A DNA stretch of 64,000 nt from a virus. Shown here one piece after another: positions 1 to 64,000 of the stretch. A program made the translations under genes and the position numbers. Numbering within the stretch: the stretch's first letter is position 1; every line of letters starts with the position of its first letter. The notes under the pieces are model-generated. The model searched no databases. It had not been told where the DNA came from and worked only from the letters and a program-made list of their open reading frames with translations. The stretch covers positions 1-64,000 of the IMG/VR virus record IMGVR_UViG_3300047320_000132. The stretch is one strand, 5' to 3'.

Positions 1-101
1 GAAAGCCTTAGCCAGCATACGTTTGAGGCTGTCCAAGAGTGCAAAGTGAAATTGGACAAATTGGACACGTAGCCAGCAAACCCAATACCAGTAAGGCTTT
101 C
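1..101 (+). ncRNA. Candidate retron msr-msd RNA
   Basis: Bases 1-10 (GAAAGCCTTA) are the exact reverse complement of 92-101 (TAAGGCTTTC) and enclose 81 bases. The first arm is followed by GC, the arrangement of retron a1/a2 arms, where the branching G follows a1 (as recalled for Ec86, CCCTTA-GC ... TAAGGG). Inside, GGCT+GTCCAA (27-36) can pair with TTGGAC+AGCC (61-66 and 71-74), giving a long inner hairpin that could be the msd. A retron-type RT lies downstream. The window edge may cut the 5' arm, and at about 100 nt it is short for a retron RNA, so this is an inference. Confidence 0.45.
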
Positions 102-153
102 AGAGATTTGGGATTTGTCCAGTTTTTTTGGACCTCAAGAAAAATGATATTTT

Positions 154-162
154 TGGTATAAC
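154..162 (+). promoter_or_regulatory. TGGTATAAC early-type promoter
   Basis: A TGGTATAAC element after a T-rich run, one of about 19 similar extended -10-like elements in the window. It lies about 80 bases upstream of the 42-aa peptide gene, so it probably drives the peptide, the 166-aa protein and the RT, while the ncRNA candidate would need a promoter left of the window. Confidence 0.6.
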
Positions 163-243
163 AATATTGTCAGGCACTACCCTACTCGAAGAAGCAGCGA
201 CATTCTTTTAGCCCCAGCCTTTGGGGTTCACTGGAGATCGCTC

Positions 244-372
244 ATGGGTAAATTCCTAATGAAGCTCATCATGTTTGTGAAGATTGTCAAGGTTGCACTC
301 CGGATCGCTACAACGATCCTGGAAGTAGCCGAGCATCTGACGGACAAGCTGAGCGAACAACACGTAGTATAA
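244..372 (+). CDS. 42-aa hydrophobic/amphipathic peptide
   Basis: ATG at 244 follows TGGAGATC, a plausible ribosome site, and the frame runs 42 codons to TAA at 370-372. The peptide begins MGKFLMKLIMFVKIVKVALR: lysines spaced along a strongly hydrophobic stretch, then a polar acidic tail. This fits an amphipathic or membrane-inserting helix. It is the first gene after the promoter and lies between the ncRNA candidate and the RT. Several retrons use small membrane-active effectors, so a toxin/effector role is possible but unproven. I do not recognise a family. Confidence 0.5.
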   Translation: MGKFLMKLIMFVKIVKVALRIATTILEVAEHLTDKLSEQHVV

Positions 373-434
373 AGTCCTCGCTTAGCTCTTTTAGAACCGT
401 GGGTAGTAACTACCCACATTAACACTGGTGCAAT

Positions 435-935
435 ATGGATCTTTCATCCGTTAACTCGAAGAACGTACCAAAGTTAGCGACGTCTGAATTGACGGTCAAA
501 GACAATTATTACGTTGTGAAAACCGGACAGTTGTACAACTATTATCCGATCAAAGTGAAGACGTTCACTGAGACGGATAGTATTATCCGCTTCGAAAAAT
601 CGCCACCGGTCTTGATGGAAGGTATCGCAATTGTAGGGAAAAAGCCCTACCGCGTTACCCCTCAAGATCTACTGCGGCAAATCATTCGTAAGTCACGAGA
701 AGTTGCTGTACCTAAAAGAGACAAAGTAAATGGAAAATCAGGAAACGTTGGAACTGTCGAACCCGCCTCAATCAAAGCCATTCAACATTCAAACCAATCA
801 GGAGTTAGCGCAAAAACTGAAGTGGAAGAACACGCAGTTGCTGACGCTGCTTGGGATGACCAAATCGGAGCATTATTCGATTTTATCGCTGCGAAAGAGG
901 GGGAGTTCGAAATTACGGATTCTTCACAATCCTGA
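435..935 (+). CDS. Unknown protein of the retron-like cassette
   Basis: This 166-residue protein was not recognised. The first 90 residues look folded, with beta-rich stretches and basic residues around position 90; the last 60 are polar and acidic, ending EFEITDSSQS. Its last 206 bases overlap the RT gene in another frame, so the pair should be co-translated or coupled. Position between the ncRNA candidate and RT suggests an accessory or effector protein. Whether the C-terminal portion over the RT start is functional, or just the gene running on, cannot be told. It has no obvious enzymatic motif. Confidence 0.6.
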   Translation: MDLSSVNSKNVPKLATSELTVKDNYYVVKTGQLYNYYPIKVKTFTETDSIIRFEKSPPVLMEGIAIVGKKPYRVTPQDLLRQIIRKSREVAVPKRDKVNGKSGNVGTVEPASIKAIQHSNQSGVSAKTEVEEHAVADAAWDDQIGALFDFIAAKEGEFEITDSSQS

Positions 936-1746
936 TAATCTGATGCGAGTTATTCAGTACAAAATCCTGACCCAGGTGCTGAATAAGATTGAAGTCCCGG
1001 AGTACATTCAAGCTTTTGAGAAGGGCAAGAGTATTCCGAAGATGGCACAACGCCATGTGGGTAAGGATATGGTCGTGAGTATCGACCTTGAAGATTTCTT
1101 TACTTCTATCAAGCAGTACCAGTTGTTTGATCTGTTCCAGCATATCGGTTTCGGCGAGAAACCTGCCCGAACCCTGTCAGAGCTTTGCACCTACGAATCA
1201 TTCGTTCCCCAAGGCGCGCTGACAAGTCCGAAGCTCAGTAATATCATCACTGCGCTTACGTTCGGGCCTGCGATCAAAGAGTATTGTGACAAGCAAGGCT
1301 ATACCTTGAGTATCTACGCGGATGACATCACAATCTCTATGGATCGGGAAACAAGACTTAAACACGGGAAGGGTATTGTTAAAGATCTTCTCGAAGTAGT
1401 ATCGCGTGAAGTTGGTCGGTATCGATTCCGGATAAATACCAAGAAGACCAAAGTAATGCGTTATTTCCAACGGCAGTATGTTTGCGGAGCCGTTGTGAAC
1501 GTTATGGTCAATCTGCAAAAAACTGAGCGTAACAAACTCAGAGCTATGGTTTACAACTGCAATAAAAATGGTATCGAGGCAGAAGCTGCAAAGGCCGGTA
1601 TCAGTGCAGATCAGTTTTACAGTAAACTCATGGGGCGATTGAACTGGTTCAGCCAGCTGAATCCCACAGCTGGTGATCGTTTAAAGTCAAAGCTAAAGCA
1701 AGTCAATGCGGAGCAAGGCCAACCCATTGCCACAGAGGAAACGTAA
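730..1746 (+). CDS. Retron-type reverse transcriptase
   Basis: A 338-residue RT. Landmarks in order: a SLRKRG...LRILHNP start of the finger domain near residues 53-68; GKSIPKMAQRH with A and H in the positions of the retron NAxxH motif; SIDLEDFFTSI (motif A aspartate); VPQGALTSPKLSN (motif B, QGxxTSP, not the SQ form of diversity-generating elements); YADDITIS with the catalytic YADD; and RQYVCGAVVN, matching the retron VTG segment with T replaced by C. It would make msDNA from a partner ncRNA. It overlaps the preceding gene by 206 bases, and its start has only a weak purine-rich ribosome site. Assignment as retron-type is fairly sure; the partner RNA is not. Confidence 0.9.
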   Translation: MENQETLELSNPPQSKPFNIQTNQELAQKLKWKNTQLLTLLGMTKSEHYSILSLRKRGSSKLRILHNPDNLMRVIQYKILTQVLNKIEVPEYIQAFEKGKSIPKMAQRHVGKDMVVSIDLEDFFTSIKQYQLFDLFQHIGFGEKPARTLSELCTYESFVPQGALTSPKLSNIITALTFGPAIKEYCDKQGYTLSIYADDITISMDRETRLKHGKGIVKDLLEVVSREVGRYRFRINTKKTKVMRYFQRQYVCGAVVNVMVNLQKTERNKLRAMVYNCNKNGIEAEAAKAGISADQFYSKLMGRLNWFSQLNPTAGDRLKSKLKQVNAEQGQPIATEET

Positions 1747-2027
1747 AAGTACTTTATGTCGTTAGACTCTGGAACACCGTAGAGCAAATATCAGACCGCA
1801 TCTGAAAATCTCTGCCAGTTTTTATGACTAGTTTTCTGGGTAAAAAACTATAGTCTGCTTCTTCGAGCTTGGCCTGTACTACCGTAGTAGAAGTATTTCT
1901 TCAACGTAGTAGTATAAAAGGGAGAGTTAATATGGACCGCATAATTCCACACTTCACCGCAGTAAGTGAACTCGATCACTGCAACGTAGTTACATGATAA
2001 CTTCTTAGGAACCCCCCACTGTATAAG
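1747..2027 (+). other. Structured 3' region after the RT
   Basis: This 281-base stretch holds several hairpins: TCAGA/TCTGA (1791-1795/1801-1805), GACTAGTTTT with AAAACTATAGTC (1826-1835/1844-1855, two-base insertion) and the palindrome TACTAC-C-GTAGTA (1877-1889). Only a 21-codon ORF is visible in it. It could be an untranslated structured RNA, an operator region, or an alternative site for the RT's template RNA. Confidence 0.3.
1932..1997 (+). CDS. Possible 21-aa peptide
   Basis: ATG at 1932 is preceded by GGGAGAG at good spacing and followed by 21 codons (starting MDRIIPHFTAVSELDHCNVV) to TGA. The ribosome site is the only positive evidence; length and composition give no function. It lies just before the terminator closing the RT operon. 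Confidence 0.3.
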   Translation: MDRIIPHFTAVSELDHCNVVT

Positions 2028-2028
2028 G

Positions 2029-2053
2029 ATCCGGCTTCGTGCCGGATTTTTTT
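2029..2053 (+). terminator. Rho-independent terminator
   Basis: ATCCGGC-TTCGT-GCCGGAT stem-loop followed by a T run. It closes the retron-like operon. Confidence 0.85.
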
Positions 2054-2079
2054 AGCCTTTCAAGATTGGCTCTTCGAAC

Positions 2080-2088
2080 TGGTATAAG
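2080..2088 (+). promoter_or_regulatory. TGGTATAAG early-type promoter
   Basis: TGGTATAAG followed by TAAAGTAG, 43 bases upstream of the next + strand gene and directly after a terminator. Confidence 0.65.
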
Positions 2089-2131
2089 TAAAGTAGATAC
2101 AACAACTACCTTTTTATAGGAACTCAAGACC

Positions 2132-2422
2132 ATGACCGCACTTGCCCAAACCCTTCGTGATGTTTGTGCCGCAGCCAATTCCGTATCCGACGGAAGCAAA
2201 GCTGTATACACGTTTAACAAATTTAAGGAAGACTGCCTTCAGCGTGCTCGCCGAGGACACACTTCCAATGAACTTACCGTTGACTGGACTGACTTATCGA
2301 AAGATGAGCGTGAAAGCCTCGGCGCTGATCTCGTCGCAATGATCAATCGAGAAGAGCTGAAGGTTCTCGAATATGACGATAGCAGCATTCGATATCTCAC
2401 TGTTACCGTCTCCTGGCGTTAA
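2132..2422 (+). CDS. Small unknown protein
   Basis: A 96-residue protein with its own promoter (2080) and terminator (2432), so it is a single-gene unit. The ATG follows TAGGAACTCAAGACC, a moderate ribosome site. Sequence is soluble and mixed alpha/beta, with an acidic middle (WTDLSKDERESLGADL) and a C-terminal beta-like end (RYLTVTVSWR). No family was recognised. The one-gene, own-promoter arrangement is typical of phage early accessory genes. Confidence 0.7.
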   Translation: MTALAQTLRDVCAAANSVSDGSKAVYTFNKFKEDCLQRARRGHTSNELTVDWTDLSKDERESLGADLVAMINREELKVLEYDDSSIRYLTVTVSWR

Positions 2423-2431
2423 GCCCAAAGT

Positions 2432-2459
2432 AAAAAGCCCAGCTAACACCGGGCTTTTT
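2432..2459. terminator. Bidirectional terminator
   Basis: AAAAAGCCC...GGGCTTTTT symmetric stem between convergent genes; works for the + gene ending at 2422 and the - gene ending at 2462. Confidence 0.85.
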
Positions 2460-2461
2460 CT

Positions 2462-3637
2462 TTAGTCTTTTGCAGTGAGTCTAGTCAGTTCTCTGAACCA
2501 GGCTTTGCGAGTCTTCTCGTTGTATTCAGCAAGATTGTTGTGATTTCTATAAACCCAGCCTTGAGCACGGGCATAGATGTTTGCCACAAACAGTTTCTCT
2601 GCAATGTCGTTAGAGTCGTTAGGATCTGCGATGAACATTCCATCAATCCAATCTACTTCTTCCGACACGATAACAGGAACACCCTGAGAAACTTGATCAG
2701 CTGTTACAATATTGAAAGTTTCGGTGTATGATACTTGTAAACCGAAATCCATTGTGCCGACCAGCTTGAGGAACTCATGATGCGGCATCCAGTTATGTTC
2801 AACCAGTTCATGATCAATGTTCTGGAAAATCATTTGAAGGTTCTTAAGAACCTGATTAGCACCTGAGCCTTCCATGCGGGTAGAGTTGATATGGAAGTAC
2901 AGTTTTTTACCCATACGATTAGCAAACTTGATAGCTGCAATTGCCTGGATCACGTGATTCTTGAGCGGACGAATTGCACCAAAGCAACCAATATGAACTT
3001 CATCGTGTTTGGACTTATAATCTGGACGATCCTGCTTAAGCCTATGAATAGGATAGTAGTTTGGCAGAAAAGGGCAACGCTCTTTAGCTTGCTGCAAAGT
3101 CCAATCGCCATGATGGTTATACGCTAGTTGTGCGATTTCATCGTTGGTAACTTCAGAGTTTGACGATACATATACGTTTGGATAGTCTGTATAGCGCATC
3201 GACCAGTCAAACGCAATTCCTTCATTCGCAAGGAACGGCGACTTACTATGGTTACGAATAACCCACTTCACATTCGGGTGAAGTTTTGCTAAGACATCGA
3301 ACTTCTCTGGAACAACCCAGTAAGCTTCGATGATTACAACATTTGGTTTAAAGCGGGTAACTTCACGATCGATAGCGTTGTTATCTTCTACGTGTACGAT
3401 TTCTGCTTCGTACCGGTCAGGCTCTTCATTGAGCATTTCAACCATAAAGCGTGCGCTGTTAAACAGGCCGCTCTCAAGCATACCCGAGCAGTTATATCCG
3501 TCTTCGTTTGTATATTGGTTCTCTCTGTACTTGAGAATGAACTGAACTTTAATTGGCACGATTTCTCCTTGATTCTTCGGCGTTGATTGTTTGTTGAATA
3601 GTACTCTCCGTATCCATTCTGTTAGTTTGTTGAGCAT
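2462..3637 (-). CDS. GT-B type glycosyltransferase
   Basis: A 391-residue protein with a GT-B plan. The N-terminal half has a Rossmann-like pattern (KPNVVIIEAYWVVPEKFDVL). The C-terminal half contains IGCFGAIRPLKNHVIQAIAA, where GT4 enzymes have the G-x-LxxxKN nucleotide-sugar loop, and SYTETFNIVTADQVSQGVPV, with the acidic residue and ESFN-like context of the donor site. It would transfer sugar from a nucleotide donor, perhaps to phage DNA, virion protein or host surface. It directly follows the baseplate spike gene (2-base gap), so it is expressed late. Acceptor unknown. Confidence 0.8.
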   Translation of the reverse strand: MLNKLTEWIRRVLFNKQSTPKNQGEIVPIKVQFILKYRENQYTNEDGYNCSGMLESGLFNSARFMVEMLNEEPDRYEAEIVHVEDNNAIDREVTRFKPNVVIIEAYWVVPEKFDVLAKLHPNVKWVIRNHSKSPFLANEGIAFDWSMRYTDYPNVYVSSNSEVTNDEIAQLAYNHHGDWTLQQAKERCPFLPNYYPIHRLKQDRPDYKSKHDEVHIGCFGAIRPLKNHVIQAIAAIKFANRMGKKLYFHINSTRMEGSGANQVLKNLQMIFQNIDHELVEHNWMPHHEFLKLVGTMDFGLQVSYTETFNIVTADQVSQGVPVIVSEEVDWIDGMFIADPNDSNDIAEKLFVANIYARAQGWVYRNHNNLAEYNEKTRKAWFRELTRLTAKD

Positions 3638-3639
3638 AA

Positions 3640-4680
3640 TTATCCTAGTTGTACGCCACCTGATGTGACTTTCATAAAATGACCGCTATAGGTTGCATTT
3701 ACCCCATTACTATCCAGAGTTACTTCAGCACCACTACTATGTTTTAGGTCAATGACACTTGCGTTGAGTGTAACAGTTTGTTGCCCTTCGTAGTCTAGGG
3801 TGATTTGTGACCCGTCCCACGTGGCTATGTGATTTCCGCCAAAATCAACTGTGACTTTTGTCCCGTCTTGGTACATCTTTGTTTGACCAACTATCTGAAT
3901 GACGGCTCCACTGGTTCCATCTACAGTACGAGACATAGAACCCGCAGGGGCTTCTTCTCGGAATATGATAGATGAGGCAGATGGTAAAGACGTGACATTT
4001 TGGTAATTAGTCTTTACTGCTTGTGCAAGTGCAACATCGCCATAATACAGGTTATATCCGTAATTTTCAATCTGTGCTGCGGAAGAAGTTGATGCATATC
4101 CAGTATAGCGGTACACTCTACCTTTAATGTTCTTGATGATATCAGAGCTTACATCGGTGAAGTGTTCAAAGTTTCTGGAAACGATACGAACTACGTCGTC
4201 CCATTTGGAGATGAAGATTTCAGCTAAGCGTGAGCTTCGAAAAAGCAAAGAACCGCCACGCAAGATAGCTAACATGCCTCCGCCGCTTGAACCTAGAATT
4301 CTGTCGCCAACTGCCATGTCTCCAGGCTTGTTAATGTCATTAATTGCATTGACGCCTTCAGGACTAAAGTTGCCGGTATCAGCGACGGGATCTCCGGAAT
4401 CGATATGCTTCGGAAATGCACTATCTACTGTCTGAGTCTTTGACATGAATAGAATAATCACCGGATATCCGAGGCCATACATGATAGCAACACGGTCTCC
4501 CATTACGGGCGTAACACGGTCGCCAGCTCTGCTGGAACCACCGGATGGCTGGCCCCATTGGACTTGATCCAAGTTCTGGCCCCGAACAGTTTTTACCTTG
4601 CAAAAACCTCTGGTCACGTCAACTTCAGTGACAAAGCCTTCGTCAAAGTTGGAATCAATTCTTGACGGATTGTTAAACAT
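3640..4680 (-). CDS. Baseplate spike protein with OB-fold
   Basis: A 346-residue protein. Residues about 15-85 match the OB-fold of gpV/gp5-type baseplate spikes: FVTEVDVTRGFCKVKT, then GDRVTPVMGDRVAIMYGLGY. The C-terminal 90 residues are a run of short beta strands (DGSQITLDYEGQQTVTLNAS and following) ending VTSGGVQLG, as in triple-stranded beta-helix spikes. It would form the membrane-puncturing tip under the tail tube. The start is preceded by GAGG; the TATAAATA just upstream of the ATG resembles a late promoter but overlaps the leader. Gene order places it downstream of the tail genes. Confidence 0.75.
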   Translation of the reverse strand: MFNNPSRIDSNFDEGFVTEVDVTRGFCKVKTVRGQNLDQVQWGQPSGGSSRAGDRVTPVMGDRVAIMYGLGYPVIILFMSKTQTVDSAFPKHIDSGDPVADTGNFSPEGVNAINDINKPGDMAVGDRILGSSGGGMLAILRGGSLLFRSSRLAEIFISKWDDVVRIVSRNFEHFTDVSSDIIKNIKGRVYRYTGYASTSSAAQIENYGYNLYYGDVALAQAVKTNYQNVTSLPSASSIIFREEAPAGSMSRTVDGTSGAVIQIVGQTKMYQDGTKVTVDFGGNHIATWDGSQITLDYEGQQTVTLNASVIDLKHSSGAEVTLDSNGVNATYSGHFMKVTSGGVQLG

Positions 4681-4696
4681 TATTTATAACCTCGTT

Positions 4697-4705
4697 TGGT
4701 ATAAG
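4697..4705 (+). promoter_or_regulatory. TGGTATAAG early-type promoter
   Basis: TTTGGTATAAGTATTATAG, 20 bases before the metallophosphoesterase ATG, in the divergent gap between the spike gene (-) and the + strand operon. Confidence 0.7.
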
Positions 4706-4725
4706 TATTATAGGAGAACTTTATT

Positions 4726-5565
4726 ATGATCGTACAACCTATTTCCGACCTCCACCTCGACTGTCTCAACGAGATGCACCTTGAACAGGTGATGGAGAAC
4801 ACTATCAACCCCAAGGCAGATGTCATCATCCTTGCAGGGGACACCTGCGAACATGCAGAGATCCAACTGCTGAAAGACTTCGTAGGACAGACCTCAAAGC
4901 CCTTCTATATAGTGGCTGGTAATCACGAATATTGGGGCGACGTCAATTGCAAAGAATTCATCCCTTGGTTCAAGAAACAGCTTGAGCACTTTCCTCATGT
5001 GAAAGTCCTTGAGAACGATCACGTCGTTATCGACGATGTGGTTATTTTTGGAGGAACCCTTTGGACGAATCTGCGGAATCCGATCAATGCCAACATGATC
5101 AGACAATACATGCGTGACTTTGTTCGATCTCCCGGTCTCACCACCGATTTCACGAATGACAAGCACGAGGAAACTGTTGAGTATATCCGTCAGTGTCTGC
5201 ACTTGGAGCAGTGGAAAGATTTGAAGAAAATTGTCGTTACGCATCACGGCCCTTCTTTTAAAGCTGTCGATGATTTCTACAAGTTCGATACTGCGAACTG
5301 TGGCTATCAAAGCAACCTGGATTATATCCTGGAAGCTGAGTGGGCACCAGAAGTTTGGATCCACGGCCACAGCCATATGAAGATGGATCGCAGATTGGGG
5401 AATACCCGTGTAATCCGCAACCCAATGGGCTATAAATCGTACGGTGAAATGACAACTGGTTTTGATCCCAAGTTTTTGATTAATACCGATGATTTGACAA
5501 CCGTTGATAAGTATCACCGTTCCATTATTGACATCTGGAATGAATTTGAAGACCAGTTCAAATAA
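4726..5565 (+). CDS. Calcineurin-like metallophosphoesterase
   Basis: A 279-residue enzyme with the full set of metallophosphoesterase motifs: DLHLD at residues 8-12, AGDT near 38, GNHEYW near 65, VVTHHGPS near 170 and WIHGHSHMK near 208. These residues bind two metal ions and hydrolyse phosphomono- or diesters; substrate could be a nucleotide, cyclic nucleotide, RNA end or protein. The ATG follows TAGGAGAAC, a strong ribosome site, 20 bases after an early-type promoter. It heads a short operon with two unknown genes. Enzyme class is secure; substrate is not known. Confidence 0.9.
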   Translation: MIVQPISDLHLDCLNEMHLEQVMENTINPKADVIILAGDTCEHAEIQLLKDFVGQTSKPFYIVAGNHEYWGDVNCKEFIPWFKKQLEHFPHVKVLENDHVVIDDVVIFGGTLWTNLRNPINANMIRQYMRDFVRSPGLTTDFTNDKHEETVEYIRQCLHLEQWKDLKKIVVTHHGPSFKAVDDFYKFDTANCGYQSNLDYILEAEWAPEVWIHGHSHMKMDRRLGNTRVIRNPMGYKSYGEMTTGFDPKFLINTDDLTTVDKYHRSIIDIWNEFEDQFK

Positions 5566-5577
5566 TCGAGGTGTACT

Positions 5578-5790
5578 GTGGCGAAAAAAGAAAACTTTTG
5601 TCTCCAGTGTGGGGTTACCCAATCCGATTGGAATCTCCTCCAGCAAGGAAAGCTCGTAGTAATAGGAGAAGTTCGAGATAACGGTGTCACCTGGTTCAAT
5701 CGAAATCCCCATGCGTGGCCTCTTGGAACCCTGATTTATGCACAGGAAGTGAATGTCAAACCCAGAGCCGAAACCGAAACGGACGCGTGA
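5578..5790 (+). CDS. Small unknown protein, GTG start
   Basis: A 70-residue protein starting at GTG 5578, 8 bases after GAGG, with 12 bases separating it from the phosphoesterase gene. It begins MAKKENFCLQCGVTQSDWNL; the single CxxC could form half of a metal site but no second pair is present. The middle is beta-rich (VVIGEVRDNGVTW). No function recognised. Start chosen because no ATG lies in the first half of the frame. Confidence 0.6.
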   Translation: MAKKENFCLQCGVTQSDWNLLQQGKLVVIGEVRDNGVTWFNRNPHAWPLGTLIYAQEVNVKPRAETETDA

Positions 5791-5858
5791 AAAGAAGCGT
5801 ATCCGTAAGTTGCTTAGAGAACAGTTACCACAACCAAAATCCGATAAGGAGAAAAAGA

Positions 5859-6329
5859 ATGACCGAAGACCAAGTTAAGGCGATTTTCCTGCTGGCGAAT
5901 GTGAAGTATAAAGCCCTTATCCAGACAGAGAATGAGTACTGGCCTAAAGCGTATGTCGAGGAGATCAAAAGTGATCCGTGGTGGCTTGTCGCAACTGATT
6001 TCGGCATAGTCAAGATCGGCTGGCGCAAACGGGTTATTAACATCGATTGGTCAGACACTAAAATGCGTCTTAGATCGACATTCAGTTATGACGATTTCGA
6101 ATTTTGGGAACGTGGACTTACTCAGGATGACGTCACGAAATGGGAGACGGGTATTCATGCATATGGCTATGGTAAAGCCATTGATTATCTGAGGGAGTTG
6201 GAGGTGCGGTCTAGACAATGGACTTACGCACACAGCGAAGAAGGGAAGAAAGAACTCGTTGAGCGTCGTATCAGAGATGAGAAGTACAAAGCTGAAAAGG
6301 CTGAGAAAGAAGCAAAACAGACCGCGTAA
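5859..6329 (+). CDS. Unknown protein with charged C-terminal helix
   Basis: A 156-residue protein. ATG 5859 is chosen because AAGGAGAAAAAG stands directly before it; the open frame extends upstream to 5715 but overlaps the preceding gene and lacks a site there. The N-terminal two-thirds is mixed, with many tryptophans (DPWWLVATDFGIVKIGW). The last 35 residues are a highly charged helix rich in E and K (EKYKAEKAEKEAKQTA), likely coiled coil. Last gene of the operon from the promoter at 4697. Not recognised. Confidence 0.65.
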   Translation: MTEDQVKAIFLLANVKYKALIQTENEYWPKAYVEEIKSDPWWLVATDFGIVKIGWRKRVINIDWSDTKMRLRSTFSYDDFEFWERGLTQDDVTKWETGIHAYGYGKAIDYLRELEVRSRQWTYAHSEEGKKELVERRIRDEKYKAEKAEKEAKQTA

Positions 6330-6330
6330 A

Positions 6331-6447
6331 TAAAAATCCCGGCATTGCACCGGGATGAATTCTCAGTAGAAAGGAGCGAAACAACTGAGAAGCGGAAGTT
6401 GTTCTAATTATTCTTTGAAGAATGTATTCAAATTTTAACACACTAAC
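6331..6447 (+). other. Intergenic region with competing hairpins
   Basis: The stem ATCCCGG/CCGGGAT (6336-6342/6350-6356) is followed by TCTCAGT/ACTGAGA (6361-6367/6384-6390) and AACAACT/AGTTGTT (6380-6386/6397-6403). The last two share bases 6384-6386 and cannot both form completely. ATTCTT/AAGAAT follows. It could be a terminator plus attenuator or a small RNA; there is no T run right after the first stem. Confidence 0.35.
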
Positions 6448-6459
6448 ATGGGGTTTACA

Positions 6460-6693
6460 ATGAATAACCGTGAACGCTGGGCTATGATTCTCTTAATAGT
6501 CTATACGATGTTCTATCTGTACACAGGACTCGTGGCTTTTTTGGAACACATGTACATTCACGCTGCTATTCGAGCGGCTTATGTATCGATCGCAGTGTGG
6601 TGTATTCGGGGCATCAATCACACAGTAGAGCATCGTGAAGATGTCTTTCAAAAATGGAAGGCGGAATATCAACGTCGACACTTCGTCGGCTAA
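6460..6693 (+). CDS. Small membrane protein
   Basis: A 77-residue protein from ATG 6460 (GGGGT 6 bases upstream; an in-frame ATG at 6448 is possible). Residues 6-27 (MILLIVYTMFYLYTGLVAFL) are one clear membrane span; residues 33-50 (AAIRAAYVSIAVWCIRGI) may be a second. The end is charged (HREDVFQKWKAEYQRR) and should be cytosolic. No recognised family. Followed at once by a terminator, so it ends the transcription unit. Phage membrane proteins of this size often alter host envelope functions; that is only context. Confidence 0.6.
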   Translation: MNNRERWAMILLIVYTMFYLYTGLVAFLEHMYIHAAIRAAYVSIAVWCIRGINHTVEHREDVFQKWKAEYQRRHFVG

Positions 6694-6699
6694 AGGAAT

Positions 6700-6726
6700 G
6701 CCCGGTTAGTACGACGGGCTTTTTTT
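6700..6726 (+). terminator. Rho-independent terminator
   Basis: GCCCG-GTTAGTACGA-CGGGC then seven T. The loop TAGTACGA resembles those at 14,994 and 14,622, a small family of related terminators. Confidence 0.85.
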
Positions 6727-6740
6727 AGACTGCCTAATTT

Positions 6741-6749
6741 TGGTATAAG
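6741..6749 (+). promoter_or_regulatory. TGGTATAAG early-type promoter
   Basis: TTTTGGTATAAGGTATATAGT, 46 bases upstream of the next gene, right after a terminator. Confidence 0.7.
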
Positions 6750-6795
6750 GTATATAGTAACACCAGTAGTTTACTTGTTATAAGGAGGGAACACG

Positions 6796-7140
6796 ATGTT
6801 GGCTCCATATGTAAAAGTAAGGGTGAGTACTGATGGCCGAGCCAAACTAATCTCGTTTGAGATACCTGGAGTTACTCTTCAGTTGTTGCAGGAAGAAGGG
6901 AAGCCTCTGCAGGCGTTCGGAGAAGGACCTGAGCATTCCGTTGAGAACCTTGTCCACGCTGCAAAATACGCTATCGATATGCAGATGGCGCAAATAGCCG
7001 GAGCACGTTATTCAAAACCTCGAATAGATGCATTAGAACAGGTTAAAAGATACATGGATGCGTTACTCACCCATAGTGCTATTGAGATTCTAAAGCATCG
7101 TCCGACGGTTAAAAGAAGGGTTGCAATGACCGTTCAATAG
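6796..7140 (+). CDS. Small unknown protein
   Basis: A 114-residue protein behind AAGGAGGG, the strongest ribosome site of this block, between its own promoter (6741) and terminator (7150). N-terminal third is beta-like (YVKVRVSTDGRAKLISFEI), the rest helical with a basic C-terminus (KHRPTVKRRVAMTVQ). No motif or family recognised. Single-gene unit. Confidence 0.7.
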   Translation: MLAPYVKVRVSTDGRAKLISFEIPGVTLQLLQEEGKPLQAFGEGPEHSVENLVHAAKYAIDMQMAQIAGARYSKPRIDALEQVKRYMDALLTHSAIEILKHRPTVKRRVAMTVQ

Positions 7141-7149
7141 AGGTATTGA

Positions 7150-7177
7150 AATAGCCCAAAGTATCGGGCTATTTTTA
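7150..7177 (+). terminator. Rho-independent terminator
   Basis: AATAGCCC-AAAGTATC-GGGCTATT followed by T run. Confidence 0.8.
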
Positions 7178-7195
7178 AATTCCTGATGTCCAGAC

Positions 7196-7204
7196 TGGTA
7201 TAAG
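7196..7204 (+). promoter_or_regulatory. TGGTATAAG early-type promoter
   Basis: CTGGTATAAGTAATGTAGAG, 51 bases before the ATG of the next gene. Confidence 0.65.
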
Positions 7205-7255
7205 TAATGTAGAGGAATATACCTCTTTTCATAACTATCTTTGAGGACTACGACC

Positions 7256-7600
7256 ATGAAACTCTTTTGCGAAATCGGCTTTTACGGCTATGTCGTTATC
7301 ATGTTTTTGCATTTTATGATCCAGAACTTCCTGGCTCACAAATACCCCGAGATTGCGGCTTTCCAGAAGGAAGCCTACAGCAATCCCGACGTTCTGGAGG
7401 TATCAAGACAGATTATCCACAACGGGCCTATCTTCGTTCAGCCGTGGTTTTTCCTGTCGATGAACTTCGTGGTGATGATTCTACTCATCTGTATGGGCAT
7501 TAAGGCTCAAGTCACCGTGTTGGCATGGGTTGCCTTCATGGCAGCAGCAATGTACATGTACATCTCTCTGTGGAACAGGGTGAAATACCTGTGGGCATAA
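7256..7600 (+). CDS. Small membrane protein, probably three spans
   Basis: A 114-residue protein from ATG 7256 (TTGAGGACTACGACC upstream; a TTG at 7241 is less likely). Residues about 6-24 (EIGFYGYVVIMFLHFMIQNF) form a first span, residues about 62-81 (FFLSMNFVVMILLICMGI) a second and residues about 84-106 (VTVLAWVAFMAAAMYMYISL) a third. The 40 residues between spans one and two are polar and would form a loop. Single-gene unit with its own promoter and terminator. Function not recognised. Confidence 0.65.
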   Translation: MKLFCEIGFYGYVVIMFLHFMIQNFLAHKYPEIAAFQKEAYSNPDVLEVSRQIIHNGPIFVQPWFFLSMNFVVMILLICMGIKAQVTVLAWVAFMAAAMYMYISLWNRVKYLWA

Positions 7601-7616
7601 AGCCCCCACAGAAAAG

Positions 7617-7647
7617 AAAAAGCCCAGTTTAACCCGGGCTTTTTTTT
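7617..7647. terminator. Bidirectional terminator
   Basis: AAGCCC/GGGCTT stem with T runs on both strands between the + membrane protein gene and the - tail tube gene. Confidence 0.8.
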
Positions 7648-8323
7648 AGCTGTTGAAGCTTACTGGAACTGGTCGATCAAACTGAATCGAGACGTTTTCC
7701 GCGATGACTGGCTGTGCGCTTGCCACTGCAAAACTGTAGTTCTGGAACATACAGTATTCAAGGTACAGACCGGCTAGAGCCTGACCAAAACCATCTGAAC
7801 CACCTCCACGAGTCTTGAACACCATCAGAAGACCGAACGGAACTGCAAACGTTTCCGAGTCAAGGTTCATCTGGATGTACGTATTCGGAGCATCAGCCCC
7901 AGCCGAACTAAACCCACCATTGTCCATTGCAGGACGATAAGCTTGTTGCGAAAGCGCAAACAGAACGTTACCCTGGTCAGCCAGGAACTTAGAAAGTGAA
8001 ATTGCGTGTTGGGTCTTTCCGCGCGTGAAGAACGAACGGTTTGAACCGATTTCAAATAGACGTGCGAGACCAGCATCTGCGCTCATTTGAATGTTATCTG
8101 TAAGACCTATAGGGATGAGGTCGCCCACACCGCCTGAAAGGCCAGTAAAACGTGCCGGTCCTGCGAACAGGGCGGTTGTGTCTGGAGATGCTGAGAATTG
8201 TGAGAAACGCTCGTAACCGTCTTGGTTCAGGCGACTCATGTACTCATTTTTCCAGTCCCATCCTAGGCCGAATCCGGCTTCTTGGACGGTTGTTAGACGA
8301 TCGTTTGTCGGATCTGCTGCCAT
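7646..8323 (-). CDS. Tail tube protein candidate
   Basis: A 225-residue protein directly downstream of the sheath gene, the usual place of the tube protein in contractile tails. It has alternating beta strands and glycine-rich turns (GPARFTGLSGGVGDLIPIGL, GLLMVFKTRGGG) and no enzyme motif. The C-terminus ends IQFDRPVPVSFNS, a beta strand. Separated from the sheath by a terminator and its own late-type promoter (8389), allowing independent high expression. Assignment rests mainly on synteny; a tube-family search would test it. Confidence 0.6.
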   Translation of the reverse strand: MAADPTNDRLTTVQEAGFGLGWDWKNEYMSRLNQDGYERFSQFSASPDTTALFAGPARFTGLSGGVGDLIPIGLTDNIQMSADAGLARLFEIGSNRSFFTRGKTQHAISLSKFLADQGNVLFALSQQAYRPAMDNGGFSSAGADAPNTYIQMNLDSETFAVPFGLLMVFKTRGGGSDGFGQALAGLYLEYCMFQNYSFAVASAQPVIAENVSIQFDRPVPVSFNS

Positions 8324-8388
8324 GTTAATAATCCTTAATATGTGAATTCTTGGTACAGGTAGCCGAACGACACTGTACTCTACGGTTG

Positions 8389-8395
8389 TATTTTA
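8389..8395 (-). promoter_or_regulatory. TAAAATA late-type promoter
   Basis: Read on -, ATTAAAATACAA, 66 bases before the tube ATG. One of about twelve such motifs placed upstream of late genes. Confidence 0.55.
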
Positions 8396-8410
8396 ATTGT
8401 ATTTAGAAAT

Positions 8411-8442
8411 AAAAAAGCCCAGATTTCTCTGGGCTCTTTTTT
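8411..8442 (-). terminator. Terminator after the sheath gene
   Basis: AGCCCAG/CTGGGCT stem with T runs on both strands; ends the sheath transcript before the tube promoter. Confidence 0.8.
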
Positions 8443-8455
8443 AGCTGTGAGTTGA

Positions 8456-11092
8456 TTAGATAATCAAGTACAGGTTGATGTAATTCATAGGATAAACGAC
8501 CGAAATATTCAGATTGATAATCACGCTATCCTTGTTATTCGGATCTTGAGCAAGGCTCGCAATCTTGTAACCCAGAAGAGGAGCACCGATCTTCGGCAAC
8601 TTCTGACCCATTACCAGTTGTGAAGCTGAAATAATCGTCTGACGAAGAGTATTCAAGCTATCTGGGGTAATATTCCACTTACCGATAAACGAAGCCAGTT
8701 GCTCGGCGTAGAAATAGCTGAGCCAATCCCAATTCTTAACAACCAACAGTTCACGATACTCAAGTACCGACATATCTGTAGTCAGTTCATGACGGACGTA
8801 AGGGATAGAACCTTGAGTTTGTTGGACAAACAGGAACGTACCAGCAGCGGCCATCGTGTTCATTTGAGCACGCGTGAAGTAGAAGTTCGAATACTTCAGA
8901 TCCGCAATTCCAGCAACGCCAACGTTAGTAAAGCCTTGTTGTACCGGGAATCCAGCAACCATGCCACCAAGTGCAGCGCACAGGTAATAGCCAGGCAGAT
9001 ACTTAACAACGCCATTCACAGTAATACCAACGGTATCCGGTTGAACGTGAGTAATACGCTTGTCAGTGAACGTCGTGCTTGCACCAGCTACAGCAGCGGC
9101 TTTTTGAGTCTTCGTCAGCGTACGAGCAACGTAGTAGCTAACAGCAGTCGCAGTACCAGTAGCAGCCACAACAACTTGCTGATTGCTCAGCACTTGCTGA
9201 ACTTGCAGCGAACCAACTTGCGTCGGGCTACCAGTAGCAGCCGTAACGACAACTGAGTCACCCGGAACAACGCCATCAGACATGAACGTAGCATTCGATG
9301 CAGTCAACACGTAGTTACCATTGATAACCGTAATTGTGTTGTTGCCACCGTTTGCGTTCACGAAACCTGACGAGTAAGGGCCAATGTTCTGAGTCGTCGG
9401 GATTGCAGTATTAACCAGAGCTACGCGCCATGCAGCCATCTGCGGAGTTGACATTTGGTCAACGTGAGCCTGAAATAAAGCCAGGATATCCGTTTCTTGC
9501 GTCAGCGGAACCAGGGCGTACAGGGTGTGACCTTCAGCCAATTCCAAAGCGGTTTCATAACCAATCAGGTCATTGCTCGGTACAGCGATAACGTTGATTT
9601 GCGTTGTCGTGTTAGCCATACAAATAACCGAAGCCAGACCCAGCGGGTTCATATCAGAAGTATCGCCAAGAATACCTGTGATGTCACCAGTCGTCGTCAG
9701 AACTTGGATCGTCCCTGACAGATCGGTACGCAAAGCACGATATGCGAAGTGAACTTCACCAGTCACAACACGACCGTAGATGATGAACGGATTAGGTTCA
9801 ATCGAAATCTGGCCAGTCGTAGGCGCATTCGAAGCATCGTAGTTGGTAGTACCAGTGCTAGGATTCGTTTGCGGCAGAAGCTGATTGTTGTAAACCTTGC
9901 GAGTCTTAACCGTGAACAGAGCCTTCTTGATTACGACAGCACCAGCGCCTACGGCAGTACCGACAGCAGGAGAAATCGTAAGGACGTTCGTTGATACAGC
10001 ACTCACCGTAGCTACGAGGTCAGCATTGTTTGCACCAGCGCCACGAATAAGGATAGTGTCACCGACGATAATGCCAGTTGCGGAAGCAACAGTAACCGAA
10101 GTAGCGCCTTGAGTCAGCGTACCGGGAACAGTCGTTTGAACGCTCAGATCAGCCGGAAGCACGTCAGTCGTGTTCAGGGTAATAAGAGTCGAAGTCGGGT
10201 TTACAACTGCAGTGACAGTCGTATTAAACGTTTTTGCTACAGAAGAAGTATTCGTGTAGTCGATTTCGATTGCATCACCTGGTTCAACCAGAAGAGTCGA
10301 AGTCGTTTGGTTAACGTTAGAAACCGTTGCTTTCGTGATAGCACCTGACGTAACAGCCGTACCAGCTTGAGCCGAAATCGTGAACGTCGTTCCCGAAATG
10401 TTCGAAATCGTAGCCGTCAGATTAGCACCACTAGCGCCTGCGCCAGCAATGGTGATGATATCGCCGATAACGAAACGCGTAGCATTGGTAACAGCCGTAA
10501 CTGAAGCCGAGCCAACCGTAGTCGTACCCGTGCCAACAGGAGCTGAAATATCCAGTTCGTTAGAACCAGAATAACCCAGGAAGCCGCTAACCAGCGTTTC
10601 GATTTTTGCGTTGTTCAGATAGACTTGTACAGAAGTCGGATCCACAACTTGGCCTGGCAGCGAACCAGGAATACCAAAGGTGTTAACTACACCGGAGTTG
10701 CTGATAACAGCAGTTTTCGTAACAGTAACATTGCTTACAGTAGTGCCTGCAGCAGTATCTGTCGTAGCTGTGAAGCCAGACACAGAAAGGACGGTTGCGC
10801 TAAGAGTACTACCCGTTGTGGAAGCACCTGGGATAAGCAGAACGTCGCCAATAGCGAAAGGAACCGGAGTGGTAAAAGTAACCACTGCAGAACCAAGCGT
10901 CATGCTACCAATTGCATTCAATGCAGGGACAGCTGCAGTTTGAATAAGGGATGCCGTCGAACCCGCGACGTAGCTAACTACGTTATAAGCAGGTCCAATA
11001 AGGCATACTTCCAGATCAGGCGTAGTGTTAGCAACACCGCCAGAACTTTGGAGTTGTTGATAAACGAGTACTGATGGAATTACATATGACAT
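8456..11092 (-). CDS. Tail sheath protein
   Basis: An 878-residue protein. The N-terminus (MSYVIPSVLVYQQL, then LEVCLIGPAYN at 27-37) and the C-terminal 380 residues fit contractile sheath proteins: GHTLYALVPLTQETDILALF, a region rich in ITHVQPDTV-type strands, then YLCAALGGMVAGFPVQQGFTN and VLEYRELLVVKNWDWLSYFY. It polymerises around the tube and contracts at infection. Residues about 62-391 hold three copies of a ~66-residue beta domain (listed separately), making it longer than T4 gp18. A late-type promoter lies 74 bases upstream and GGAAAC is the likely ribosome site. Identification is confident. Confidence 0.88.
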   Translation of the reverse strand: MSYVIPSVLVYQQLQSSGGVANTTPDLEVCLIGPAYNVVSYVAGSTASLIQTAAVPALNAIGSMTLGSAVVTFTTPVPFAIGDVLLIPGASTTGSTLSATVLSVSGFTATTDTAAGTTVSNVTVTKTAVISNSGVVNTFGIPGSLPGQVVDPTSVQVYLNNAKIETLVSGFLGYSGSNELDISAPVGTGTTTVGSASVTAVTNATRFVIGDIITIAGAGASGANLTATISNISGTTFTISAQAGTAVTSGAITKATVSNVNQTTSTLLVEPGDAIEIDYTNTSSVAKTFNTTVTAVVNPTSTLITLNTTDVLPADLSVQTTVPGTLTQGATSVTVASATGIIVGDTILIRGAGANNADLVATVSAVSTNVLTISPAVGTAVGAGAVVIKKALFTVKTRKVYNNQLLPQTNPSTGTTNYDASNAPTTGQISIEPNPFIIYGRVVTGEVHFAYRALRTDLSGTIQVLTTTGDITGILGDTSDMNPLGLASVICMANTTTQINVIAVPSNDLIGYETALELAEGHTLYALVPLTQETDILALFQAHVDQMSTPQMAAWRVALVNTAIPTTQNIGPYSSGFVNANGGNNTITVINGNYVLTASNATFMSDGVVPGDSVVVTAATGSPTQVGSLQVQQVLSNQQVVVAATGTATAVSYYVARTLTKTQKAAAVAGASTTFTDKRITHVQPDTVGITVNGVVKYLPGYYLCAALGGMVAGFPVQQGFTNVGVAGIADLKYSNFYFTRAQMNTMAAAGTFLFVQQTQGSIPYVRHELTTDMSVLEYRELLVVKNWDWLSYFYAEQLASFIGKWNITPDSLNTLRQTIISASQLVMGQKLPKIGAPLLGYKIASLAQDPNNKDSVIINLNISVVYPMNYINLYLII
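9920..10909 (-). repeat. Three tandem beta domains inside the sheath
   Basis: Residues about 62-128, 190-256 and 325-391 share a pattern: xxxGSxxVTxxxxxxFxIGDxxxIxGAxxxGxxLxATVxxVSxxxxTxxxxAGTxV. Anchors are FAIGDVLLIPGA, FVIGDIITIAGAGA and IIVGDTILIRGAGA. They are spaced about 130 residues apart with diverged linkers. Such inserted beta domains usually decorate the outside of sheaths. A similar FAIGDIFEIVG segment occurs in the fibre protein at 39,233. Confidence 0.75.
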
Positions 11093-11165
11093 ATTTGTTT
11101 CCTAAAAGGATTTTGTTACCTGCAGCCACATGGCTACAGGCGAGAATCTTGACACATTATGCTGG

Positions 11166-11172
11166 TATTTTA
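11166..11172 (-). promoter_or_regulatory. TAAAATA late-type promoter for sheath
   Basis: Reads GCTAAAATACCAG on -, overlapping the stop codon of the upstream gene, 74 bases before the sheath start. Confidence 0.55.
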
Positions 11173-11775
11173 GCTTAAATTAACGCCGTCGGCTTGCATG
11201 TTAATAACGAAGCTTTTGATCTTGATACTGTCGTTTTTAACCTGCCATTCCTCTTCTTTCATGTAAGGTACAGAAATAGAAACCCTGAATTTACCGTTGG
11301 TTTCAGATCCGTCATACTCACAAGAACTTACTGACAGAGGAGAAGCGAAGTCTTTAAAGCCTTGTGTTTCGCATAGGTACGGACGTGACCAAAGCAAAAA
11401 GTGTTGAACCATGTCCGTCAAAATTTCACAGCTGCCTTGCTGGGCTGCTTCTATGATTATAGACGCCTGGCCCGAGTAGATAACGAAGTTTTTGATATCT
11501 TTCAAACCAAATGTTTCAGACATTGTTTTGCCAGACGACATATTGTCCGTAAGCGAAAACTTGTTTACTGAGTAAGAGCCTCTATCAACGAGAATCCGAG
11601 GACGCTCATTGAACGGAATCTTGTGCATATTATTAGAATAATCCAGTTCTACCGAACGTTTCTTTTCGTCGGGATCCCAGTGGAAATGACTAGGATCCGT
11701 ATAAGTACTAAAAAAATAACGAAGAGGACCGAGGATTAAAGAGCTTAGATCTACGGGACTAAAAAATTGGCTCAT
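11170..11775 (-). CDS. Neck or tail-completion protein candidate
   Basis: A 201-residue protein overlapping the previous gene by 4 bases (ATGA type) and followed by the sheath. It has an aromatic N-terminus (LRYFFSTYTDPSHFHWDPDE) and a C-terminal domain of beta strands (GKFRVSISVPYMKEEEW, SFVINMQADGV). Position between neck and sheath genes is that of tail terminator proteins such as T4 gp15. No motif proves it. Expressed with the neck operon. Confidence 0.5.
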   Translation of the reverse strand: MSQFFSPVDLSSLILGPLRYFFSTYTDPSHFHWDPDEKKRSVELDYSNNMHKIPFNERPRILVDRGSYSVNKFSLTDNMSSGKTMSETFGLKDIKNFVIYSGQASIIIEAAQQGSCEILTDMVQHFLLWSRPYLCETQGFKDFASPLSVSSCEYDGSETNGKFRVSISVPYMKEEEWQVKNDSIKIKSFVINMQADGVNLS

Positions 11776-12659
11776 GCTGGGTAAGGCTCCAAATATTGCG
11801 TTGGGAAGTCTGGTAGGTTACGAGTTACAAGTTGATACTCAACATCTCCCTTGCTAAGTTGAATCAAGGTAGTCATTTGTCTTACGACATTGCCTTGAAG
11901 CTCAGTGGTTGCAATTTTACCAACTTCGTAAATGTTCCAGTCGCCTGTCCGAACGATAACATCTCCAAGACGAATATCAGGCATAGAGATAGTCCACGCT
12001 CCAATTGTGTTTTCTTCGTCGTGGCCGATATAGGTTTTGACTTCCTGGTTAGGTGTCGGATCGTATTGTAGATACAAGCGTACAGGATCAAAAAATCCGC
12101 CCTGGAACGACGTTCCCAAGCATTGAGGACAATGATCGTCAGTTACCTGCTCAGTAGTAGGGTTCCAGCAGCGAGTGCAACGCATTCCATAAGTCTTTTT
12201 GCGGAATAGGTAAGAGCTGATACCTGCAAAACGGCTAAGGAGCCAGTATTCCCTGCGCTGAATTTCAATTGCTCGCAAAGTGACCCAATTGCGTTGGTAT
12301 GTATTCCAGCTGACTGGATCAGATCTAAGGGCAACATTATTTTTACTTGTAAGGATTGCTTCAACAACATAGTAGCCCTTGTTGTATTTAGAGTATTCTT
12401 GTGTTGTAGTATCGGCAAACGTGGTTCCAGTAATAGGAGTTGAGTTTAGCTTTACAAAACCGGTATCCTGAACTGAAGAGAAATAAACGTCGAATAGGCA
12501 ATTGCCAAAGGAAGCCGGTACAGACCACTCCACGGTCACCTGTTTGAACCACTGTGGGTAGACCTTGACTTGTATAGCCGAAGCCCTCCTAGCCGTTTCT
12601 AGGGGCAACTGACGGGTTTGAATGAGGAACCCTGGGGTGACTGAGAAGTTGAATGCCAT
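11772..12659 (-). CDS. Neck-type structural protein with zinc ribbon
   Basis: A 295-residue protein. Residues about 35-120 look like a fibronectin type III or Ig-like beta sandwich (VTVEWSVPASFGNCLFDVYF, YYVVEAILTS). Residues about 160-185 contain CTRCWN and CPQCLG, two CxxC pairs 15 residues apart: a zinc ribbon. The C-terminal part is beta-rich (VIVRTGDWNIYEVGKI). It lies between small head proteins and the tail-completion gene, so a head-tail connector role is likely. Zinc ribbons are uncommon in neck proteins; the portal here has one too. Confidence 0.6.
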   Translation of the reverse strand: MAFNFSVTPGFLIQTRQLPLETARRASAIQVKVYPQWFKQVTVEWSVPASFGNCLFDVYFSSVQDTGFVKLNSTPITGTTFADTTTQEYSKYNKGYYVVEAILTSKNNVALRSDPVSWNTYQRNWVTLRAIEIQRREYWLLSRFAGISSYLFRKKTYGMRCTRCWNPTTEQVTDDHCPQCLGTSFQGGFFDPVRLYLQYDPTPNQEVKTYIGHDEENTIGAWTISMPDIRLGDVIVRTGDWNIYEVGKIATTELQGNVVRQMTTLIQLSKGDVEYQLVTRNLPDFPTQYLEPYPA

Positions 12660-12661
12660 AT

Positions 12662-12934
12662 TTAAGGAGTGTCGTTCTTAAAGTACTCGGCTACTTTACG
12701 AGGAGTTGTAAGTTTGTGATGATCGCCAGGTTTGATTTTTCCAAATCTGCTTTCTATAGCCGTTACCAGTTTATTAGCCGCAATTGTTGTAGCAGCTTTG
12801 TTTTCACGATTTTTAGGGAAGAATTTATGGTCGGGCTTCATGCTTGAATCGAAGTGCTTGTGAGTCAGGTCCATAACGATTCCTAATGCACTGTCATCAG
12901 AAAGTTCGGCTATTTTTTCAAGATACTTATTCAT
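12662..12934 (-). CDS. Small head protein with MNKYLEKIA tag
   Basis: A 90-residue protein starting MNKYLEKIAELSDDSALG, the N-terminal tag shared by at least nine proteins here. The remainder is basic and helical (HKFFPKNRENKAATTIAANK). By analogy with T4 internal proteins, the tag could target it into the prohead before cleavage. No ribosome site is visible; a TAAAATA motif ends only 5 bases before the ATG, so the mRNA may be leaderless. Function beyond the tag is unknown. Confidence 0.7.
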   Translation of the reverse strand: MNKYLEKIAELSDDSALGIVMDLTHKHFDSSMKPDHKFFPKNRENKAATTIAANKLVTAIESRFGKIKPGDHHKLTTPRKVAEYFKNDTP

Positions 12935-12939
12935 GGTGT

Positions 12940-12946
12940 TATTTTA
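12940..12946 (-). promoter_or_regulatory. TAAAATA late-type promoter
   Basis: Reads TTTTAAAATAACACCATG on -: five bases separate the motif from the start codon, suggesting a very short or absent leader. Confidence 0.45.
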
Positions 12947-12971
12947 AAAGCAAAAGCCTCCCGAAGGAGGC
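12942..12971 (-). terminator. Terminator of the upstream late unit
   Basis: GCCTCC-TTCG-GGAGGC hairpin on - followed by TTTTGCTTTT; its T run merges with the next promoter. Confidence 0.75.
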
Positions 12972-12994
12972 CTTGTATTTGAATCGTTTATACA

Positions 12995-13444
12995 TTACCA
13001 CACGGGCATGATGGCCAAATCACTTGATACATGACCCCAACCACTTTCCATGTTCAGATTAATCTTCAGCTTAGTAGCTGCTTCCATAAACTGTTGCTGA
13101 AAGTTAGCCGCCAGGCTTTGATACAACTGGGTACGTTCTTCAATAGGGATTTGTAATCCGCCATCGCTATACTCCATTGTATTACGAGCCAACAGCAAAG
13201 CTTTACCGTTGTATGCATGCCAGAGAGTTCCCCACAGAAGCACAGCTTTTGAAGGGAAGTTCTGAATACCCATATTACCCATAGGTGGGATAGAATTAAA
13301 CGAATCAGCTGCGAAGGTCATGCAAAGTTCAATGAAGGTATCCGTCATTTCCTCACCTTCAATAAGGTAATTGTTGTCAGCATAGTCTGACGTATATTCT
13401 CTCACTTCTTGTGCAGTGAGGACTTGAGGCATTGACACCGACAT
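12995..13444 (-). CDS. Head-tail connector candidate
   Basis: A 149-residue protein, mostly helical (LWGTLWHAYNGKALLLARNT; QLYQSLAANFQQQFMEAATK), ending in a Trp-rich stretch (GWGHVSSDLAIMPVW). Gene order places it between head-associated genes and neck genes, where head-completion proteins are encoded. It ends at a strong terminator. No specific family recognised; assignment is by context. Confidence 0.55.
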   Translation of the reverse strand: MSVSMPQVLTAQEVREYTSDYADNNYLIEGEEMTDTFIELCMTFAADSFNSIPPMGNMGIQNFPSKAVLLWGTLWHAYNGKALLLARNTMEYSDGGLQIPIEERTQLYQSLAANFQQQFMEAATKLKINLNMESGWGHVSSDLAIMPVW

Positions 13445-13448
13445 TTAA

Positions 13449-13895
13449 TTACTCCGCAGCGTCTGCTGCCTTATCTGCCGCCTTGCGGCCCTTCTTTGCT
13501 ACGCCATTTGCTTCTTCTGCAGTCTTACCAATTGCTACCGAAACTGCTTCACCTGACTTTTCTATTTCTGCGTTACGGCCAATTGATTCCGTACGTGAAG
13601 TGCTCTCTTTCGGAGCGTCAGTTGACTCTTTTAGTTCATCGGCAGTCATACCGCGATACGAGTCCACTTCGATAATCGGAGTCGGGGCTTTAGGCAACGA
13701 GCTTACGTCCGGTTCCGACGAATGGACTTCAGCCCATTCTTTGTTAACTGCGTCGATCACATCTGGATGTTCCAGATCCGATTCCATGATTTTGGCGTAG
13801 CCGCCAACCTTGATTGAAATGTAACCCGCTTTCAGAACCAGACCGGTAGCCAGTTTGTTAACGAGGTAAAAATTCTTGAATACGACTTTTGACAT
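13449..13895 (-). CDS. Unknown late protein with low-complexity tail
   Basis: A 148-residue protein. The first 55 residues look folded (VLKAGYISIKVGGYAKIM, then an acidic DLEHPDVIDAVN). The last 80 are polar and low-complexity, ending in a lysine/alanine helix (KKGRKAADKAADAAE). Gap to the downstream gene is only 4 bases, so they are co-transcribed. Possibly a head or neck accessory protein. Confidence 0.55.
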   Translation of the reverse strand: MSKVVFKNFYLVNKLATGLVLKAGYISIKVGGYAKIMESDLEHPDVIDAVNKEWAEVHSSEPDVSSLPKAPTPIIEVDSYRGMTADELKESTDAPKESTSRTESIGRNAEIEKSGEAVSVAIGKTAEEANGVAKKGRKAADKAADAAE

Positions 13896-13924
13896 TTGTC
13901 ATTCCTTTCTTAAGAGTTTGTAGT

Positions 13925-14233
13925 TTATTGCTTATTGTACATTTTGTCAATTCTGGCCAGAATCTTATTGTTCTGATATTGCATGTATTTATGCAAGCCT
14001 AGAAGACCGCCAGTCAAAGCAACACCTCCACCAACGCCAAGTTTTACACGATTCTGAAATGTCCTGCCATTGCTGACCTTTGCCTTACGCGAGGCGCGGG
14101 TAGCCGTTAGACCTGTGACTTTAGCTTCATTAAGCACACGTGCCTTCGTAGCCCATTCTTTGGACGTTTTGCCATGTACCGAATCTAGCATGTTAATAGT
14201 CTTGGATAGGTATCTATTAAATTTACCTGCCAT
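13925..14233 (-). CDS. Small basic protein, tag-like N-terminus
   Basis: A 102-residue protein from ATG 14,233, chosen because AGGAAAC and a late-type promoter stand just upstream; the frame is open further to 14,404 but crosses that promoter. It begins MAGKFNRYLSKTINMLDS, where NRYLSKTINML resembles the NKYLEKIA tag in diverged form. It is very basic in the middle and has a glycine-rich hydrophobic segment near residues 70-82 (LGVGGGVALTGGLLGLH), like the tagged head proteins at 16,568 and 18,047. Function unknown; probably packaged. Confidence 0.6.
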   Translation of the reverse strand: MAGKFNRYLSKTINMLDSVHGKTSKEWATKARVLNEAKVTGLTATRASRKAKVSNGRTFQNRVKLGVGGGVALTGGLLGLHKYMQYQNNKILARIDKMYNKQ

Positions 14234-14258
14234 GTTGGTTTCCTGTAATTTACAGACG

Positions 14259-14265
14259 TATTTTA
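14259..14265 (-). promoter_or_regulatory. TAAAATA late-type promoter
   Basis: CTGTTAAAATACGTCTG on -, 25 bases upstream of the ATG at 14,233: the clearest promoter-leader-ribosome-site arrangement of this class. Confidence 0.6.
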
Positions 14266-14289
14266 ACAGAGAAGACGAACCAATGAAAT

Positions 14290-14298
14290 TGGTATAAG
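14290..14298 (+). promoter_or_regulatory. TGGTATAAG early-type promoter
   Basis: AATTGGTATAAGAAGTATAG, divergent from the late-type promoter 25 bases to its left: the two classes stand back to back. Confidence 0.7.
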
Positions 14299-14342
14299 AA
14301 GTATAGAAACACCCGTAGTCTATAACTCTTCCAGGAGAGACC

Positions 14343-14612
14343 ATGAAGATTAGCGAGATGACAAACTTTGTAAGCAGAGCGCCTTGGCCTATGGTCGTGT
14401 CCATAGACAGGTGGGGGGAGAAAGATCCAGAGATAAAGAGGAAGATAGTAGCGGTAGATCGTGCGTTGAGTATGAACTACGGGGATAAAGTTGTAAAGGC
14501 ATTGTTAGAAGAGTTGTTTGACTATGTAGAAAAACGGTATCTGGTAAATAGAAAACAGATGGAATCTAAAGTAGTTATGTTCCTGGCTGACAATAGGAAG
14601 AAATCAGCGTGA
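14343..14612 (+). CDS. Small unknown protein
   Basis: An 89-residue protein after CCAGGAGAGACC, a strong ribosome site, 44 bases from an early-type promoter. It is helical and charged (KVVKALLEELFDYVEKRYLV) with a tryptophan-containing N-terminal third (APWPMVVSIDRWGEKDPEIK). First gene of a three-gene + strand cassette embedded in the late - strand block. Not recognised. Confidence 0.65.
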   Translation: MKISEMTNFVSRAPWPMVVSIDRWGEKDPEIKRKIVAVDRALSMNYGDKVVKALLEELFDYVEKRYLVNRKQMESKVVMFLADNRKKSA

Positions 14613-14621
14613 GAGACCCGT

Positions 14622-14653
14622 CCCGGCTAGTACAGCGGGATTGCCTTTTACAA
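14622..14653 (+). terminator. Weak terminator-like hairpin
   Basis: CCCG-GCTAGTACAG-CGGG then ATTGCCTTTT; the loop matches that of nearby terminators but the T run is offset. May be partial, letting the next two genes be read. Confidence 0.4.
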
Positions 14654-14671
14654 GTAAATAAGGAGAGTATT

Positions 14672-14800
14672 ATGACTGACGAGAAAAGTGGGGATCACAG
14701 CGTTTTGATGGGTATTCTCGGAATCATATTGCTAGTTGCTTTATTCGGCAGGAAAGAAGAGAAAAAAGATGAAGACAATAAATCCTCGACACCTAAATAA
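14672..14800 (+). CDS. 42-aa single-span membrane protein
   Basis: ATG at 14,672 follows AAGGAGAGTATT and encodes 42 residues. Residues 11-26 (VLMGILGIILLVALFG) form one membrane span; the tail is strongly charged (RKEEKKDEDNKSS) and should face the cytosol. Overlap-free, 10 bases before the next gene. Unknown function. Confidence 0.6.
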   Translation: MTDEKSGDHSVLMGILGIILLVALFGRKEEKKDEDNKSSTPK

Positions 14801-14810
14801 AGGAGGAGGT

Positions 14811-14978
14811 ATGCTGACGCAAGAAGATATGAGAGATATTCGTCAGACGGTTGCCGAAGAAAATACAAAGGCTTTTGCCGCAGGGCTCATTTCAGGAACA
14901 CTCTTACTTTGCATAAGTATTATTACCCTTGCGTACTTGGACTCCAGAAATACAAGAGCGATAATTACACGACTCTAG
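14811..14978 (+). CDS. 55-aa single-span membrane protein
   Basis: ATG 14,811 stands right after AGGAGGAGGT. The 55 residues comprise a polar N-terminus (LTQEDMRDIRQTVAEENTK) and one membrane span near residues 24-43 (GLISGTLLLCISIITLAYL), with a basic end. With the preceding 42-aa protein it forms a pair of small membrane proteins of unknown function. Confidence 0.6.
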   Translation: MLTQEDMRDIRQTVAEENTKAFAAGLISGTLLLCISIITLAYLDSRNTRAIITRL

Positions 14979-14993
14979 TAAGCAGGGGAAAGT

Positions 14994-15017
14994 CCCGCTA
15001 GTACAGTGGGCTTTTTT
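14994..15017 (+). terminator. Terminator of the + cassette
   Basis: CCCGC-TAGTACA-GTGGG followed by CTTTTTT; same loop family as 6,700. Confidence 0.7.
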
Positions 15018-15033
15018 AGCTTCCAGAAATGAG

Positions 15034-15057
15034 AAAAGCCAGGCATTTAACCTGGCT
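15034..15057 (-). terminator. Terminator after the capsid gene
   Basis: AGCCAGG/CCTGGCT stem followed on - by TTTTCTC; ends the capsid transcript against the convergent + cassette. Confidence 0.7.
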
Positions 15058-15104
15058 CGTCTTAGATAGGACCACCTCCTCTCGAAGGCTTCCAAACACT
15101 GGGT

Positions 15105-15998
15105 TTAGAAGTTTAGAACAACTGCACCGTTCACGTTACCGATACCTGCACCTACAGCTTCGTATGCGTGGAATTCGATAATGTCTGCTTCAGTCTTCAG
15201 GAAGACCGTAGGAGCTTGCAACTCATAGAACTGACCTAGGTAGTTCTGCGGAGCAAACACAAGTGCTTGGTTCGTCGGGAGGATGTTAGCCTTGTTCGTC
15301 GTGATGATCTTGTAACCGAAGAACGTATCGAGCGTACCTTCACCACGGAACAGATCCGAAGCGGCAGGCGAACCCACGTCAGTTGCGGCAAAAGTCAGCA
15401 GATCAGCATACATCGATTGCGTCATAAGGATACAACCAACCGGCAGCTTATTCAGAAGCATGAACTTAATACCAGCCATCAGGTTAGCTTTCGTGAAGCC
15501 ACCACCGATGGTGTGAACATTGCTGTTCGCCGTAGCGATTGACAGAATGTTGTTGTAAAAGTTTACGTCTTCTTGCTCTTGGATATCCTTAACGCTGTTT
15601 TCCTGCAGGATCGTGCGAATGTCGGTACGATACGTAGCGAGTTCGAACTTGCTCTTGCGGAAATCTTGCGACATGATCTTTTGGAAAGTCACCGGATAAC
15701 GTGAAGTTTTCCAATAACGAATTTCCGGACGGCCCAGGAACGGAGCAGTAGCTGCAACCGAATCCGGTTCTTTTTCAACGATAACCGTCGGTTCTTCCGT
15801 CAGTTGGCGATCCAGCTCTGAAGCTGTGATTTGAACCGGAGTAAGAATCTTACGGGTAAAGCCGTCTTCACGAAGCTTCTGACGTACGAAAGCTGACATA
15901 GCAGCTGAAGCTTCTTTAGTGTGACCTTGGTCAATCTTGTCGAGGAAAGATTGATTCAGGAATTGTACGTTTACGGTTTCTGTCGAATATGCGCTCAT
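15105..15998 (-). CDS. Major capsid protein candidate
   Basis: A 297-residue protein downstream of the protease, scaffold-like and decoration candidates, the standard capsid position. Features fit HK97-fold capsids: an N-terminal helical region, an E-loop-like stretch (EIRYWKTSRYPVTFQKIM), a spine helix (NSVKDIQEQEDVNFYNNILS) and a P-domain end (ILPTNQALVFAPQNYLGQFY). Near residue 27 HTKEAS matches the hydrophobic-x-K-x-A-S pattern repeated in head-core proteins, so an N-terminal piece may be removed during maturation. It is short for a jumbo phage capsid protein. Identification rests on context and fold-like pattern. Confidence 0.7.
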   Translation of the reverse strand: MSAYSTETVNVQFLNQSFLDKIDQGHTKEASAAMSAFVRQKLREDGFTRKILTPVQITASELDRQLTEEPTVIVEKEPDSVAATAPFLGRPEIRYWKTSRYPVTFQKIMSQDFRKSKFELATYRTDIRTILQENSVKDIQEQEDVNFYNNILSIATANSNVHTIGGGFTKANLMAGIKFMLLNKLPVGCILMTQSMYADLLTFAATDVGSPAASDLFRGEGTLDTFFGYKIITTNKANILPTNQALVFAPQNYLGQFYELQAPTVFLKTEADIIEFHAYEAVGAGIGNVNGAVVLNF

Positions 15999-16012
15999 TT
16001 TAATTATCCCTA

Positions 16013-16435
16013 TTACGCTACTTTGATTGTAAGGTGAGCGGTTTCCGTCGTAGCAGCAGCCACAACGTCAAGTACGAAACCAATAACCGGGTCAGTAGTA
16101 CCGTTAGCAAGTGCCAGTTGACCACTCTTCACCGTCAGCGGCGAGCCAGGAGCATAAGCACCAGCTGCATAGTTCGAAACTTTAGCCAGGAAGTTACCCC
16201 AAAGAACAACTGCCTTACCTGCATACGCTGCCGAACCACTATCACCATTACCGACGATTACCAGGCCTACATTGTTTGACGCCGACGCACCGGTTTTATT
16301 AACAGTGTTATCGCTCTGTTTGGTAACCCAGTCACCATTTTGCAGAGTAGCAGCAGCTGTAATCGGTTCGACGCGCTCTAGAGAACCATCGTACGGCCAG
16401 CCACGGATGATCTCTGCGTTACGTTCCATTAACAT
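16013..16435 (-). CDS. Capsid decoration protein candidate
   Basis: A 140-residue protein, 14 bases upstream of the capsid gene and in the same operon. Composition is Ala/Gly/Val/Thr-rich with beta strands (NVGLVIVGNGDSGSAAYAGK, AVVLWGNFLAKV), similar to lambda gpD-type decoration proteins that stabilise the capsid. Start may be ATG 16,435 or 16,429. A late-type promoter lies 87 bases upstream, with a hairpin (16,470-16,499) in the leader. Assigned by context and composition. Confidence 0.55.
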   Translation of the reverse strand: MLMERNAEIIRGWPYDGSLERVEPITAAATLQNGDWVTKQSDNTVNKTGASASNNVGLVIVGNGDSGSAAYAGKAVVLWGNFLAKVSNYAAGAYAPGSPLTVKSGQLALANGTTDPVIGFVLDVVAAATTETAHLTIKVA

Positions 16436-16469
16436 ATTTGTTTCCTTGTATATGTTTCTTTTTTAAATA

Positions 16470-16499
16470 AGCCAAGTAAAAGCATTGTTCAACTTGGCT
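16470..16499 (-). terminator. Hairpin in the decoration/capsid leader
   Basis: AGCCAAGT/ACTTGGCT, 8 bp, followed on - by TTATTTAAAAAAG. It may be a partial terminator or protect the 5' end of the abundant capsid mRNA. Confidence 0.45.
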
Positions 16500-16521
16500 C
16501 TAAATTTGTTCACAACATTCC

Positions 16522-16528
16522 TATTTTA
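16522..16528 (-). promoter_or_regulatory. TAAAATA late-type promoter, capsid operon
   Basis: ATTAAAATAGGAA on -, 87 bases upstream of the decoration gene. Confidence 0.55.
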
Positions 16529-16567
16529 ATGCGTGATAAATGTAGTGTGGGAAAAAGGATAATTTTC

Positions 16568-17026
16568 TTAGTAATAACTCTGTGAGTTATTGCTTGAAGA
16601 AACTCCTTTAACTACAGCTCCTGTCAAAGCAGCTCCCCCGAGGGCGAGACCAACTTTATTACGGGCTTTAGTCGTTTTAAGCTCAGCTTGATCGATAGCT
16701 GGTTGGAGACTGTTAGCGTGAGCCTGAAGCTTGCTAGCGCGGTTTGCATTATGGGATGCGATGTCTTGGTTCAAAGGACGGGCAGAAGCTCCGTAAACGC
16801 GTCTAGAAGCGTCACCACCCCTATTATCCGCAAGACTCTTGAATACGTTCGCCTTGGCGGTTGCTCTATCAGCTAAAGAAGCTGTTCGAGATTGCGTTGT
16901 AGAAAGACCCTTAAATTCAGCGCCTGTCGCATCTTTAAGAACACCAGGAACAGTTTTAGCTACATTTTTAGCTGCCCCGATAATCCCTGCGATACCTGCG
17001 ATCTTTTCGAGGTATTTATTCATCAT
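16568..17026 (-). CDS. Head protein with MNKYLEKIA tag
   Basis: A 152-residue protein that begins MMNKYLEKIAGIAGIIGAAK; the second ATG (17,023) gives the exact tag. The middle is alanine/arginine-rich and helical (SLADRATAKANVFKSLADNR). A hydrophobic glycine/alanine segment lies near residues 125-140 (KVGLALGGAALTGAVVKGVS), shared in type with other tagged small proteins. Starts within a few bases of the preceding stop, so coupled. Likely an internal head protein. Ends well before the capsid promoter. Confidence 0.65.
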   Translation of the reverse strand: MMNKYLEKIAGIAGIIGAAKNVAKTVPGVLKDATGAEFKGLSTTQSRTASLADRATAKANVFKSLADNRGGDASRRVYGASARPLNQDIASHNANRASKLQAHANSLQPAIDQAELKTTKARNKVGLALGGAALTGAVVKGVSSSNNSQSYY

Positions 17027-17027
17027 G

Positions 17028-17624
17028 TTAACTCAGCATGAATTCAAGAAGTGGGTCGGTCTTAGGACGTGCTACACCTACTCCATTACCCATACCCCAC
17101 GGTTCTTCGATAGCCGATGCAACCTTCATCAGAAGCTCAGGTGAAACGCTTTGTAGTTCAGCAAGGTCTGCTTGGGTAAACTGGGCAGCAGAAGCAATTT
17201 TGTTAAGCTGTTCAGGCATATGAGTCACAGCTTCGATATGATCGAGTTCTGACTGATGTACGGAAGCTTGTTTTTCGATATCGCCCTTAAGGCCAGCGAT
17301 TTGCGTTTCAAGAGCTTCGATGTATTCAGCAGCCTTCTGCAGGAGTTCCACAGTAGGGTTCGATTCATCTGGAAGTGCAAAGCTCGTAAGTTCGGAAATG
17401 TTGAGGTTAGCAGCCTTGACCAGTTTCACAGCGTCTTCAGGGTCAATGCCTTTCATGGTCAAAGCTGAAGCGGCTTCTTTTTCCATGATGTGCTGAGCTA
17501 CTTGATAACGTGCGTCTTTATCGCTATAGCCAGCTTGTTTAAGATGTTCTACAGCAACTGCTTCCGGGGTCGAAAGACGAACGTCTTCCGCGTGTTGCAT
17601 AAGAATTGAGGATAGTTTAGTCAT
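17028..17624 (-). CDS. Helical head-core protein with KxA motifs
   Basis: A 198-residue protein. ATG 17,624 is chosen because it overlaps the previous gene's end by 8 bases with a purine-rich site; the frame is open to 17,705. It is helical and partly coiled coil (EYIEALETQIAGLKGDIEKQ). It contains at least five copies of the hydrophobic-x-K-x-A pattern: IMEKEAAS, LLQKAAE, IEKQASV, LNKIASA and LMKVASA. This matches the scaffold-like and protease proteins nearby and suggests an internal core protein processed in maturation. Unrecognised by family. Confidence 0.6.
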   Translation of the reverse strand: MTKLSSILMQHAEDVRLSTPEAVAVEHLKQAGYSDKDARYQVAQHIMEKEAASALTMKGIDPEDAVKLVKAANLNISELTSFALPDESNPTVELLQKAAEYIEALETQIAGLKGDIEKQASVHQSELDHIEAVTHMPEQLNKIASAAQFTQADLAELQSVSPELLMKVASAIEEPWGMGNGVGVARPKTDPLLEFMLS

Positions 17625-18069
17625 TTTCGTCTTCACTGTGGACTCTGCTGAATCCAGCATTTTCGAGTCGTCTATTGTAATCTTTGGTGTTAGCGATACG
17701 GGCACCGAGACCTAGTCCAAGCACTGCACCGAGAAACTTATTCTTGAAAAGCCGTGACTTTCCAATATTTGTCAGTCTTGATGCGTGAGTTGCAATGGAC
17801 GGATCCAAATGCGCATTTGCAGCGGTACTAGCCAAATAAGGAAGCATAGTTGCCTTCGTATAAAAATGGCCTGCCGTTCCGCCTAGCGTAGCTCCACCTA
17901 GAGCCCAAGCCGCAGTTTGAACCGGATGGATGCCTTCTGCATTTTCAAGTTTTGCAAACTCTTCCCGATTCAAATGGAGCTTATCGACACCATACCAACT
18001 CTTATCATCTGGGTGCGGAGCCATCGCATACGACTCAGCTACCTTCTCAAGATACTTGTTTTTCGACAT
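17617..18069 (-). CDS. Head protein with NKYLEKVA tag
   Basis: A 150-residue protein beginning MSKNKYLEKVAESYAM, a tag variant with two extra N-terminal residues and V for I. It has two hydrophobic Gly/Ala segments (WALGGATLGGTAGHFY near residue 55 and FLGAVLGLGLGARIAN near 113) and an acidic end. Starts inside the end of the upstream tagged gene (23-base overlap). Likely packaged; function unknown. Confidence 0.65.
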   Translation of the reverse strand: MSKNKYLEKVAESYAMAPHPDDKSWYGVDKLHLNREEFAKLENAEGIHPVQTAAWALGGATLGGTAGHFYTKATMLPYLASTAANAHLDPSIATHASRLTNIGKSRLFKNKFLGAVLGLGLGARIANTKDYNRRLENAGFSRVHSEDEND

Positions 18070-18457
18070 GTTTGTTGATCGCTTTATTTAGTTTAACACC
18101 GGCGTAATCAGCAGCCAAACTTGTAGCGCCAGTCAATGCCAAAAGTTTTGCATTATGCATATGTCCTGCACCTTCCCCTATAATTTTGGGAGAGAGTTTT
18201 TGCACTCCAAAACCTGTACCTGCACCGATACCTCCGATTATTCCAGTATCAATAGCGTCGTGTTTCCAATTAGATTCCTGTTCTTGAGCAGCTTTATGTA
18301 ATGCTGCGCTAAGAAGAGTTTTATCCCCGCGAACTAATTTTGAACCTGGTGAAACAACTTTAGATGGTTTCGCAACTTTGCCAAGTCTTGCGCCGACTCC
18401 CTTGGATGCCAAATTCGGAAAAGTCATTCCTGCAATTTTTTCCAAATACTTATTCAA
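18047..18457 (-). CDS. Head protein with MNKYLEKIA tag
   Basis: A 136-residue protein beginning MNKYLEKIAGMTFPNLAS. The N-terminal third is basic (GKVAKPSKVVSPGSKLVRGD). A glycine-rich hydrophobic segment near residues 70-85 (TGIIGGIGAGTGFGV) and another near 110 (ALTGATSLAADYAG) follow. GGAG stands 13 bases upstream of the start, just past the terminator of the scaffold-like gene. Its end overlaps the next tagged gene. Likely injected or internal head protein by tag analogy. Confidence 0.65.
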   Translation of the reverse strand: MNKYLEKIAGMTFPNLASKGVGARLGKVAKPSKVVSPGSKLVRGDKTLLSAALHKAAQEQESNWKHDAIDTGIIGGIGAGTGFGVQKLSPKIIGEGAGHMHNAKLLALTGATSLAADYAGVKLNKAINKHVEKQVS

Positions 18458-18471
18458 TTATTTTCTCCAAG

Positions 18472-18509
18472 AAAAAAACCCCGCCCGTAATGTTGTACAG
18501 AGCGGGGCC
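18472..18509 (-). terminator. Terminator after the scaffold-like gene
   Basis: GCCCCGC...GCGGGG hairpin on - followed by TTTTTTT. Confidence 0.8.
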
Positions 18510-18531
18510 TTAATTTAAGTCAGACTACAGA

Positions 18532-19791
18532 TTAATAGCCGTACAGTTCGTTCGATTTAGCGTTAACCATTTCGATTGCGCTGTCGAAATCAACGCCGTT
18601 AGCGATGAGCATATCGAGAGCAGCCTTCTTTTCACGGCCAACAGCGTATGCACCAGCAGCACCGGCAGCAGCAGCGCCAGCACCCAGATGAACAGCCTTG
18701 TTGTTAGCCAGAGCCTTGAACGAGCCTTGGGTAGCTTGGGCCTTAACGCGGTTAGCGTCAAACGCTACGCCATTAGCAGTCTTCTTAGCAGCACGGCCTA
18801 CATGTTCAGCAGTCGTTGCAGCCTTACGGGCAGCACGAGTTGCTGCACCACCACCGACCGAACGTGCAGCTTCGTTAAGCATCTTTGCAGCGCCAGAAGC
18901 AGCAGCAACCTTCGTAAGCTCAACAGCTTGGTCGAAATCAAAACCAGCAGCTAGGAACGAGTCAAAAGCGGCTTGCTTGACTTGCGTTTCTTCTTCTTGT
19001 TCGAGTTCAAACGCAGCTTCTTTAACCAGGTTCACAGCGGCGTCGAAGTCGAAGCCTTGGCTAACGAGTTCAGAAACAGCTGCAGCCTTTTCTTGTTGGT
19101 CAGCATCGACCCAACCCGTAACACCACCTTGGTTAGGAGTCTGAGCAGCAACTTGTGCGCCTTCTTCCTTAGCAATGCCAGCAGCGGGGTTTTGATCAAC
19201 CGGAGCAGCACCATGAGCCATAGCATCTGAAACGATTGCATCGAAAATTTGGTTGATAGTACCACCATTACCACGACCATCCGTACCCGGTTGGTTTTGG
19301 ATAATGCTATCTTGTTCTGCTACTTGAGCAGCCAGGTCTACCTGGGTCTTGTTCGGAACACCACTGGCAATGCCATTCATGGTGTTTTGGTCACCGACTG
19401 AAGCCAGCTTCTCAAGAAGAGCTTCGGCCAGAGCCTTACCTGCGTCAGCAGCTTGTTTGTTCATAGTATCCTCTGTATTAACTTGATCAAGTTTAATGGA
19501 TGCAACTTTTTGCATTACTTCTTTAGCCAAGGCGGCACCTTTTGCAGCTGCTTCCTTAGTTTGTTCGTCGTCTTTCTTCTTGTCGTCTTTTTGTTCGACG
19601 GCATTTTCTTTCTTAGCAGCTTGGTCGGCTTTGCAAGCAGTATCTAGTTCTTCATCTGCTTTACAAACTGCCGTCTCGGCTTTTTCTTCATCTTTCTTTT
19701 CATCCTTCTCTGACTTTTCGCTGGCGGACTTAGTAAGACCGGCGCTTTTTTCAAGATCCTGGATGAGATCATCAAGACTTAGATTCATCAT
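18532..19791 (-). CDS. Prohead core/scaffold-like protein
   Basis: A 419-residue protein, very rich in A, K, E and D with long helices, directly downstream of the protease and upstream of the capsid: the profile of a scaffolding or core protein. It opens MMNLSLDDLIQDLEKSAGLT and then has a low-complexity charged stretch (residues 25-75). The pattern hydrophobic-x-K-x-A-[AS] recurs: LTKSAS, MQKVAS, MNKQAA, LEKLAS, VKEAAF, VKQAAF, TKVAAA. Two related modules (GFDFDAAVNLVKEAA; GFDFDQAVELTKVAA) and a third near the C-terminus (GVDFDSAIEMVNAKS) form an internal repeat. Probably removed or cleaved during maturation. Confidence 0.65.
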   Translation of the reverse strand: MMNLSLDDLIQDLEKSAGLTKSASEKSEKDEKKDEEKAETAVCKADEELDTACKADQAAKKENAVEQKDDKKKDDEQTKEAAAKGAALAKEVMQKVASIKLDQVNTEDTMNKQAADAGKALAEALLEKLASVGDQNTMNGIASGVPNKTQVDLAAQVAEQDSIIQNQPGTDGRGNGGTINQIFDAIVSDAMAHGAAPVDQNPAAGIAKEEGAQVAAQTPNQGGVTGWVDADQQEKAAAVSELVSQGFDFDAAVNLVKEAAFELEQEEETQVKQAAFDSFLAAGFDFDQAVELTKVAAASGAAKMLNEAARSVGGGAATRAARKAATTAEHVGRAAKKTANGVAFDANRVKAQATQGSFKALANNKAVHLGAGAAAAGAAGAYAVGREKKAALDMLIANGVDFDSAIEMVNAKSNELYGY

Positions 19792-19853
19792 GACTAATAT
19801 CCCTTTTTGAACGAGGCCACTGGATTGTAGCCTTTTGAAAATCTTCAGTCAAT

Positions 19854-21359
19854 CTATTTATTCTGAATCAACTTTAGCATTGCCGACTTGGCTAATTTGT
19901 AAGTCAATTTGTAGTCAGAAGCAGATTTAACTAAAGGTATTTTAACACCATCTGAAAGCTTGTTCAATTCCTGCTCTTTCATTTTCTTCTCAATTACTTG
20001 AGTAATGAACCACTTTGCAGCGAGAGCAGCACCGCCGATTGCTACGATGGCATTGAACACACGCAAGAGTTCAGACTTTTGTGGAGCGTTAGCCAGATTC
20101 TGTTCTCTGAACCTTTCATAAACCGTCGGTTCGATATGATGACCATTTCCGCTGTACCCTACGTTTGTACCTTGCATATATCCATACATCGATGCTTGCT
20201 TATTCATAGCTACACGGCTTTCTACATAATCCGGCAGATACGAAGAATCTTCCATGTGTGGAAGAAGCGCATGCACAATTCCTATATTAGGTTCTGTAAT
20301 TTCACCGAAGTCACGATCAAAGTCCATCAGTGCAGAAGTACCTGATTTATTCACATAAGCAGCAGCCATAGGGCCGATGCCCTTAGCTTCGTCACCGAGG
20401 ATCTTGCGACCAATCAGTTCTGCCAGAAAACCCAATGAAGGGCTAATACCAAGATGACCCAAGGTGCTAAGAACTTCATTAAGCTTATAGTTTCTAAGAA
20501 CGTCGATAACGTCACCTTTCGGATCAGAAACTCGTGATACAAGATTATCAAAACTAGGATCAGCAGATACAACATCACCATCGACCTCTTTTAGTAATTC
20601 TGATAGCTTCTTTAACGACGCGGCTTTGTGCATCGTAATTTCAGATAGGCCAGCCATCATGGCTTCATCTACAGAACCAACAACTTCAGCTGTTGATGCA
20701 ACTTTCTGTAGAACAGAACTCGTTACGTCGGCAGGGCGGAATACGATAGAGATATCGAAGAATCTAAGCGGAGCCAGATTCAACGCCATAACCTTGCGGC
20801 CATCTGGATAAATTCTGCCAAGCTGTTCGCTCAAGTGTTCACAATACTCTTCACGAGTCTTAGCCTTGTTACTGCAAATACTGCAAACGTCGAATGGAGT
20901 ACGGCAAGCCATAGAAGTCTTAGGCCAATCACCGCTTTCGATCTTGTCGACGATGTCAGGGGCCTTGTCATTCCACAGTTCGGCAATAAGCTCAACACGA
21001 TGCATTCTATCGTTATAAACGGAATAGATAACACGCCCGATAGCAATTTCAGGGTTCTTGTTTACGTGGTTGCGGAAGATATGGGCGGGTGAAGTCTCAA
21101 AGGTATTGTGATAATCAATGAGATTCGATTCAGGGAAATAGTCTGCGTTACGGTTGGCACCATAGAATTCACCCGCGCCCATAGCGAGGATGTGCAGATA
21201 TGTCTTTCCATGAATAGGAGTGATTTTGGATGCGAATTGTTGAATACGAGAATCCGCAGCCTGTTTGATGAGACTGCCTGTAAGGTCTCTGTTGTCAAGA
21301 ATCGTAACCTGGGGTTCGTCTTGGTAAAAAGAAGAGGTATCGATCAGTTTTGTTAGCAT
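19854..21359 (-). CDS. Prohead maturation protease candidate
   Basis: A 501-residue protein. Its first 230 residues fit the HK97/S78-like head protease group: MGAGEFYGANRNADYFPESN, then FRNHVNKNPEIAIGRV with a candidate catalytic His, and GDWPKTSMACRTPFDVC with a candidate Ser, followed by LAPLRFFDISIVFRPA. A Cys cluster (CSICSNKAKTREEYCEH) may bind zinc. The C-terminal half is helical with repeats of the KxA pattern (LQKVAST, MHKAASL, MNKQASM, LVKSASD), suggesting self-cleavage. It would cut core and capsid proteins. TAAAATA ends 5 bases before the ATG, as at 12,934. Confidence 0.75.
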   Translation of the reverse strand: MLTKLIDTSSFYQDEPQVTILDNRDLTGSLIKQAADSRIQQFASKITPIHGKTYLHILAMGAGEFYGANRNADYFPESNLIDYHNTFETSPAHIFRNHVNKNPEIAIGRVIYSVYNDRMHRVELIAELWNDKAPDIVDKIESGDWPKTSMACRTPFDVCSICSNKAKTREEYCEHLSEQLGRIYPDGRKVMALNLAPLRFFDISIVFRPADVTSSVLQKVASTAEVVGSVDEAMMAGLSEITMHKAASLKKLSELLKEVDGDVVSADPSFDNLVSRVSDPKGDVIDVLRNYKLNEVLSTLGHLGISPSLGFLAELIGRKILGDEAKGIGPMAAAYVNKSGTSALMDFDRDFGEITEPNIGIVHALLPHMEDSSYLPDYVESRVAMNKQASMYGYMQGTNVGYSGNGHHIEPTVYERFREQNLANAPQKSELLRVFNAIVAIGGAALAAKWFITQVIEKKMKEQELNKLSDGVKIPLVKSASDYKLTYKLAKSAMLKLIQNK

Positions 21360-21364
21360 ATTTA

Positions 21365-21371
21365 TATTTTA
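21365..21371 (-). promoter_or_regulatory. TAAAATA late-type promoter for protease
   Basis: CCTGTAAAATATAAATATG on -: five bases from motif to ATG, no ribosome site seen. Confidence 0.45.
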
Positions 21372-21385
21372 CAGGCAGTTACTAC

Positions 21386-21706
21386 TTAAATACGAATGTA
21401 TTTATTTTTGGTACCAGCAGCTTTCTCTTGTTCGGGCAACTTAACGTGAACATTAACGCTCTGTCGTTTCTTCAAAGCCTCTGCGATATCTTTCAATTGA
21501 TCTAAAGATTTACTTTCCACATCCGCCATGTGATTTCCTCGATGTTTGCTCTCTATACCATTGGCTAGATTCGCAACACCTAGCCCAAGACCGGTAGCAG
21601 ACATACCTAGACCAATCTTGGAGGTTGTTGAACTTCTCTTCCAGCCTTTAGCGAAGCTCTTTCCGAACTCACTTAGACTGGCAATTTTCTCTAGGTATTT
21701 ATTCAT
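21386..21706 (-). CDS. Small head protein with MNKYLEKIA tag
   Basis: A 106-residue protein beginning MNKYLEKIASLSEFGKSF. A glycine-rich hydrophobic segment lies at residues 31-45 (KIGLGMSATGLGLGVA) and the C-terminus is charged, basic and lysine-rich (LPEQEKAAGTKNKYIRI). The start is 3 bases from the previous stop, so translation is coupled. Located directly before the protease gene. Likely an internal head protein. Confidence 0.65.
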   Translation of the reverse strand: MNKYLEKIASLSEFGKSFAKGWKRSSTTSKIGLGMSATGLGLGVANLANGIESKHRGNHMADVESKSLDQLKDIAEALKKRQSVNVHVKLPEQEKAAGTKNKYIRI

Positions 21707-21708
21707 GG

Positions 21709-22248
21709 TTAAACAAACGCTTTAGGATTAACCGAACCGTTGTCACGATAGCGGCCTTCAAGATCCGTAAGACTCTTAATAGTCATCAGATCGATACCGT
21801 CACCTTGAACTGCGTTCGTAAGGATAGATTGTAGCAGATTCGGATCCACTGCAACCAGCGGAGCAAATCTGTAAATCGTATCAGCATACTTTTCAACCTT
21901 AGCAGGGTTCTGATCACGAAGGAACGATGACGAAGCAACAGCATGTTGCAACGACTTAAGGAAGCGTTGGTATCTGAACTGATCCGTTACGAAACGATAA
22001 CCAATCATTGCACCGCCAACCGCACCATGAGAGACGATACCACCAATGCCCTTACCAAGTTGGCCAGCGATATTGTCTGTGAATTCACGACTGATGTCTT
22101 GCTCTGAACGTGGGTTAGCCGCTTCTTTTTCCAGAAGTGCTTCTTTTTCCATCAAAACATGAGTAATGAAGCCTGCTACGAATTGGTCAGCGAGATCTTC
22201 ATTGCCAGCGAATTTTTCAAGACCTAGCTCTTTAACTTTTTCTAACAT
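21709..22248 (-). CDS. Head-core protein
   Basis: A 179-residue protein. The N-terminus has LEKFAGNED and MEKEALLEKEAANPR, variants of the KxA pattern, and is coiled-coil-like. A glycine-rich segment follows (GKGIGGIVSHGAVGGAMIGY, residues 68-87), then a soluble helical domain. It sits in the protease/scaffold operon, 3 bases upstream of a tagged gene. No family recognised; probable head component. Confidence 0.6.
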   Translation of the reverse strand: MLEKVKELGLEKFAGNEDLADQFVAGFITHVLMEKEALLEKEAANPRSEQDISREFTDNIAGQLGKGIGGIVSHGAVGGAMIGYRFVTDQFRYQRFLKSLQHAVASSSFLRDQNPAKVEKYADTIYRFAPLVAVDPNLLQSILTNAVQGDGIDLMTIKSLTDLEGRYRDNGSVNPKAFV

Positions 22249-22273
22249 TTGAATTGTCCTTTGTTTACTTTAA

Positions 22274-23374
22274 TTAATCACGTTGAAGAGCTGACCATAC
22301 GTCATTGCTTCTTCCGGTATGTGAATCTGTACCCGGGTCATACAGAGCTGCATCCATAACTGGGTTAGCTGCTTTCCATACTCCCTTCAGAGCAGAACCT
22401 GAAGTCTTGCCGACAGCCTTGGTAACTGCAACCGCCTGTGACTTTTCGCCAGCACCCATAATAGCTTGGGCATTCGTTTTAACACTTTTTATTGCTGCAT
22501 TTCCGACGGCTTTACCGGCGTCAATTGGAGTCTTTGCAACTCTGCCAGCTACGTAACCCGCCGCATAGCCAGGAGCACCAATAGTTTTGTTAACTACGTT
22601 CTTTGCACCGGCACTAACATTATTCATCGTATTAACGAATGAATTTGTTTTGATACCTTGAGTCGTTTCTGCAGCTTGCTTTTGAAGACTCGATCTTTCA
22701 CGTTGTTCACGAACCAGTTCACGAGCTTGCTTATATAGATTCGAGAAATTAGTAACGTCCTTCAGTTGGGCTTCTTTGAAAAGACCAACACCTGCGAGGT
22801 CACGATACTTTTGAACTGAGCCTGAAACAAGGACCGACAATTCTTTGAATTCCTGTTCGCTCGTTACACAAGCCAACTTATCCATCCACTTCTCATCCTT
22901 GCCAATAGCCTTAGCCGTCTTGACAAGAGTATCAGCAACAGTAATGCTTTCTATTTGTAGACGTTCAAGTGATTCTTTATTAGCGGAAGCTTCTTTTACG
23001 AAGTAAGTAATCTTTTCACCGAATTCCAGTTCACGCATTTGATATGCAGAAGCTGTCTTTTCGATACTTTTACTTTCAACGCTAATGGTTGCTGCCACTT
23101 TTTCCTGGAAGTTATCAGGAAGCGTAGCCGAAGCCATGACTTCAGCGTATTTTGCAAGTGGGAATTCTACCGTACGGTCTTCGCTCAACTGCAGTACTTT
23201 CAGATAAGCGATGTTGTTTGTTGATTCAACAGCACGCTTAACTTGTTCTTCATTAAGTTCATAAGCTGCCGCTTGTTTAGCCAAGCCAACGCTTAGTGGA
23301 ACTTTGTTATTTAGAAAATCTTCGACCGCGCTGATCGAAAGATCCCTAAGTTGTTCTGGCGAGATGTTTGCCAT
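22274..23374 (-). CDS. Large helical head-core protein
   Basis: A 366-residue, mainly helical protein. The first 230 residues carry about ten copies of hydrophobic-x-K-x-A (LAKQAAA, LAKYAEV, EKVAATI, EKTASAY, VKEASAN, VKTAKAI, MDKLACV, LFKEAQL, LYKQARE, LQKQAAE), the densest in the window. The C-terminal 130 residues are Gly/Ala-rich and basic (GAKNVVNKTIGAPGYAAGYV). AAGGGATAAAC precedes the ATG and a late-type promoter lies 42 bases upstream, within the preceding small gene. Possibly core or DNA-binding internal protein. Confidence 0.6.
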   Translation of the reverse strand: MANISPEQLRDLSISAVEDFLNNKVPLSVGLAKQAAAYELNEEQVKRAVESTNNIAYLKVLQLSEDRTVEFPLAKYAEVMASATLPDNFQEKVAATISVESKSIEKTASAYQMRELEFGEKITYFVKEASANKESLERLQIESITVADTLVKTAKAIGKDEKWMDKLACVTSEQEFKELSVLVSGSVQKYRDLAGVGLFKEAQLKDVTNFSNLYKQARELVREQRERSSLQKQAAETTQGIKTNSFVNTMNNVSAGAKNVVNKTIGAPGYAAGYVAGRVAKTPIDAGKAVGNAAIKSVKTNAQAIMGAGEKSQAVAVTKAVGKTSGSALKGVWKAANPVMDAALYDPGTDSHTGRSNDVWSALQRD

Positions 23375-23376
23375 GT

Positions 23377-23538
23377 TTATCCCTTGCGACCTTTTTTGGT
23401 CCCTTTAGTCATGTCTATTTTAGTCTTGAGACTCATGAAAGGCTTACTCTTTGGAGCCTTAAGGGGCTTCTGACCAGCTCTTACCTGAAGCTGGCCTCCT
23501 TTCTTTCTAGCAGCGATTTTCTCTAGGTATTTATTCAT
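23377..23538 (-). CDS. 53-aa basic protein with MNKYLEKIA tag
   Basis: ATG 23,538 opens a 53-residue frame beginning MNKYLEKIAARKKGGQLQVR and ending TKKGTKKGRKG-like in lysine/arginine runs; TAA is at 23,377-23,379. It overlaps the HNH gene stop as ATGA. After the tag almost every third residue is basic, so the mature part would bind DNA, as do small internal head proteins. It is short enough to be missed by routine calling, but the exact tag makes it secure. Confidence 0.75.
   Translation of the reverse strand: MNKYLEKIAARKKGGQLQVRAGQKPLKAPKSKPFMSLKTKIDMTKGTKKGRKG
23416..23422 (-). promoter_or_regulatory. TAAAATA late-type promoter
   Basis: GACTAAAATAGAC on -, inside the 53-aa gene and 42 bases upstream of the next late gene start. 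Confidence 0.5.
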
Positions 23539-24062
23539 AAAAGCTCTTCAATGAGTCTGTTCTTTTTCTGCATGTTTTCTTTTGCAGGGATAACACGTAG
23601 ATTGGTATGAACATGGAGCCCTGAAACCGTTTTACCTCTAAGCGGAACTATATGATCAACGTGGTGAGGTATGCCTGTTTTTTCACTAAGTTCTATACTC
23701 AATGCGTAAATTTCTCGTATCTTTTCAATATCTGCCCAAGGAGGGGTTCTATCCTTTATAAACTGTTTACGTCTCTTAGAGTATTCTTTAAAGTAGGCTT
23801 TATTATCATGATAATAATCTCGCCCTTTCTTCAAAACCTTCTCTTTGTTTCTATTTGCGTACCGGATTGCCCACTCACACGCTTTTGTAGGATTAGCCGT
23901 ATGAAATTTATCATTCGCAATTTTTCCGCATTCAAGACAAGTTCCCTTAGCTACATATCTTTCAGAAACATGCCCATTTTTGCAAGGCTTACCTGTGTAA
24001 TATTTAGTAAGCCCTTCCTCTTTAGCTTTCTTCCGAGTTATCAGGCTCATCTTCACTATCAT
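23535..24062 (-). CDS. HNH endonuclease
   Basis: A 175-residue protein (ATG 24,062; an alternative ATG at 24,050 gives MSLITRKKAKEEG). It has a zinc-type CxxC pair pattern (GKPCKNGH, KGTCLECGK) followed by a basic helical linker and the HNH signature HHVDHIVPLRGKTVSGLHVH with NLRVIPAKEN. Such enzymes nick or cut DNA and often act as homing endonucleases. It overlaps the genes on both sides (41 and 4 bases), a neat insertion between two late genes. Likely a selfish element. Confidence 0.85.
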   Translation of the reverse strand: MIVKMSLITRKKAKEEGLTKYYTGKPCKNGHVSERYVAKGTCLECGKIANDKFHTANPTKACEWAIRYANRNKEKVLKKGRDYYHDNKAYFKEYSKRRKQFIKDRTPPWADIEKIREIYALSIELSEKTGIPHHVDHIVPLRGKTVSGLHVHTNLRVIPAKENMQKKNRLIEELL

Positions 24063-24747
24063 TTAGTTCCTGACTGACGTCTCTTACAGGTAAATTATTA
24101 AATTCAGAAATGTCAAATCCATCCAATGAAGTAAACCCGTCAAAATCGGGAATAACTTCTCTGATGGCAAGCTCAAGGTCTTTCTTAGCTGCACCTGAAT
24201 CAACTGTCCACAATTTAAGAAGTCTTGAAATATCGACACTTAATTTGACCCATTTTGTAGCTTCTTTGGATGCTTCTGCAACGTTACCGCTGAACATAGC
24301 CTCTTTACTTTTATACATGCAAGTAGTAAAGAGATCCACTAATCCATCCACTGGGGAAATTTGAATCTGTTTACCCATACGCCAAGCTATGAATTCAAGA
24401 CCCTGGCTTAGAGCCCAGAGTTTAAGGTTGGCTTCATTTTTATCACGAACATCTAGAAGCTCCATCTTACTTAATTTATCACATTCAGTTACATCGTAGA
24501 AAATAGCAGAATACATCCGAACTACTTCCACCGGAAGTTCTAGAATGTTGGAGATAGCTTCGAAATCATTGGTACATAGAAGGCTAGCTTCTACATACCC
24601 TTTTTTTAATTTCGATTCTTTAATAGGACACGCCTGTAAATAGGCGTCACGCTCAGGCCCTTCAACCCCCGAGAGAATTATATCTACAAGGGGGTCTACA
24701 TTCCGAACGTTGTTACGAATATGCAGCTCTCTCTGATTTGGTCTCAT
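24022..24747 (-). CDS. Unknown late protein
   Basis: A 241-residue protein, helical, with an acidic low-complexity tail (QELNDSEDEPDNSEES). It has Leu/Ile/Val heptad-like patterns and no recognised motif. It lies between a large structural gene and the HNH gene, whose start overlaps its end by 41 bases. A packaging or head-completion role is possible but not shown by the sequence. A terminase small subunit was considered because of an acidic, helical form, but no DNA-binding helix-turn-helix stands out. Confidence 0.5.
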   Translation of the reverse strand: MRPNQRELHIRNNVRNVDPLVDIILSGVEGPERDAYLQACPIKESKLKKGYVEASLLCTNDFEAISNILELPVEVVRMYSAIFYDVTECDKLSKMELLDVRDKNEANLKLWALSQGLEFIAWRMGKQIQISPVDGLVDLFTTCMYKSKEAMFSGNVAEASKEATKWVKLSVDISRLLKLWTVDSGAAKKDLELAIREVIPDFDGFTSLDGFDISEFNNLPVRDVSQELNDSEDEPDNSEES

Positions 24748-24756
24748 CGTTCATGG

Positions 24757-26712
24757 TTACTCTTTAACGGCTAATTGTTTTCCAGGACCTTCGGTGTCGA
24801 TAGAGTCAGCGGTAGCGGAGTATTCTTTAAGTTTCAGGTAATTATCACCTAGCAGACGATATACAGTCTTCAGGCCTGCAAGGAATGCATAAACCTGGTC
24901 TGCGTCGTTTGCTTCAGCAAGGCGACTAACGTGAACACGAGCCATGAACAAAGTACGGCCAAGTTTGTCAATGGCTTGTTCGATTTCCGGAAGATATTCT
25001 TCGATCAGCTCGAACATGTCAGGGGCTTGAAGCAATTCCGAGATAATGGTTGCTTCTGTTACCTGGGCGTCGTTAGTAGCCAGTGCATTCTGAATGTTAG
25101 GGATAAACTGACCATTAGGCTGATAAGCCCCGTTCATCGTAACTTCATCAGGATCAATACCAGTTTGATCCTCGTCACCATACTGAGGCATGTTACCGTC
25201 GTCTTGGGCATTCGTAAATCCAGCACGTTTAGTCATGTAAACCTTAACGAACTTGATTTCCTTAGCCTGCTTGACAAAGCTCGATGCCACTTCAGGATCG
25301 ATGCCTTCATCAACAACCAGACGTTTCATAACATTAGCTTCAGCGCCAGCACTCTTACCGTTAATAGCGAATTCAACACCATCGTAACCGATGTTCATTT
25401 CATCGCCGAGCCATTGAATGTCATGGATATGACGCTTACGACTTGCAGCATTAACGTTGACTTCCAGTTCGGAACTCAGATTCTTCTTAAGTTTGATAAC
25501 GATTGAGTTGAAAGGAATATAGATTTCCTTACGCTCGTACGTACCACAAACATTGATACTGCCTGGAACATTACGATAACCGAATAGAGTCAATGCGCCA
25601 TATCCAGAATCATATGATGAACCCTTTACTTCTACACCGTAGCTGCTCAGAGATACTCGGCTTACCGAAATCGGACCAAGGAATTCACCTGAATTTAGCA
25701 CGATGACAATTGTATCACCGCTCTCAACGTCTTTCAACATAAGGGGCGGATTGTAATCAAACATTGTTTTAAGAACGGTTCTACGATCAAGAGTTTCACC
25801 TACTGCGATAAAACCTTCATCCAGAGCGTAATCACCAGTTGTAAACAATGCCAGAGTCGAACGCGGTGCGTCGTAATCGCCACTCACACCTCTTGGGCGA
25901 GAGCCCAGAGTATACATTTTAGGAATGTATGCTTCACGAGACGTACCATTAGAAAGCATAATTTCAAAATCTCTATCTCCATCAAGATTTGTAACGTTAC
26001 GGAACGTACCTGAAGTATTGAAATTTTGCACTGCAACGGCAACACGCGCATAAGGCTGTTCGCCCGATACGTGATAACCGTCGTTCAGGATTGAGGAGAT
26101 CTGATCTTGGGTCATTGCCGGATTTGCATCCGTAACAACTGAAATAGGTACAGCATTAGTAACAGCGGCCAAGCTTTGCGGACGACTTTTCAGTACGTCG
26201 AAAATGGCCTTGAGTCCATACATTTCATCAAGGGAGTCATATACCGATTTTTCGGCAGCGATTTTCTCCATTGTTGCTTGTTTAAGATAGTCAGGCAATG
26301 CGGCCATGAACTCGGTCAGACGACTTGAGCTGGCGTAAACATGCTTGCCTGTACGCGGCGGATTAATCATGTCCGCAACGCTAGGATTACCAACGACAGT
26401 CTTAGGAATGTCAGTAGGCTTACCTTGGTCCATTTGGCTCGATGAGGTGACGAGCATGACCGTTTTCTTTGTCAGCGGGAAAAACCGCTTTTCCGAGTCA
26501 AAGAAGATAGAGTCGATAGGGTATACGTTATCGTTCTTTGAAACGACAGGGATGAAGAAGATTTCAGTACCGACTCTCAGTACGAAAACGCCGACCTGAA
26601 TACCAGTGTCATCTTGGAGTTCTTCAGAAACGTCCTTAAACGTGATAATGTAATTTCCTAGCTCCGGAACGGTTTGAAGCAGTTTTGCAAGAGCGATGTC
26701 GGAGAAATCCAT
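24757..26712 (-). CDS. Large virion structural protein, unknown role
   Basis: A 651-residue protein. N-terminal 120 residues are beta-rich (IQVGVFVLRVGTEIFFIPVV), then a linker with YLKQATMEKIAAEKS (two KxA patterns), a long beta-rich central domain with many short strands, and a helical, acidic C-terminal 130 residues. VKQAKE is another KxA match. It lies in the head/core region after the lytic enzyme, with its own late-type promoter 39 bases upstream. Probably a virion protein; identity not recognised. Confidence 0.6.
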   Translation of the reverse strand: MDFSDIALAKLLQTVPELGNYIITFKDVSEELQDDTGIQVGVFVLRVGTEIFFIPVVSKNDNVYPIDSIFFDSEKRFFPLTKKTVMLVTSSSQMDQGKPTDIPKTVVGNPSVADMINPPRTGKHVYASSSRLTEFMAALPDYLKQATMEKIAAEKSVYDSLDEMYGLKAIFDVLKSRPQSLAAVTNAVPISVVTDANPAMTQDQISSILNDGYHVSGEQPYARVAVAVQNFNTSGTFRNVTNLDGDRDFEIMLSNGTSREAYIPKMYTLGSRPRGVSGDYDAPRSTLALFTTGDYALDEGFIAVGETLDRRTVLKTMFDYNPPLMLKDVESGDTIVIVLNSGEFLGPISVSRVSLSSYGVEVKGSSYDSGYGALTLFGYRNVPGSINVCGTYERKEIYIPFNSIVIKLKKNLSSELEVNVNAASRKRHIHDIQWLGDEMNIGYDGVEFAINGKSAGAEANVMKRLVVDEGIDPEVASSFVKQAKEIKFVKVYMTKRAGFTNAQDDGNMPQYGDEDQTGIDPDEVTMNGAYQPNGQFIPNIQNALATNDAQVTEATIISELLQAPDMFELIEEYLPEIEQAIDKLGRTLFMARVHVSRLAEANDADQVYAFLAGLKTVYRLLGDNYLKLKEYSATADSIDTEGPGKQLAVKE

Positions 26713-26750
26713 TTATAACAGTCCTTTGAAATTGAGCTTAATTATGCACG

Positions 26751-26757
26751 TATTTTA
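26751..26757 (-). promoter_or_regulatory. TAAAATA late-type promoter
   Basis: TGCTAAAATACGTGC on -, 39 bases before the start of the 651-aa gene, in a 77-base gap. Confidence 0.55.
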
Positions 26758-26789
26758 GCAGAATAAGCCATATTTAGTCTACGCTGATT

Positions 26790-27572
26790 TTAGCACCCAG
26801 GCGGATGCTGATTGTCGCCAGAAGCTATTGTAATAGCACCTGTACTTGTTGATCCTGGATTTGATACCACAACGCCACCTGATCCATTAGCCTTATTAAA
26901 GGCATCACCATAATAAATACTGGCTACATAGGTAGATGTCAAACTCCCATTGCCTCTATCTGTAGTAGCAAGTCCGATATACGCCTGAAACGTTGCTTCC
27001 ATGCGACTATTATACGTGAACTGCCCGATACTGAATTGATTTCCTGACTGTTTCACCGCTTTATACTTGGATTCCAGAACGACCAGACCAGCAAGGATCT
27101 GGTTTGAAACTGTAGCTGAGCCGTTGAACTTTACAGAAAGGCTTTCGCCTGGATTCACACACAGCACGGATACAAGGTCAGGCCTTGCTGTTTCAATAAG
27201 GCACTTACCCGTTTTCTGGGATGCGCCCTTAACCTGGTTCCAACCCATCGTTTGAAGAAGACCCCATGCTCTAAGACCTTGATCGACATTGACGGATTGT
27301 TGGCTGATACCCCTACCGATAATAGTTTGAACTGCGCTAGAGTTCATATAGTCTCTAGCACCTGACGAATTGATAACACTCAAGGCTGGACCTTGAGCAT
27401 TAACGTTGAAGTGACTTTCGTATTGGATTTGAGCCAATATCAGTTTAACGATGTCGGTCTCTTTCCCCAGTGTGTTCGCAAAATATTGGCTAAGGAGTTG
27501 AGAGATCGTAGTAGAGCAAATCTGTTTAATAGAGTTGTCTACTACTGGACCTGTAACTGCACCACTTGCCAT
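26790..27572 (-). CDS. Lytic transglycosylase-like virion protein
   Basis: A 260-residue protein with a transglycosylase-like pattern: the glutamate in LILAQIQYESHFNVNAQG (residues 45-62) fits the catalytic Glu, followed by AWGLLQTMGWNQVKG, like the G-LMQ segment of soluble lytic transglycosylases. A C-terminal Ser/Gly-rich tail ends QHPPGC. No signal peptide, so it is likely carried in the virion to open peptidoglycan. Its ATG overlaps the stop of the RNAP gene (TAATG), so the two are translated together. Confidence 0.6.
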   Translation of the reverse strand: MASGAVTGPVVDNSIKQICSTTISQLLSQYFANTLGKETDIVKLILAQIQYESHFNVNAQGPALSVINSSGARDYMNSSAVQTIIGRGISQQSVNVDQGLRAWGLLQTMGWNQVKGASQKTGKCLIETARPDLVSVLCVNPGESLSVKFNGSATVSNQILAGLVVLESKYKAVKQSGNQFSIGQFTYNSRMEATFQAYIGLATTDRGNGSLTSTYVASIYYGDAFNKANGSGGVVVSNPGSTSTGAITIASGDNQHPPGC

Positions 27573-29398
27573 TAGTACTGTCCTCCTTCACCTTCGCCAA
27601 ATTCATTACCGATAATGTACGGAGTAATAGGCTCAGTGCTATGAAGATCAGACTCTGCACCAACTGCAGCGCTTTCACGAAGCGTATTCTTAAGACCGGA
27701 GAACGACAGTTTCGAAACCCAGTTATCGTCAAGCAATTTTGCAGTCTTAAGACCGGGAACGATAGGGATTACTTTCAGTCCGGTCGATGCTACTGGAACC
27801 TTTGTGACACCACGTTCACGCAATTCCTGGATGTGGTTACCGTCAAGCAGCGTACCTGCTGTAAGCTCATGCACGCCTTTGGCCAGAAGCTTACCTTCTG
27901 CGTTTTCGAGAGGCACGTCACCATGTGTATCAGAGAAATATTTACGAACCGTGTTTACATCAATCTTTTGACCGGGTAGGAAGCCAGTTTCACCTGGATC
28001 TACGACTTCAACGTGCTTGACCAGATTCTTTGCGATCATTTCAAAGTGACGAGGATCTAGATCTGAACCGTAAATACCACGAAGTTCATGACTCATATAA
28101 AGTCTTCCTGCTCCAAGGCCTTTAAGACCTACGAGCTTACGGGGATTGACAACGCCAGTAGAAAGCGAATCGCCTTTCAGAACCTTATCACCTACTGAAA
28201 CTTTTAGGTTTTGGATGCGCGGAACGAAATGGGACTGTTCATTAACAAATACCTGATGGTCACCAAGAGGAGTTTGCTTGATTAAAGAGACAGTTCCGTT
28301 AATACCCGAAATAGTAGCTTCGTCCTTGAAGTTTTCAGCCGGATTGCGCAGAAGATTAGAAGCCTGTTCATACGAATTGCCTTTACGAGCGCCTACCGAT
28401 GCTTTGTGCTTAGTTGCAAGCATAGACTGCGTAAGAACTTCTGACACAGATTGTGCTGCGATAACGCCGACGTTTTCGCCAATTTCAGCAGGTTTTCCAT
28501 TCCCCATAAGACCGTAGCATTTCTTGCAAACGCCTTGATGAGCTTCGCAGGTAAGAACACTACGAACCTTTATGCTCTTGGCTCCAGAGGCAACCTTTTC
28601 TTTGTAGTAAGCTTCGTCGATAAGCGTGTTAGTGCCAGCTTCATATCTACCGATAGCACCTTTTTTGTCGGATATCGGAAGAAGAATGCCATTGGTGGTT
28701 CCGCAATCATCAATAGTGATAACTTCGTGGAATACAGTTGGGGACAGTTCCTTAAATAGAGCGCCCGGTAGAGCCGTTGATAGTTGAGACAGAACCGTAG
28801 ATCCACGTCCCATGTACGACATCGCTATCAGTTCAGCTGGAGTCATACCTTGGGCAAAAGAATGCTTAATAACGAACGGTACTAGTTCGCCCTTCAAGTT
28901 AATCGACATAAGAGGCGTTGAAGTACCAGTTGCAAGCTGAGTAGGATTACCACGAGCACCCGTCTTGGCCATCTTTGCCGCAGTAGAGCCTCGTGACATA
29001 AGGTAGTCTATGTTCTGTTTTTCAATCTTCCCATTGTACTCTCCGGTTAGATTGCCAAGAGCTTCATTTTCTTCTTTTTTGGCTAGTTTCCTGGAGAAAA
29101 TCTGATCAACCTTTGTCTGAAATTCATCGATAATTGCCTGACGTTCATCAGATTCGTTGATGTAGTCAGTCAGAGGCGTGGTTGCACCAATCTCAGTAGC
29201 CTTGTTGAAGAACTTTTTACCAAGATCATTTATGGATTCGTGGGAATCAGGGCCGCCATGTTGCAATAGAAGATTCACAAGATCACTGATACCCCGTTTG
29301 TCAAGGGGTTTATATAGATCGAAGTGTTCTCTGGCTTCAGGCGTAGGCAACTCACTTTTCAGTTTGATAGCCCCAGGTGTAGTATATTTTTCAGTCAT
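27572..29398 (-). CDS. rpoC-like (C part): RNA polymerase beta' C-terminal part
   Basis: A 608-residue protein from ATG 29,398 (a TTG 12 bases earlier is possible). It matches the second half of bacterial beta': YTTPGAIKLKSELP (bacterial TTVGR... start), MAKTGARGNPTQLATGTST (bridge helix region), DDCGTTNG and TCEAHQGVCKKCYG (four Cys zinc site), GVIAAQSVSEVLTQSMLATK (trigger loop region) and a C-terminal LKNTLRESAAVGAESDLHST typical of the beta' end. It forms the active site with the middle piece encoded 8 kb away. The break lies just after the DFDGD barrel. A late-type promoter precedes it and the HNH gene abuts its 5' side. Confidence 0.9.
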   Translation of the reverse strand: MTEKYTTPGAIKLKSELPTPEAREHFDLYKPLDKRGISDLVNLLLQHGGPDSHESINDLGKKFFNKATEIGATTPLTDYINESDERQAIIDEFQTKVDQIFSRKLAKKEENEALGNLTGEYNGKIEKQNIDYLMSRGSTAAKMAKTGARGNPTQLATGTSTPLMSINLKGELVPFVIKHSFAQGMTPAELIAMSYMGRGSTVLSQLSTALPGALFKELSPTVFHEVITIDDCGTTNGILLPISDKKGAIGRYEAGTNTLIDEAYYKEKVASGAKSIKVRSVLTCEAHQGVCKKCYGLMGNGKPAEIGENVGVIAAQSVSEVLTQSMLATKHKASVGARKGNSYEQASNLLRNPAENFKDEATISGINGTVSLIKQTPLGDHQVFVNEQSHFVPRIQNLKVSVGDKVLKGDSLSTGVVNPRKLVGLKGLGAGRLYMSHELRGIYGSDLDPRHFEMIAKNLVKHVEVVDPGETGFLPGQKIDVNTVRKYFSDTHGDVPLENAEGKLLAKGVHELTAGTLLDGNHIQELRERGVTKVPVASTGLKVIPIVPGLKTAKLLDDNWVSKLSFSGLKNTLRESAAVGAESDLHSTEPITPYIIGNEFGEGEGGQY

Positions 29399-29421
29399 AG
29401 TGGTTGGCAAAAATTATTCCC

Positions 29422-29428
29422 TATTTTA
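29422..29428 (-). promoter_or_regulatory. TAAAATA late-type promoter for beta' C part
   Basis: ACTAAAATAGGGAA on -, 23 bases before the ATG at 29,398; overlaps the gap after the HNH gene. Confidence 0.55.
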
Positions 29429-29432
29429 GTGT

Positions 29433-29915
29433 TTACGGCATGTCAGGCCAGTATCTGTTGTTCTTGATAACGTTGACAGATTTAGACAATATAGTTAAGT
29501 TCTGTTCACAATGTAGGCCGCATACCAATTTTGACTGTAAGGGTACGATGTGATCTACTTGCCAAAATTCCCCAGACAGTTTAGACCACGTTTTTGCACG
29601 AAGGTAGTAATCCTCAACTACTTTGGTATTTATCCATTTGGGAGTTGCTTTTTTATGAACAGCTCGTCTTTTAGCGTTAGCTGCAGCAAATTTTTCAGGA
29701 TGCGCCTTTCTGTACTTTAAACTCTGAAGCCTATCTGAGAGAATTCTCAATTCTAAATTGTTAAGCCTGTATTTTTTGCTGTATGCCGCAGATTTATCTT
29801 TTCTAATTTCTTTCAAACAAATTTTGCAATAATACTCATAGCCGTCTTTTTGGGCTTTATTTTTGTTGAACGATTCAAAAGGCTTGCTTTCTTTGCATTT
29901 GGAACATATCTTCAT
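29433..29915 (-). CDS. HNH endonuclease at the beta' break
   Basis: A 160-residue protein. N-terminal zinc pairs (MKICSKCKESKPF; YYCKICLKE), a basic helical middle, and the HNH core FWQVDHIVPLQSKLVCGLHC with NLTILSKSVNVIKNNR. It lies 35 bases upstream of the beta' C-terminal gene, exactly at the boundary where the + strand block interrupts the polymerase genes. Homing endonucleases are known to split phage genes, so this one may mark how beta' was broken. It differs in sequence from the HNH gene at 23,535. Confidence 0.85.
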   Translation of the reverse strand: MKICSKCKESKPFESFNKNKAQKDGYEYYCKICLKEIRKDKSAAYSKKYRLNNLELRILSDRLQSLKYRKAHPEKFAAANAKRRAVHKKATPKWINTKVVEDYYLRAKTWSKLSGEFWQVDHIVPLQSKLVCGLHCEQNLTILSKSVNVIKNNRYWPDMP

Positions 29916-29937
29916 ACCTACATATTACACTGAATCT

Positions 29938-29946
29938 TGGTATAAG
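29938..29946 (+). promoter_or_regulatory. TGGTATAAG early-type promoter
   Basis: CTTGGTATAAGAGAAGTATGG, 43 bases before the first gene of the + block, divergent from the HNH gene. Confidence 0.7.
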
Positions 29947-29988
29947 AGAAGTATGGAAATAATATCCACCTCGTTTTAGGGAGTTATC

Positions 29989-30255
29989 ATGAATGGAGCT
30001 TGGCGTATCGAAATGATAGAAGTAGAACATGGTTGGGGTCCGAGACCGGATGGCTATATCTATTCTTTAAACAAGGAAGCACTTCAAGTCCACGTCAAAA
30101 GCCTGACGGATAAGAAGTGGAAAACCGTGACCATTGAAGCTGGTCCTGCGGAGTTTATCCCCATCTCGGCGGAACTTCACAAAGACCTGATGGAAACCGT
30201 GTGTATCACCACAGCTGTTGGCAAGAAAAAGGGCGATCTCACGATCGTAGGTTAA
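29989..30255 (+). CDS. Small unknown protein, paralogue 1
   Basis: An 88-residue protein after TAGGGAGTTATC. It begins MNGAWRIEMIEVEHGWGPRP and contains GYIYSLNKEALQVHVKSL. The next gene has a related start (RTQIEEYQPGFGW ... GCIYSTDQIKLKTEVERRL), so the two arose by duplication. Compact alpha/beta size; no function recognised. Confidence 0.65.
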   Translation: MNGAWRIEMIEVEHGWGPRPDGYIYSLNKEALQVHVKSLTDKKWKTVTIEAGPAEFIPISAELHKDLMETVCITTAVGKKKGDLTIVG

Positions 30256-30280
30256 TCGCAGCAAAACATAGGGGTGAGCT

Positions 30281-30622
30281 ATGTATGCGGTATATAGGAC
30301 TCAGATTGAAGAGTATCAACCTGGCTTTGGCTGGATCGACGATGGCTGTATTTACAGCACGGATCAGATCAAGTTGAAGACTGAAGTCGAACGTCGCCTT
30401 ACTTCCTGCTATCACAATCAGGAACGTGTCCGTGCAGGCACGTCTCAGATCGTAGTAGTTCACGAAACGTTTCTGCGTGACTTGAAAACCACGCCGGTTC
30501 TTTCGACCATGAAGGGAATGCACCCGGCTGACCTTGGCCCTCTCAAAGAGTATAAAGAGAAGGTAAAGCACGGCAAAGTTCCGGCTGCACAGTTTCAGCA
30601 TCTCAGCAATACCCGAGTATAA
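30281..30622 (+). CDS. Small unknown protein, paralogue 2
   Basis: A 113-residue protein after GGGGTGAGCT. It shares the pattern R-I-E-x-x-x-G-x-G-W-x-x-D-G-x-I-Y-S with the preceding gene, plus about 35 more C-terminal residues. Lies 25 bases downstream in the same operon and is followed by a terminator. Function unknown. Confidence 0.65.
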   Translation: MYAVYRTQIEEYQPGFGWIDDGCIYSTDQIKLKTEVERRLTSCYHNQERVRAGTSQIVVVHETFLRDLKTTPVLSTMKGMHPADLGPLKEYKEKVKHGKVPAAQFQHLSNTRV

Positions 30623-30626
30623 GAAG

Positions 30627-30664
30627 CAGGCTGTGAGACTAATAATCTCCAGCCTGTTTTTTTA
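30627..30664 (+). terminator. Rho-independent terminator
   Basis: CAGGCTG...CAGCCTG stem with inner GAGA/TCTC, then eight T. Confidence 0.85.
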
Positions 30665-30682
30665 AGTAAATTGAGAATCTGT

Positions 30683-30691
30683 TGGTATAAC
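30683..30691 (+). promoter_or_regulatory. TGGTATAAC early-type promoter
   Basis: GTTGGTATAACGTATGTAAAG, 76 bases upstream of the next gene. Confidence 0.6.
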
Positions 30692-30766
30692 GTATGTAAA
30701 GCCCATTTACCTTTCTTTTACTTTTTTAGGTTAATGGAATTTCATTTTCTGTAATTGGATTATAGT

Positions 30767-31951
30767 ATGGCTTTTAGAAAACCTGCACCAACGCATAAAG
30801 ATGCACCTGAAATTGCTAAAGCCGTTCTTCCGGCTCCTGTAAATCCGCTAGCTGCAAATGTTAATCATTGGGTCCCCGTTCCTAAATTTCAAGCGGACTA
30901 TGAAAAACTTTGCAATGATATGCATTCGGAGATCAATAAGACTTTTAAAGAATCTGGATTTTCTTTTTACCTCAGACCTTTGTATAGATTTACAGATAAT
31001 CCGTCTGGTGTCAGCTACGTAGAAACTATTACATTTTCACTTGAAGTTTCTTATTATAGTTATGGAAAACAGCAAACTATAGAATTCATGAGTTTGATTA
31101 TCGACCATTTTAAGCTTGATACACTTACGGCTAGAATGAGTCATAACAACAACAGGATTGAATTTATGTTCAAAGGGACTAAAGTTGTACTTCATAATTT
31201 TGGCCCTGAATTCCGTGAACTGGGTTGCTACCCTGAAAACTATATCATTTCAATGCTCAACGGGTTTGAGGGCGAATTCCTTAAAGTGGTTCAGCATTTT
31301 ATTAGAAAGTTTGGTTTTGATGTTGACTACATGGGCCGTACTGAATTCATCCTTAAAGATGAAGACGAGGAATACAAGCGTTACCTCGTAAACACTAGTA
31401 ATATGGAAACTATCACTAAGCTTCTTGGCGCTTCAACTAAGAACTACGGAAGCTACGGATACTTCAGGTCTAGAATGGAGATAGCTCAATGGTTTATGGG
31501 TTCGAAATATATCAGTAAGTCTTCGTTTGATATTGATGAAGACAACAATTACGTCGGCCCTGCAGATTACTACGGATCTAGGCTGTTCAAGGAACTCGTC
31601 GAAATCATTCGGACGAAATATGCTGACCATAGACATACTCCCGAGAGTCTGCCTGAAACCATCCGTAAGTATCAAATGAAGCTTTGGCAGGAACGGAATC
31701 CGAATACGCATAAGGCAATGATCTCCGACTCCACAAACTTCAAAGAACTAAAAATGATCCGGGCCAAATACAACGACGATCTTATTACTGAAGTTACCGG
31801 CGTTACGGAACCGGAAGCAGTAGGTATCGTTAAGAAGGCATTTGAGAAACACATTTCTCAGAAAGAAGATTTCGCTTTCTTTGTTATGAGTTCTTCGGAT
31901 GAAACGATTCGTGAAAAACTGACTTCGTATCGTCAGAGCTTTGTAGCTTAA
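30767..31951 (+). CDS. Unknown 394-residue protein
   Basis: A 394-residue protein from ATG 30,767 (a TTG 12 bases upstream is weaker). It is rich in aromatic residues and mixed alpha/beta, with stretches such as VSYVETITFSLEVSYYSYGK and GYFRSRMEIAQWFMGSKYIS. No nucleotide-binding or catalytic motif was recognised; nucleotidyltransferase-like folds were considered without support. The start lacks a good ribosome site, and the leader is AT-rich. Own promoter and a downstream terminator make it a single-gene unit upstream of the repair-type cluster. Confidence 0.65.
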   Translation: MAFRKPAPTHKDAPEIAKAVLPAPVNPLAANVNHWVPVPKFQADYEKLCNDMHSEINKTFKESGFSFYLRPLYRFTDNPSGVSYVETITFSLEVSYYSYGKQQTIEFMSLIIDHFKLDTLTARMSHNNNRIEFMFKGTKVVLHNFGPEFRELGCYPENYIISMLNGFEGEFLKVVQHFIRKFGFDVDYMGRTEFILKDEDEEYKRYLVNTSNMETITKLLGASTKNYGSYGYFRSRMEIAQWFMGSKYISKSSFDIDEDNNYVGPADYYGSRLFKELVEIIRTKYADHRHTPESLPETIRKYQMKLWQERNPNTHKAMISDSTNFKELKMIRAKYNDDLITEVTGVTEPEAVGIVKKAFEKHISQKEDFAFFVMSSSDETIREKLTSYRQSFVA

Positions 31952-31955
31952 GTTT

Positions 31956-31962
31956 TAAAATA
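31956..31962 (+). promoter_or_regulatory. TAAAATA late-type motif on +
   Basis: GTTTTAAAATAGTC, 58 bases before the LigD-phosphoesterase-like gene. One of only two TAAAATA motifs noted just upstream of + genes; it would give late timing to the cluster containing tagged proteins. Could be chance, since it is beside a terminator. Confidence 0.35.
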
Positions 31963-31965
31963 GTC

Positions 31966-31997
31966 TAGACGTGGTATAATGCGTCTAGGCTTTTTTT
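31966..31997 (+). terminator. Terminator with promoter in its loop
   Basis: TAGACG (31,966-31,971) pairs with CGTCTA (31,982-31,987), followed by seven T; the loop is TGGTATAATG, a perfect early-type promoter element. Confidence 0.7.
31972..31980 (+). promoter_or_regulatory. TGGTATAAT promoter inside terminator loop
   Basis: An extended -10-like TGGTATAAT that also fits the bacterial sigma-70 extended -10 consensus. It lies in the loop of the terminator, 39 bases before the next ATG. Confidence 0.55.
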
Positions 31998-32019
31998 AGC
32001 TTTTCAAAGGCACTTTAGA

Positions 32020-33288
32020 ATGTTACAACCCAATGATGAATTCCTTTTCACCCGGCAACGTCACGAAGCTGATGTAATGGGCCTTCACTACGATCTCCGA
32101 CTAGTTCATGGAGATAAGGCGTACTCCTTCGCAACGCTCAAAGACATGCCTGGTCCAGGTGAAATCATTGCAGTCTACGAACAACCTGTTCATGACAGAG
32201 CGTATGCGCTAAGCAAGAAAGTGGTTATCCCTACTGGCCAATACGGTGCAGGTGTTACTCATTTAGATTGGGTTAGAAAAGCAATCGTAGCTCCACACAG
32301 TACAGAAACCTCGCTGGTTATATTCACCAAAGATGGTCAGAAGTTCCTGCTTAAGAAATCTCCGACTAAAGAAAATGAAAAATCGTGGATTTTCAGGAAC
32401 ATTACGGGAATGGGTAAAAGTCAGAACCCTTACCTTAAGAAAATAGAAGAAGGTATGGATAAACAAGCATCGTTTATCGGCGGTGCAATCGCTACTCACT
32501 TACTTCAAAATGTAGCTACGAATGTGGCTTTGGGAAAACGTCGTGTGTCACGCTATCTGGCCAATTCGTTTGCCCAAGGCGCTCACGGTGTCGTAGATAA
32601 TAGCATCAAGGCAAGAGCGCTGCGTACTGCACTTGGCGCAACCCTGCCGGATATCTCAGTGGCTCATAAGTCGATGCATGACTTAGGTCGTGCTGTAGGT
32701 GGACTTACTGCCCATGCAACTCCTCGCCAACGCGTAGCTGTTAGGATGCTTACGCAAGGTCGCTTCAACGATCTAAAAAAATACGATTTGCATAGAGACC
32801 CTGTAGTACAAGCAGTTCATAATCATGTCAGCAAACATCTCGGTCTGCCTTCGCTTGACCATGTTATGAGTAAAGCCGATGACGTGGCTAAGTTATGGAA
32901 AGATAAAACTCATCCGTTGCTTTCCAATATTGCAACCAATATTACGAAAGGTGCAAAACCACAGGGCAAGCATTTTGTACCGGGGCATCTTACTGCCAAA
33001 CCAGGTTTGACGGGCGCAGTTGCAAGCTTTGCTATCGATCCCGCTGCGGGTAGTTTAAACACAGCCAAAAATCTTATGGCTAGTAAAAAAGTGGCGAATA
33101 ACAAGTACGGTAAGAAAGTGGTTGATATGTTGAATAATCAATTTATCAAGAAACCGATTAAAGCTGGAGTGGAATCTGAAGGTCGTATTTCACAGCTAAA
33201 AAATAAGGCGTACAAGTTAGGGGTTAACCCTCTTTCAGCTCATCTAAAAAGAACATCGTCGGCGTTAACCGATGTTCTCAAGGATTAA
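32020..33288 (+). CDS. LigD-type 3'-phosphoesterase domain protein
   Basis: A 422-residue protein. Residues about 10-95 match the phosphoesterase (PE) domain of bacterial ligase D: FTRQRHEADVMGLHYDLRLV (with the HYDLRL metal-site signature), DMPGPGE, HDRAYA, and IPTGQYGAGV. PE domains trim 3'-phosphates or ribonucleotides at breaks. About residue 138, NPYLKKIEEGMDKQASFIGG resembles the packaging tag and KxA pattern. The remaining 270 residues are basic and helical, unrecognised. It opens the cluster followed by an SF2 ATPase and a ligase. No Ku protein is visible. Confidence 0.8.
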   Translation: MLQPNDEFLFTRQRHEADVMGLHYDLRLVHGDKAYSFATLKDMPGPGEIIAVYEQPVHDRAYALSKKVVIPTGQYGAGVTHLDWVRKAIVAPHSTETSLVIFTKDGQKFLLKKSPTKENEKSWIFRNITGMGKSQNPYLKKIEEGMDKQASFIGGAIATHLLQNVATNVALGKRRVSRYLANSFAQGAHGVVDNSIKARALRTALGATLPDISVAHKSMHDLGRAVGGLTAHATPRQRVAVRMLTQGRFNDLKKYDLHRDPVVQAVHNHVSKHLGLPSLDHVMSKADDVAKLWKDKTHPLLSNIATNITKGAKPQGKHFVPGHLTAKPGLTGAVASFAIDPAAGSLNTAKNLMASKKVANNKYGKKVVDMLNNQFIKKPIKAGVESEGRISQLKNKAYKLGVNPLSAHLKRTSSALTDVLKD

Positions 33289-33368
33289 TTCCAGCATATT
33301 AATACCAATATAGCAATCGTTATTATTACATCTATAGGATGATGTAATAGAATTTGAAGTAGTGACAT
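33285..33368 (-). CDS. 27-aa single-span membrane peptide
   Basis: On -, ATG 33,368 follows CTGGAGGTTATC, an excellent ribosome site, and an early-type promoter at 33,394-33,402 reads into it. The peptide begins MSLLQILLHHPIDVIITIAI, and almost all of its residues 3-26 form one membrane span. It ends overlapping the 3' end of the convergent + gene by 4 bases. Promoter, ribosome site and a clean hydrophobic profile together argue it is real. Function unknown. Confidence 0.55.
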   Translation of the reverse strand: MSLLQILLHHPIDVIITIAILVLICWN

Positions 33369-33393
33369 GATAACCTCCAGGTTTAGTACATTA

Positions 33394-33402
33394 CTTATAC
33401 CA
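33394..33402 (-). promoter_or_regulatory. TGGTATAAG early-type promoter on -
   Basis: The only - strand copy of the class seen: TTGGTATAAGTAATGTACT, 25 bases before the 27-aa peptide gene. Confidence 0.6.
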
Positions 33403-33419
33403 ATTTAGCACATAGGCAA

Positions 33420-34877
33420 ATGAATAAGTATCTAGAAAAAATAGCCCGGAAGCAGAAAAGCGATCTTCGTCCAAATCAGATTGACGCACTTGAGCATCTT
33501 GAAAAAGAGAAAGGTGTTGTCCTTCATCATAGCCTTGGTAGTGGCAAGACAAAAACGTTCCTTAAAGCGGTGGAACATTACCAGAACGAAAATCCGAAGA
33601 AACGAGCATTGGTTATCGCCCCGGCGAGCCTTGTTACTAACGTTGACAAGGAATTGCTCAAGCACAAGATCAACCTTGACAAGAATAGGCTTGACGTCAT
33701 GAGCTACGAGAAGGCAGTAAACGAAGCTCATAATCTTCGCAAGAACGATTATTCGATCGTAGTTGCCGACGAGGCTCACAGACTTCGCAATACGAATACT
33801 AAACGTACCAAAGAGCTTCGTGACATTATCAGCGGAGCGGATCGACGTCTTCTAGCTACCGCTACGGGTAACTACAATAAGCTGTCTGATATTTCAGCGC
33901 TCGTTAACATCGCTGCTAATGACGATGTTCTTCCTGAAGATTCTAAGAAGATGGAAGAGCGTTACACTAAGGACGAAATTGTCAAGCCTGGGTTTAAAGA
34001 ACGGCTTCTTGGTGCTAAACCTGAAGCTGTTAAAACACTTGACCGTCGTAAGGAACTTAAAGAAGCGCTTCAGCGGTATGTGAGCTATTACGATAGCAAG
34101 GATGATCCTGAAGCCAAAGATCATTTCCCTTCCAAGACTGAAAAGAACGTGGATGTAGAAATGTCCCCGGAACAGTTGAAGTATTACAAGTTTACTGAAG
34201 GTAAGATTCCGTTCCTGCTCAGAATGAAGATTCGTCACAACCTTCCGTTGGACAAGAAAGAGAAGTCGAGTCTCAATGCTTTCTCGACAGGCGTGAGACA
34301 GGTTTCCAACGGCTACAAGCACCTCAAGGCTGATGGCAAGGGTGAGTACTCACCTAAGATCCAAAAGGCCGTAGCGAGCCTCCAGGACGGTCTGAAGACG
34401 GATAAGAACTTCAAGGCTCTCGTATATTCAAACTATCTTGATGCGGGTCTGAAGGATTACTCTAAACGACTGCAGGAACTGAAAATTGACCATGCTATTT
34501 ACGACGGCTCCCTTTCACGTAAAGAAAAGGATGAATTGGTTAAACAGTACAACTCTGGTAAGAAGAAAATTTTGTTGATTTCTTCATCTGGTTCAGAAGG
34601 ACTTGACAGTAAAGGCACCAAGCGTGTACAAATTCTTGAGCCTCACTTTAACAAGAGCAAAATCAATCAAGTAGTTGGCCGTGCGGTTCGGTTCGGAAGC
34701 CATGACCATTTACCCAAAGAAGAACGCAAAGTAGAAGTTGAGCATTTTCACAGCGTACATCCTAAGCCGCTTTGGGGTAAGACGCCGTACAGTATCGACA
34801 AGTATCTGTCAGAGAATTCTGATACGAAGCAGGACCTGTTTGACGAAGTTAAAGATTTGATGAAGAAAGATGACTAA
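33420..34877 (+). CDS. SF2 (SNF2-like) ATPase with packaging-type tag
   Basis: A 485-residue protein beginning MNKYLEKIARKQKSDLRPNQ: the tag runs straight into the Q-type start of a helicase core (LRPNQIDALEHL). Motif I is HHSLGSGKTKT, motif II VVADEAHRLRN, motif III ATATGN; the second RecA domain has LVYSNYLDAGLKDYSKRLQE, SSSGSEGLDSKG (motif V) and INQVVGRAVRFGSHDHLP (motif VI). It would translocate on or remodel DNA using ATP. The tag suggests packaging into the head for injection. No ribosome site is evident; a late-type motif lies far upstream (31,956). It forms an operon with two more tagged genes. Confidence 0.88.
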   Translation: MNKYLEKIARKQKSDLRPNQIDALEHLEKEKGVVLHHSLGSGKTKTFLKAVEHYQNENPKKRALVIAPASLVTNVDKELLKHKINLDKNRLDVMSYEKAVNEAHNLRKNDYSIVVADEAHRLRNTNTKRTKELRDIISGADRRLLATATGNYNKLSDISALVNIAANDDVLPEDSKKMEERYTKDEIVKPGFKERLLGAKPEAVKTLDRRKELKEALQRYVSYYDSKDDPEAKDHFPSKTEKNVDVEMSPEQLKYYKFTEGKIPFLLRMKIRHNLPLDKKEKSSLNAFSTGVRQVSNGYKHLKADGKGEYSPKIQKAVASLQDGLKTDKNFKALVYSNYLDAGLKDYSKRLQELKIDHAIYDGSLSRKEKDELVKQYNSGKKKILLISSSGSEGLDSKGTKRVQILEPHFNKSKINQVVGRAVRFGSHDHLPKEERKVEVEHFHSVHPKPLWGKTPYSIDKYLSENSDTKQDLFDEVKDLMKKDD

Positions 34878-35088
34878 TAAATACCTAACCAAAATTGCTT
34901 CTGACCTAGCTACGGCAGAGAAGAACGAAAAAGACGAAAACGATGATGTAAACAAGTATTCGGAAGAATTGAAGAAAGCCAGAAATCCGAAACTCGTCGC
35001 AGCGTTGAAGTTTGCGTTACCAGAAGAAAAACAACACAGGGCTAAATTTGAGGCTGCTGTTGCAGCTATCAAACAAAGAGATCACTGA
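34870..35088 (+). CDS. Small charged protein with tag variant
   Basis: A 72-residue protein beginning MTNKYLTKIASDLATAEKNE. It overlaps the ATPase gene by 8 bases and shares its stop region with the next gene (TGATG type), so all three are translated together. It is almost entirely charged helix (KDENDDVNKYSEELKKARNP), likely coiled coil. Function unknown; the tag and operon suggest an accessory of the packaged enzymes. Confidence 0.65.
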   Translation: MTNKYLTKIASDLATAEKNEKDENDDVNKYSEELKKARNPKLVAALKFALPEEKQHRAKFEAAVAAIKQRDH

Positions 35089-36449
35089 TGAACAAGTACC
35101 TAGAAAAAGTAGCAACCGAACTTAAGGAACCAGCTAGCCCTGAGGGGCTTGGCTTTGACTTGTCTAAGGGCGATGAAAAGGAACTGTATAAATGGCTTAC
35201 AGCGGTGACTCTTTTTTCTAGACCTATTCAGCGTTCTGTAGCAGGTATGGCTGCAAAACATATGGCAGAACAGGGGTTCCACTCACCTGAAGCTGTTGAA
35301 TCAGCTGGTTGGGAAAATCTTCGTGACAACCTGGTCAAAGGACATTATGGCCGATTTGATGAATCCACAGCTACGACGATGCTTGCACAAGCAAGGCATC
35401 TAAAAGAGAAATACGGAACGATTGGTAATCTTATCGATAGCCGTACGCCTGAAGAGATTCGTGCTGAAATTCAAACGTTCCGTGGAATCGGTCCACTTGG
35501 AAGTCAGCTATTTGTCGAAGGTGTCAATCCGTATCTGGGTCAAATTCAAAAGCAAGCCTCTGCTGAAAACTATCAACGTCACAAATACGTTGAAGGTGAT
35601 TGGACTAAGCTTGAGCATCCAGTTGCATCAAAGAAATGGGACGGCGCTCACTTTATTTTGACAGTTCAGCCTGACGCTTCTCTTACGTTTCACTCACGTA
35701 GAGAGAGCGTTAAAGGCGGATACCCGGAGCGTTCTTCACAATTGCCTCACCTTGCAAAGCAGATGCCTGACTATATCGGTAATCAATTTGCAGTAGAACT
35801 TGTGCATACCGGACTTGCTAAATCCGAAACGGAATCACATCCGACGGTTTCAGGTATTCTGAATTCGCTTGCACCTCGTGCAATTGCAACTCAAGCTGAG
35901 AAGGGTCCAGTTAGAGCCGTGCTTATCGATGTCAAGAATCCCGATCTTGCTACATACAAGGATAAGATTGAGTACATCAAGAAATTCGAAAAGGATTTTG
36001 GAAATAACGAAGTGATGTTTGCACCTCACCTTGAACATGGCGTTGAGAATATCAACAAGTACCTCGACAAGATTAAAGGGGATAAAGGTGAAGGCTTGAT
36101 TGTTGCTGACTACGAACAACCAGAAACAGAATCAGTACGATACAAAGTTAAAAACTATGTGACATATAATCTGAGAGCACAGGGTCAGCAGCAGGAAATC
36201 GACATTAAGGGAAATCCTAAAGATAGTATGGGAGCTTTGTATCTATACGATGCTTCAGGAAAAATGGTTGGAAAGGTTGGAACGGGGTTTGATAGAGAAA
36301 CACGAATCAATGCACGCAAGCATCCAGAGATGTTTGATGGAAAATTGATCCAGGTTAGAGCGTATCCGCCAAGCGTACCGGGAGGCCAGATAAGATTCCC
36401 GGTCTATAACGGATTTGCTGATGGGGAAATTGACCGAGTCCATCTTTGA
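35088..36449 (+). CDS. HhH-GPD-like and ATP-dependent DNA ligase fusion
   Basis: A 453-residue protein beginning MNKYLEKVATELKEPASPEG. Residues about 30-155 resemble the endonuclease III/HhH-GPD fold of DNA glycosylases, ending in the hairpin FRGIGPLGSQLFVEGV. After IQKQASAEN (KxA pattern), residues about 180-340 hold ligase motifs: SKKWDGAHF (motif I KxDG), FAVELVHT (III-like), GEGLIVADYE (IV) and RYKVKNY (V, KxK); the C-terminal 90 residues fit an OB domain. It would recognise damage or nicks and seal DNA with ATP. The glycosylase catalytic residues were not verified. Confidence 0.85.
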   Translation: MNKYLEKVATELKEPASPEGLGFDLSKGDEKELYKWLTAVTLFSRPIQRSVAGMAAKHMAEQGFHSPEAVESAGWENLRDNLVKGHYGRFDESTATTMLAQARHLKEKYGTIGNLIDSRTPEEIRAEIQTFRGIGPLGSQLFVEGVNPYLGQIQKQASAENYQRHKYVEGDWTKLEHPVASKKWDGAHFILTVQPDASLTFHSRRESVKGGYPERSSQLPHLAKQMPDYIGNQFAVELVHTGLAKSETESHPTVSGILNSLAPRAIATQAEKGPVRAVLIDVKNPDLATYKDKIEYIKKFEKDFGNNEVMFAPHLEHGVENINKYLDKIKGDKGEGLIVADYEQPETESVRYKVKNYVTYNLRAQGQQQEIDIKGNPKDSMGALYLYDASGKMVGKVGTGFDRETRINARKHPEMFDGKLIQVRAYPPSVPGGQIRFPVYNGFADGEIDRVHL

Positions 36450-36459
36450 CCTTTAAATT

Positions 36460-36468
36460 TGGTATAAG
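36460..36468 (+). promoter_or_regulatory. TGGTATAAG early-type promoter
   Basis: TTTGGTATAAGAAAATTGTAA, 66 bases before the winged-helix gene. Confidence 0.7.
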
Positions 36469-36534
36469 AAAATTGTAAGGAAATAGATTTATTCCTTACG
36501 CTATTCTAACTATACCTTTTTCGAAGGACCAACA

Positions 36535-37308
36535 ATGTCAACCTCTATTGCCAAGCAACAAGTTATGAAGGCTCGCAAGCCGAAGGTGGTCAATGTGGAA
36601 TCGCTTGAATACGTAACGAACTCTCACGCCGTGTATCAGTTGCTTCAGAAGTACGGCGGCGGTTTGTCCCGTTCGGATCTTTGCACCGGGCTTGTTCATG
36701 ACAAGTCTGACATCAAAGAACAGGCGATTGATAACGCTTTGCTCCATCTGAAAGACAATGGATTTATCCGCGCAGAGATCAGCGCTGGAGGCGGAGGTCA
36801 CAAGCTGTATTACATCAACGAAGACGTCGAGTACAAACCTCGAAAGCTGGCGCACAAGGTCGCTCGAAAGGTCGCACCTAATGACGTGAAAGCCCAGAAG
36901 GCTATCCGTCGCATGACGAGAGTCAAGCCAGTTTTGGCCCTCGTCGAAGCCCAACAAGCCCTTCCGTTGGAGAAAGTCAATGGTGCCGAGCCTGAGAAGG
37001 AAGTTACCGTATCGCCCGAGGCGCAGCCTGTTCAACCTCAAGATGCGAACCTTAAAGTCACGCCGAAGGCTCAGAGGAAATTTGGAAAGTTTGAGTTCGT
37101 TCAAGGGATGGCTGCACTGGATCCGGACAGCCCGCACTTTGGACAGACGGCGCGTGAGCTTGCTAAGAAGGTGGTCGGTAAAGACGGAACTGAATTCGAG
37201 CCGAAAGCCTACATGTTCTTCGAATTCGGAGAAGGATCAGTAGTTCTGACCCCGAAACAGGCGTACAGTTTGTACAAGGAACTTCACAAGGCATTCGGTC
37301 AAAATTAA
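36535..37308 (+). CDS. Putative winged-helix DNA-binding protein
   Basis: A 257-residue protein. Residues about 28-100 look like a winged helix: VYQLLQKYGGGLSRSDLCTG, then ALLHLKDNGFIRAEIS and a wing GGGHKLYYINED. The middle is basic (RKLAHKVARKVAPNDVKAQK) and then proline/glutamate-rich; the last 80 residues look like a second folded domain (ELAKKVVGKDGTEFEPKAY). CGAAGGACC precedes the ATG. GC content is higher than in neighbours. It is probably a transcription regulator or DNA-binding protein. Own promoter and strong terminator. Confidence 0.6.
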   Translation: MSTSIAKQQVMKARKPKVVNVESLEYVTNSHAVYQLLQKYGGGLSRSDLCTGLVHDKSDIKEQAIDNALLHLKDNGFIRAEISAGGGGHKLYYINEDVEYKPRKLAHKVARKVAPNDVKAQKAIRRMTRVKPVLALVEAQQALPLEKVNGAEPEKEVTVSPEAQPVQPQDANLKVTPKAQRKFGKFEFVQGMAALDPDSPHFGQTARELAKKVVGKDGTEFEPKAYMFFEFGEGSVVLTPKQAYSLYKELHKAFGQN

Positions 37309-37319
37309 GGTGGCTCTCA

Positions 37320-37369
37320 GGCAGCGGTTCATCAAGGCGGATTCGGCCCCGAGTCCCGCTTCCGCTGCC
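37320..37369 (+). other. Structured RNA segment in the 3' UTR
   Basis: GGCAGCGG (37,320-37,327) pairs with CCGCTGCC (37,362-37,369), enclosing further GC-rich complementarity (GCGGATTCGG/CCCCGAGTCCCGC). It sits between the stop codon and the terminator and could be a 3'-derived small RNA or a stability element. Confidence 0.35.
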
Positions 37370-37380
37370 CGAGGAGGTTG

Positions 37381-37420
37381 AGGAGTACGTCCCCCTCCAG
37401 GACGTATCTCCTCTTTTTTT
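37381..37420 (+). terminator. Strong Rho-independent terminator
   Basis: AGGAG+TACGTCC pairs with GGACGTA+CTCCT with one bulged base, followed by seven T that reach the end of the convergent beta' gene. Confidence 0.85.
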
Positions 37421-38582
37421 AGCCTTCTATTTTGATAGGCGTTCTATCGTTGATTTCACCACGTTCAAGCGCAGCCAAAACTTCTGCTTCAGAAGCGAAT
37501 GTTCTAGGCGATTGATCCATATCTGGCTCAGTCAAAGCCATAGATCCAATAACTGCTTCGTGACCCGGTGCAACCATCGAAGCACCCTGACCTTTACGGT
37601 AATCGTAAATGTGTTGTTGTGGCAGAAGTTTCTGCTTGGCTTCTTCAACAGCTTCCGGCGTCATCGGAACGTGCAAAGTCAAAGCATCCCCGTCAAAGTC
37701 GCCTGCATACATCGGCAAGTGCAATGGATTAATACCAAGCGTCTTACCTTCGATAGGCACAGGATAGTGAGCAGTAATGTTCGTTCTCATCAGAGTCGGA
37801 GCACGGTTAAGAATGACCGGAACTTGTTTGATCATTTTATTAAAGCTATTCGTTGCACCAACATCACGATTTGCTACTGCCTTCCTTGCGGCCATCATGT
37901 CGTAGCCGTTACGAACCAGATCCCGGATTATGTGAAATTCATACATTGTCCACAGCATGTCTTTCGGAGCAGCAACTTCGTTAAAGCCGAGATTAGGCTC
38001 AGCATAAATCGTTGCACGGCCAGAGAAGTCTTGCTTCTTCTTCAGTAGCTTGTTATGGAAGAAACCACCTTTAGGCCCGGTATCGCCAGCAATTTGCTGG
38101 ATATATCCTTTCAACTCCTTACCACGAGCGCCACCTGATACTGCGTCACCAAGACCGAACACAGCCTTAAGACCGTTGTAAGCGTCTTTACGTTCATTGA
38201 TAAGCATGTCGTGAGGCAATATATCTACGTTGCCTTTCAAGCCGTTATTAACAAGCATGTGGTCACGATAAAGCGTATTAACGTCAGCAAATTCGATACG
38301 GTTACCACCCATTGGGATGCTTGGACGTACAAGCGGCGGAGTAACAGGAACATTGTGAATGACGTATGCAGTTTCAGGACGCAGATCCACTTTCTGCAAA
38401 CCTGCGAGGTACTTGATCTTTTTTACGATTGTGTCTTTTTTAGATGGCGACTTGGTTTCTTTAATTTCTGCTTTAAGGGCTTTAATCTGTGCATCTACAT
38501 CGATAGTAGAAAGCATTTGGTGCAAAGCATCGCCAGACACCGCAAGGCTATCTGTATCAATTGTGTCATTAGGTTTATTCAT
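37419..38582 (-). CDS. rpoC-like (middle part): RNA polymerase beta' middle part
   Basis: A 387-residue protein matching the bacterial beta' region from the clamp base through the double-psi barrel. [20 protein letters not shown] and IKYLAGLQ align with the bacterial LLKALxxLDLE..., [20 protein letters not shown] with [39 protein letters not shown] with the VDYSGRSVI loop, VILNRAPTL is exact, and [18 protein letters not shown] carries the catalytic Mg-binding DFDGD (N-A-D of NADFDGD reads A-G-D). It ends with DRTPIKIEG where bacterial beta' continues. First ~200 residues of beta' are not here; part is fused to beta (41,542). Confidence 0.93.
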   Translation of the reverse strand: [387 protein letters not shown]

Positions 38583-38600
38583 GGTTTTAATTTTAAAGCG

Positions 38601-39233
38601 TTAAGAGCTGATAGTCAAAATTCGTCTTACTCGTGGAATTTTAGATGCTGTACCGTTTAGGTATTTAACTGCCCCTATCCACACGTTGCCATCACTGTCA
38701 AGACCTATTTGCGTAAGTGTTAAATCTATCTGCAATCTTTGATTGGGAGAATTTGCGTTATATGTAAGAGTTGAAGAGTAATACGTGGACTGCCCGCCTG
38801 GACTTGTCGCAGGTTCATTTTGAATAAAAGGCTGGGCGCTACCGTCCAATAAAGTCGCAGTTAATCGGCCAGCACCGCTATACGTTCCCCAATAGATTAC
38901 AGCGGTACGAGAGGTCATATCTGCAGGCATAGTAAATCTAAGACCTTGACCCACTATTGCCGTGGTATGATCTACTCCAATCCCTTCTCTGACAGCCGTT
39001 CCGGAAGCTACTGGAGTTCCACTAGTCCAGGTATATCCTAAACCAAATCCGAATCCGCTAATAGTTCCGCCAGTGCCTAGCAATGTCGGTGAGCTTATAG
39101 TAGAACCTCCTCCGCTCTTTCTATTGTAAGTAAGAGTTTGTGCAAATTCAATCCAGTCGGTTTGTACAGGACTTACAAGACTGAAAGTTTCAGTGCCAGT
39201 AAGTACTGCAATAGATCCAGTAAGTGTACCCAT
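38601..39233 (-). CDS. Tail fibre or tip structural protein
   Basis: A 210-residue protein dominated by Gly, Ser, Thr and beta strands (SGFGFGLGYTWTSGTPVASG; RLQIDLTLTQIGLDSDGN), typical of fibre heads or receptor-binding tips. It is last in a run of five fibre-type genes inserted between the two RNAP genes. Overlaps its upstream neighbour by one base. No enzyme motif. Confidence 0.6.
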   Translation of the reverse strand: MGTLTGSIAVLTGTETFSLVSPVQTDWIEFAQTLTYNRKSGGGSTISSPTLLGTGGTISGFGFGLGYTWTSGTPVASGTAVREGIGVDHTTAIVGQGLRFTMPADMTSRTAVIYWGTYSGAGRLTATLLDGSAQPFIQNEPATSPGGQSTYYSSTLTYNANSPNQRLQIDLTLTQIGLDSDGNVWIGAVKYLNGTASKIPRVRRILTISS

Positions 39234-39763
39234 TATGTTCTTGTTCCCACTAGGTTAAATCGTACGTTTGCAAGCGTAGTGTCTGCCGTAGCTGGTCCCA
39301 CGATTTCAAAAATATCACCGATTGCAAAACTTACAGTGGATGAAAAAGTAAGAGTAGCTACACTACCGCTTGCTGCAAATACGGCAGTTCCGATAGATGT
39401 GCCGTTCTTTGTGAACGTAATAGTTGTCGATGCAGTAGCAGAAGTTTTAGCGTCTACTACACTTCCAGTAAGGTTTGCCGGTAACGAAAATGCTCTTCTA
39501 GTATTTATAGAAGTAAGTGTTTCAGCATTTGCAAAACCGCCTTGAACGAAAAGAATTATATCAAAGGGCGTACCTGGAAGGCCTGCAGCTAAGGTTACAT
39601 CGCCAGTACCAGAATCAGCACCAGTGAATGCTGAAATTGAAATACCAGTTCCAGCCAGCACCTTTGTAATAACAGCGCTCCCTGCGGTTGTGGTATTCAG
39701 ATCTGCTCTTAATACAGTTCCGTCAGCGCCTTGGGCTCCAAGATTAATCTGTGTGCGTGCCAT
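39233..39763 (-). CDS. Tail fibre protein
   Basis: A 176-residue protein opening MARTQINLGAQGADGTVLRA, a common fibre start (LNLATSQL-like in the neighbour). Thr/Ala/Gly-rich with repeated strands; residues about 143-156 (FAIGDIFEIVGPA) resemble the beta repeats of the sheath. It is in the fibre cassette and is presumably a trimeric fibre component. Confidence 0.6.
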   Translation of the reverse strand: MARTQINLGAQGADGTVLRADLNTTTAGSAVITKVLAGTGISISAFTGADSGTGDVTLAAGLPGTPFDIILFVQGGFANAETLTSINTRRAFSLPANLTGSVVDAKTSATASTTITFTKNGTSIGTAVFAASGSVATLTFSSTVSFAIGDIFEIVGPATADTTLANVRFNLVGTRT

Positions 39764-40003
39764 TTATTCTCTCTTTCGTCGTTCAGGCTGAATAGTCTCT
39801 TTTAGCTCTGTATTAGCCTGCTCTAATTTTAGAATTCTTTCCTTGAGATGGGCAATAAGTTCCGCATCTTGAAGAACACGATTAGTCAGGCGCTCCTTCT
39901 GAATTTCCAACATCCACACGTTAGAATATAAAACGCCCAGCTCGTTTTGCATCTTTCCGAGCCAGGCGTCTTGTTCAGGTACTACGTTTGTATTATTCGT
40001 CAT
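39764..40003 (-). CDS. Small coiled-coil protein
   Basis: A 79-residue protein that is mostly coiled coil: LGVLYSNVWMLEIQKERLTN, then HLKERILKLEQANTELKE, heptads of Leu and Ile. Overlaps the large fibre gene by 4 bases (ATGA). Possibly a fibre chaperone or trimerisation subunit; not recognised. Confidence 0.6.
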   Translation of the reverse strand: MTNNTNVVPEQDAWLGKMQNELGVLYSNVWMLEIQKERLTNRVLQDAELIAHLKERILKLEQANTELKETIQPERRKRE

Positions 40004-41097
40004 TTCCAGTAATATGCTCTTAGCTTGTCCCCGCTCAGCGGAGCGAACAGCATAGTTATGGCTGTTCCGCTAATAGTATAGTCGTTTCCTGATCCGGGTT
40101 CAAGTAGCATACCGTTCAGGAAAAGCTCAAGAGATGAAACCTGCGGAGTGCTGACAAGCGTAAATGCAGTGTTAGCACCGTTAACCGTTCCGCCAGGAGT
40201 TTCATTGTTAACCATATTCGTGTACTTCGTGAAACCAGTGCCAGCAGTGTTGTTAACAGTGAAAACGCCAGCATTCGAGATGGTTGCGTCACCGCTTGCG
40301 CTAACCCATGCAGCTTGGTTTGAAGCGTTGGAAACAATTAGCTGGGCGGCAGAAGAAGAGTTAGTAATACCTACTCCACCAGCAGCAACGGTTAGCAACC
40401 CTCCAGTAGCAGGAGAAAGTGTAACGTTGTTCGAACCGTCGAAAGTCATACCGTTACCGAGCTTCACAGCAAAGGTAGAGCCTGTAAGCGAAATACCCTG
40501 ACCATTACTATACGAAGCGCCTGATGTGTCCTGCACCCAAGCCGTAGACGTTGTATCGACCGTAATTGTGCCGGTGTTAGTGCAGTACCATTTACTGTTC
40601 TTGTACGTAGTGCCATCAGGATCGACGAGAACGTACGCTCCTTCCTTTTGTGTCGTTGCTGCAGCCCAGTCTGAGGGACGAGTCCACGAGCCCGTCTGAA
40701 CCGTCCATAGACCGTTCTGTGAGCCTGTTGTCTGTGCAGTTAGAAGCACACGATCATTAACAACGAGAGCTACGCCGTCGATAGTCTGAGTACCCGTAAG
40801 TGTAACGTTTGCAGCAGATAAAGCACGTACAGCATTCTTGAAGCTAAGGCCGTTTGCCAAAGCATCAACGTAAGATTTTGTAGCACTGTCGGTTCCATTG
40901 ACAGGAGTACCGAGGTTTGTGATTGTAAATCCACCCATGCTGAGTGAAGCACCCATAGCAACTGAACCGGTCGAACGAATAAACGTTGCGCCGTCTTGAA
41001 GTTGTGAAGTGGCGAGATTAAGGCTCGACACAAAAGCTGAAGCCGGGATTGTCCCGGCCATTATCTGCGTCGAACCGCGAATTAGAGTTTGGGCCAT
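40000..41097 (-). CDS. Long tail fibre protein
   Basis: A 365-residue protein with the standard phage fibre N-terminus: TQIMAGTIPASAFVSSLNLA, then SLSMGGFTITNLGTPVNGTD with SATKSYVDALANGLSFK, a hallmark of fibres. The rest is Thr/Ser/Gly/Ala beta (GLWTVQTGSWTRPSDWAAAT) and ends in a compact domain (FLNGMLLEPGSGNDYTISGT). It recognises the host surface. A TTAAATA (41,111-41,117) and a hairpin lie upstream. Fibre identity is confident; receptor unknown. Confidence 0.8.
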   Translation of the reverse strand: MAQTLIRGSTQIMAGTIPASAFVSSLNLATSQLQDGATFIRSTGSVAMGASLSMGGFTITNLGTPVNGTDSATKSYVDALANGLSFKNAVRALSAANVTLTGTQTIDGVALVVNDRVLLTAQTTGSQNGLWTVQTGSWTRPSDWAAATTQKEGAYVLVDPDGTTYKNSKWYCTNTGTITVDTTSTAWVQDTSGASYSNGQGISLTGSTFAVKLGNGMTFDGSNNVTLSPATGGLLTVAAGGVGITNSSSAAQLIVSNASNQAAWVSASGDATISNAGVFTVNNTAGTGFTKYTNMVNNETPGGTVNGANTAFTLVSTPQVSSLELFLNGMLLEPGSGNDYTISGTAITMLFAPLSGDKLRAYYWK

Positions 41098-41121
41098 ATA
41101 AGGCTTCCTTTATTTAAAAGA

Positions 41122-41145
41122 AAGGCCCTATATTAGCCGGGCCTT
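41122..41145 (-). terminator. Hairpin before the long fibre gene
   Basis: AAGGCCC/GGGCCTT, 7 bp, followed on - by TTCTTTT: a terminator for the upstream genes lying in the fibre leader. Confidence 0.65.
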
Positions 41146-41157
41146 AGCTACATCTAT

Positions 41158-41164
41158 TATTTTA
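41158..41164 (-). promoter_or_regulatory. TAAAATA late-type promoter
   Basis: TTCTAAAATAATAG on -, upstream of the hairpin, 61 bases before the long fibre ATG. Confidence 0.4.
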
Positions 41165-41178
41165 GAATCCGCAACAGA

Positions 41179-41538
41179 CTATTTCAAATATAGAAATATT
41201 ATCAAGTCTCCCGCAAACAAATTCAAAGAAGAAGGGAGAATTAGAGAATCTCCGCTAGTATCATACGATGTTTTCGATTGAATAAACCCATTTATAAATA
41301 ACATAGAATTGGATCCTGGGGTTTCCCCTATGGATAAAATCTGAGCGCCGTCTATGGTAAGAGTTTGTTCAAATTGAGTCAAAGATGCGATCGAAGTTAC
41401 CGTAGAAGGTGCAGGGGACGGCACCACCAAGGGAATAACGGTTGTTTTATGTATTACTTCAGGCCCGTCATTACATGGAATATCTACAATATCTGAAATA
41501 TCAGATAGTCCCCTGATAAACCGATTAGGATTCTGCAT
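41179..41538 (-). CDS. Fibre-associated structural protein
   Basis: A 119-residue protein with a beta-rich C-terminal domain (TSIASLTQFEQTLTIDGAQI; SLILPSSLNLFAGDLIIFLY). The domain resembles the C-terminal piece of the long fibre (FINGFI versus FLNGML), suggesting common descent. It lies 3 bases after the beta gene end. Virion role inferred from context. Confidence 0.55.
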   Translation of the reverse strand: MQNPNRFIRGLSDISDIVDIPCNDGPEVIHKTTVIPLVVPSPAPSTVTSIASLTQFEQTLTIDGAQILSIGETPGSNSMLFINGFIQSKTSYDTSGDSLILPSSLNLFAGDLIIFLYLK

Positions 41539-41541
41539 CGT

Positions 41542-44500
41542 TTAATCTCCTGCATCTGCTACATTAGCGCTATTCACCTTAATGGTTTTAATATGCTTAC
41601 CGTCAGACGTATTATGCAAAGCAAAAGATCCGTCACCCATATTTTTAACACCGATAGTGCCTTGAACGATTCCGTCGAATTCACTTGATTTCAAGCCTAG
41701 CAAACTCTTGATCGGACGCTCAAACACAGGATTCGGTAGAGCTTCGGCCAATTCATAATGAGTCCATTTATTACCTCTCAGTCCACCCGTAGTTGCTGGA
41801 TCGTACAGACCGCCCTTTTCAGGTTCAAGATTCTTTGCACTCAATAGTTCTGGAGATTCGATCTTGCCATTCGACATGCCGATAATATCCTGGTCAGTCA
41901 AAGGAGAAGCTGTAAGTTTGCCATCCTTGATGCTAGTCTTAATCCCCGAACCGCTCAGATAATCGAAGAACTTCTGCGTAGCAAAAGTCATCTTTGGCTT
42001 CGGAAGAGCGTGACCCATCTTGAAACGAGTCCAATATTCTGAATTATCCTGGGACTTAAGCGTTGCGATTTCCTTAAGGTTCTTACGGGCGTTCGAGCCA
42101 AGCAGACCAAGCATTTCCATGTAGCCGACAGACTTCGAACCTTCTTCACCACCTTTCTGCGGTTGTAGAACGTTGTCATAGCTACCAACGTTACGTGCAG
42201 ACCAGTTCTGGTCAGTCGTCTTATAAAGCTTCAGGAAGTACTGTGGACCTGTAAGAATACGTCCAAGGTCTTTACCTGTCTTCGGGTCGACCATCATGTC
42301 GGTATCGCTAATACCGATACTGTCAAGTTCCTTCTTTAGATCACTTACATTGCTGCCTTTGCTGAAGTTATGCACGAAGTAAGGAGTACCCTTAGCTTTT
42401 GCGATCTTACCAGCAGCAGTTTCCATCAACTGGCCCAAGTTAATACGAGAAGTAACAGAAGCCGGATTCAGTAGAATATCAACTGGCTTACCATCGTCTT
42501 TCTTGTAAGGCATTTCGTGATCTTCGAGGATCTTCGAAACAATACCTTTGTTACCATGAAGTCCGGTCAATTTGTCGCCAATCTCAAGCGGTTTGATAGA
42601 ACGGACGAGAATACGGATATTTTTGCCTTCCGTATGCGCATCAACCACTTCCCCATTCTCTTCGTGGGTCCACAGTTCTGTAGCAAGACGATACGGGCTA
42701 ACTAGCGATTTATGCAAACGAGCCAACATTTTATCTTCAGCCGTAGGTTCACGCTTTTCAAGCACAGTGTAGACTGGGTCCCCGTGTTTGATGATAGAAC
42801 CGACTTTAGCGAAGCCTTGATCGTCGAGGTTGTTCAGTTGATCCTTCGTGAATTTACCTGGAAAGTGACGCACAACCAGGGTTTTGCTCATTGTCGAGAT
42901 CGGCTGAACCGAATAGTCGACCTTGTATGCGTGATGACTGCTCAGACTATCCGCGCATGAACGGCTGATAACTAAACCGTCTTCGTGGTTGTAGCCCTTG
43001 TACGGCATGTAAGCTACTTCAAGATTCTTACCAAGCGCAAGCTCTCCATCAACCGTGTAGTTGTTATCGGCGATAGGCTGATTCATATCCACTTTATCGC
43101 CAACCTTTACCAAAGGCTTTTCATCGTCAAGGAAACCTTTCATGTTGAATGGTAGATTCTTAACGAGGTCAACCTTGTGGGTTTTACCGTCAGCATCCTT
43201 GATGTGAATCTGCGTCTTGTTAATAGTCGAAATTGTGCCTGCTACGGGAGCAACAGTACTTACAACCTGGCCTACAGCTTTGACGAAACTCGTTCCAGCA
43301 CCATTAACGGTCTGGACAAGCGGTTTTTCACGCTCGACCAGAGACAAGGCCTGAGGGATAGCTTTACCCGCCATCGTCAGACGACCCGGGTGGTTACTAT
43401 TCAGGAACGGTACGAGGTTAGTCGTAATCGTGTACATGTCGGTCGTGTCGCCAAGCCAGTAATCAACTTGGCCAACCGGGACTTCTTTCAGGTCGCCGTG
43501 AACCTGAGCCTGCACAATCTTCTTGCCTTCTTGATGCGGGAATCCGACGGTATGCGTCATCATCTCCTGCACGGACAGATAGTGCTGTTTGCCCTGTTTG
43601 TCGATAACACGAGCGTATAGATTACCGCTGTCGTCACGACGCGCAGAAATAGTGAAACGTTGGTCAATACCAGCGTGACCCGATTCCGGCGTACGGCTCG
43701 GATCGATAATGCCAAGATGCGAAGGATCAATATCTCGGGCAGACATAGGCACACCACGATCAGAAGCAATACCGCCTTCACCGGCTCCAAGAACTGTTAC
43801 TTTACCAACGCTTTCCAAAGATTCGATAGGGTTCGTTTCCGATGGAGTTGAAACCAGGTTACTTTCAATGATGTAGTTTGACATCACCTTGTTGTAAGGC
43901 TTGCTTACTACCACGTCACGGATTGACGGATTTTTCGTCTTATCCAGATTAGCTAGAAGTTTACGACGAATGCTAGGCAGCATTTCGTGTTTGTTAAAAC
44001 GAGTCGTAATAAAGTCAGGCAGATTCTGAACACGCTTGAATTGTAGCGAATCTCGGTTATCTTCGGGCTTATCGCCAGCATGGACCTTAACAAGATTTTG
44101 CATAGCACGAAGGATGGCATCAGAGTTAACTGAGGTAACCGACTTACCAAGCGTAACCAGAGTCGTTTGCGGGGAAAGTGACGAAGCTTCCATCGACTCC
44201 CGCAGTTGCATCATCTTTTCTTCAAGTGATGCTGCAGGCTTCTGTTTACCCGTCGACACGAGTTTAGAGTATAGATCGTTGACGATCTTAGCTTCCTTGC
44301 CCGCCGAAGCCGCAAGGTTAGCTTCCCACACCTGTGCAGGAATATACTGACTTACTTCTTTCAGACCAATGCCAAAAACCTTGGAAACTAGCGGGCCGAG
44401 GGGAATTGACGAAGATGAGCTTGCCGGATGAACCGAGAACTGGAATGTCTGAGGATCAAGCGTGATCGAAAAGCTTCGGCCAGAGCCCGTGTTAAAGTGG

Positions 44501-44919
44501 GACTCAAGTTCGCCTGTTTCTTTACTACGTGTGTATACCCCAGGATTCAACTGGAGTTGGTTGGCAACTGAGTAGTTGTTGCCTTTATACACCATTGTGT
44601 GCTTCGGTGTAATGTAAAAAGCGTCCATCAACGAGAAGTTCTTATTCTCGTCAACGACTTTACCCGTTGCCTTTTCAATCAACTTGATATGGCCTTTGAT
44701 AGGATACGATAGTGATTTGGATTTCAAAATCGCATCCTTTTCATCAGCGTGGGTAAATTCTTTAGGTTCAGCCTTAAGATCCGAAATGGTCAAAATGTAG
44801 TTTTTACCTTCGATCGGAAACTGGGAAAGAATACCCTGCATAAGCGAACCATCAACACGGGTATTAATTTCCCGTGGTGACGAAAAGATTAGTTGAAGGT
44901 TATTAGCGGGTGTCGGCAT
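41542..44919 (-). CDS. rpoB-like: RNA polymerase beta fused to beta' N-terminus
   Basis: An 1125-residue protein. Beta motifs in order: LVSTPSETNPIESLESVGKV (rifampicin-pocket region), RDIDPSHLGIIDPSRTPE (bacterial DVHPTHYGRVCPIETPEG), KGYNHEDGLVISRS (YNFEDSILIS), GDKLTGLHGNKGIVSKILED and LNPASVTSRINLGQLMETAA. The beta C-terminal clamp is GYMEMLGLL...TLKSQDN. It does not stop there: from residue about 1007, NGKIESPELLSAKNLEPEKG and GLYDPATTGG...HYELAEALPNPVFERPIKSL match the start of beta', without its zinc finger cysteines. The enzyme's remaining beta' parts are at 37,419 and 27,572. Confidence 0.93.
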   Translation of the reverse strand: MPTPANNLQLIFSSPREINTRVDGSLMQGILSQFPIEGKNYILTISDLKAEPKEFTHADEKDAILKSKSLSYPIKGHIKLIEKATGKVVDENKNFSLMDAFYITPKHTMVYKGNNYSVANQLQLNPGVYTRSKETGELESHFNTGSGRSFSITLDPQTFQFSVHPASSSSSIPLGPLVSKVFGIGLKEVSQYIPAQVWEANLAASAGKEAKIVNDLYSKLVSTGKQKPAASLEEKMMQLRESMEASSLSPQTTLVTLGKSVTSVNSDAILRAMQNLVKVHAGDKPEDNRDSLQFKRVQNLPDFITTRFNKHEMLPSIRRKLLANLDKTKNPSIRDVVVSKPYNKVMSNYIIESNLVSTPSETNPIESLESVGKVTVLGAGEGGIASDRGVPMSARDIDPSHLGIIDPSRTPESGHAGIDQRFTISARRDDSGNLYARVIDKQGKQHYLSVQEMMTHTVGFPHQEGKKIVQAQVHGDLKEVPVGQVDYWLGDTTDMYTITTNLVPFLNSNHPGRLTMAGKAIPQALSLVEREKPLVQTVNGAGTSFVKAVGQVVSTVAPVAGTISTINKTQIHIKDADGKTHKVDLVKNLPFNMKGFLDDEKPLVKVGDKVDMNQPIADNNYTVDGELALGKNLEVAYMPYKGYNHEDGLVISRSCADSLSSHHAYKVDYSVQPISTMSKTLVVRHFPGKFTKDQLNNLDDQGFAKVGSIIKHGDPVYTVLEKREPTAEDKMLARLHKSLVSPYRLATELWTHEENGEVVDAHTEGKNIRILVRSIKPLEIGDKLTGLHGNKGIVSKILEDHEMPYKKDDGKPVDILLNPASVTSRINLGQLMETAAGKIAKAKGTPYFVHNFSKGSNVSDLKKELDSIGISDTDMMVDPKTGKDLGRILTGPQYFLKLYKTTDQNWSARNVGSYDNVLQPQKGGEEGSKSVGYMEMLGLLGSNARKNLKEIATLKSQDNSEYWTRFKMGHALPKPKMTFATQKFFDYLSGSGIKTSIKDGKLTASPLTDQDIIGMSNGKIESPELLSAKNLEPEKGGLYDPATTGGLRGNKWTHYELAEALPNPVFERPIKSLLGLKSSEFDGIVQGTIGVKNMGDGSFALHNTSDGKHIKTIKVNSANVADAGD

Positions 44920-45193
44920 TTGTATCTAGTTCCAGGTAGCTCACTACCATATAGTATTTGTCCATGAAGGTGAATTTATCTTTAGTCAGAATAACCACAC
45001 CTTGATTTTTAATTGCTCTAGTTTCGATGATTTCCAACTCTGCTCGTGAGCCTGGATCCATGATATCGATTTGAGCATATCTAACATGATAGTTATTGAA
45101 GTCGTTTTCATCGACCTTCTTCGGGCCGAAGCCCGGAAACATACTCTCTTCTTTACTTGTTACGGAGTTTGTAACTCCATTAGACGCTGCCAT
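44903..45193 (-). CDS. Small protein between portal and beta
   Basis: A 96-residue protein with a disordered start (ASNGVTNSVTSKEESMFPGF) and a beta-rich domain (YAQIDIMDPGSRAELEIIET; GVVILTKDKFTFMDKYYMVV). It overlaps the beta gene by 17 bases and lies 9 bases after the portal gene, so all three belong to one late operon. Not recognised; possibly a head or polymerase accessory. Confidence 0.55.
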   Translation of the reverse strand: MAASNGVTNSVTSKEESMFPGFGPKKVDENDFNNYHVRYAQIDIMDPGSRAELEIIETRAIKNQGVVILTKDKFTFMDKYYMVVSYLELDTNADTR

Positions 45194-45202
45194 TATTTAT
45201 CC

Positions 45203-47101
45203 TTACTGTTGACCGGGATTTCCACCAGCAGTTTCTTCCTGCTTTTCTTCACCCGATCCATTTTGACTTTCTGCAGAACCAGCGCCGTTAGTGGCTTCTT
45301 CCTGTTCTGCACCACCGCTTTGACCCGGCTGTCCAGGCTGCCCTTGTTGACCAGGCTGACCTGGAATCGGCTTACCATCGGGTCCGACTTGTTGTACTTG
45401 AGAGGCTTGCTCTTCTGCGTATTCTTCCAGAAGCTTTCCGACGAGCATGTACATTGCATAATCTTCTAATTTTAGACGGTTAAGTATAGCACGTTTTGTG
45501 CCATCATCAGCTGTATAAAGCTGTTCAGCGATTTGCTGAGCCTTAGCCAAGGCCACCTTATAATCGTTGTTCCGGTCGAAACTATCGCCTGTTTCTTTAG
45601 CAGCCAGATACGTACTTTGATCCACTTCGAGCTTGGTCTTAACTTCATTAACGGCACGGGCTACAGCGTCTTCACGCATGTTATCCAATTCAGTACCGAA
45701 TTTCATACCGAACGATTCGTACAGACTCGACAGAGAACCATTATTGGTCTGTACTGTTTGCAGAAGCATCTGTTGCAAATTAGGATCATCAGTAAGTTTA
45801 AACGGAGTCAAGTCGACTTCACATGTTTCGATGCCTAGATACTTGGAAACGCGGGACATGATCCACGAGATAAGCTCAGTAATTTGTCCGGTGTAACAAA
45901 GCATCGTGTTTTCAAGCAAGCGAAGTCCAGTCGTGGAGCTGGTCCAGTTCGTCGTACCTGCAAGCAATTCTCTTGAAACGCCAAGCGCCAGAAGAATCGA
46001 ATCTTCAGCTTGTTGGATTTCCGTAGCAACCAACAGGTTCTTACCTTCGCCACTAATGGCTTGGTAACCAATCGGTGTCGGTGCTACAACAACGTGATTG
46101 TTATCCTGTTTGTGCTTGACGAGGTTAGCCTGCATCCGTTCAACGAAGTTACGAAGACTGATGCTTGATACTGGATCGCTGTTTCCAGTCTGTGCTTGTG
46201 GAAAAATCACACGAAGCGGAGACATGAAGTCCGTAGCGATTGACTCATTGGCTTTACGAAGCGTTGCTTGATAGAACACAAGGTAGAACAGGGACACAAG
46301 CGGAGGCACAGCCACGCCGTTGATCTGTTGTCCTGCCGACAGGTTCTTCAAGTGGAATATGTTATTCGGATCAAACTTGAAATCCTGATTATTTTTTACA
46401 GCCTCGATAAAGCCCCAAGGAACCGAATTGACAAAAAGCTTGTCACCTTCACGAATTCTACGTTTAACGTCATTCGGAATCTTGTAGTAGTACTCGTATT
46501 CGCCTGTAATTGGATTGAAGTTAACGTTGATATTGATTGGATCCCATTGAATCAAATTCATATCATCGATGTTCATCGACTTCGTATCACGACGTGTAAA
46601 CGTAACGCCTTTAGAGTCACAGAACGGGCAATCGCCTACGAAATTGTAGTTTTTGAATTGCGTAAATTCAGCATTCTTTGCAGTAACGTTGCCGTTGCAA
46701 TGCGGGCAGAACAGAGTTCTATGAATGGGGAAATAAATCGAAACGAATACATTACCAACTGTGTAGTACTCGAAACCGATATTATGCAAAGCAGATTTAA
46801 GCTTGAAGCTTTTGAAAATGCTTTCATACTTGTTTTTAGTAGCCTCAGACTTAGTTTTGATAACGAAGTCCGTGATCGGATACGTAGCATATTTACGGAT
46901 GACTTCGGTCGTTACCGGAGATTGAACGGTAATGTACTTAGCCCAACGAATTACGTCATGCAGATTTCTAGGCAGGAATTGATTCGAGACCGAAAACCAC
47001 GGGCTACTTGCAGTTGCTAGCGTGTTATCCCCGGGTAGTCGTCCAGATGTTCCTGGAATCGGAGGAGGTTGGTATGGCGTGTAAAAACCGTTATTTGACA
47101 T
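45203..47101 (-). CDS. Portal protein with zinc ribbon
   Basis: A 632-residue protein. The N-terminal half has portal-like features (HDVIRWAKYITVQSPVTTEV and a long clip/wing region), and QQAEDSILLALGVSRELLAG is typical of portals. Uniquely, residues about 133-165 hold CPHCNG and CPFCDS, a zinc ribbon. The C-terminus is low-complexity with collagen-like repeats (PGQPGQQGQPGQPGQSG) and an acidic end. The portal would form the DNA entry ring at one vertex. Late-type promoter 27 bases upstream. Confidence 0.75.
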   Translation of the reverse strand: MSNNGFYTPYQPPPIPGTSGRLPGDNTLATASSPWFSVSNQFLPRNLHDVIRWAKYITVQSPVTTEVIRKYATYPITDFVIKTKSEATKNKYESIFKSFKLKSALHNIGFEYYTVGNVFVSIYFPIHRTLFCPHCNGNVTAKNAEFTQFKNYNFVGDCPFCDSKGVTFTRRDTKSMNIDDMNLIQWDPININVNFNPITGEYEYYYKIPNDVKRRIREGDKLFVNSVPWGFIEAVKNNQDFKFDPNNIFHLKNLSAGQQINGVAVPPLVSLFYLVFYQATLRKANESIATDFMSPLRVIFPQAQTGNSDPVSSISLRNFVERMQANLVKHKQDNNHVVVAPTPIGYQAISGEGKNLLVATEIQQAEDSILLALGVSRELLAGTTNWTSSTTGLRLLENTMLCYTGQITELISWIMSRVSKYLGIETCEVDLTPFKLTDDPNLQQMLLQTVQTNNGSLSSLYESFGMKFGTELDNMREDAVARAVNEVKTKLEVDQSTYLAAKETGDSFDRNNDYKVALAKAQQIAEQLYTADDGTKRAILNRLKLEDYAMYMLVGKLLEEYAEEQASQVQQVGPDGKPIPGQPGQQGQPGQPGQSGGAEQEEATNGAGSAESQNGSGEEKQEETAGGNPGQQ

Positions 47102-47127
47102 GTCTTGACCAGATTGTTAGATACCCG

Positions 47128-47134
47128 TATTTTA
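47128..47134 (-). promoter_or_regulatory. TAAAATA late-type promoter for portal operon
   Basis: GTTTAAAATACGGG on -, 27 bases before the portal start; the portal, small protein and beta genes follow. Confidence 0.6.
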
Positions 47135-47190
47135 AACTGACCTCTAGTTTAGGTCAAGATAGGAAAAATTCAATTTTTTAGCATAGGAAT

Positions 47191-47199
47191 TGGTATAAG
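47191..47199 (+). promoter_or_regulatory. TGGTATAAG early-type promoter, upstream copy
   Basis: AATTGGTATAAGTAAAGTACC, one of two tandem copies before the gene at 47,326. Confidence 0.6.
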
Positions 47200-47277
47200 T
47201 AAAGTACCGGGAAACAATTATCGTTTTTGGCCATCCAAAGCGTGATTCAATTTTCGGGCATCAGGCTTGGTATAAGT

Positions 47278-47286
47278 GCTGTGTAG
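47278..47286 (+). promoter_or_regulatory. TGGTATAAG early-type promoter, downstream copy
   Basis: CTTGGTATAAGTGCTGTGTAG, 39 bases before the ATG at 47,326; a tandem pair with 47,191. Confidence 0.7.
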
Positions 47287-47325
47287 TTAAACATACATTT
47301 TTCAAACCTCCTAGGAGAGCAAATC

Positions 47326-47652
47326 ATGACGACCGCAAAACAAGCAGGACAAGGCGCAACGGGCAAGGCATCGGACGACGTTCGTGAAACGACGGACATC
47401 CACGAAGAACAGATTCGTGATGCTCGTGGCCATGCCGACACCGTCGAACGCACGGTTCATCATCATGAAGTTTACGGCGATCCGCAAGGTCGCTTCAAGC
47501 GTGCCGTGAGCCGTATGGGTGCGATGTGGGTTGGCGCAGCAGCAATGGCAGTCGGCGTTGCAGCAGGCGTCGGTGGTACCGTGCTGGTGCAGAAGCGCAT
47601 GAACCGCACCGCAGTTGGTTCGACGCACGACGTGCCGCAGATCACGGAGTAA
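47326..47652 (+). CDS. Membrane-anchored unknown protein
   Basis: A 108-residue protein after CTAGGAGAGCAAATC. The first 60 residues are charged and hydrophilic, with GHADTVERTVHHHEVYGDPQ; residues 65-85 (MGAMWVGAAAMAVGVAAGVG) form one membrane span. Codon use is markedly GC-rich compared with neighbours, suggesting recent transfer or high expression. Tandem promoters imply strong early expression. Function unknown. Confidence 0.65.
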   Translation: MTTAKQAGQGATGKASDDVRETTDIHEEQIRDARGHADTVERTVHHHEVYGDPQGRFKRAVSRMGAMWVGAAAMAVGVAAGVGGTVLVQKRMNRTAVGSTHDVPQITE

Positions 47653-47702
47653 AGCAGTGCCGGGGTAGGGTCAGGAAACTGATCCTCCTCATCGTCGCCT
47701 AA

Positions 47703-47730
47703 AAACCGGATCCCCCCGACCGGTTTTTTT
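47703..47730 (+). terminator. Rho-independent terminator
   Basis: AAACCGG-loop-CCGGTTT followed by T run. Confidence 0.85.
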
Positions 47731-47756
47731 AGTCTTTCAAGGCAGACCTGGATTTT

Positions 47757-47765
47757 TGGTATAAG
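47757..47765 (+). promoter_or_regulatory. TGGTATAAG early-type promoter
   Basis: TTTTTGGTATAAGTATATTGTAC; the transcript has a 110-base leader with hairpins GTACA/TGTAC (47,772-47,791) and TATCGC/GCGATA (47,800-47,830). Confidence 0.7.
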
Positions 47766-47882
47766 TATATTGTACAGAGATACTTTTGTACGTTTCGCCT
47801 ATCGCAGGTATCAAAAATCTAATAGCGATAGCGTCAACTCAAATGACTTATTGTTGGAAGGTCATAATCTAGGGAGTTTGCC

Positions 47883-48038
47883 ATGTTTCAGTCTAAACCC
47901 ATTCATAAGGAGCAAGTTCCGGAAAAATCGAATCAACTCTTTAGCAACGCTTTTAAGGAGCTGTTTCACTCAGCTGGCGTTGTTATTGGAGGGATCCTCA
48001 TTTCGGCACTTCTAGTTTCGAGAGAAGGGCGACACTGA
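47883..48038 (+). CDS. 51-aa membrane protein
   Basis: ATG 47,883 follows TAGGGAGTTTGCC and opens a 51-residue frame starting MFQSKPIHKEQVPEKSNQLF with a membrane span near residues 32-45 (GVVIGGILISALLV) and a basic end (SREGRH). It is the first gene after the promoter at 47,757 and a structured leader. A longer frame overlapping it in another phase lacks a ribosome site. Function unknown. Confidence 0.55.
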   Translation: MFQSKPIHKEQVPEKSNQLFSNAFKELFHSAGVVIGGILISALLVSREGRH

Positions 48039-48180
48039 TAACAAAGTCAATTGACTTAGAGTGGACTGAGAGCCTCTCGCGGGGGGCAACAAAACGCTTC
48101 ACCAGCAGTTGTTGTCCTTGTAGTACTTTGTTGTTGAACTTTGTGGCCGAAAGGCTTAACGTTGGATCGGGAGTATCATC

Positions 48181-48399
48181 ATGCCAGGTACAAAAAATAC
48201 TGAAAGGCCTGTTTACACTGGGGACGAAGAAGTATTTACACAGAGTAACGTCTCTGTGTTTGCTGCAGAAGGTATCAAAGGTTTGTTGCGAATTACTGGA
48301 TTCGCAATGCTTGCTGTAATCGCTGGATATAGCGCTGGTTTTGCAAATGCGAGTTATCACGACTCCAAGAATCGTAACAACGCTCCAGCGGGTCACTAA
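48181..48399 (+). CDS. 72-aa membrane protein
   Basis: A 72-residue protein after GGGAGTATCATC. Hydrophilic first 30 residues (PGTKNTERPVYTGDEEVFTQ), then one membrane span near residues 37-55 (ITGFAMLAVIAGYSAGFAN). It follows the 51-aa protein in the same unit. No family. Confidence 0.6.
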   Translation: MPGTKNTERPVYTGDEEVFTQSNVSVFAAEGIKGLLRITGFAMLAVIAGYSAGFANASYHDSKNRNNAPAGH

Positions 48400-48451
48400 C
48401 CGCCGCCCTGACATTAATCCAATAAGCAACTTGAGTCAAGAGGTAAAAACA

Positions 48452-49048
48452 ATGTCAGGGGTTCGTAATCAAAACACCGATTGGCAGGAGAAGCTGTCTA
48501 GCATCAAGAGCACTCTTGCCGATGATATCGGTTACGATAAAGGTGGGTTTGTACCAACCCGTCATCGCCGAAAAAGTAGTAGCCACGAACGGATTGATCC
48601 GTTTGGGGAAGTAGTCGTAGTTAAGAAGCGCAGGGACCGCAGTGGTAAGTCTGAGGATGCAAGCCGGGGGGCTGAGTTGCTGTTTCTCACAAATCCTGAA
48701 GACATCGGAGGTATGGCCACTGGTATTACTATTGGCGACGAAGAGGTTAATACTATGAGTCAAAACAACGACCAATCCTCGGAGAATGAGGACCACAGTA
48801 ACAATCCTAACTATGGGAGTAAACGTAGTTCTGGTAGTAAAAGGGAGTATGCTGAAGGCGTATACGAACAAGAACTCTCCCCTGAGCAACTTGCTGAGCG
48901 GGCGAGAGTCCAAAGAAAGAACGCCAAAATCAAGAAGGTTGGATTTTGGGGCGGTTTGCTCTTCGGGACTTTAGGGGTCACCGTAGCCACAGTTGCCGTA
49001 GCAGCTGGGCTTATGGGGAAGCATAAGTCTAACATCATGAATATGTGA
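48452..49048 (+). CDS. Membrane-anchored unknown protein
   Basis: A 198-residue protein from ATG 48,452 (AAGAGGTAAAAACA upstream). The first 150 residues are hydrophilic, with basic patches (HRRKSSSHERID) and a Ser/Asn/Glu-rich middle; a span near residues 168-188 (GGLLFGTLGVTVATVAVAAG) anchors it, with a short tail. Third membrane protein of this operon. A terminator-like hairpin follows. Function unknown. Confidence 0.65.
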   Translation: MSGVRNQNTDWQEKLSSIKSTLADDIGYDKGGFVPTRHRRKSSSHERIDPFGEVVVVKKRRDRSGKSEDASRGAELLFLTNPEDIGGMATGITIGDEEVNTMSQNNDQSSENEDHSNNPNYGSKRSSGSKREYAEGVYEQELSPEQLAERARVQRKNAKIKKVGFWGGLLFGTLGVTVATVAVAAGLMGKHKSNIMNM

Positions 49049-49060
49049 TGTTGTAACAAT

Positions 49061-49089
49061 GGAGAACCTGGGGTAAACTCAGGTTCTCC
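49061..49089 (+). terminator. Terminator-like hairpin
   Basis: GGAGAACCT/AGGTTCTCC, 9 bp with a loop of 11, followed only by TTC; read-through to the next gene is possible. Confidence 0.5.
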
Positions 49090-49115
49090 TTCACGTTAAT
49101 ACGACCGGATTTTTT

Positions 49116-49463
49116 ATGCCTATCAATGATTTCAGTTTTAAAAATACACAGATCAAAGCCTATTTCGAAGGCTCTGACAAATACGTACCTTCTTCAGAGC
49201 TTATTTATATTCACTCACATCCGCTTGTGAAACCTAATTTTTTAGATGAACTGGAAGCCATTATCTTGAAGACTATGGATCTGATTCAGAAGAAGAATAT
49301 TCGAGGCGCAATAATCGATAAGATTGGCAACCTCACAATGCAATTCGGAGCTGAACTCCCAACCATAAGTCAGGAGAACGCTCCGAAGATTCTCAGTCAC
49401 TTGCGTGACATTTACAAGCTGTGTACAGGTTTACTGAAAAACCACAATATCGTGTATGCGTAG
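49116..49463 (+). CDS. Small unknown protein
   Basis: A 115-residue protein from ATG 49,116. It is helical (LDELEAIILKTMDLIQKKNI; KILSHLRDIYKLCTGLL) and acidic. Its last 33 bases overlap, convergently, the end of the - strand structural gene. The ATG follows ACCGGATTTTTT, a weak ribosome site. No family recognised. Confidence 0.6.
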   Translation: MPINDFSFKNTQIKAYFEGSDKYVPSSELIYIHSHPLVKPNFLDELEAIILKTMDLIQKKNIRGAIIDKIGNLTMQFGAELPTISQENAPKILSHLRDIYKLCTGLLKNHNIVYA

Positions 49464-50618
49464 GTTACCAGTGTTGGTATCCAAGCCATTTGAGCCGAGG
49501 CGATTCAGAGTCACGAAAAGTTTCTCTGAATTGATCGACCAGTTATTATTCACGAAGCCTGAGAACGCAGTTGCAGGAATGATAGCCGTTGCTGTAGCGT
49601 AAGTTTGCATTGCATTCGCAGATACGTTCATTGCCACAGTTTCGATACCCGTAGTCGTAAGTCCAGCCGTAGTGCTAGCCCCAACGCCTACTGCAAGATA
49701 CGAAAGTTGCAATGCAAAGTTATTACCAGCAGCATCGCCTGAAAATGCTAGACGCAGTTTGATAGGCACGTAAGGATTGGTTCCTTGACTTCTCAAGGGA
49801 ACAGGAATAGCCAGTCCTTGCGTTGAGCCATCAGCAAAACTCCACGAAGGAATACCTGCCACGTTAACCTGAGTTGCAGAAGCAGCCGTAAGCGCTTGAC
49901 CCATTACAGAGTGGTTAATACCCTTAATTGCAGGAGCGCTTGCTTGTGCGTATACAGTAGGATTCGTTACACCGAATGTGACGACAACCGTGTATAGGCC
50001 GAACCAACCGGGATCAAGCGATGGCTCTACTTGAGTTCCGGTAGGAGCTTGAGTACCTGCTTTAAGTTGCAGTTTCAGTTCTTTATTAAGAAGCAAACAT
50101 GGAAGGAACGTATTAGTTGCATCAAGGAACGAAGCGGGAAGACCTGATGTAGCCATGTTAGTTGCCGACAAGTCAGAGAACTGAGCTTCGATAACGTACG
50201 CAATAGAAGTGCCTGCGCTTGAAGGCGAAACAAGATTAAACGATACAGGTGCAAATAGAAGCGCCTGTTTTACAATGGTTTGAGCGATGCTATCGTTGGT
50301 TGACTGTGCTTGATACACAGCTCCAGCATTCACGGTAAGAATGTTCGAACCAGGATAGCTAACAGTAAGGCCAGACATAACCAGTGAGTTATTGGCGTTG
50401 GAAAACAGTTCCTGATACACAGAAGCCATTGCTAGTTGGTTAATCAGGACGCCACGTCTAGCCGAATCCCCCCCTCCAGAGCTGATCGTGGTAATATTTG
50501 TAGCGAGATCTGTCAGCGGTCTGTTATCGACTGCGTAATGGTATGGATCGAACTGGGTATAGTAACGCACTTGCGCTAGAGAGTTACTGTCCTGTGCGAT
50601 GAAGCCTGGGGTAGACAT
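49431..50618 (-). CDS. Tail/baseplate structural protein
   Basis: A 395-residue protein starting STPGFIAQDSNSLAQVRYYT, followed by QFDPYHYAVDNRPLTDLATN, a common opening of phage baseplate or fibre-attachment proteins. It is Ala/Thr/Ser/Val-rich and beta throughout (GLTVSYPGSNILTVNAGAVY). Encoded alone on - between + strand genes, with its own late-type promoter 44 bases upstream. Virion role is likely; exact component not known. Confidence 0.65.
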   Translation of the reverse strand: MSTPGFIAQDSNSLAQVRYYTQFDPYHYAVDNRPLTDLATNITTISSGGGDSARRGVLINQLAMASVYQELFSNANNSLVMSGLTVSYPGSNILTVNAGAVYQAQSTNDSIAQTIVKQALLFAPVSFNLVSPSSAGTSIAYVIEAQFSDLSATNMATSGLPASFLDATNTFLPCLLLNKELKLQLKAGTQAPTGTQVEPSLDPGWFGLYTVVVTFGVTNPTVYAQASAPAIKGINHSVMGQALTAASATQVNVAGIPSWSFADGSTQGLAIPVPLRSQGTNPYVPIKLRLAFSGDAAGNNFALQLSYLAVGVGASTTAGLTTTGIETVAMNVSANAMQTYATATAIIPATAFSGFVNNNWSINSEKLFVTLNRLGSNGLDTNTGNLRIHDIVVFQ

Positions 50619-50661
50619 AAGAGTTGAATTCCGATTTGGTTATGGTACAATATCTGTGGCT

Positions 50662-50668
50662 TATTTTA
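50662..50668 (-). promoter_or_regulatory. TAAAATA late-type promoter
   Basis: CTGTAAAATAAGCC on -, 44 bases before the structural gene start. On +, TGGTACAAT (50,643-50,651) could be a weak early-type promoter for the next gene. Confidence 0.5.
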
Positions 50669-50693
50669 CAGCAATTATTTTTGAACTTCAACA

Positions 50694-51158
50694 ATGAAAC
50701 TTACAGAAAAAGGCATTGTCTTCGAATACCACGGAGATACTATTACGCGGCGATGGCCCTGGAGAAATCGTCAAGGGGCTAAGTATTCCAGCCAAGAATA
50801 CTCTCTGTATTTTAACGATTTCAATACGTACTGGAAGCATGTCGGCGCAGGACAGGCTGCATTGGTGAAGTCGGAAAACAAGCTGGAAGGTTTTTCGTAC
50901 ACTGAAATGCTTGGGCAGTGGGTTCGTTCCCGCTATGCCAATGAGACGATTGTGGTATTGAAAGACGTTAACGTAGAGGAAAGAGGCTTGTCATTCTGGG
51001 CGAAGATCCCGAAGGATAAACTGGAATATATTAAGAAGGACATTATAGTTCTTCGTTGTGGTAGTAAAGAAAACGCATGTGAAATCGTAGATTCGATTGA
51101 GTCTAGTTTTGCAGAAGCCTTTGCGTTTTCAGGCGGTATTTTGATTAATTACAATTAA
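50694..51158 (+). CDS. Unknown protein
   Basis: A 154-residue protein, beta-rich at the N-terminus (KGIVFEYHGDTITRRWPWRN) with a strand-heavy C-terminal half (DIIVLRCGSKENACEIVDSI). First of three abutting genes ending in a SNF2-type ATPase; the next gene starts immediately after its stop. Function not recognised. Confidence 0.6.
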   Translation: MKLTEKGIVFEYHGDTITRRWPWRNRQGAKYSSQEYSLYFNDFNTYWKHVGAGQAALVKSENKLEGFSYTEMLGQWVRSRYANETIVVLKDVNVEERGLSFWAKIPKDKLEYIKKDIIVLRCGSKENACEIVDSIESSFAEAFAFSGGILINYN

Positions 51159-51449
51159 ATGAAAGGTTACGCTTTTTTGGATGCCGACTTCAAATTACAG
51201 TTCAGGCATAAAGAGTATATAGACTTAGATAATCCTTTTTTCTGGCAACAGAATAATGCTGAGATTCTACGTAAATGGGAATTTGATACTGAAAACATCG
51301 AGTCTATGCATTATATGTTCAGACAACTTCGTGATATTTTCAGAGGTAGTAAATTAAGTCAACAGACTATCAAGGATTTTTGTGTAATGGTTAACTTCGA
51401 TATTAAAGTCTTAAAAGATGCGTATAAAATTCAACCAGAACAAGACTAA
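51159..51449 (+). CDS. Small unknown protein
   Basis: A 96-residue protein, aromatic and helical (NPFFWQQNNAEILRKWEFDT). Its end overlaps the SNF2-type gene start by 32 bases, so the two are coupled. It may assist the ATPase. Confidence 0.55.
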   Translation: MKGYAFLDADFKLQFRHKEYIDLDNPFFWQQNNAEILRKWEFDTENIESMHYMFRQLRDIFRGSKLSQQTIKDFCVMVNFDIKVLKDAYKIQPEQD

Positions 51450-53220
51450 AGTCTACTTCATCAATGATGATGCCAAGGAATACAAGTTCCTTATGAATTA
51501 CCCGGCCTTTCTTCGTGAAGGGCCTTATTTTTTCGTACCCTCTAAATGGGCTGTGGTCCGTAATGTCTTTATGCGTCTACGCAATGATATGGCCAAGTCA
51601 ACCAAGTGGGCAATAGATAAAGACGTTCACGAGTTTATTAATGAAAAACCAAAACTTAGAGAAATTCCTGAATCATTTCGGTTCTTTACTGAGCCAATGG
51701 ATTTTCAGCGTATAGCTTTACGCTTTTTGTATACTGTGGGTAGTGGTGGTATTCTTCTCGACCCTGGAATGGGGAAATCGAAAGTAACGCTAGATTACAT
51801 TGCGTTAATGGCATTTAAGAAGGTCATTATAGTTTGTCCTAAACCCTTGCTATTCGTTTGGGAAGATGAAATCGGTATTCATCGACCAGACCTTAATTTT
51901 TACACAGTTAAAACAACTGATTGGGAAAAAGAGAAAGAGGGTATTCTCTCTAAACAGGTAACGATCATTAACTACAACAAGGCGATTACTTTTGCAAGCG
52001 AATTGGCAAGTATCGGATACGATTATATTCACCTTGACGAGTTTCTGATTAAAGATCCTAAGACTGAACGTACTAAAGAATTAACCAAACTATCCAAAAC
52101 TATTCCCTATCGTTCTGGTGGTTCTGGTACGTTGATTAATAACAGTATTATGGATGTGTATTGTCCCGTACGCTTCCTTGAACCTTCACTGGTCGGTGGT
52201 AATTATTCACACTTTCTAGATAGGCATGCAGTGAAGGTTGCTGTTAAACGTGGCGAAGATTCATCAGTTAGGGCTATCGTAGCATTTAAAGGAATGGATA
52301 TTGCAAGGTCTATCCTTGAATCATGCTCTATTGTAATGACGAAAGAAGAATGGCTTAAAGGGAAGATTCCTGAAAAGCAATTTCACGATGTATACGTATC
52401 TCCTTCACCGGAACAAAAAGAAGTCTATGATTCGTTGATGCGAAACTATATCGCTGAATTTAAAGGTGAGTTTATCGAAATCGATAATCCACTTGTCATG
52501 CTTAGTAAGCTATATCAAGTTTCAAACGGATTTCTTTATAAAGCGGATAAAGATGAAACCGAAATGAAGAATGGCGATGCTATGGCCGTTAACGATATGG
52601 ATGAACTGTTACAAGACAATCCTCGTAAACGCAGACCAAAGCGTAAAACGTTGTTCTTCGAAGAGCAGCCTAAAGTTGAAGCGTTGAGACAGATTGTATG
52701 CGATAAAATCCCAGAGCGTAAGGCGATTATCTGGTTCAATATGTCAGCCGAGCTTGAACTGATTGAGGCTATGTTAATTAAAGAGAATAAATCATATGAG
52801 GTTATTAAAGGCGGCGAAGCAAATATTGGCAAAAAGGTTCGCAGGTTTAATGCTGATCCTTCAATTCAGTATCTGGTATGTCAAGCCAAGGCTGTCAACT
52901 ATGGAATTACAGTACTTGGAACGACAGTTGAAAAACTCGAAGAAGAAGATAATGAATTTGAAATAATGCCGAATATCAATCCGGAAGTTCATACTGAAAT
53001 TTTCTATAGTATGAATTTCAGTCTTGAAGTATACCTGCAACAACAAGATAGAATTCACCGTATTGGTCAGAAGCACGTATGTGATTATTATCGGATATTC
53101 CTGAATACGTCTATTGAGCACCAGATCAGAAAAGCTGCTATCGATAAAATGAGTATCCGTGAAGAGATGCTCGTGGACTTCGCCCATAAACTTAGAGAAA
53201 CAGACTCTAATTTGGTATAA
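51418..53220 (+). CDS. SNF2-type ATPase
   Basis: A 600-residue protein. Motifs: MDFQRIALRFLYTVGSGG leading to LDPGMGKSKVTLDY (motif I, GMGKS), IHLDEFLIKD (motif II as DEFL), SGTLINNS (motif III), IIWFNMSAELELIEAMLIKE (second RecA domain), and LQQQDRIHRIGQKHVCDYYR (motif VI, QxxRxxRIGQ). It resembles phage-type SNF2 helicases that remodel protein-DNA complexes. The variant DEFL is unusual but known among such ATPases. The stop codon lies inside the next promoter. Companion to the tagged SF2 ATPase at 33,420 but lacks the tag. Confidence 0.88.
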   Translation: MRIKFNQNKTKVYFINDDAKEYKFLMNYPAFLREGPYFFVPSKWAVVRNVFMRLRNDMAKSTKWAIDKDVHEFINEKPKLREIPESFRFFTEPMDFQRIALRFLYTVGSGGILLDPGMGKSKVTLDYIALMAFKKVIIVCPKPLLFVWEDEIGIHRPDLNFYTVKTTDWEKEKEGILSKQVTIINYNKAITFASELASIGYDYIHLDEFLIKDPKTERTKELTKLSKTIPYRSGGSGTLINNSIMDVYCPVRFLEPSLVGGNYSHFLDRHAVKVAVKRGEDSSVRAIVAFKGMDIARSILESCSIVMTKEEWLKGKIPEKQFHDVYVSPSPEQKEVYDSLMRNYIAEFKGEFIEIDNPLVMLSKLYQVSNGFLYKADKDETEMKNGDAMAVNDMDELLQDNPRKRRPKRKTLFFEEQPKVEALRQIVCDKIPERKAIIWFNMSAELELIEAMLIKENKSYEVIKGGEANIGKKVRRFNADPSIQYLVCQAKAVNYGITVLGTTVEKLEEEDNEFEIMPNINPEVHTEIFYSMNFSLEVYLQQQDRIHRIGQKHVCDYYRIFLNTSIEHQIRKAAIDKMSIREEMLVDFAHKLRETDSNLV

Positions 53221-53221
53221 G
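53213..53221 (+). promoter_or_regulatory. TGGTATAAG promoter containing a stop codon
   Basis: TTTGGTATAAGAGTATTGG: the TAA stop of the SNF2-type gene (53,218-53,220) is part of the element. Confidence 0.65.
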
Positions 53222-53263
53222 AGTATTGGGTTAAACTGTAACTTTTTCGTCGAGTTGAAAGGA

Positions 53264-53542
53264 ATGTGGATTTGTAAGTTTTGTATTATGCGCTTGAACC
53301 GTGAAGTTCCTAAAAGCTTGACATTCCATGCGTGTCGTACGTGTCACAATCCTATGGTTGAATGCGCTGCGGAAGCAGAAGTTTTCAATATTGGACCCTC
53401 GAATTGGCATAAGTATGCTGAGGACAATAACCATTCTCTTAGCCCTAAGGAACTTCCGATTCCTGAAAATGGATTGTATCTCTGGCTTAGGCCAATAACT
53501 CAAACCAGTAACAAGACCGACTCAAAGGCTCAAAATGAATAA
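53264..53542 (+). CDS. Small zinc-ribbon-like protein
   Basis: A 92-residue protein from ATG 53,264 (GAAAGGA directly before it). It begins MWICKFCIMRLNREVPKSLT and then ACRTCHNPM, two CxxC pairs 19 residues apart: a zinc ribbon. The rest is polar with proline. It overlaps the next gene by 8 bases. Likely DNA, RNA or protein binding; no family recognised. Confidence 0.6.
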   Translation: MWICKFCIMRLNREVPKSLTFHACRTCHNPMVECAAEAEVFNIGPSNWHKYAEDNNHSLSPKELPIPENGLYLWLRPITQTSNKTDSKAQNE

Positions 53543-54176
53543 CGCAGAAGTGCAACACATCTTCAATCTCGGCTCGATCACCGAGGCAGTCGAAGCGGCC
53601 ATCAATGGCTGGATCGTGAAGAACCCGAACGCAACTTCGGAACAAATCCGTGAGAAGCGTGCGGACATCGCAACGAACATCACGGAGGCTCGGACCAAGG
53701 ACAAGTTCCTGAACTCCAAGGCCAATCGCACGGCTCGTCGTGCTCACATCGCAGAAGAAGTTGCGAAGCATGGCCTGGCATTTCTGACGGCCAAAGACCT
53801 GACTACGGTAGACGACATCTTCGTGATGCCGGAAGAAGCATACCGCAAGACCCCGCTGATTGCGGAGTTCTTCGAAGAGCTGATCAACTCGATCGGTTTG
53901 AAGAAGGACGTGGAGCGTGCTGTCACGTTCTGCTACAAGACGGAAGATATCGGCTACAGCCACACCGGCGTCAAGCTGTCGATGGCGTTCCAAAACCCGG
54001 CAGATGAGCCGGATGCATTGATTGCCCGGGAGTACGCACTGGCGCGTTTTCTGGAAGGCAAGATCGTCGAAGTCGCAGCACCGAACCTCCTCCTGGAAAA
54101 GTTCGGGCTCAACAACTTCATCCGTGAATGTTTGAACACCGACATTCCGGTGCAGTACGCAGCAAAGCATCTGTAA
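53535..54176 (+). CDS. Unknown helical protein, GC-rich
   Basis: A 213-residue, predominantly helical protein (FFEELINSIGLKKDVERAV; LIAREYALARFLEGKIVEVA) with basic N-terminal third. Codon use is strongly GC-rich compared with the upstream gene, and this continues for two more genes. No motif recognised; it starts in the end of the zinc-ribbon gene. Possibly acquired together with the exported proteins downstream. Confidence 0.65.
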   Translation: MNNAEVQHIFNLGSITEAVEAAINGWIVKNPNATSEQIREKRADIATNITEARTKDKFLNSKANRTARRAHIAEEVAKHGLAFLTAKDLTTVDDIFVMPEEAYRKTPLIAEFFEELINSIGLKKDVERAVTFCYKTEDIGYSHTGVKLSMAFQNPADEPDALIAREYALARFLEGKIVEVAAPNLLLEKFGLNNFIRECLNTDIPVQYAAKHL

Positions 54177-54304
54177 CAAAGTTTCGGGGGTGGGGAGACC
54201 AAAATCCCCTCCGGATTGCTCTATAGGACCGCCAAACTATAAGAGTGCAGTTTCCTTGGCACAAAACCAATCTCGTAGTTAAACGTTTGTTAAGGAGAAG
54301 TACC
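54177..54304 (+). other. Leader region of the exported-protein genes
   Basis: 128 bases with no gene. AACTATAAGAG (about 54,235-54,245) resembles the -10 half of the early-type promoters without TGG. AAGGAGAAGTACC directly before the next ATG is a strong ribosome site. Confidence 0.35.
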
Positions 54305-54817
54305 ATGAAACGCAATTTCATCGCTGCAGTTATCGCATCCCTGTTCGCAGCTTCGGCATTCGCTGGCAACGGCAATGACAACGGCAACAACGGTGTTTCG
54401 GGCTCGGCTTCGGTCGGGGGCCAGTACACCATCGGAACCGTGTCGGCAAGCATCGGTGCGAACAGCGTCACGTCGGGCAATGCAGTCTCGGCCACGAAGA
54501 CCTTCGGTCCGAATGCGTTCAGCACGCAATCGACCGTGTCGACGGGGAACGGTTCGGCAACGGCAGGCATCAACGTCACGCCGACGTCGGTGAACGCCAA
54601 CACGTCGCAAAACGCATCCACGAACGTGGTTTCGAAAAGCGATCAGTCGGCGCAACTGCCGACGCTGGATAACGCAGGTCTGCTGATCAACGGCACGGCT
54701 GGTGTGTCCCAAGTTATCAACAACGCTGCGGCTGGCGTCACGCAAACCATCGTCGGCCAGACCGGCCAAGCATCGATCGACGGTTCGATCGCTGTGCAAG
54801 GCATTCACGGCTTCTAA
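54305..54817 (+). CDS. Exported Ser/Thr/Asn-rich protein
   Basis: A 170-residue protein from ATG 54,305 after AAGGAGAAG. MKRNFIAAVIASLFAASAFA is a textbook Sec signal peptide with AFA cleavage site. The mature part is Gly/Asn/Ser/Thr-rich and beta-like (GGQYTIGTVSASIGANSVTS; GTAGVSQVINNAAAGVTQTI), as in bacterial surface or curli-type proteins. Strongly GC-rich. Could modify the host surface or periplasm, for example as superinfection exclusion; that is inference only. Followed by a second signal-peptide protein. Confidence 0.75.
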   Translation: MKRNFIAAVIASLFAASAFAGNGNDNGNNGVSGSASVGGQYTIGTVSASIGANSVTSGNAVSATKTFGPNAFSTQSTVSTGNGSATAGINVTPTSVNANTSQNASTNVVSKSDQSAQLPTLDNAGLLINGTAGVSQVINNAAAGVTQTIVGQTGQASIDGSIAVQGIHGF

Positions 54818-54839
54818 GCCGAAGTAGTAAAAGGTAAAA

Positions 54840-54868
54840 CGGGCTAGTCGGACCGGCTGGCCCGTTCC
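54840..54868 (+). terminator. GC-rich hairpin between exported genes
   Basis: ACGGGC...GCCCGT with inner AGTCGG/CCGGCT and no T run; may be an RNA processing or stability element rather than a terminator. Confidence 0.4.
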
Positions 54869-54899
54869 ACAACAACAACGTAGTTCGGAGTAGTGAATC

Positions 54900-55601
54900 A
54901 TGAAAAGTTTGAATAAATTTGCTCTGGGCATTGCTCTGAGCTTGGTTGTTACCGGGGTGTTTGCACAGACCAACGTGAATGCCAGCACTACCAGCACGAA
55001 CAACGCAGCATCGCAAAGCACCTCTGCGAATCAGGGTGTTAACGCAATCAACAACTTCAACACGACGACTCCGTCGGACACAACGTTGCATGAACACATC
55101 AGCGGAATCACCGGCTCGAATCAGTCCATCGGTCTGAGCGGTTACGCCGGCTCGTTTTCCCCCAATTACTGCGGTGGTACAGCACAAGCGGGGGTGAGCG
55201 CCCCGTACGTTACCATCGCTGCAGGTAAGCCCGTTCTCGGCGAGCCTGGAGTAGCTTGCGTTCTCGAAGTTGCATCTGTTCATACGATGGAGTATTCGGC
55301 CACGTATGGTAATGCTGCTGCAAAAGCCGCACAGGCCGGTAACCCGGACCTCGCAAAGCAGTACGCTGAAATGTCTGGTAAGCTTGCAAACGCGGCTGTG
55401 AACATGCAGTGCAACGTTTCGGACATCGTCCGTAAGAGCATGCGTGATGCTGGCATCGACTGTCCTCTGTCGGATTCCGAGCGGGTGGCAAAGTCCGCAG
55501 CGGATGCAGAGCTGGTCAAGAAGGAAGTTGTAGCACGCGGCGAATCGCTCGATCCGTTCGTGCGTCGTCGTGAAGGTCTGCCTGTTCTGGCAGCGCAGTA
55601 A
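54900..55601 (+). CDS. Second exported unknown protein
   Basis: A 233-residue protein with a Sec signal peptide (KFALGIALSLVVTGVFAQTN, cleaved after VFA). It has a Ser/Thr/Asn-rich region similar in composition to the previous protein, then a folded part with three or four Cys (YCGGTAQ, GVACVLEV, MQCNVSD, GIDCPLSD) that could form disulphides in the periplasm. GC-rich. Followed by a hairpin. No family recognised; the pairing with the preceding gene suggests a joint envelope role. Confidence 0.75.
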   Translation: MKSLNKFALGIALSLVVTGVFAQTNVNASTTSTNNAASQSTSANQGVNAINNFNTTTPSDTTLHEHISGITGSNQSIGLSGYAGSFSPNYCGGTAQAGVSAPYVTIAAGKPVLGEPGVACVLEVASVHTMEYSATYGNAAAKAAQAGNPDLAKQYAEMSGKLANAAVNMQCNVSDIVRKSMRDAGIDCPLSDSERVAKSAADAELVKKEVVARGESLDPFVRRREGLPVLAAQ

Positions 55602-55610
55602 ACAGGGCGT

Positions 55611-55638
55611 GGGCAGAAACACATAGGAACTTCTGCCC
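55611..55638 (+). terminator. Terminator-like hairpin
   Basis: GGGCAGAA/TTCTGCCC, 8 bp, without a clean T run. Confidence 0.45.
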
Positions 55639-55649
55639 TGTCTCTGCAT

Positions 55650-55658
55650 TATAAAATA
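55650..55658 (+). promoter_or_regulatory. TATAAAATA promoter on +
   Basis: CATTATAAAATATC, 23 bases before the next ATG. It contains the late-type TAAAATA motif and also fits a host-like TATAAA -10. Confidence 0.4.
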
Positions 55659-55681
55659 TCATACTTGTCAAAGGATCTATC

Positions 55682-56032
55682 ATGAACATTCTGAACCTGT
55701 TTACGCGTAAGAGCGCTCTGATTGAAAACGGCGCTGTTGTGACAAAAGAGTTTGTTCCGACTCTTCCGCTGGACATTTATCAAGATCTCCCGGCCATGCC
55801 TTCCGGCAACATCGGCCCGAACGGCGAAGCTCTGTACAGGATGATCGCCGACGCATATCCTGAAGGCGTTCTGTATCCCCACGCCAAAGAAAATCGTATC
55901 AAGTTGTATCGGTCGATTTACTTTCTCCGCACGCAAAGCTCGGAGCCGTGGGTGTATGACAAGGTCGTCGCCAATGAACCGAAAGTATTCTTGTTGCATC
56001 GTGTTGCTAAAAAACAACAATTGCTGCACTGA
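55682..56032 (+). CDS. Small unknown protein
   Basis: A 116-residue protein after AAAGGATCTATC. It contains a compact, basic region (ENRIKLYRSIYFLRTQSSEP) and ends in a lysine/leucine stretch (VAKKQQLLH). It is separated from the exported proteins by a hairpin and promoter and from the lipoprotein gene by a strong terminator. No family recognised. Confidence 0.65.
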   Translation: MNILNLFTRKSALIENGAVVTKEFVPTLPLDIYQDLPAMPSGNIGPNGEALYRMIADAYPEGVLYPHAKENRIKLYRSIYFLRTQSSEPWVYDKVVANEPKVFLLHRVAKKQQLLH

Positions 56033-56063
56033 AGCAAATCGAATGGGTTAAACTCATTCAAAG

Positions 56064-56095
56064 GGCTCACGACGAAGGTCGTCGAGCCTTTTTTT
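56064..56095 (+). terminator. Rho-independent terminator
   Basis: GGCTC-ACGAC-loop-GTCGT-GAGCC with seven T; overlaps the leader of the lipoprotein gene. Confidence 0.85.
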
Positions 56096-56120
56096 ATTTC
56101 ACTTAACGGAGGTTCATCCA

Positions 56121-56774
56121 ATGGCTTACATCCGACGATGGGTAGGTGTTGTTATCCTCGCACTAGCAGTACCGGTGCTACTCTCGGCGTGCGGCTCACA
56201 AGAAGTCAAACTTGATACACCAATCAATACGCCTGTTTTATCAACATCCCTTTCCACTCCAACCGACGTTCTCACAGTTTTTCAGCAGCAAAACTTCTCC
56301 CTGACTGGACTTGGTGAATTACCAGTTCAGATAGATCCGGAAGATCAGCACACTTTACGTTTGATCAAATTTGTTGCAAGTAGATTCAACAAGCCTGAAT
56401 CGCTTATTTCGAAAATCGTTTACGCAGCACAGAAATATGCTCGTCCAGATTTTCCGAGAACGGAAGACCTTCTCGCTATCATAGCGGTAGAGTCTACTTT
56501 CAACACCAATGCACATCACCGTGGATCTTGGGGATTGATGCAAATCGAGGCAAAGTCTCATCGTGATAAAACACGGGGAGAAGCTTTGACAAATATAGAC
56601 ACGAATATACGTGTCGGTTCTGACGTGCTCGCTGAGTACTATTCCATGACGGGGTCTTCCTCAAAGGCTGTCATGGCGTACAACGTCGGGATAGGAAGCT
56701 TCCTGAACGGTCGTAGACCTAGAGGGTACCTGACTAAGGTAAACCGTGAGCGGGAGGCTCTAAGGCACGTTTAA
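56121..56774 (+). CDS. Lipoprotein lytic transglycosylase
   Basis: A 217-residue protein. The N-terminus (WVGVVILALAVPVLLSACGS) is a lipoprotein signal with lipobox LSAC, so the mature protein is anchored at the outer or inner membrane from Cys 26. Residues about 115-200 are an SLT domain: the Glu in LLAIIAVESTFNTNAHHRGS (catalytic), GLMQIEAK, then AYNVGIGSFLNGRR. It would cut peptidoglycan from the periplasmic side. This is a membrane-bound lysis or remodelling enzyme, distinct from the virion enzyme at 26,790. Assignment is firm; role in lysis versus envelope remodelling is open. Confidence 0.88.
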   Translation: MAYIRRWVGVVILALAVPVLLSACGSQEVKLDTPINTPVLSTSLSTPTDVLTVFQQQNFSLTGLGELPVQIDPEDQHTLRLIKFVASRFNKPESLISKIVYAAQKYARPDFPRTEDLLAIIAVESTFNTNAHHRGSWGLMQIEAKSHRDKTRGEALTNIDTNIRVGSDVLAEYYSMTGSSSKAVMAYNVGIGSFLNGRRPRGYLTKVNREREALRHV

Positions 56775-56797
56775 AGCTCAATACGAGTACCTCTACT

Positions 56798-56806
56798 TGG
56801 TATAAG
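56798..56806 (+). promoter_or_regulatory. TGGTATAAG early-type promoter
   Basis: CTTGGTATAAGAGAATTGGG, just after the lipoprotein gene and 43 bases before the next ATG. Confidence 0.7.
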
Positions 56807-56829
56807 AGAATTGGGTATAACAATCTTTT

Positions 56830-56848
56830 TTGGAAGGGTGAGTTCCAA
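56830..56848 (+). promoter_or_regulatory. Hairpin masking a ribosome site
   Basis: TTGGAA-GGGTGAG-TTCCAA: the ribosome-binding purines are in the loop and the stem ends at the start codon of the next gene, suggesting structure-tuned translation. Confidence 0.4.
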
Positions 56849-57082
56849 ATGAATATGATCAACATTGATGGTCGCCATATTATCGAACAAAACAAACATG
56901 CGAAGTTTGATTCTCGCATGCGTGCAGCGTTCCTGATCGCAGCTCTAGCTTTGACGGGCTACGTGGCAAACCTCTACAACAACCATCTGAGCCTTCCGGA
57001 AAAAGCCGTGTGTGCGGACACGGTTTCCCACCAGAAGTCAGACGATCGCTACTCTGCGTATTACGTCGAGTGCCATCGGTAG
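56849..57082 (+). CDS. Small membrane protein
   Basis: A 77-residue protein with one span near residues 27-43 (AFLIAALALTGYVANLY), a polar N-terminus and a C-terminal part with two Cys (KAVCADT, YVECHR) that could form a periplasmic disulphide. Translation may be regulated by the hairpin before it. Unknown function. Confidence 0.6.
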   Translation: MNMINIDGRHIIEQNKHAKFDSRMRAAFLIAALALTGYVANLYNNHLSLPEKAVCADTVSHQKSDDRYSAYYVECHR

Positions 57083-57099
57083 TCAGTCAGGAGACTGAA

Positions 57100-57246
57100 A
57101 TGATAACGTTTTTCCTTAAAGCGATAATAATCATGTTTTTTGTGATTATCGTCGTCGTGATCTGTGCGTCGATGGTAGTTTCTGCAATCGCCGGTATGTT
57201 CGCCGGTATCTTCGGAAAGAAAGACAAAGACTGCAATAAGTGCTAA
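57100..57246 (+). CDS. 48-aa membrane protein
   Basis: ATG 57,100 follows CAGGAGACTGAA. The protein has one long span (FFLKAIIIMFFVIIVVVICA, residues 4-23), then a second hydrophobic stretch (SAIAGMFAGIFG) and a charged tail with two Cys (KKDKDCNKC). Followed directly by a terminator. Function unknown. Confidence 0.55.
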   Translation: MITFFLKAIIIMFFVIIVVVICASMVVSAIAGMFAGIFGKKDKDCNKC

Positions 57247-57250
57247 AGAG

Positions 57251-57277
57251 ACGCTCCGAAGTTCGGGGCGTTTTTTT
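57251..57277 (+). terminator. Rho-independent terminator
   Basis: ACGCTCCGAA-G-TTCGGGGCGT with one G-T pair, then seven T. Confidence 0.85.
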
Positions 57278-57334
57278 ATCCAGGCTCTTTTTTTAGCTTA
57301 ATAACGAAGTATAGGCTAACCTGGAGATCAAGAG

Positions 57335-57661
57335 ATGGACAAAGTTAAAAGCCCGAAGTACAATAAAATGCCTAGTCAAGTCAGGGTGTTAGGCAAAGTT
57401 TTCAAAATCGTCAAAATGAAGGACGACGAATATGAGGACGCAGATGGTCTTTGTAAAACTGCTGCACAAGAACTACACGTAAGAGAACAGCCTGCGTTGG
57501 CATATAGGCAGGACACTCTCCTACATGAAACCATTCATGCTATAGATGAAACGTTATTTCTTAAAATGACGGAACGACAAGTAAGCAATCTTGCGAGTGT
57601 ACTGTTGGGAGTTTTAAAAGACAATCCTGAATTCACAAAATGGATTTTGCAAGATGAATAA
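57335..57661 (+). CDS. Small HExxH metallopeptidase-like protein
   Basis: A 108-residue protein. LLHETIHAIDETL (residues about 64-76) contains HExxH, the zinc signature of metallopeptidases. The N-terminus (MPSQVRVLGKVFKIVKMKDD) is a beta domain as in phage metallopeptidases. The third zinc ligand is not obvious, though an acidic residue follows the motif. GAGATCAAGAG precedes the ATG. It overlaps the hydrolase gene by 8 bases. Substrate unknown; may cleave a host or phage regulator. Confidence 0.75.
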   Translation: MDKVKSPKYNKMPSQVRVLGKVFKIVKMKDDEYEDADGLCKTAAQELHVREQPALAYRQDTLLHETIHAIDETLFLKMTERQVSNLASVLLGVLKDNPEFTKWILQDE

Positions 57662-58328
57662 CGAAACTAACAATAGACCAGAAATTTGGTTCATACACGG
57701 TGCTAATGCCACGCCACTATCATTTACTCATATTCAAGCCAGTCTGAAGTTGGACGAACGGTTTGAAGGCATGAAGTTTGTAAATGTACGATACGATTGT
57801 CAAGATCCTATCTCCACAACCACAGAAATTATCGCAGAAAATCTCCCTGATAATACGCCTATCTATTTAGTAGGTCACAGTCTAGGCGGTGTACTGGCCG
57901 TAGCTGTGTCTCAACGAGTAAAACACTTTGCTCTTAGCAAGGATATCAGATGTGTAGTCACACTTTCTTCCCCGCTCGGTGGATGTGAAGGCGCTGATTA
58001 TCTGCAATGGATGTTTCCTCATTATCATCTCTTCAAAAATATCTCCACGAAGAATCGAGTAATCAATGATCTCCGTTCCGCAGGTGCAGTAGTCCCTACG
58101 CTTAACTTCGTTACCACTTCCGGTAACAACCCTATTTATCCAGAAGCTAACGACGGTGTTGTAACTGTTAATTCTCAACGTGCATTGAGAGGAGCTAAGA
58201 AGATGGAAGCCCCTTTTAATCATTTCGAAGTTTTGCTAAGCGAGGATATTGCCACTCATATCAAGAATGCAATCTCAAATCCAGAGGCTTTCTTCGGGGT
58301 TCAATTTGATCTCAAGGAAGCTGATTAA
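57654..58328 (+). CDS. Alpha/beta hydrolase (lipase-like)
   Basis: A 224-residue protein with an alpha/beta hydrolase pattern: IWFIHGANATP (oxyanion-loop region), IYLVGHSLGGVLAVAV with nucleophile Ser in GHSLGG, EANDGVVTVNS where the acid residue is expected, and PFNHFEVLLS with the candidate catalytic His near the end. No signal peptide or membrane span, so it acts in the cytoplasm or reaches the envelope at lysis. It overlaps the metallopeptidase-like gene, forming a two-enzyme operon. Confidence 0.82.
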   Translation: MNNETNNRPEIWFIHGANATPLSFTHIQASLKLDERFEGMKFVNVRYDCQDPISTTTEIIAENLPDNTPIYLVGHSLGGVLAVAVSQRVKHFALSKDIRCVVTLSSPLGGCEGADYLQWMFPHYHLFKNISTKNRVINDLRSAGAVVPTLNFVTTSGNNPIYPEANDGVVTVNSQRALRGAKKMEAPFNHFEVLLSEDIATHIKNAISNPEAFFGVQFDLKEAD

Positions 58329-58330
58329 TT

Positions 58331-58339
58331 TGGTATAAG
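58331..58339 (+). promoter_or_regulatory. TGGTATAAG early-type promoter
   Basis: AATTTGGTATAAGCATCTTGTAG, starting 2 bases after the hydrolase stop; 81-base leader before the next gene. Confidence 0.7.
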
Positions 58340-58420
58340 CATCTTGTAGTAAAACACTCATATCGAAAGCCACTTGGCAAGGAAGTCTTAGTAGTATAAG
58401 CTGTTGTTTTTGAGGTAGTT

Positions 58421-58927
58421 ATGGAAGAGATTCACAAGTTGACATCCCGAGGTCTCGAAGAGTACCTCTCTAATGAAAAGTATGTTCAGGCTGAAGATCT
58501 GATCTCAGCTTGTAACGTTAATATCATCGGTTCTGTTTCAGGCGTATTGATTTCTATGTACGAAGTCCGTGGAACGTCTGAAACCCCAGATGAAAGCAGC
58601 ATTCGGAGTGATTTACAGATTATTGTTGAGCACATCGGCATTCTAGCTCACTGCCTTGATGTTGAGCTTCCAGAGTACGATGAACTACAGGAATACTTTG
58701 AAGAAGAAATAAGCGTTGCATTAAGAATGGATGTAACTCTAGCATGCACGAATCTCCTTTACATTAGTTCGAATATCGTACTGGAGTATTTCGCATCGGG
58801 ATTTGATGAAGACAATCCTTTAGATATGGACTTACTAGATGTTGGATTCAGAGATATGCTCGGCTCGGTTATGGGTATTTGCAGTCGTCTCAAATATGAC
58901 TTTACAGATGTAATTGTCCGAGGTTAA
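58421..58927 (+). CDS. Unknown acidic helical protein
   Basis: A 168-residue protein after TTGAGGTAGTT. It is acidic and helical, with DLQIIVEHIGILAHCLDVEL and ISVALRMDVTLACTNLLYIS. An all-alpha pyrophosphohydrolase (MazG-like) fold was considered because of the helical hydrophobic pattern, but the EExxE metal residues are not convincing. Single-gene unit between two early-type promoters. Function unknown. Confidence 0.6.
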   Translation: MEEIHKLTSRGLEEYLSNEKYVQAEDLISACNVNIIGSVSGVLISMYEVRGTSETPDESSIRSDLQIIVEHIGILAHCLDVELPEYDELQEYFEEEISVALRMDVTLACTNLLYISSNIVLEYFASGFDEDNPLDMDLLDVGFRDMLGSVMGICSRLKYDFTDVIVRG

Positions 58928-58943
58928 TTTAGACTTCGGTTTT

Positions 58944-58952
58944 TGGTATAAG
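58944..58952 (+). promoter_or_regulatory. TGGTATAAG early-type promoter
   Basis: TTTTTGGTATAAGAGAATTGAG. The expected start, 6-7 bases downstream, coincides with the first base of the closing stem of the structured leader. Confidence 0.7.
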
Positions 58953-58958
58953 AGAATT

Positions 58959-59068
58959 GAGAAAGACCACTGTCAGGCATTAGGATTCTAGGCACTCACC
59001 CTGCCTTCTCTTAATCGTTGATGTCCACGTAGGCCGCATAACCTCGTGCGCAGATGGCGGTCTTTCTC
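58959..59068 (+). ncRNA. Structured 5' leader, possible riboswitch-like RNA
   Basis: GAGAAAGACC (58,959-58,968) is the exact complement of GGTCTTTCTC (59,059-59,068), enclosing 90 bases. Inner stems: AGGCA/TGCCT (58,975-58,979/59,002-59,006) and CGCA/TGCG (59,035-59,038/59,047-59,050). The 5' strand begins where transcription from the promoter at 58,944 should start and the 3' strand ends 29 bases before the helicase ATG. It could be a ligand-sensing leader, a protein-binding operator, or a stable small RNA. Confidence 0.5.
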
Positions 59069-59097
59069 CTTAATCTCATTAATTCGGTGAAACAGCC

Positions 59098-60723
59098 ATG
59101 CAGGAAAATCAAAGCGATATCCTTTCTTTTTTCCCTCTCAAAACTCCGAGATCAAATCAGAAAGCCGTTCTGCTAGAAGTAGATAACGCATTTAAAGAGG
59201 GTAAGAAGTTCATTATCCTTGAAGCCCCGGTTGGTTCAGGTAAATCCCCTGTAGCCATGACCTTCGCAAGAAAGTTTAGGGACTCTCACATCCTAACTCC
59301 GCAGAAATCTCTGCAAAATCAATACTACGAAGACTTCGAAGAAGACTCTGTCCTGATGAAAGGACGGAATGCTTATCCGTGTACTCGTGGTCGTGGTAAA
59401 CGTATTTATTTGAAGGTTATTAGCGACATTCATAAAGGTCAGGTCAAACAGCCTGCCCGGGGTGAAGATAGCTGTACAACGGCTCCGTGTCGTAATAGTC
59501 AGACTGTGTATAACCTTTGTGTAGAATCGCAAGGCGCTTGTCCGTATACTGCAGCAATTGAAACAGCTCAGCAGCATCACACGGTTATTCACAACATCCA
59601 TTCTTTTATCTTTCAGACAAATTTCAGTGGTAAGTTTGAAAAGCGAAAACTATTGGTTGTTGATGAAGCTCATTTGATTGAAGGCATTATCCGGGAATTC
59701 ATCACCAAGAAAATCACAGTCCGAGGCCTCGTTGAAGCTCTGGATATGCCTGAGGAAGTCAGTGTTGATGCCTGGTGTGATTTATTTGAATCAGAGCGAT
59801 TCCTTCCGGCAATTACGGCTTCAGAAAAAGCGTTGAAGGAAGTAGACGAAACCTACGTAACTGAACAGGATAAGTATCTCGAACAGATTCTAACGTTTCG
59901 TGAAAAGGCTGACTATTACGGTCATGCATTTACTGTGCGTCGTATTCCGAATTACGTAGGTGAGCGTTGTATCAACACCACGTTTGAGTTCATCCCGCAT
60001 AGTGTAGGTAATGCTCCGACGAATCTGATCTTTAACTTTGGTGAACACGTCTTGTTGATGTCAGGTACGATTTACGACAAGACCATGTTCTGTAAAAGCA
60101 TTGGTATTAACCCGGATGATGCATACTTTATCCGTGTTCCGTCGACGTTCCCGTTAAAGACTCGTCCAATTTATTTGAAGCCTGAATATCAGGTCGATAC
60201 TTCGTTTGCAAACTGGGATAGTAACTTCAAGGATATGATTGCGAAAATCAGCAAGATCCTGAAAATCTTCCATGACGTTAAAGGGTTAATCCATGTTCCG
60301 TCCTACCAAGCAGCTGAAGAAATTGCTAGTTGGTTACCGCCCGACCGTGTCATCTGGCATGACAAAACTAATGCGCAAGAGAAACTGCAGGAGTTCTATA
60401 GCTCTACCGAACCTAAGGTCTTTTTATCTCCTGTCTGTCAACAAGGAGTGGACTTCAAGTACGACCGTGCGAGGTTCCAGATCGTACTACGTATCCCGTA
60501 CTTGAACACGTCTGACGAGTATGTGAAGCATGTTGTAGAGAATGATTTTCCGAAGTATAATTATTGGGCTCTACTTACCTTCGGCCAACAGATCGGTCGG
60601 GTTAACCGGGCAGAGGACGACTTTGGGGTAACGTTTCTGATGGACTCTCGTTTCAACAAGTTTATCCAGAAGAATTCAGCGAAGCTTCCGAAGTGGCTTA
60701 AAGACGCATTCATTTACAAGTAG
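59098..60723 (+). CDS. DinG/XPD-type helicase
   Basis: A 541-residue protein. Motif I is LEAPVGSGKSPVAMTF; a four-Cys segment (YPCTRG, EDSCTTAPCR, YNLCVE, GACPY; residues about 99-158) fits the iron-sulphur cluster of XPD/DinG helicases; motif II is LLVVDEAHLIEG; motif III region LLMSGTIYDK; motif V-VI SPVCQQGVDFK and FGQQIGRVNRAEDD. It would unwind DNA 5'-3', possibly R-loops. Long structured leader upstream. Five Cys are visible, so which four bind the cluster is uncertain. Confidence 0.9.
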   Translation: MQENQSDILSFFPLKTPRSNQKAVLLEVDNAFKEGKKFIILEAPVGSGKSPVAMTFARKFRDSHILTPQKSLQNQYYEDFEEDSVLMKGRNAYPCTRGRGKRIYLKVISDIHKGQVKQPARGEDSCTTAPCRNSQTVYNLCVESQGACPYTAAIETAQQHHTVIHNIHSFIFQTNFSGKFEKRKLLVVDEAHLIEGIIREFITKKITVRGLVEALDMPEEVSVDAWCDLFESERFLPAITASEKALKEVDETYVTEQDKYLEQILTFREKADYYGHAFTVRRIPNYVGERCINTTFEFIPHSVGNAPTNLIFNFGEHVLLMSGTIYDKTMFCKSIGINPDDAYFIRVPSTFPLKTRPIYLKPEYQVDTSFANWDSNFKDMIAKISKILKIFHDVKGLIHVPSYQAAEEIASWLPPDRVIWHDKTNAQEKLQEFYSSTEPKVFLSPVCQQGVDFKYDRARFQIVLRIPYLNTSDEYVKHVVENDFPKYNYWALLTFGQQIGRVNRAEDDFGVTFLMDSRFNKFIQKNSAKLPKWLKDAFIYK

Positions 60724-60728
60724 GAACT

Positions 60729-60929
60729 ATGTTTTTCCACATCAACGAAAAGACGCTTAAAGATATTATCGAACAGCAGAAGAAGCGAGAAGAAGCTGCT
60801 GCTAATGCTGAACCGGTAATTGAATATGACGGTCATAAACTTACGTTTGTTGATTTGGCTGACGGATCCGTTATCGTGGATTCTAATCCTCCGCTTGTAA
60901 AAGAATTAAAGGAAAATACAAGCGAGTAG
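60729..60929 (+). CDS. Small unknown protein
   Basis: A 66-residue protein 5 bases after the helicase stop. Its first 30 residues form a charged helix (LKDIIEQQKKREEAAANAEP) and the rest a small beta unit (GHKLTFVDLADGSVIVDSNP). Co-expressed with the helicase. Not recognised. Confidence 0.6.
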   Translation: MFFHINEKTLKDIIEQQKKREEAAANAEPVIEYDGHKLTFVDLADGSVIVDSNPPLVKELKENTSE

Positions 60930-60931
60930 GT

Positions 60932-61210
60932 ATGTACGTAATGTTGGTGATTTATCTAATTACTTTGGCTCTATGCATTTGGTTCGGACCAAAGGTAGTA
61001 GCAGTTATAGAGAAACGTGATGCAAGGGCAGAGGTGGAGAATATCCATGCTATCGCTGCTCTTATACTGGGCTTGATTCCAGCTATGAATATCATGTTTC
61101 TCTTTTTTGGAGCGAAACTCCTTTTTGATGTCGACAAGTTGCTTAAAGCAAATAAATACAATGACATATATGAATTCAATCGAAAACTAAAAGAACTGTT
61201 CGATGAGTAA
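60932..61210 (+). CDS. Small membrane protein, two spans
   Basis: A 92-residue protein with spans near residues 1-20 (MLVIYLITLALCIWFGPKVV) and 40-63 (IAALILGLIPAMNIMFLFFG), joined by a charged loop (EKRDARAEVEN) and ending in a charged helix. It overlaps the deaminase gene by 8 bases. Function unknown. Confidence 0.65.
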   Translation: MYVMLVIYLITLALCIWFGPKVVAVIEKRDARAEVENIHAIAALILGLIPAMNIMFLFFGAKLLFDVDKLLKANKYNDIYEFNRKLKELFDE

Positions 61211-61664
61211 CAATCACGCAAAGCATATGGCTCACGCAAAGTTTATCGGTGAGCTGTATAGTAAAGATACATCAAGTAAGGTCGGTGCCTTAATTCTTGA
61301 TGCACAAAATAAGCCTCTGTCATGGGGCTATAATGGTTTCCCGAGAGGAGCAAATGACAATCCAGAAGATCATCCAGAACGACACGACAGAACAAGAGAA
61401 AAGTACCAGTGGGCCGAACACGCTGAGCGCAATGCTATCTATAGCGCTGCAAGCTCTGGTCACAAGCTCGATGGTAGCAGAATCTATGTTTCCACTTTAC
61501 CTACCTGTGTTGATTGTGCTCGTGCAATAGTCCAGTCTGGTATTAAAGAAGTCTATGTCGAAGCTAAAGTTCTCGATGTAGAACGTTGGAAAGAAAGTTG
61601 GGGCTTGGCTCAAAAGATCTATGCTGAGACAGGCGTTAAAGTGATTCCTATGCAAGATACTTAA
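61203..61664 (+). CDS. dCMP/cytidine deaminase-like enzyme
   Basis: A 153-residue protein with the zinc deaminase signature: AEHAERNAI (HAE, residues about 72-80) and TLPTCVDCARAIVQSG (PxCxxC-type; here TLPTCVDC). An N-terminal SSKVGALILDAQNKPLSWGY segment matches dCMP deaminases. It would convert dCMP to dUMP for thymidylate synthesis. Starts inside the preceding gene's end. Known dCMP deaminases carry the same layout; deoxycytidylate rather than cytidine is the more likely substrate in phage. Confidence 0.85.
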   Translation: MSNNHAKHMAHAKFIGELYSKDTSSKVGALILDAQNKPLSWGYNGFPRGANDNPEDHPERHDRTREKYQWAEHAERNAIYSAASSGHKLDGSRIYVSTLPTCVDCARAIVQSGIKEVYVEAKVLDVERWKESWGLAQKIYAETGVKVIPMQDT

Positions 61665-61665
61665 A

Positions 61666-62274
61666 ATGGACAAACCGCTCCACTACGAAATTCACGTAAC
61701 TGTAAAAACAGATGATGTTAAGAAGTTTATTGAAGAGTGTGGAGCGATTGGCGTAAAGCCTATTGTTCTGGACTTACAATTGCAGGATACGAGTAGTATT
61801 CAGGACGTGATGACATCCTCTAAATTATCAGGGGATGATACAGACGTATGGACCAGGATGAAGGAAATCTCCTGGTACTTACAATCAAAAGGATTTAACG
61901 TTGTTCGAGAGAAGATCGAAACTGTTCCTTGGCATCCGAAAGCGCTTTTACATGGCGAGGATTCGAAAGAGGGTTATTTTGAAACTCACATACCAGTTGT
62001 TGTAAAAGAAGAAGGCGTTGCGTTTCTAAAAGGACTGTCACAGGGTCTCGGATTGCACTGTAGTCGTAACTCGTTTAAAAAGCTTCACAACGGAAACGTT
62101 GTTCAAATGGTTACGTTACGAAAGAGCTGTACTTTAGTAGAATACAGAAGTCATTACGATTGGATTCTGTCCAGCCTTTATAAATACGGATATTCTTTGG
62201 CTAAGGAATCTGAAATTGAATACGCTCTCCACGATTCAAACGTTTCACATGACGCAGCATGGATCGGTTCATAA
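61666..62274 (+). CDS. Conserved-looking unknown protein
   Basis: A 202-residue protein 1 base after the deaminase stop. It has a regular pattern HYEIHVTVKTDDVKKFIEEC, VKIETVPWHP-like (REKIETVPWHPKA), YFETHIPVVV and a conserved-looking end YALHDSNVSHDAAWIGS. Two beta-alpha-beta halves repeat, each starting with a His-x-x-V strand, suggesting a duplicated fold. I recall similar phage/bacterial proteins without a known function. Coupled with the deaminase, so nucleotide metabolism is possible. Confidence 0.65.
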   Translation: MDKPLHYEIHVTVKTDDVKKFIEECGAIGVKPIVLDLQLQDTSSIQDVMTSSKLSGDDTDVWTRMKEISWYLQSKGFNVVREKIETVPWHPKALLHGEDSKEGYFETHIPVVVKEEGVAFLKGLSQGLGLHCSRNSFKKLHNGNVVQMVTLRKSCTLVEYRSHYDWILSSLYKYGYSLAKESEIEYALHDSNVSHDAAWIGS

Positions 62275-62288
62275 TCAATATAGCTTTT

Positions 62289-62297
62289 TGGTATAAG
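62289..62297 (+). promoter_or_regulatory. TGGTATAAG early-type promoter
   Basis: TTTTTGGTATAAGAGTATTGTG, 73 bases before the first ATG of the overlapping gene pair. Confidence 0.7.
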
Positions 62298-62369
62298 AGT
62301 ATTGTGAAGTAGTATTAATCTTAAAATCAATACCTATTTTTTGGCCAAGACCAACTGGAGTCAGAAGTG

Positions 62370-62702
62370 ATGCAAGACCTGTCAATGAAAGAAGGACTGG
62401 AAGAATGTCAAAGCACAAAGAAGAGCCTGACGAAAAGTCTGAAACAAAACCCGAGGCCTTCCATTGGCCATTTCCACGATTTGACTTCGGGAAAAACTCG
62501 GGCAAGGTTTTTTCAGGACCGGGGGCAACCGAGAATTACCGCCGAGATAAAGAAGGCGACAATTCCTCTGCTGGAAGAAATAGCGCTGGAAGAAGTAATG
62601 TCGGAGTTGAATCTTCCGATATCGTGTCTGAACCTCGGAAGAGGCGAGGACGACCACCAAAAAACGCAGGAGTATTGGACGAACCTGGGAATCTACAGGT
62701 AA
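62370..62702 (+). CDS. Small unknown protein overlapping the AT-hook gene
   Basis: A 110-residue frame from ATG 62,370 with CTGGAG 9 bases upstream. Its second half looks like a regular acidic protein (IPLLEEIALEEVMSELNL). It overlaps the AT-hook gene by 298 bases in another frame. Being nearest the promoter with a better ribosome site argues for it; the alternative is that it is a shadow of the AT-hook gene. Function unknown. Confidence 0.4.
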   Translation: MQDLSMKEGLEECQSTKKSLTKSLKQNPRPSIGHFHDLTSGKTRARFFQDRGQPRITAEIKKATIPLLEEIALEEVMSELNLPISCLNLGRGEDDHQKTQEYWTNLGIYR

Positions 62703-62845
62703 GTCAACCGTCTGAAGCTACTACAGTTCAGGCGGCTAAGGAAGTTTCGTCGGAAACTTTAGCCCCTCAAAGCCAACCCCAAAACGGAGAACAGCCTGTC
62801 AAACGCGGACGTGGCAGGCCTCGCAAGATTAAGCCTCTGGATTAG
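62405..62845 (+). CDS. AT-hook DNA-binding protein
   Basis: A 146-residue protein from ATG 62,405. Two AT-hooks are plain: RKRRGRPPKN near residue 78 and VKRGRGRPRKIK near 132. These bind the minor groove of A/T-rich DNA. The rest is polar and low-complexity (SSAGRNSAGRSNVG; PSEATTVQAAKEVS), as in disordered architectural proteins. It may organise phage DNA or affect host transcription. Overlaps the ORF at 62,370. Confidence 0.75.
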   Translation: MSKHKEEPDEKSETKPEAFHWPFPRFDFGKNSGKVFSGPGATENYRRDKEGDNSSAGRNSAGRSNVGVESSDIVSEPRKRRGRPPKNAGVLDEPGNLQVSQPSEATTVQAAKEVSSETLAPQSQPQNGEQPVKRGRGRPRKIKPLD

Positions 62846-62858
62846 ACTGAAAGAGATT

Positions 62859-62930
62859 ATGGGTTTTATCGTAGGTAGAGACAACATGCCTTGGAACTGG
62901 GACTGCTGGCCGGTACCCCCGACGAAGTAA
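62859..62930 (+). CDS. Possible 23-aa peptide
   Basis: ATG 62,859 after GAAAGAGATT opens 23 codons beginning MGFIVGRDNMPWNWDCWPVP to TAA at 62,928-62,930, abutting the end of the convergent sigma gene. It is tryptophan- and proline-rich. Only a modest ribosome site supports it. Confidence 0.3.
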   Translation: MGFIVGRDNMPWNWDCWPVPPTK

Positions 62931-63716
62931 TTACTTTCCGGGAACCAGCTTTTCCTTAAGCATCTCCATTGCTTCTCGTTTATAAGCACGTAGTTGATCT
63001 TTGGAGATGTTAAGGTTTGATGCCATCTCCGCATGAGTTTTTTCTTCACCGTCTTTGACTCCATAGGCCATGAGGACGATTTCTTTGTGCGGGCTAGGCA
63101 GTTCATCGATCATATGATGAATACGCTCTTTGTCAATTCGGCTCTCTACTTCTGTCCCAATTGGGTCAATCTCAAATTCAGGTCCGTCTGAACCCATATC
63201 TTCTATGTAGTATGTAAGGAATTTCGATTCGGAAAGTTCCCTGAGGTCTTTATCTGAGACGTCGGGGAACTCCTGTTTCAAGTCTTCGAAAGAGCACTTG
63301 TCAGGATTGGCTTCCATGTATTTCTGAATGCGTTGTCCGAGCTGTTGCCTCCAAATAGGAAGAGACACAATGCGAACCTTTGACATTGCATAAAGGATTC
63401 TTTGATTTACCCACCACCCGCTGTAGCTCAAAAATCTAACCTCTGTCGTGGGTTTATATTTTTCAAATCCTACAAGCAGGCCTTCATTCGCAGCGCCGAT
63501 CAACTCTTCAAATAAGTAGAGGTCTCCTTTACTAAAATATTTTGCTTGTTTGAAAGCAAAACGTAAGTTACTTTGAATAATTCTATTTTTAATAGCTTCT
63601 TTTTTAGCCTTAGAAATAGCTGGATCATAGTATTCTAAAAACAAATCATATTCTTCTTCGCGGTTAAGAAGGGGTTGCGAGCAAATGCTCTCATAATATT
63701 TGGATAAATCTGTCAT
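62931..63716 (-). CDS. Sigma-70-family RNA polymerase sigma factor
   Basis: A 261-residue protein from ATG 63,716 (MTDLSKYYESICSQPLLNRE), chosen because it starts the conserved domain; earlier in-frame starts add a hydrophobic stretch. Region 2: NRIIQSNLRFAFKQAKYF, FEELIGAANEGLLVGFEKYK (2.2, core binding) and SYSGWWVNQRILYAM (2.3-2.4, -10 recognition). Region 4: SPHKEIVLMAYGVKDGEEKT and MASNLNISKDQLRAYKREAM (helix-turn-helix). Region 1.1 is absent, as in alternative sigmas. It could direct host or phage RNAP to one of the two promoter classes. Which class is unknown. Confidence 0.88.
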   Translation of the reverse strand: MTDLSKYYESICSQPLLNREEEYDLFLEYYDPAISKAKKEAIKNRIIQSNLRFAFKQAKYFSKGDLYLFEELIGAANEGLLVGFEKYKPTTEVRFLSYSGWWVNQRILYAMSKVRIVSLPIWRQQLGQRIQKYMEANPDKCSFEDLKQEFPDVSDKDLRELSESKFLTYYIEDMGSDGPEFEIDPIGTEVESRIDKERIHHMIDELPSPHKEIVLMAYGVKDGEEKTHAEMASNLNISKDQLRAYKREAMEMLKEKLVPGK

Positions 63717-63759
63717 GGTTTCCGTTGAGACCTTGCGTCTCCTATGGAGGTAATGTATC

Positions 63760-63792
63760 ATGAGGAACGTTAATAAAGCAAGAGTAATGTAA
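63760..63792 (+). CDS. 10-codon leader peptide
   Basis: ATG 63,760 lies 8 bases after GGAGG and encodes MRNVNKARVM, stopping at TAA (63,790-63,792) one base before the next ATG. The main gene has no ribosome site of its own, so translation may be coupled through this tiny frame. Confidence 0.4.
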   Translation: MRNVNKARVM

Positions 63793-64000
63793 ATGTCTAA
63801 ACATCTAATCACCATCACTGGTCCTAGCGGATCGGGAAAAACTGAACTACTTAATAAGCTTTGTGAGACTGGGAAGTTTTCCCGTCTCGTAAGCGTAGCA
63901 ACCCGTCCTATGCGAGAAGGCGAAAAGGACGGCGTCGATTATCACTTCACAAGCATTCCTATTTTTGAACGTCTCCTTGAACAGGACAAATTCGTACAAC
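63793..64000 (+). CDS. gmk-like: Guanylate kinase, N-terminal part (cut by window)
   Basis: From ATG 63,793 the frame stays open to the window end (69 codons). SKHLITITGPSGSGKTELLN is the P-loop of guanylate kinases (GPSGSGKT), followed by LVSVATRPMREGEKDGVDYH, matching the GMP-binding loop TTRxxRxGExxGxDYxF, and FTSIPIFERLLEQ. It would phosphorylate GMP or dGMP to the diphosphate. Only the first third of the protein is visible. Divergent from the sigma gene. Confidence 0.88.
   Translation, partial: MSKHLITITGPSGSGKTELLNKLCETGKFSRLVSVATRPMREGEKDGVDYHFTSIPIFERLLEQDKFVQ

Follow-up and report, generated by a model that had tools for sequence, protein, structure and literature searches.

The locus analysed here raises the question of why a series of otherwise unrelated phage proteins should begin with the same short sequence, MNKYLEKIA. 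Throughout, the window is a stretch of 64,000 nucleotides, positions 1-64,000 of IMG/VR record IMGVR_UViG_3300047320_000132 (full record, 131,100 bases), a relative of Salmonella phage Arash.

A common N-terminus on unrelated proteins

All six exact copies of NKYLEKIA named in the original prediction were found in the sequence, at gene starts 12,934, 17,023, 18,457, 21,706, 23,538 and 33,420. On the minus strand, MNKYLEKIA opens a 90-aa protein (tag at 12,908-12,934), a Gly/Ala-rich protein of 151-152 aa (16,997-17,023; an additional ATG lies at 17,026), a 106-aa protein (21,680-21,706) and a 53-aa basic peptide (23,512-23,538); a 136-aa protein with a TTG start carries the tag as LNKYLEKIA (18,431-18,457). 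On the plus strand, the tag precedes an SNF2/SF2 helicase (33,420-33,446) whose ortholog is the Arash virion protein gp217. The three predicted variants, at 18,069, 34,870 and 35,088, were likewise present. MSKNKYLEKVA (18,037-18,069, minus strand) begins a protein of 150 aa whose glycine-zipper matches are weak (E 0.013), MTNKYLTKIA (34,870-34,899, plus strand) a rubrerythrin-like protein of 72 aa (Pfam E 6e-4), and MNKYLEKVA (35,088-35,114, plus strand) an N-terminal domain fused to an ATP-dependent DNA ligase; both E values miss the cut-off. A helix-hairpin-helix-like motif in that domain was spotted by eye only.

The claim that the carriers are unrelated after the tag also held, as the nine proteins without it fell into nine separate clusters. 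A search that allowed up to three substitutions added none to these nine N-terminal tags, either in the window or at 63-131 kb of the same record. Among the 91 predicted N-termini of the window, 34 pairs were alike at seven or more of nine residues, compared with 0, 0 and 0 pairs in three shuffled sets; this excludes chance as the source of the window tags, and chance or artefact was rejected as the origin of the tag. Some window tags lie inside the head gene cluster, and the others are 4-16 kb from it. By inspection, NKYLEKIA has charged residues instead of the hydrophobic core of an export or membrane signal peptide. Synonymous codons were mixed at all eight tag positions in 46 exact tags, with six Leu codons and all four Ala codons in use, indicating that the protein is conserved, and not the DNA.

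Distribution of the tag in related phages

Many genes of related phages carry the tag N-terminally: 108 of 127 sites in IMG/VR were at the N-terminus, versus 11 of the 80 sites examined in bacterial and archaeal genomes under the same rule. Twelve records, some of them partial, held 87 tags in 84 open frames belonging to 49 clusters, and single records contained up to 13 tags. When 26 of the 38 tag-bearing records were tested (E <= 0.001), the head protease was found in 22, the capsid protein in 23 and RNA polymerase beta in 20. On this sequence evidence, the tag is confined to a single phage lineage.

The helicase, used as a query for related loci, retrieved only two identical copies, and the orthologs were taken from the individual records. 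Arash yielded no tag by strict pattern search; its 251 N-termini included 10 pairs alike at six or more of nine residues, versus 3-5 after shuffling, and had no common sequence. The 43 of 187 kb examined of Vibrio phage D69 contained no common N-terminus, and four distant records (G028, G029, G031 and G032, ~58 kb of each examined) gave 0-2 alike pairs and no common tag. In a capsid-protein tree, Arash and D69 were nested among the tagged phages with weak support, whereas in a protease tree they stood beside most of them; between loss of the tag in these two phages and its original absence, the trees do not decide.

A sister lineage, represented by G027, has a tag of its own. MKYF[TEK]Kx[AS] stands at 19 of its gene starts, including that of the helicase ortholog (E 2e-80). 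This sister tag, together with the core-protein link and the internal tags described below, goes beyond what had originally been predicted.

The end of the tag in head core proteins and at domain junctions

The tag ends in a motif that is abundant in the proteins of the head core. In seven core proteins, which were chosen after an excess had been noticed in the window and whose orthologs serve as the replicates, [LMIVF]xKxA occurred at 32-39 sites, versus 4.4-6.3 in shuffled sequences, in 14 of 14 genomes that have all seven. Arash and Vibrio phage D69 are among these genomes, with core orthologs at 25-55% identity. The reversed motif, as a control, gave 3-11 sites in the same orthologs, with a slight elevation (z 2.1-2.6) in Arash, G004 and G014. 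For the sister lineage the excess was small (9 versus 3.3), with three of the seven orthologs found. Elsewhere there was no excess of [LMIVF]xKxA, whether in 60 other window proteins (10 versus 14.6 shuffled), in 235 other Arash proteins (57 versus 62.6) or in the window cargo minus its tag (4 versus 3.7).

In the window, the KxA-rich core proteins are encoded on the minus strand at 22,274-23,374 (12 sites; ortholog of Arash gp220), 21,709-22,248 (4 sites; gp221), 18,532-19,791 (15 sites; gp223) and 17,028-17,705 (8 sites; gp225), and a head-module protein at 24,757-26,712, also on the minus strand, has 5 sites (gp218). The major capsid protein (15,105-15,998, minus strand) has one KEA only, at residues 28-30, and a KEA near residue 30 was invariant in eight of eight aligned sequences. 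A sequence search of this protein against solved structures gave Bacillus phage G gp27 as the sole credible match (E 7e-5), a structure in which the cleavage site is not shown. Of 85 distinct tags, 53 have S, A, E or G directly after the motif, as do 54 of 73 core sites. Ahead of KxA, N-x-Y was also conserved in the tags, outside the core motif.

A candidate for removing the tag is the head maturation protease encoded at 19,854-21,359 on the minus strand, the ortholog of Arash gp222. It matched the PHROG 18299 head maturation protease (E 2e-6), and its tblastn relatives include annotated prohead or capsid maturation proteases in Rhodococcus phage E3 and Gordonia phages. Motif sites lie near both ends of the protease itself. 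A sequence search against solved structures gave no credible match for it, and predicted structures were of low quality and unusable (mean pLDDT 36 for the protease and 41 for the tagged ligase). Because the tag ends in a motif that fills head-assembly proteins, it is most likely a removable address label for head loading.

Tags also link domains that exist as separate proteins in relatives. Internal tags numbered 29 in 2,396 predicted genes, versus 0-8 for eight altered patterns, and a second [LMIVF]xKx[AS] lay at most 16 residues upstream in 14 of 31 internal tags, versus 12.8% of random stretches from the same proteins. The ligase domain of the protein starting at 35,088 is preceded by IQKQA (35,544-35,558, plus strand); in relative G003 the ligase is directly tagged, behind NKYLTKLA, and of the 11 records found to encode the ligase, 8 have it untagged. 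In a second fusion (32,020-33,288, plus strand), MDKQA (32,455-32,469, plus strand) separates a LigD 3'-phosphoesterase-like domain, whose Pfam LigD_N match (2.7e-6) narrowly misses the cut-off, from an ortholog of the Arash virion protein gp100. The gp100-like domain starts directly after MDKQA in the window, after NKYLDKVA in G002, after NEFLDKTA in G006 and after MEKQA in Arash. The phosphoesterase-like domain is joined to the helicase by a tag in G003, G004 and G014, and the tagged helicase stands alone in the window, G002 and G006.

A putative address label for the phage head

The arrangement resembles that of phage T4, in which the CTS, ~10 N-terminal residues common to otherwise different internal head proteins, carries proteins to the core and is cleaved off by gp21, and foreign proteins can be loaded in this way (PMC5694885, PMC3012670). 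Here too, a short N-terminus is common to unrelated proteins and a head maturation protease is present. T4 IPII and IPIII begin with MKTYQEFIAEA, with which the tag, aligned ungapped, has five of nine positions in common (M..Y.E.IA). Counted after the Met, four of eight residues match; 84 of 20,000 shuffled tags reach the same match, so a common origin with the T4 CTS is not shown. An equal match was found in 8 of 3,498 other N-termini, two of which are tag variants. The T4 cleavage motif is xxE, whereas the end motif here is KxA. The tag also differs from the CTS in having many more carriers, including helicase, ligase and phosphoesterase fusions, and in occurring within fused proteins; packaging is putative here. 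T4 Alt is a packaged ADP-ribosyltransferase, and some relatives, by sequence look only, tag ADP-ribosyltransferase-like proteins: one in G004 matches PARP weakly (Pfam E 3e-4, short of the cut-off), and one in G006, an ortholog of Arash gp96, has a YHGTS stretch without a Pfam match.

In SPN3US and phiKZ, a protease of the phage itself cuts the N-terminal propeptides of head proteins at a single motif, AxE or SxE (PMC5694885), with extra sites inside the propeptides and with the first 15 residues identical in two diverged paralogs (PMC5694885, PMC10052503). Six of eight SPN3US propeptides are 111-254 residues long, and the other two 20 and 24 (PMC10052503). A single short tag over many unrelated proteins is not described in the consulted parts of those papers. 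The tags end in KxA, which is also the core excess, and a pair scan of the head module had no AxE or SxE pair among its top twelve. Neither NKYLEKIA nor the T4 sequence MKTYQEF was found in a literature text search, and the combination of CTS with N-terminal tag likewise gave no paper; most subscription journals lie outside its coverage.

Arash, the sole relative with virion mass spectrometry, has the same capsid protein, protease, KxA-rich core proteins and RNA polymerase but no common N-terminal tag. Its virions contain gp217, gp96 and gp100, with 38, 15 and 9 unique peptides, respectively (PMC10585845), and these are orthologs of three tagged cargo families. Since Arash is without the tag, its helicase, gp96 and gp100 enter the virion untagged. 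Table 2 of the Arash report lists gp217, gp221 and gp223 as fully covered (100%) and gp100 as covered to 98.84%, with no loss of an N-terminus, and it also lists 100% for the 360-aa gp177 from 2 unique peptides (PMC10585845); the coverage figures thus look inflated and settle nothing on N-terminus loss. An apparent enrichment of N-terminal [LMIVF]xKxA[ASGE] in Arash virion proteins (7 of 68, versus 1 of 137 others) was dropped, as the control [LMIVF]xAxK scored identical numbers.

We consider it probable, judging from sequence, that MNKYLEKIA is a short N-terminal propeptide that would steer the protein bearing it into the head during assembly and then be cut off. The tag, probably a short amphipathic helix, would bind the prohead core (scaffold) or be held there with the protease, and the shell would close around core and cargo. 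The protease may then cut after [LMIVF]-x-K-x-A, chopping the core, taking ~30 residues off the capsid protein and freeing the cargo at the end of its tag; the cargo would remain in the head beside the packaged DNA and later be injected. In fused proteins the tag, often behind a second KxA, could double as a cleavable joint. The original proposal of a removable T4-style head-targeting tag is supported by the core motif, the domain junctions, the sister tag, the restriction to a single lineage and the three Arash virion orthologs of cargo.

The tag and [LMIVF]xKxA could instead be docking motifs for the inner face of the capsid, the core or the virion RNA polymerase, retained uncut on the protein. 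Repetition of a short motif in core proteins fits multivalent docking, no N-termini are missing in the Arash coverage figures (PMC10585845), and a cut at KxA has yet to be seen. Yet the capsid protein of the window has its one site near residue 30, as the end of a propeptide would, the head protease bears sites near its own ends, and tags stand at joints of domains that are separate elsewhere, 14 of 31 internal tags being preceded by a second site; we regard docking as unlikely. There is a slim chance that the tag is a processing signal only, for activation or the splitting of fusions, with head entry through other contacts. The untagged packaging of helicase, gp96 and gp100 in Arash (PMC10585845) and the tags that join fused proteins agree with this. 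However, most tags are N-terminal on unrelated, often small proteins that would gain little from trimming nine residues, and N-x-Y is kept before KxA though it lies outside the core motif.

Short common N-terminal sequences can act as sorting signals generally, and the tag might direct proteins to another destination within the infected host, for example the membrane or a compartment resembling a phage nucleus. This is very improbable given that the tag ends in the head core protein motif, that three cargo families have virion orthologs and that the window tags lie in or within 4-16 kb of the head gene cluster. A promoter, operator or translation start region would suit tags found mostly at gene starts; an element of this kind, at the DNA or RNA level, deserves hardly any credence and was rejected, as every one of the eight positions shows a mix of synonymous codons and in-frame tags also occur inside genes.

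With the tag read as a removable head-targeting propeptide, a predicted cleavage motif of the head protease follows, and Arash mass spectra could test it. We give even odds to the existence of a general cargo code among large phages whose protease belongs to this family. Such a code would consist of a short tag, specific to each lineage and ending in the motif of its protease, that could be added to any protein, or serve as a self-clearing joint between fused enzymes, loading a changing injected kit. Examples would be NKYLEKIA here, MKYFTKxA in the sister lineage and perhaps MKRLIxKxA in Bacillus phage G. If the code exists, the kit would comprise DNA-repair, helicase, ADP-ribosyltransferase-like and small membrane-active or DNA-binding proteins, and injected proteins could be listed straight from sequence by reading the tag. 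Proteins injected alongside phage DNA act first in infection and are hard to recognize from sequence. Were they marked by a tag, foreign proteins could be loaded into phage heads by this simple means, and the injected set of a whole uncultured phage lineage would be revealed, naming dozens of unknown genes as head cargo.

A shared N-terminal tag and the lineage that carries it

We recovered all nine predicted starts of the tag MNKYLEKIA in a six-frame search, six of them exact and three variant as described, and the nine proteins fell into nine clusters once the tag was removed, in agreement with the original prediction that the carriers are otherwise unrelated. The SF2 ATPase named among them is a SNF2/SF2 helicase (Pfam, 1e-19). 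The gene at 18,457 starts with TTG, and one codon upstream of the 17,023 start lies a second ATG. Among 91 predicted window N-termini, 34 pairs shared at least 7 of 9 residues, compared to none in three shuffles; the same comparison in T4, a positive control, singled out IPII and IPIII. The tag observation is correct, and its extent exceeds what was originally reported. Allowing three substitutions, no further N-terminal tag was found between 63 and 131 kb of the window's record (131,100 bases, of which the window covers 64 kb). The protein at 13925-14233 (-) has a tag-like start, MAGKFNRYLSKTINML (FNKYLSKTLKML in near relatives), without the KxA end of the tag ([LMIVF]xKxA).

In the RNA polymerase beta subunit, the window shares 54% identity with Salmonella phage Arash and 52% with Vibrio phages D69, D181 and D148, and the Arash gene order is kept in the head region: portal, RNA polymerase, further head proteins, protease, core proteins and capsid protein. 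The protease gave a match to PHROG 18299 (head maturation protease) and the capsid protein one to PHROG 2522 (major head protein). By tblastn, protease relatives include Bacillus phage G and Rhodococcus phage E3, the latter annotated as a prohead protease; of the 216 records in all, 196 carry the name Mycobacterium phage. Arash gp206 is a single protein; in the window it corresponds to two genes, one for RNA polymerase beta and one for a second part, separated by other genes that look tail-fibre-like by eye (37419-38582, 38601-41538 and 41542-44919, all (-), by comparison with Arash). The region of head and RNA polymerase genes also contains two genes that by eye resemble HNH or homing endonucleases (23535-24062 and 29433-29915, both (-)). 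In related record G001, the RNA polymerase beta frame (G001:C1:51301-54636 (-)) contains two in-frame TGA codons, possibly reflecting recoding, sequencing error or decay.

The original prediction proposed a search of related phages, where the tag indeed proved N-terminal on many genes. A DNA pattern for NKYLEK[IVM]A, whose degeneracy also allows NKYFEK, found 127 distinct sites on 55 contigs in all IMG/VR; 108 of these, on 38 contigs, were N-terminal, with a start codon 1-4 codons upstream and no intervening stop. The same pattern matched 95 stretches in 84,980 bacterial and archaeal genomes. Among the 80 of these 95 that were listed, each had one site, and 11 had a start-like codon as near; 9 of those 11 had more than 100 open codons upstream, as did 6 of the 108 viral N-terminal sites. 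Of the 38 tag-bearing viral contigs, 26 were examined; at E <= 0.001 the same protease was present in 22 of these, the same capsid protein in 23 and the same RNA polymerase beta in 20; the contigs missing one of these were 15-85 kb long. The tag is the mark of one phage lineage. Arash and D69 may have lost it or never had it: in trees they nest among tagged phages for the capsid protein, with weak support, and next to most of them for the protease.

Tagged proteins, tag joints and Arash virion content

We surveyed 12 records, some covered in part, with a slightly wider tag motif. A start codon lay close upstream of 79 tags but not of the other 8; these 87 tags occupy 84 open frames because three frames hold two. 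The sequences that follow them formed 49 clusters, 36 of them single. The cargo includes an ATP-dependent ligase (PHROG 114, 2e-16), a rubrerythrin-like protein (6e-4, below cut-off) and, by eye, small glycine-rich proteins and basic peptides of ~45-60 residues. One tagged protein (L313:17172-18479 (-)) matches PARP weakly (3e-4, below cut-off) and another (L346:7457-8122 (+)), whose virion ortholog in Arash is gp96, has a YHGTS stretch by eye; from their sequences both look like ADP-ribosyltransferases. Of the 11 records in which the ligase was found, 8 have it without a tag, so the tag has been acquired or lost on individual enzymes.

Tags also join domains. In the window, the gp100-like domain follows a LigD-phosphoesterase-like domain (LigD_N, 2.7e-6, just below cut-off) and is preceded by MDKQA; the preceding sequence is NKYLDKVA in G002 and NEFLDKTA in G006, and in Arash gp100 MEKQA stands at the very start, ahead of this domain. 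In G003, G004 (with two consecutive tags) and G014, a tag links the phosphoesterase-like domain to the helicase; in G001 and G023 a tag links this domain to a protein related to the one at 34,870. As a separate protein, the helicase bears an N-terminal tag in the window, G002 and G006, and a variant of it in G001 and G012. IQKQA precedes the ligase in the window and NKYLTKLA in G003. We counted 29 internal tags in 2,396 predicted genes, compared to 0-8 for eight altered patterns, although some of the 29 have an ATG just ahead and may be real starts. A second [LMIVF]xKx[AS] lay within 16 residues upstream of 14 of 31 internal tags (all frames); in stretches drawn at random from these proteins the rate was 12.8%.

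Three cargo clusters have clear Arash orthologs: the helicase (gp217, E 2e-146), the G006 protein with the YHGTS stretch (gp96, 2e-13) and the gp100-like domain (gp100, 4e-10); fainter hits to further Arash proteins, at E 0.006-0.04, were left out. The Arash virion table lists gp217 with 38 unique peptides and 1148 spectra, gp96 with 15 and 816, and gp100 with 9 and 471 (PMC10585845). Because 116 of the 252 Arash coding sequences are scored as present there (PMC10585845), virion presence alone is modest evidence; these high counts are stronger. Arash has no N-terminal tag common to its proteins, so the helicase, gp96 and gp100 would be packaged there in another way or via their own N-termini. 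As listed in Table 2 of that study, the N-termini of gp100, gp217, gp221 and gp223 show no loss (PMC10585845), but we do not find the printed coverage values credible; for gp177, 360 residues long, 2 unique peptides are credited with 100% coverage.

The tag end in head core proteins

A residue-pair scan of the 20 proteins encoded on the minus strand at 12.6-27 kb, with tags kept, showed L.K and K.A, then M.K, all two apart, as the top excesses over shuffles. With tags removed, eight untagged window head proteins contain 36 [LMIVF]xKxA sites (6.2 in shuffles), and eight Arash head proteins contain 37 (4.9). There was no such excess in 60 other window proteins (10 vs 14.6), 235 other Arash proteins (57 vs 62.6) or window cargo minus the tag (4 vs 3.7), and none of seven control motifs exceeded z 2.0 in the window and Arash core sets. 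Seven core orthologs, complete in 14 genomes, hold 32-39 sites (4.4-6.3 in shuffles); the core proteins were chosen after the window excess was noticed, and the other genomes, in which orthologs of them were counted, are not wholly independent. Identity to the window is 25-55% for Arash and D69, 28-80% for most others and 53-95% for the near relative G014. The reversed motif occurs 3-11 times, slightly high in Arash, G004 and G014.

All eight aligned capsid sequences, with identities as low as 45%, retain the KEA at residues 28-30. The motif is followed by S, A, E or G in 53 of the 85 distinct tags and in 54 of the 73 core sites. The core excess, the capsid KEA and the next-residue bias would all be expected if KxA is the head protease cleavage motif. 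The protease would then cut at KxA, chopping up the core proteins, removing ~30 residues from the capsid protein and cutting each cargo protein once.

A sister tag and the T4 likeness

In record G027 (capsid protein 34% identical to the window's), 19 genes begin with MKYF[TEK]Kx[AS], in 14 cases with MKYFTKxA; 18 of the 19 lie in one gene run (6136-16134) and the other near the capsid gene (44620). The sister-tagged gene at 8698 is an ortholog of the tagged helicase (E 2e-80), and KY[LF]xKxA is common to both tags. Three of seven core orthologs were found in G027, with 9 [LMIVF]xKxA sites (3.3 in shuffles). Beyond G027, MKYFTKxA occurs once in each of seven other viral contigs. Bacillus phage G is a fainter case, in which a few genes begin with MK[RK]LIxK, with or without xA, or near forms (L377 positions 11937, 16055, 28218 and 39023; record positions 67732, 179184 (-) and 446709); two of all these are MKRLIxKxA, and by their sequence they are possibly a tag of the same kind.

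T4 IPII and IPIII begin with MKTYQEFIAEA, in which M, Y, E, I and A agree with MNKYLEKIA without gaps. Agreement at 4 of the 8 positions after Met was reached by 84 of 20,000 shuffled tags and by 8 of 3,498 other N-termini, two of which are tag variants. This likeness is suggestive of like function, not of common origin. The T4 capsid targeting sequence brings proteins to the core and is removed by gp21, as described in PMC3012670 and PMC5694885. The original prediction of a removable head-targeting propeptide, similar in function to that of T4, is our best reading of these sequences; compared to the T4 element, the tag would differ in its own predicted cleavage motif, its many more carriers and its use as a joint in fused proteins.
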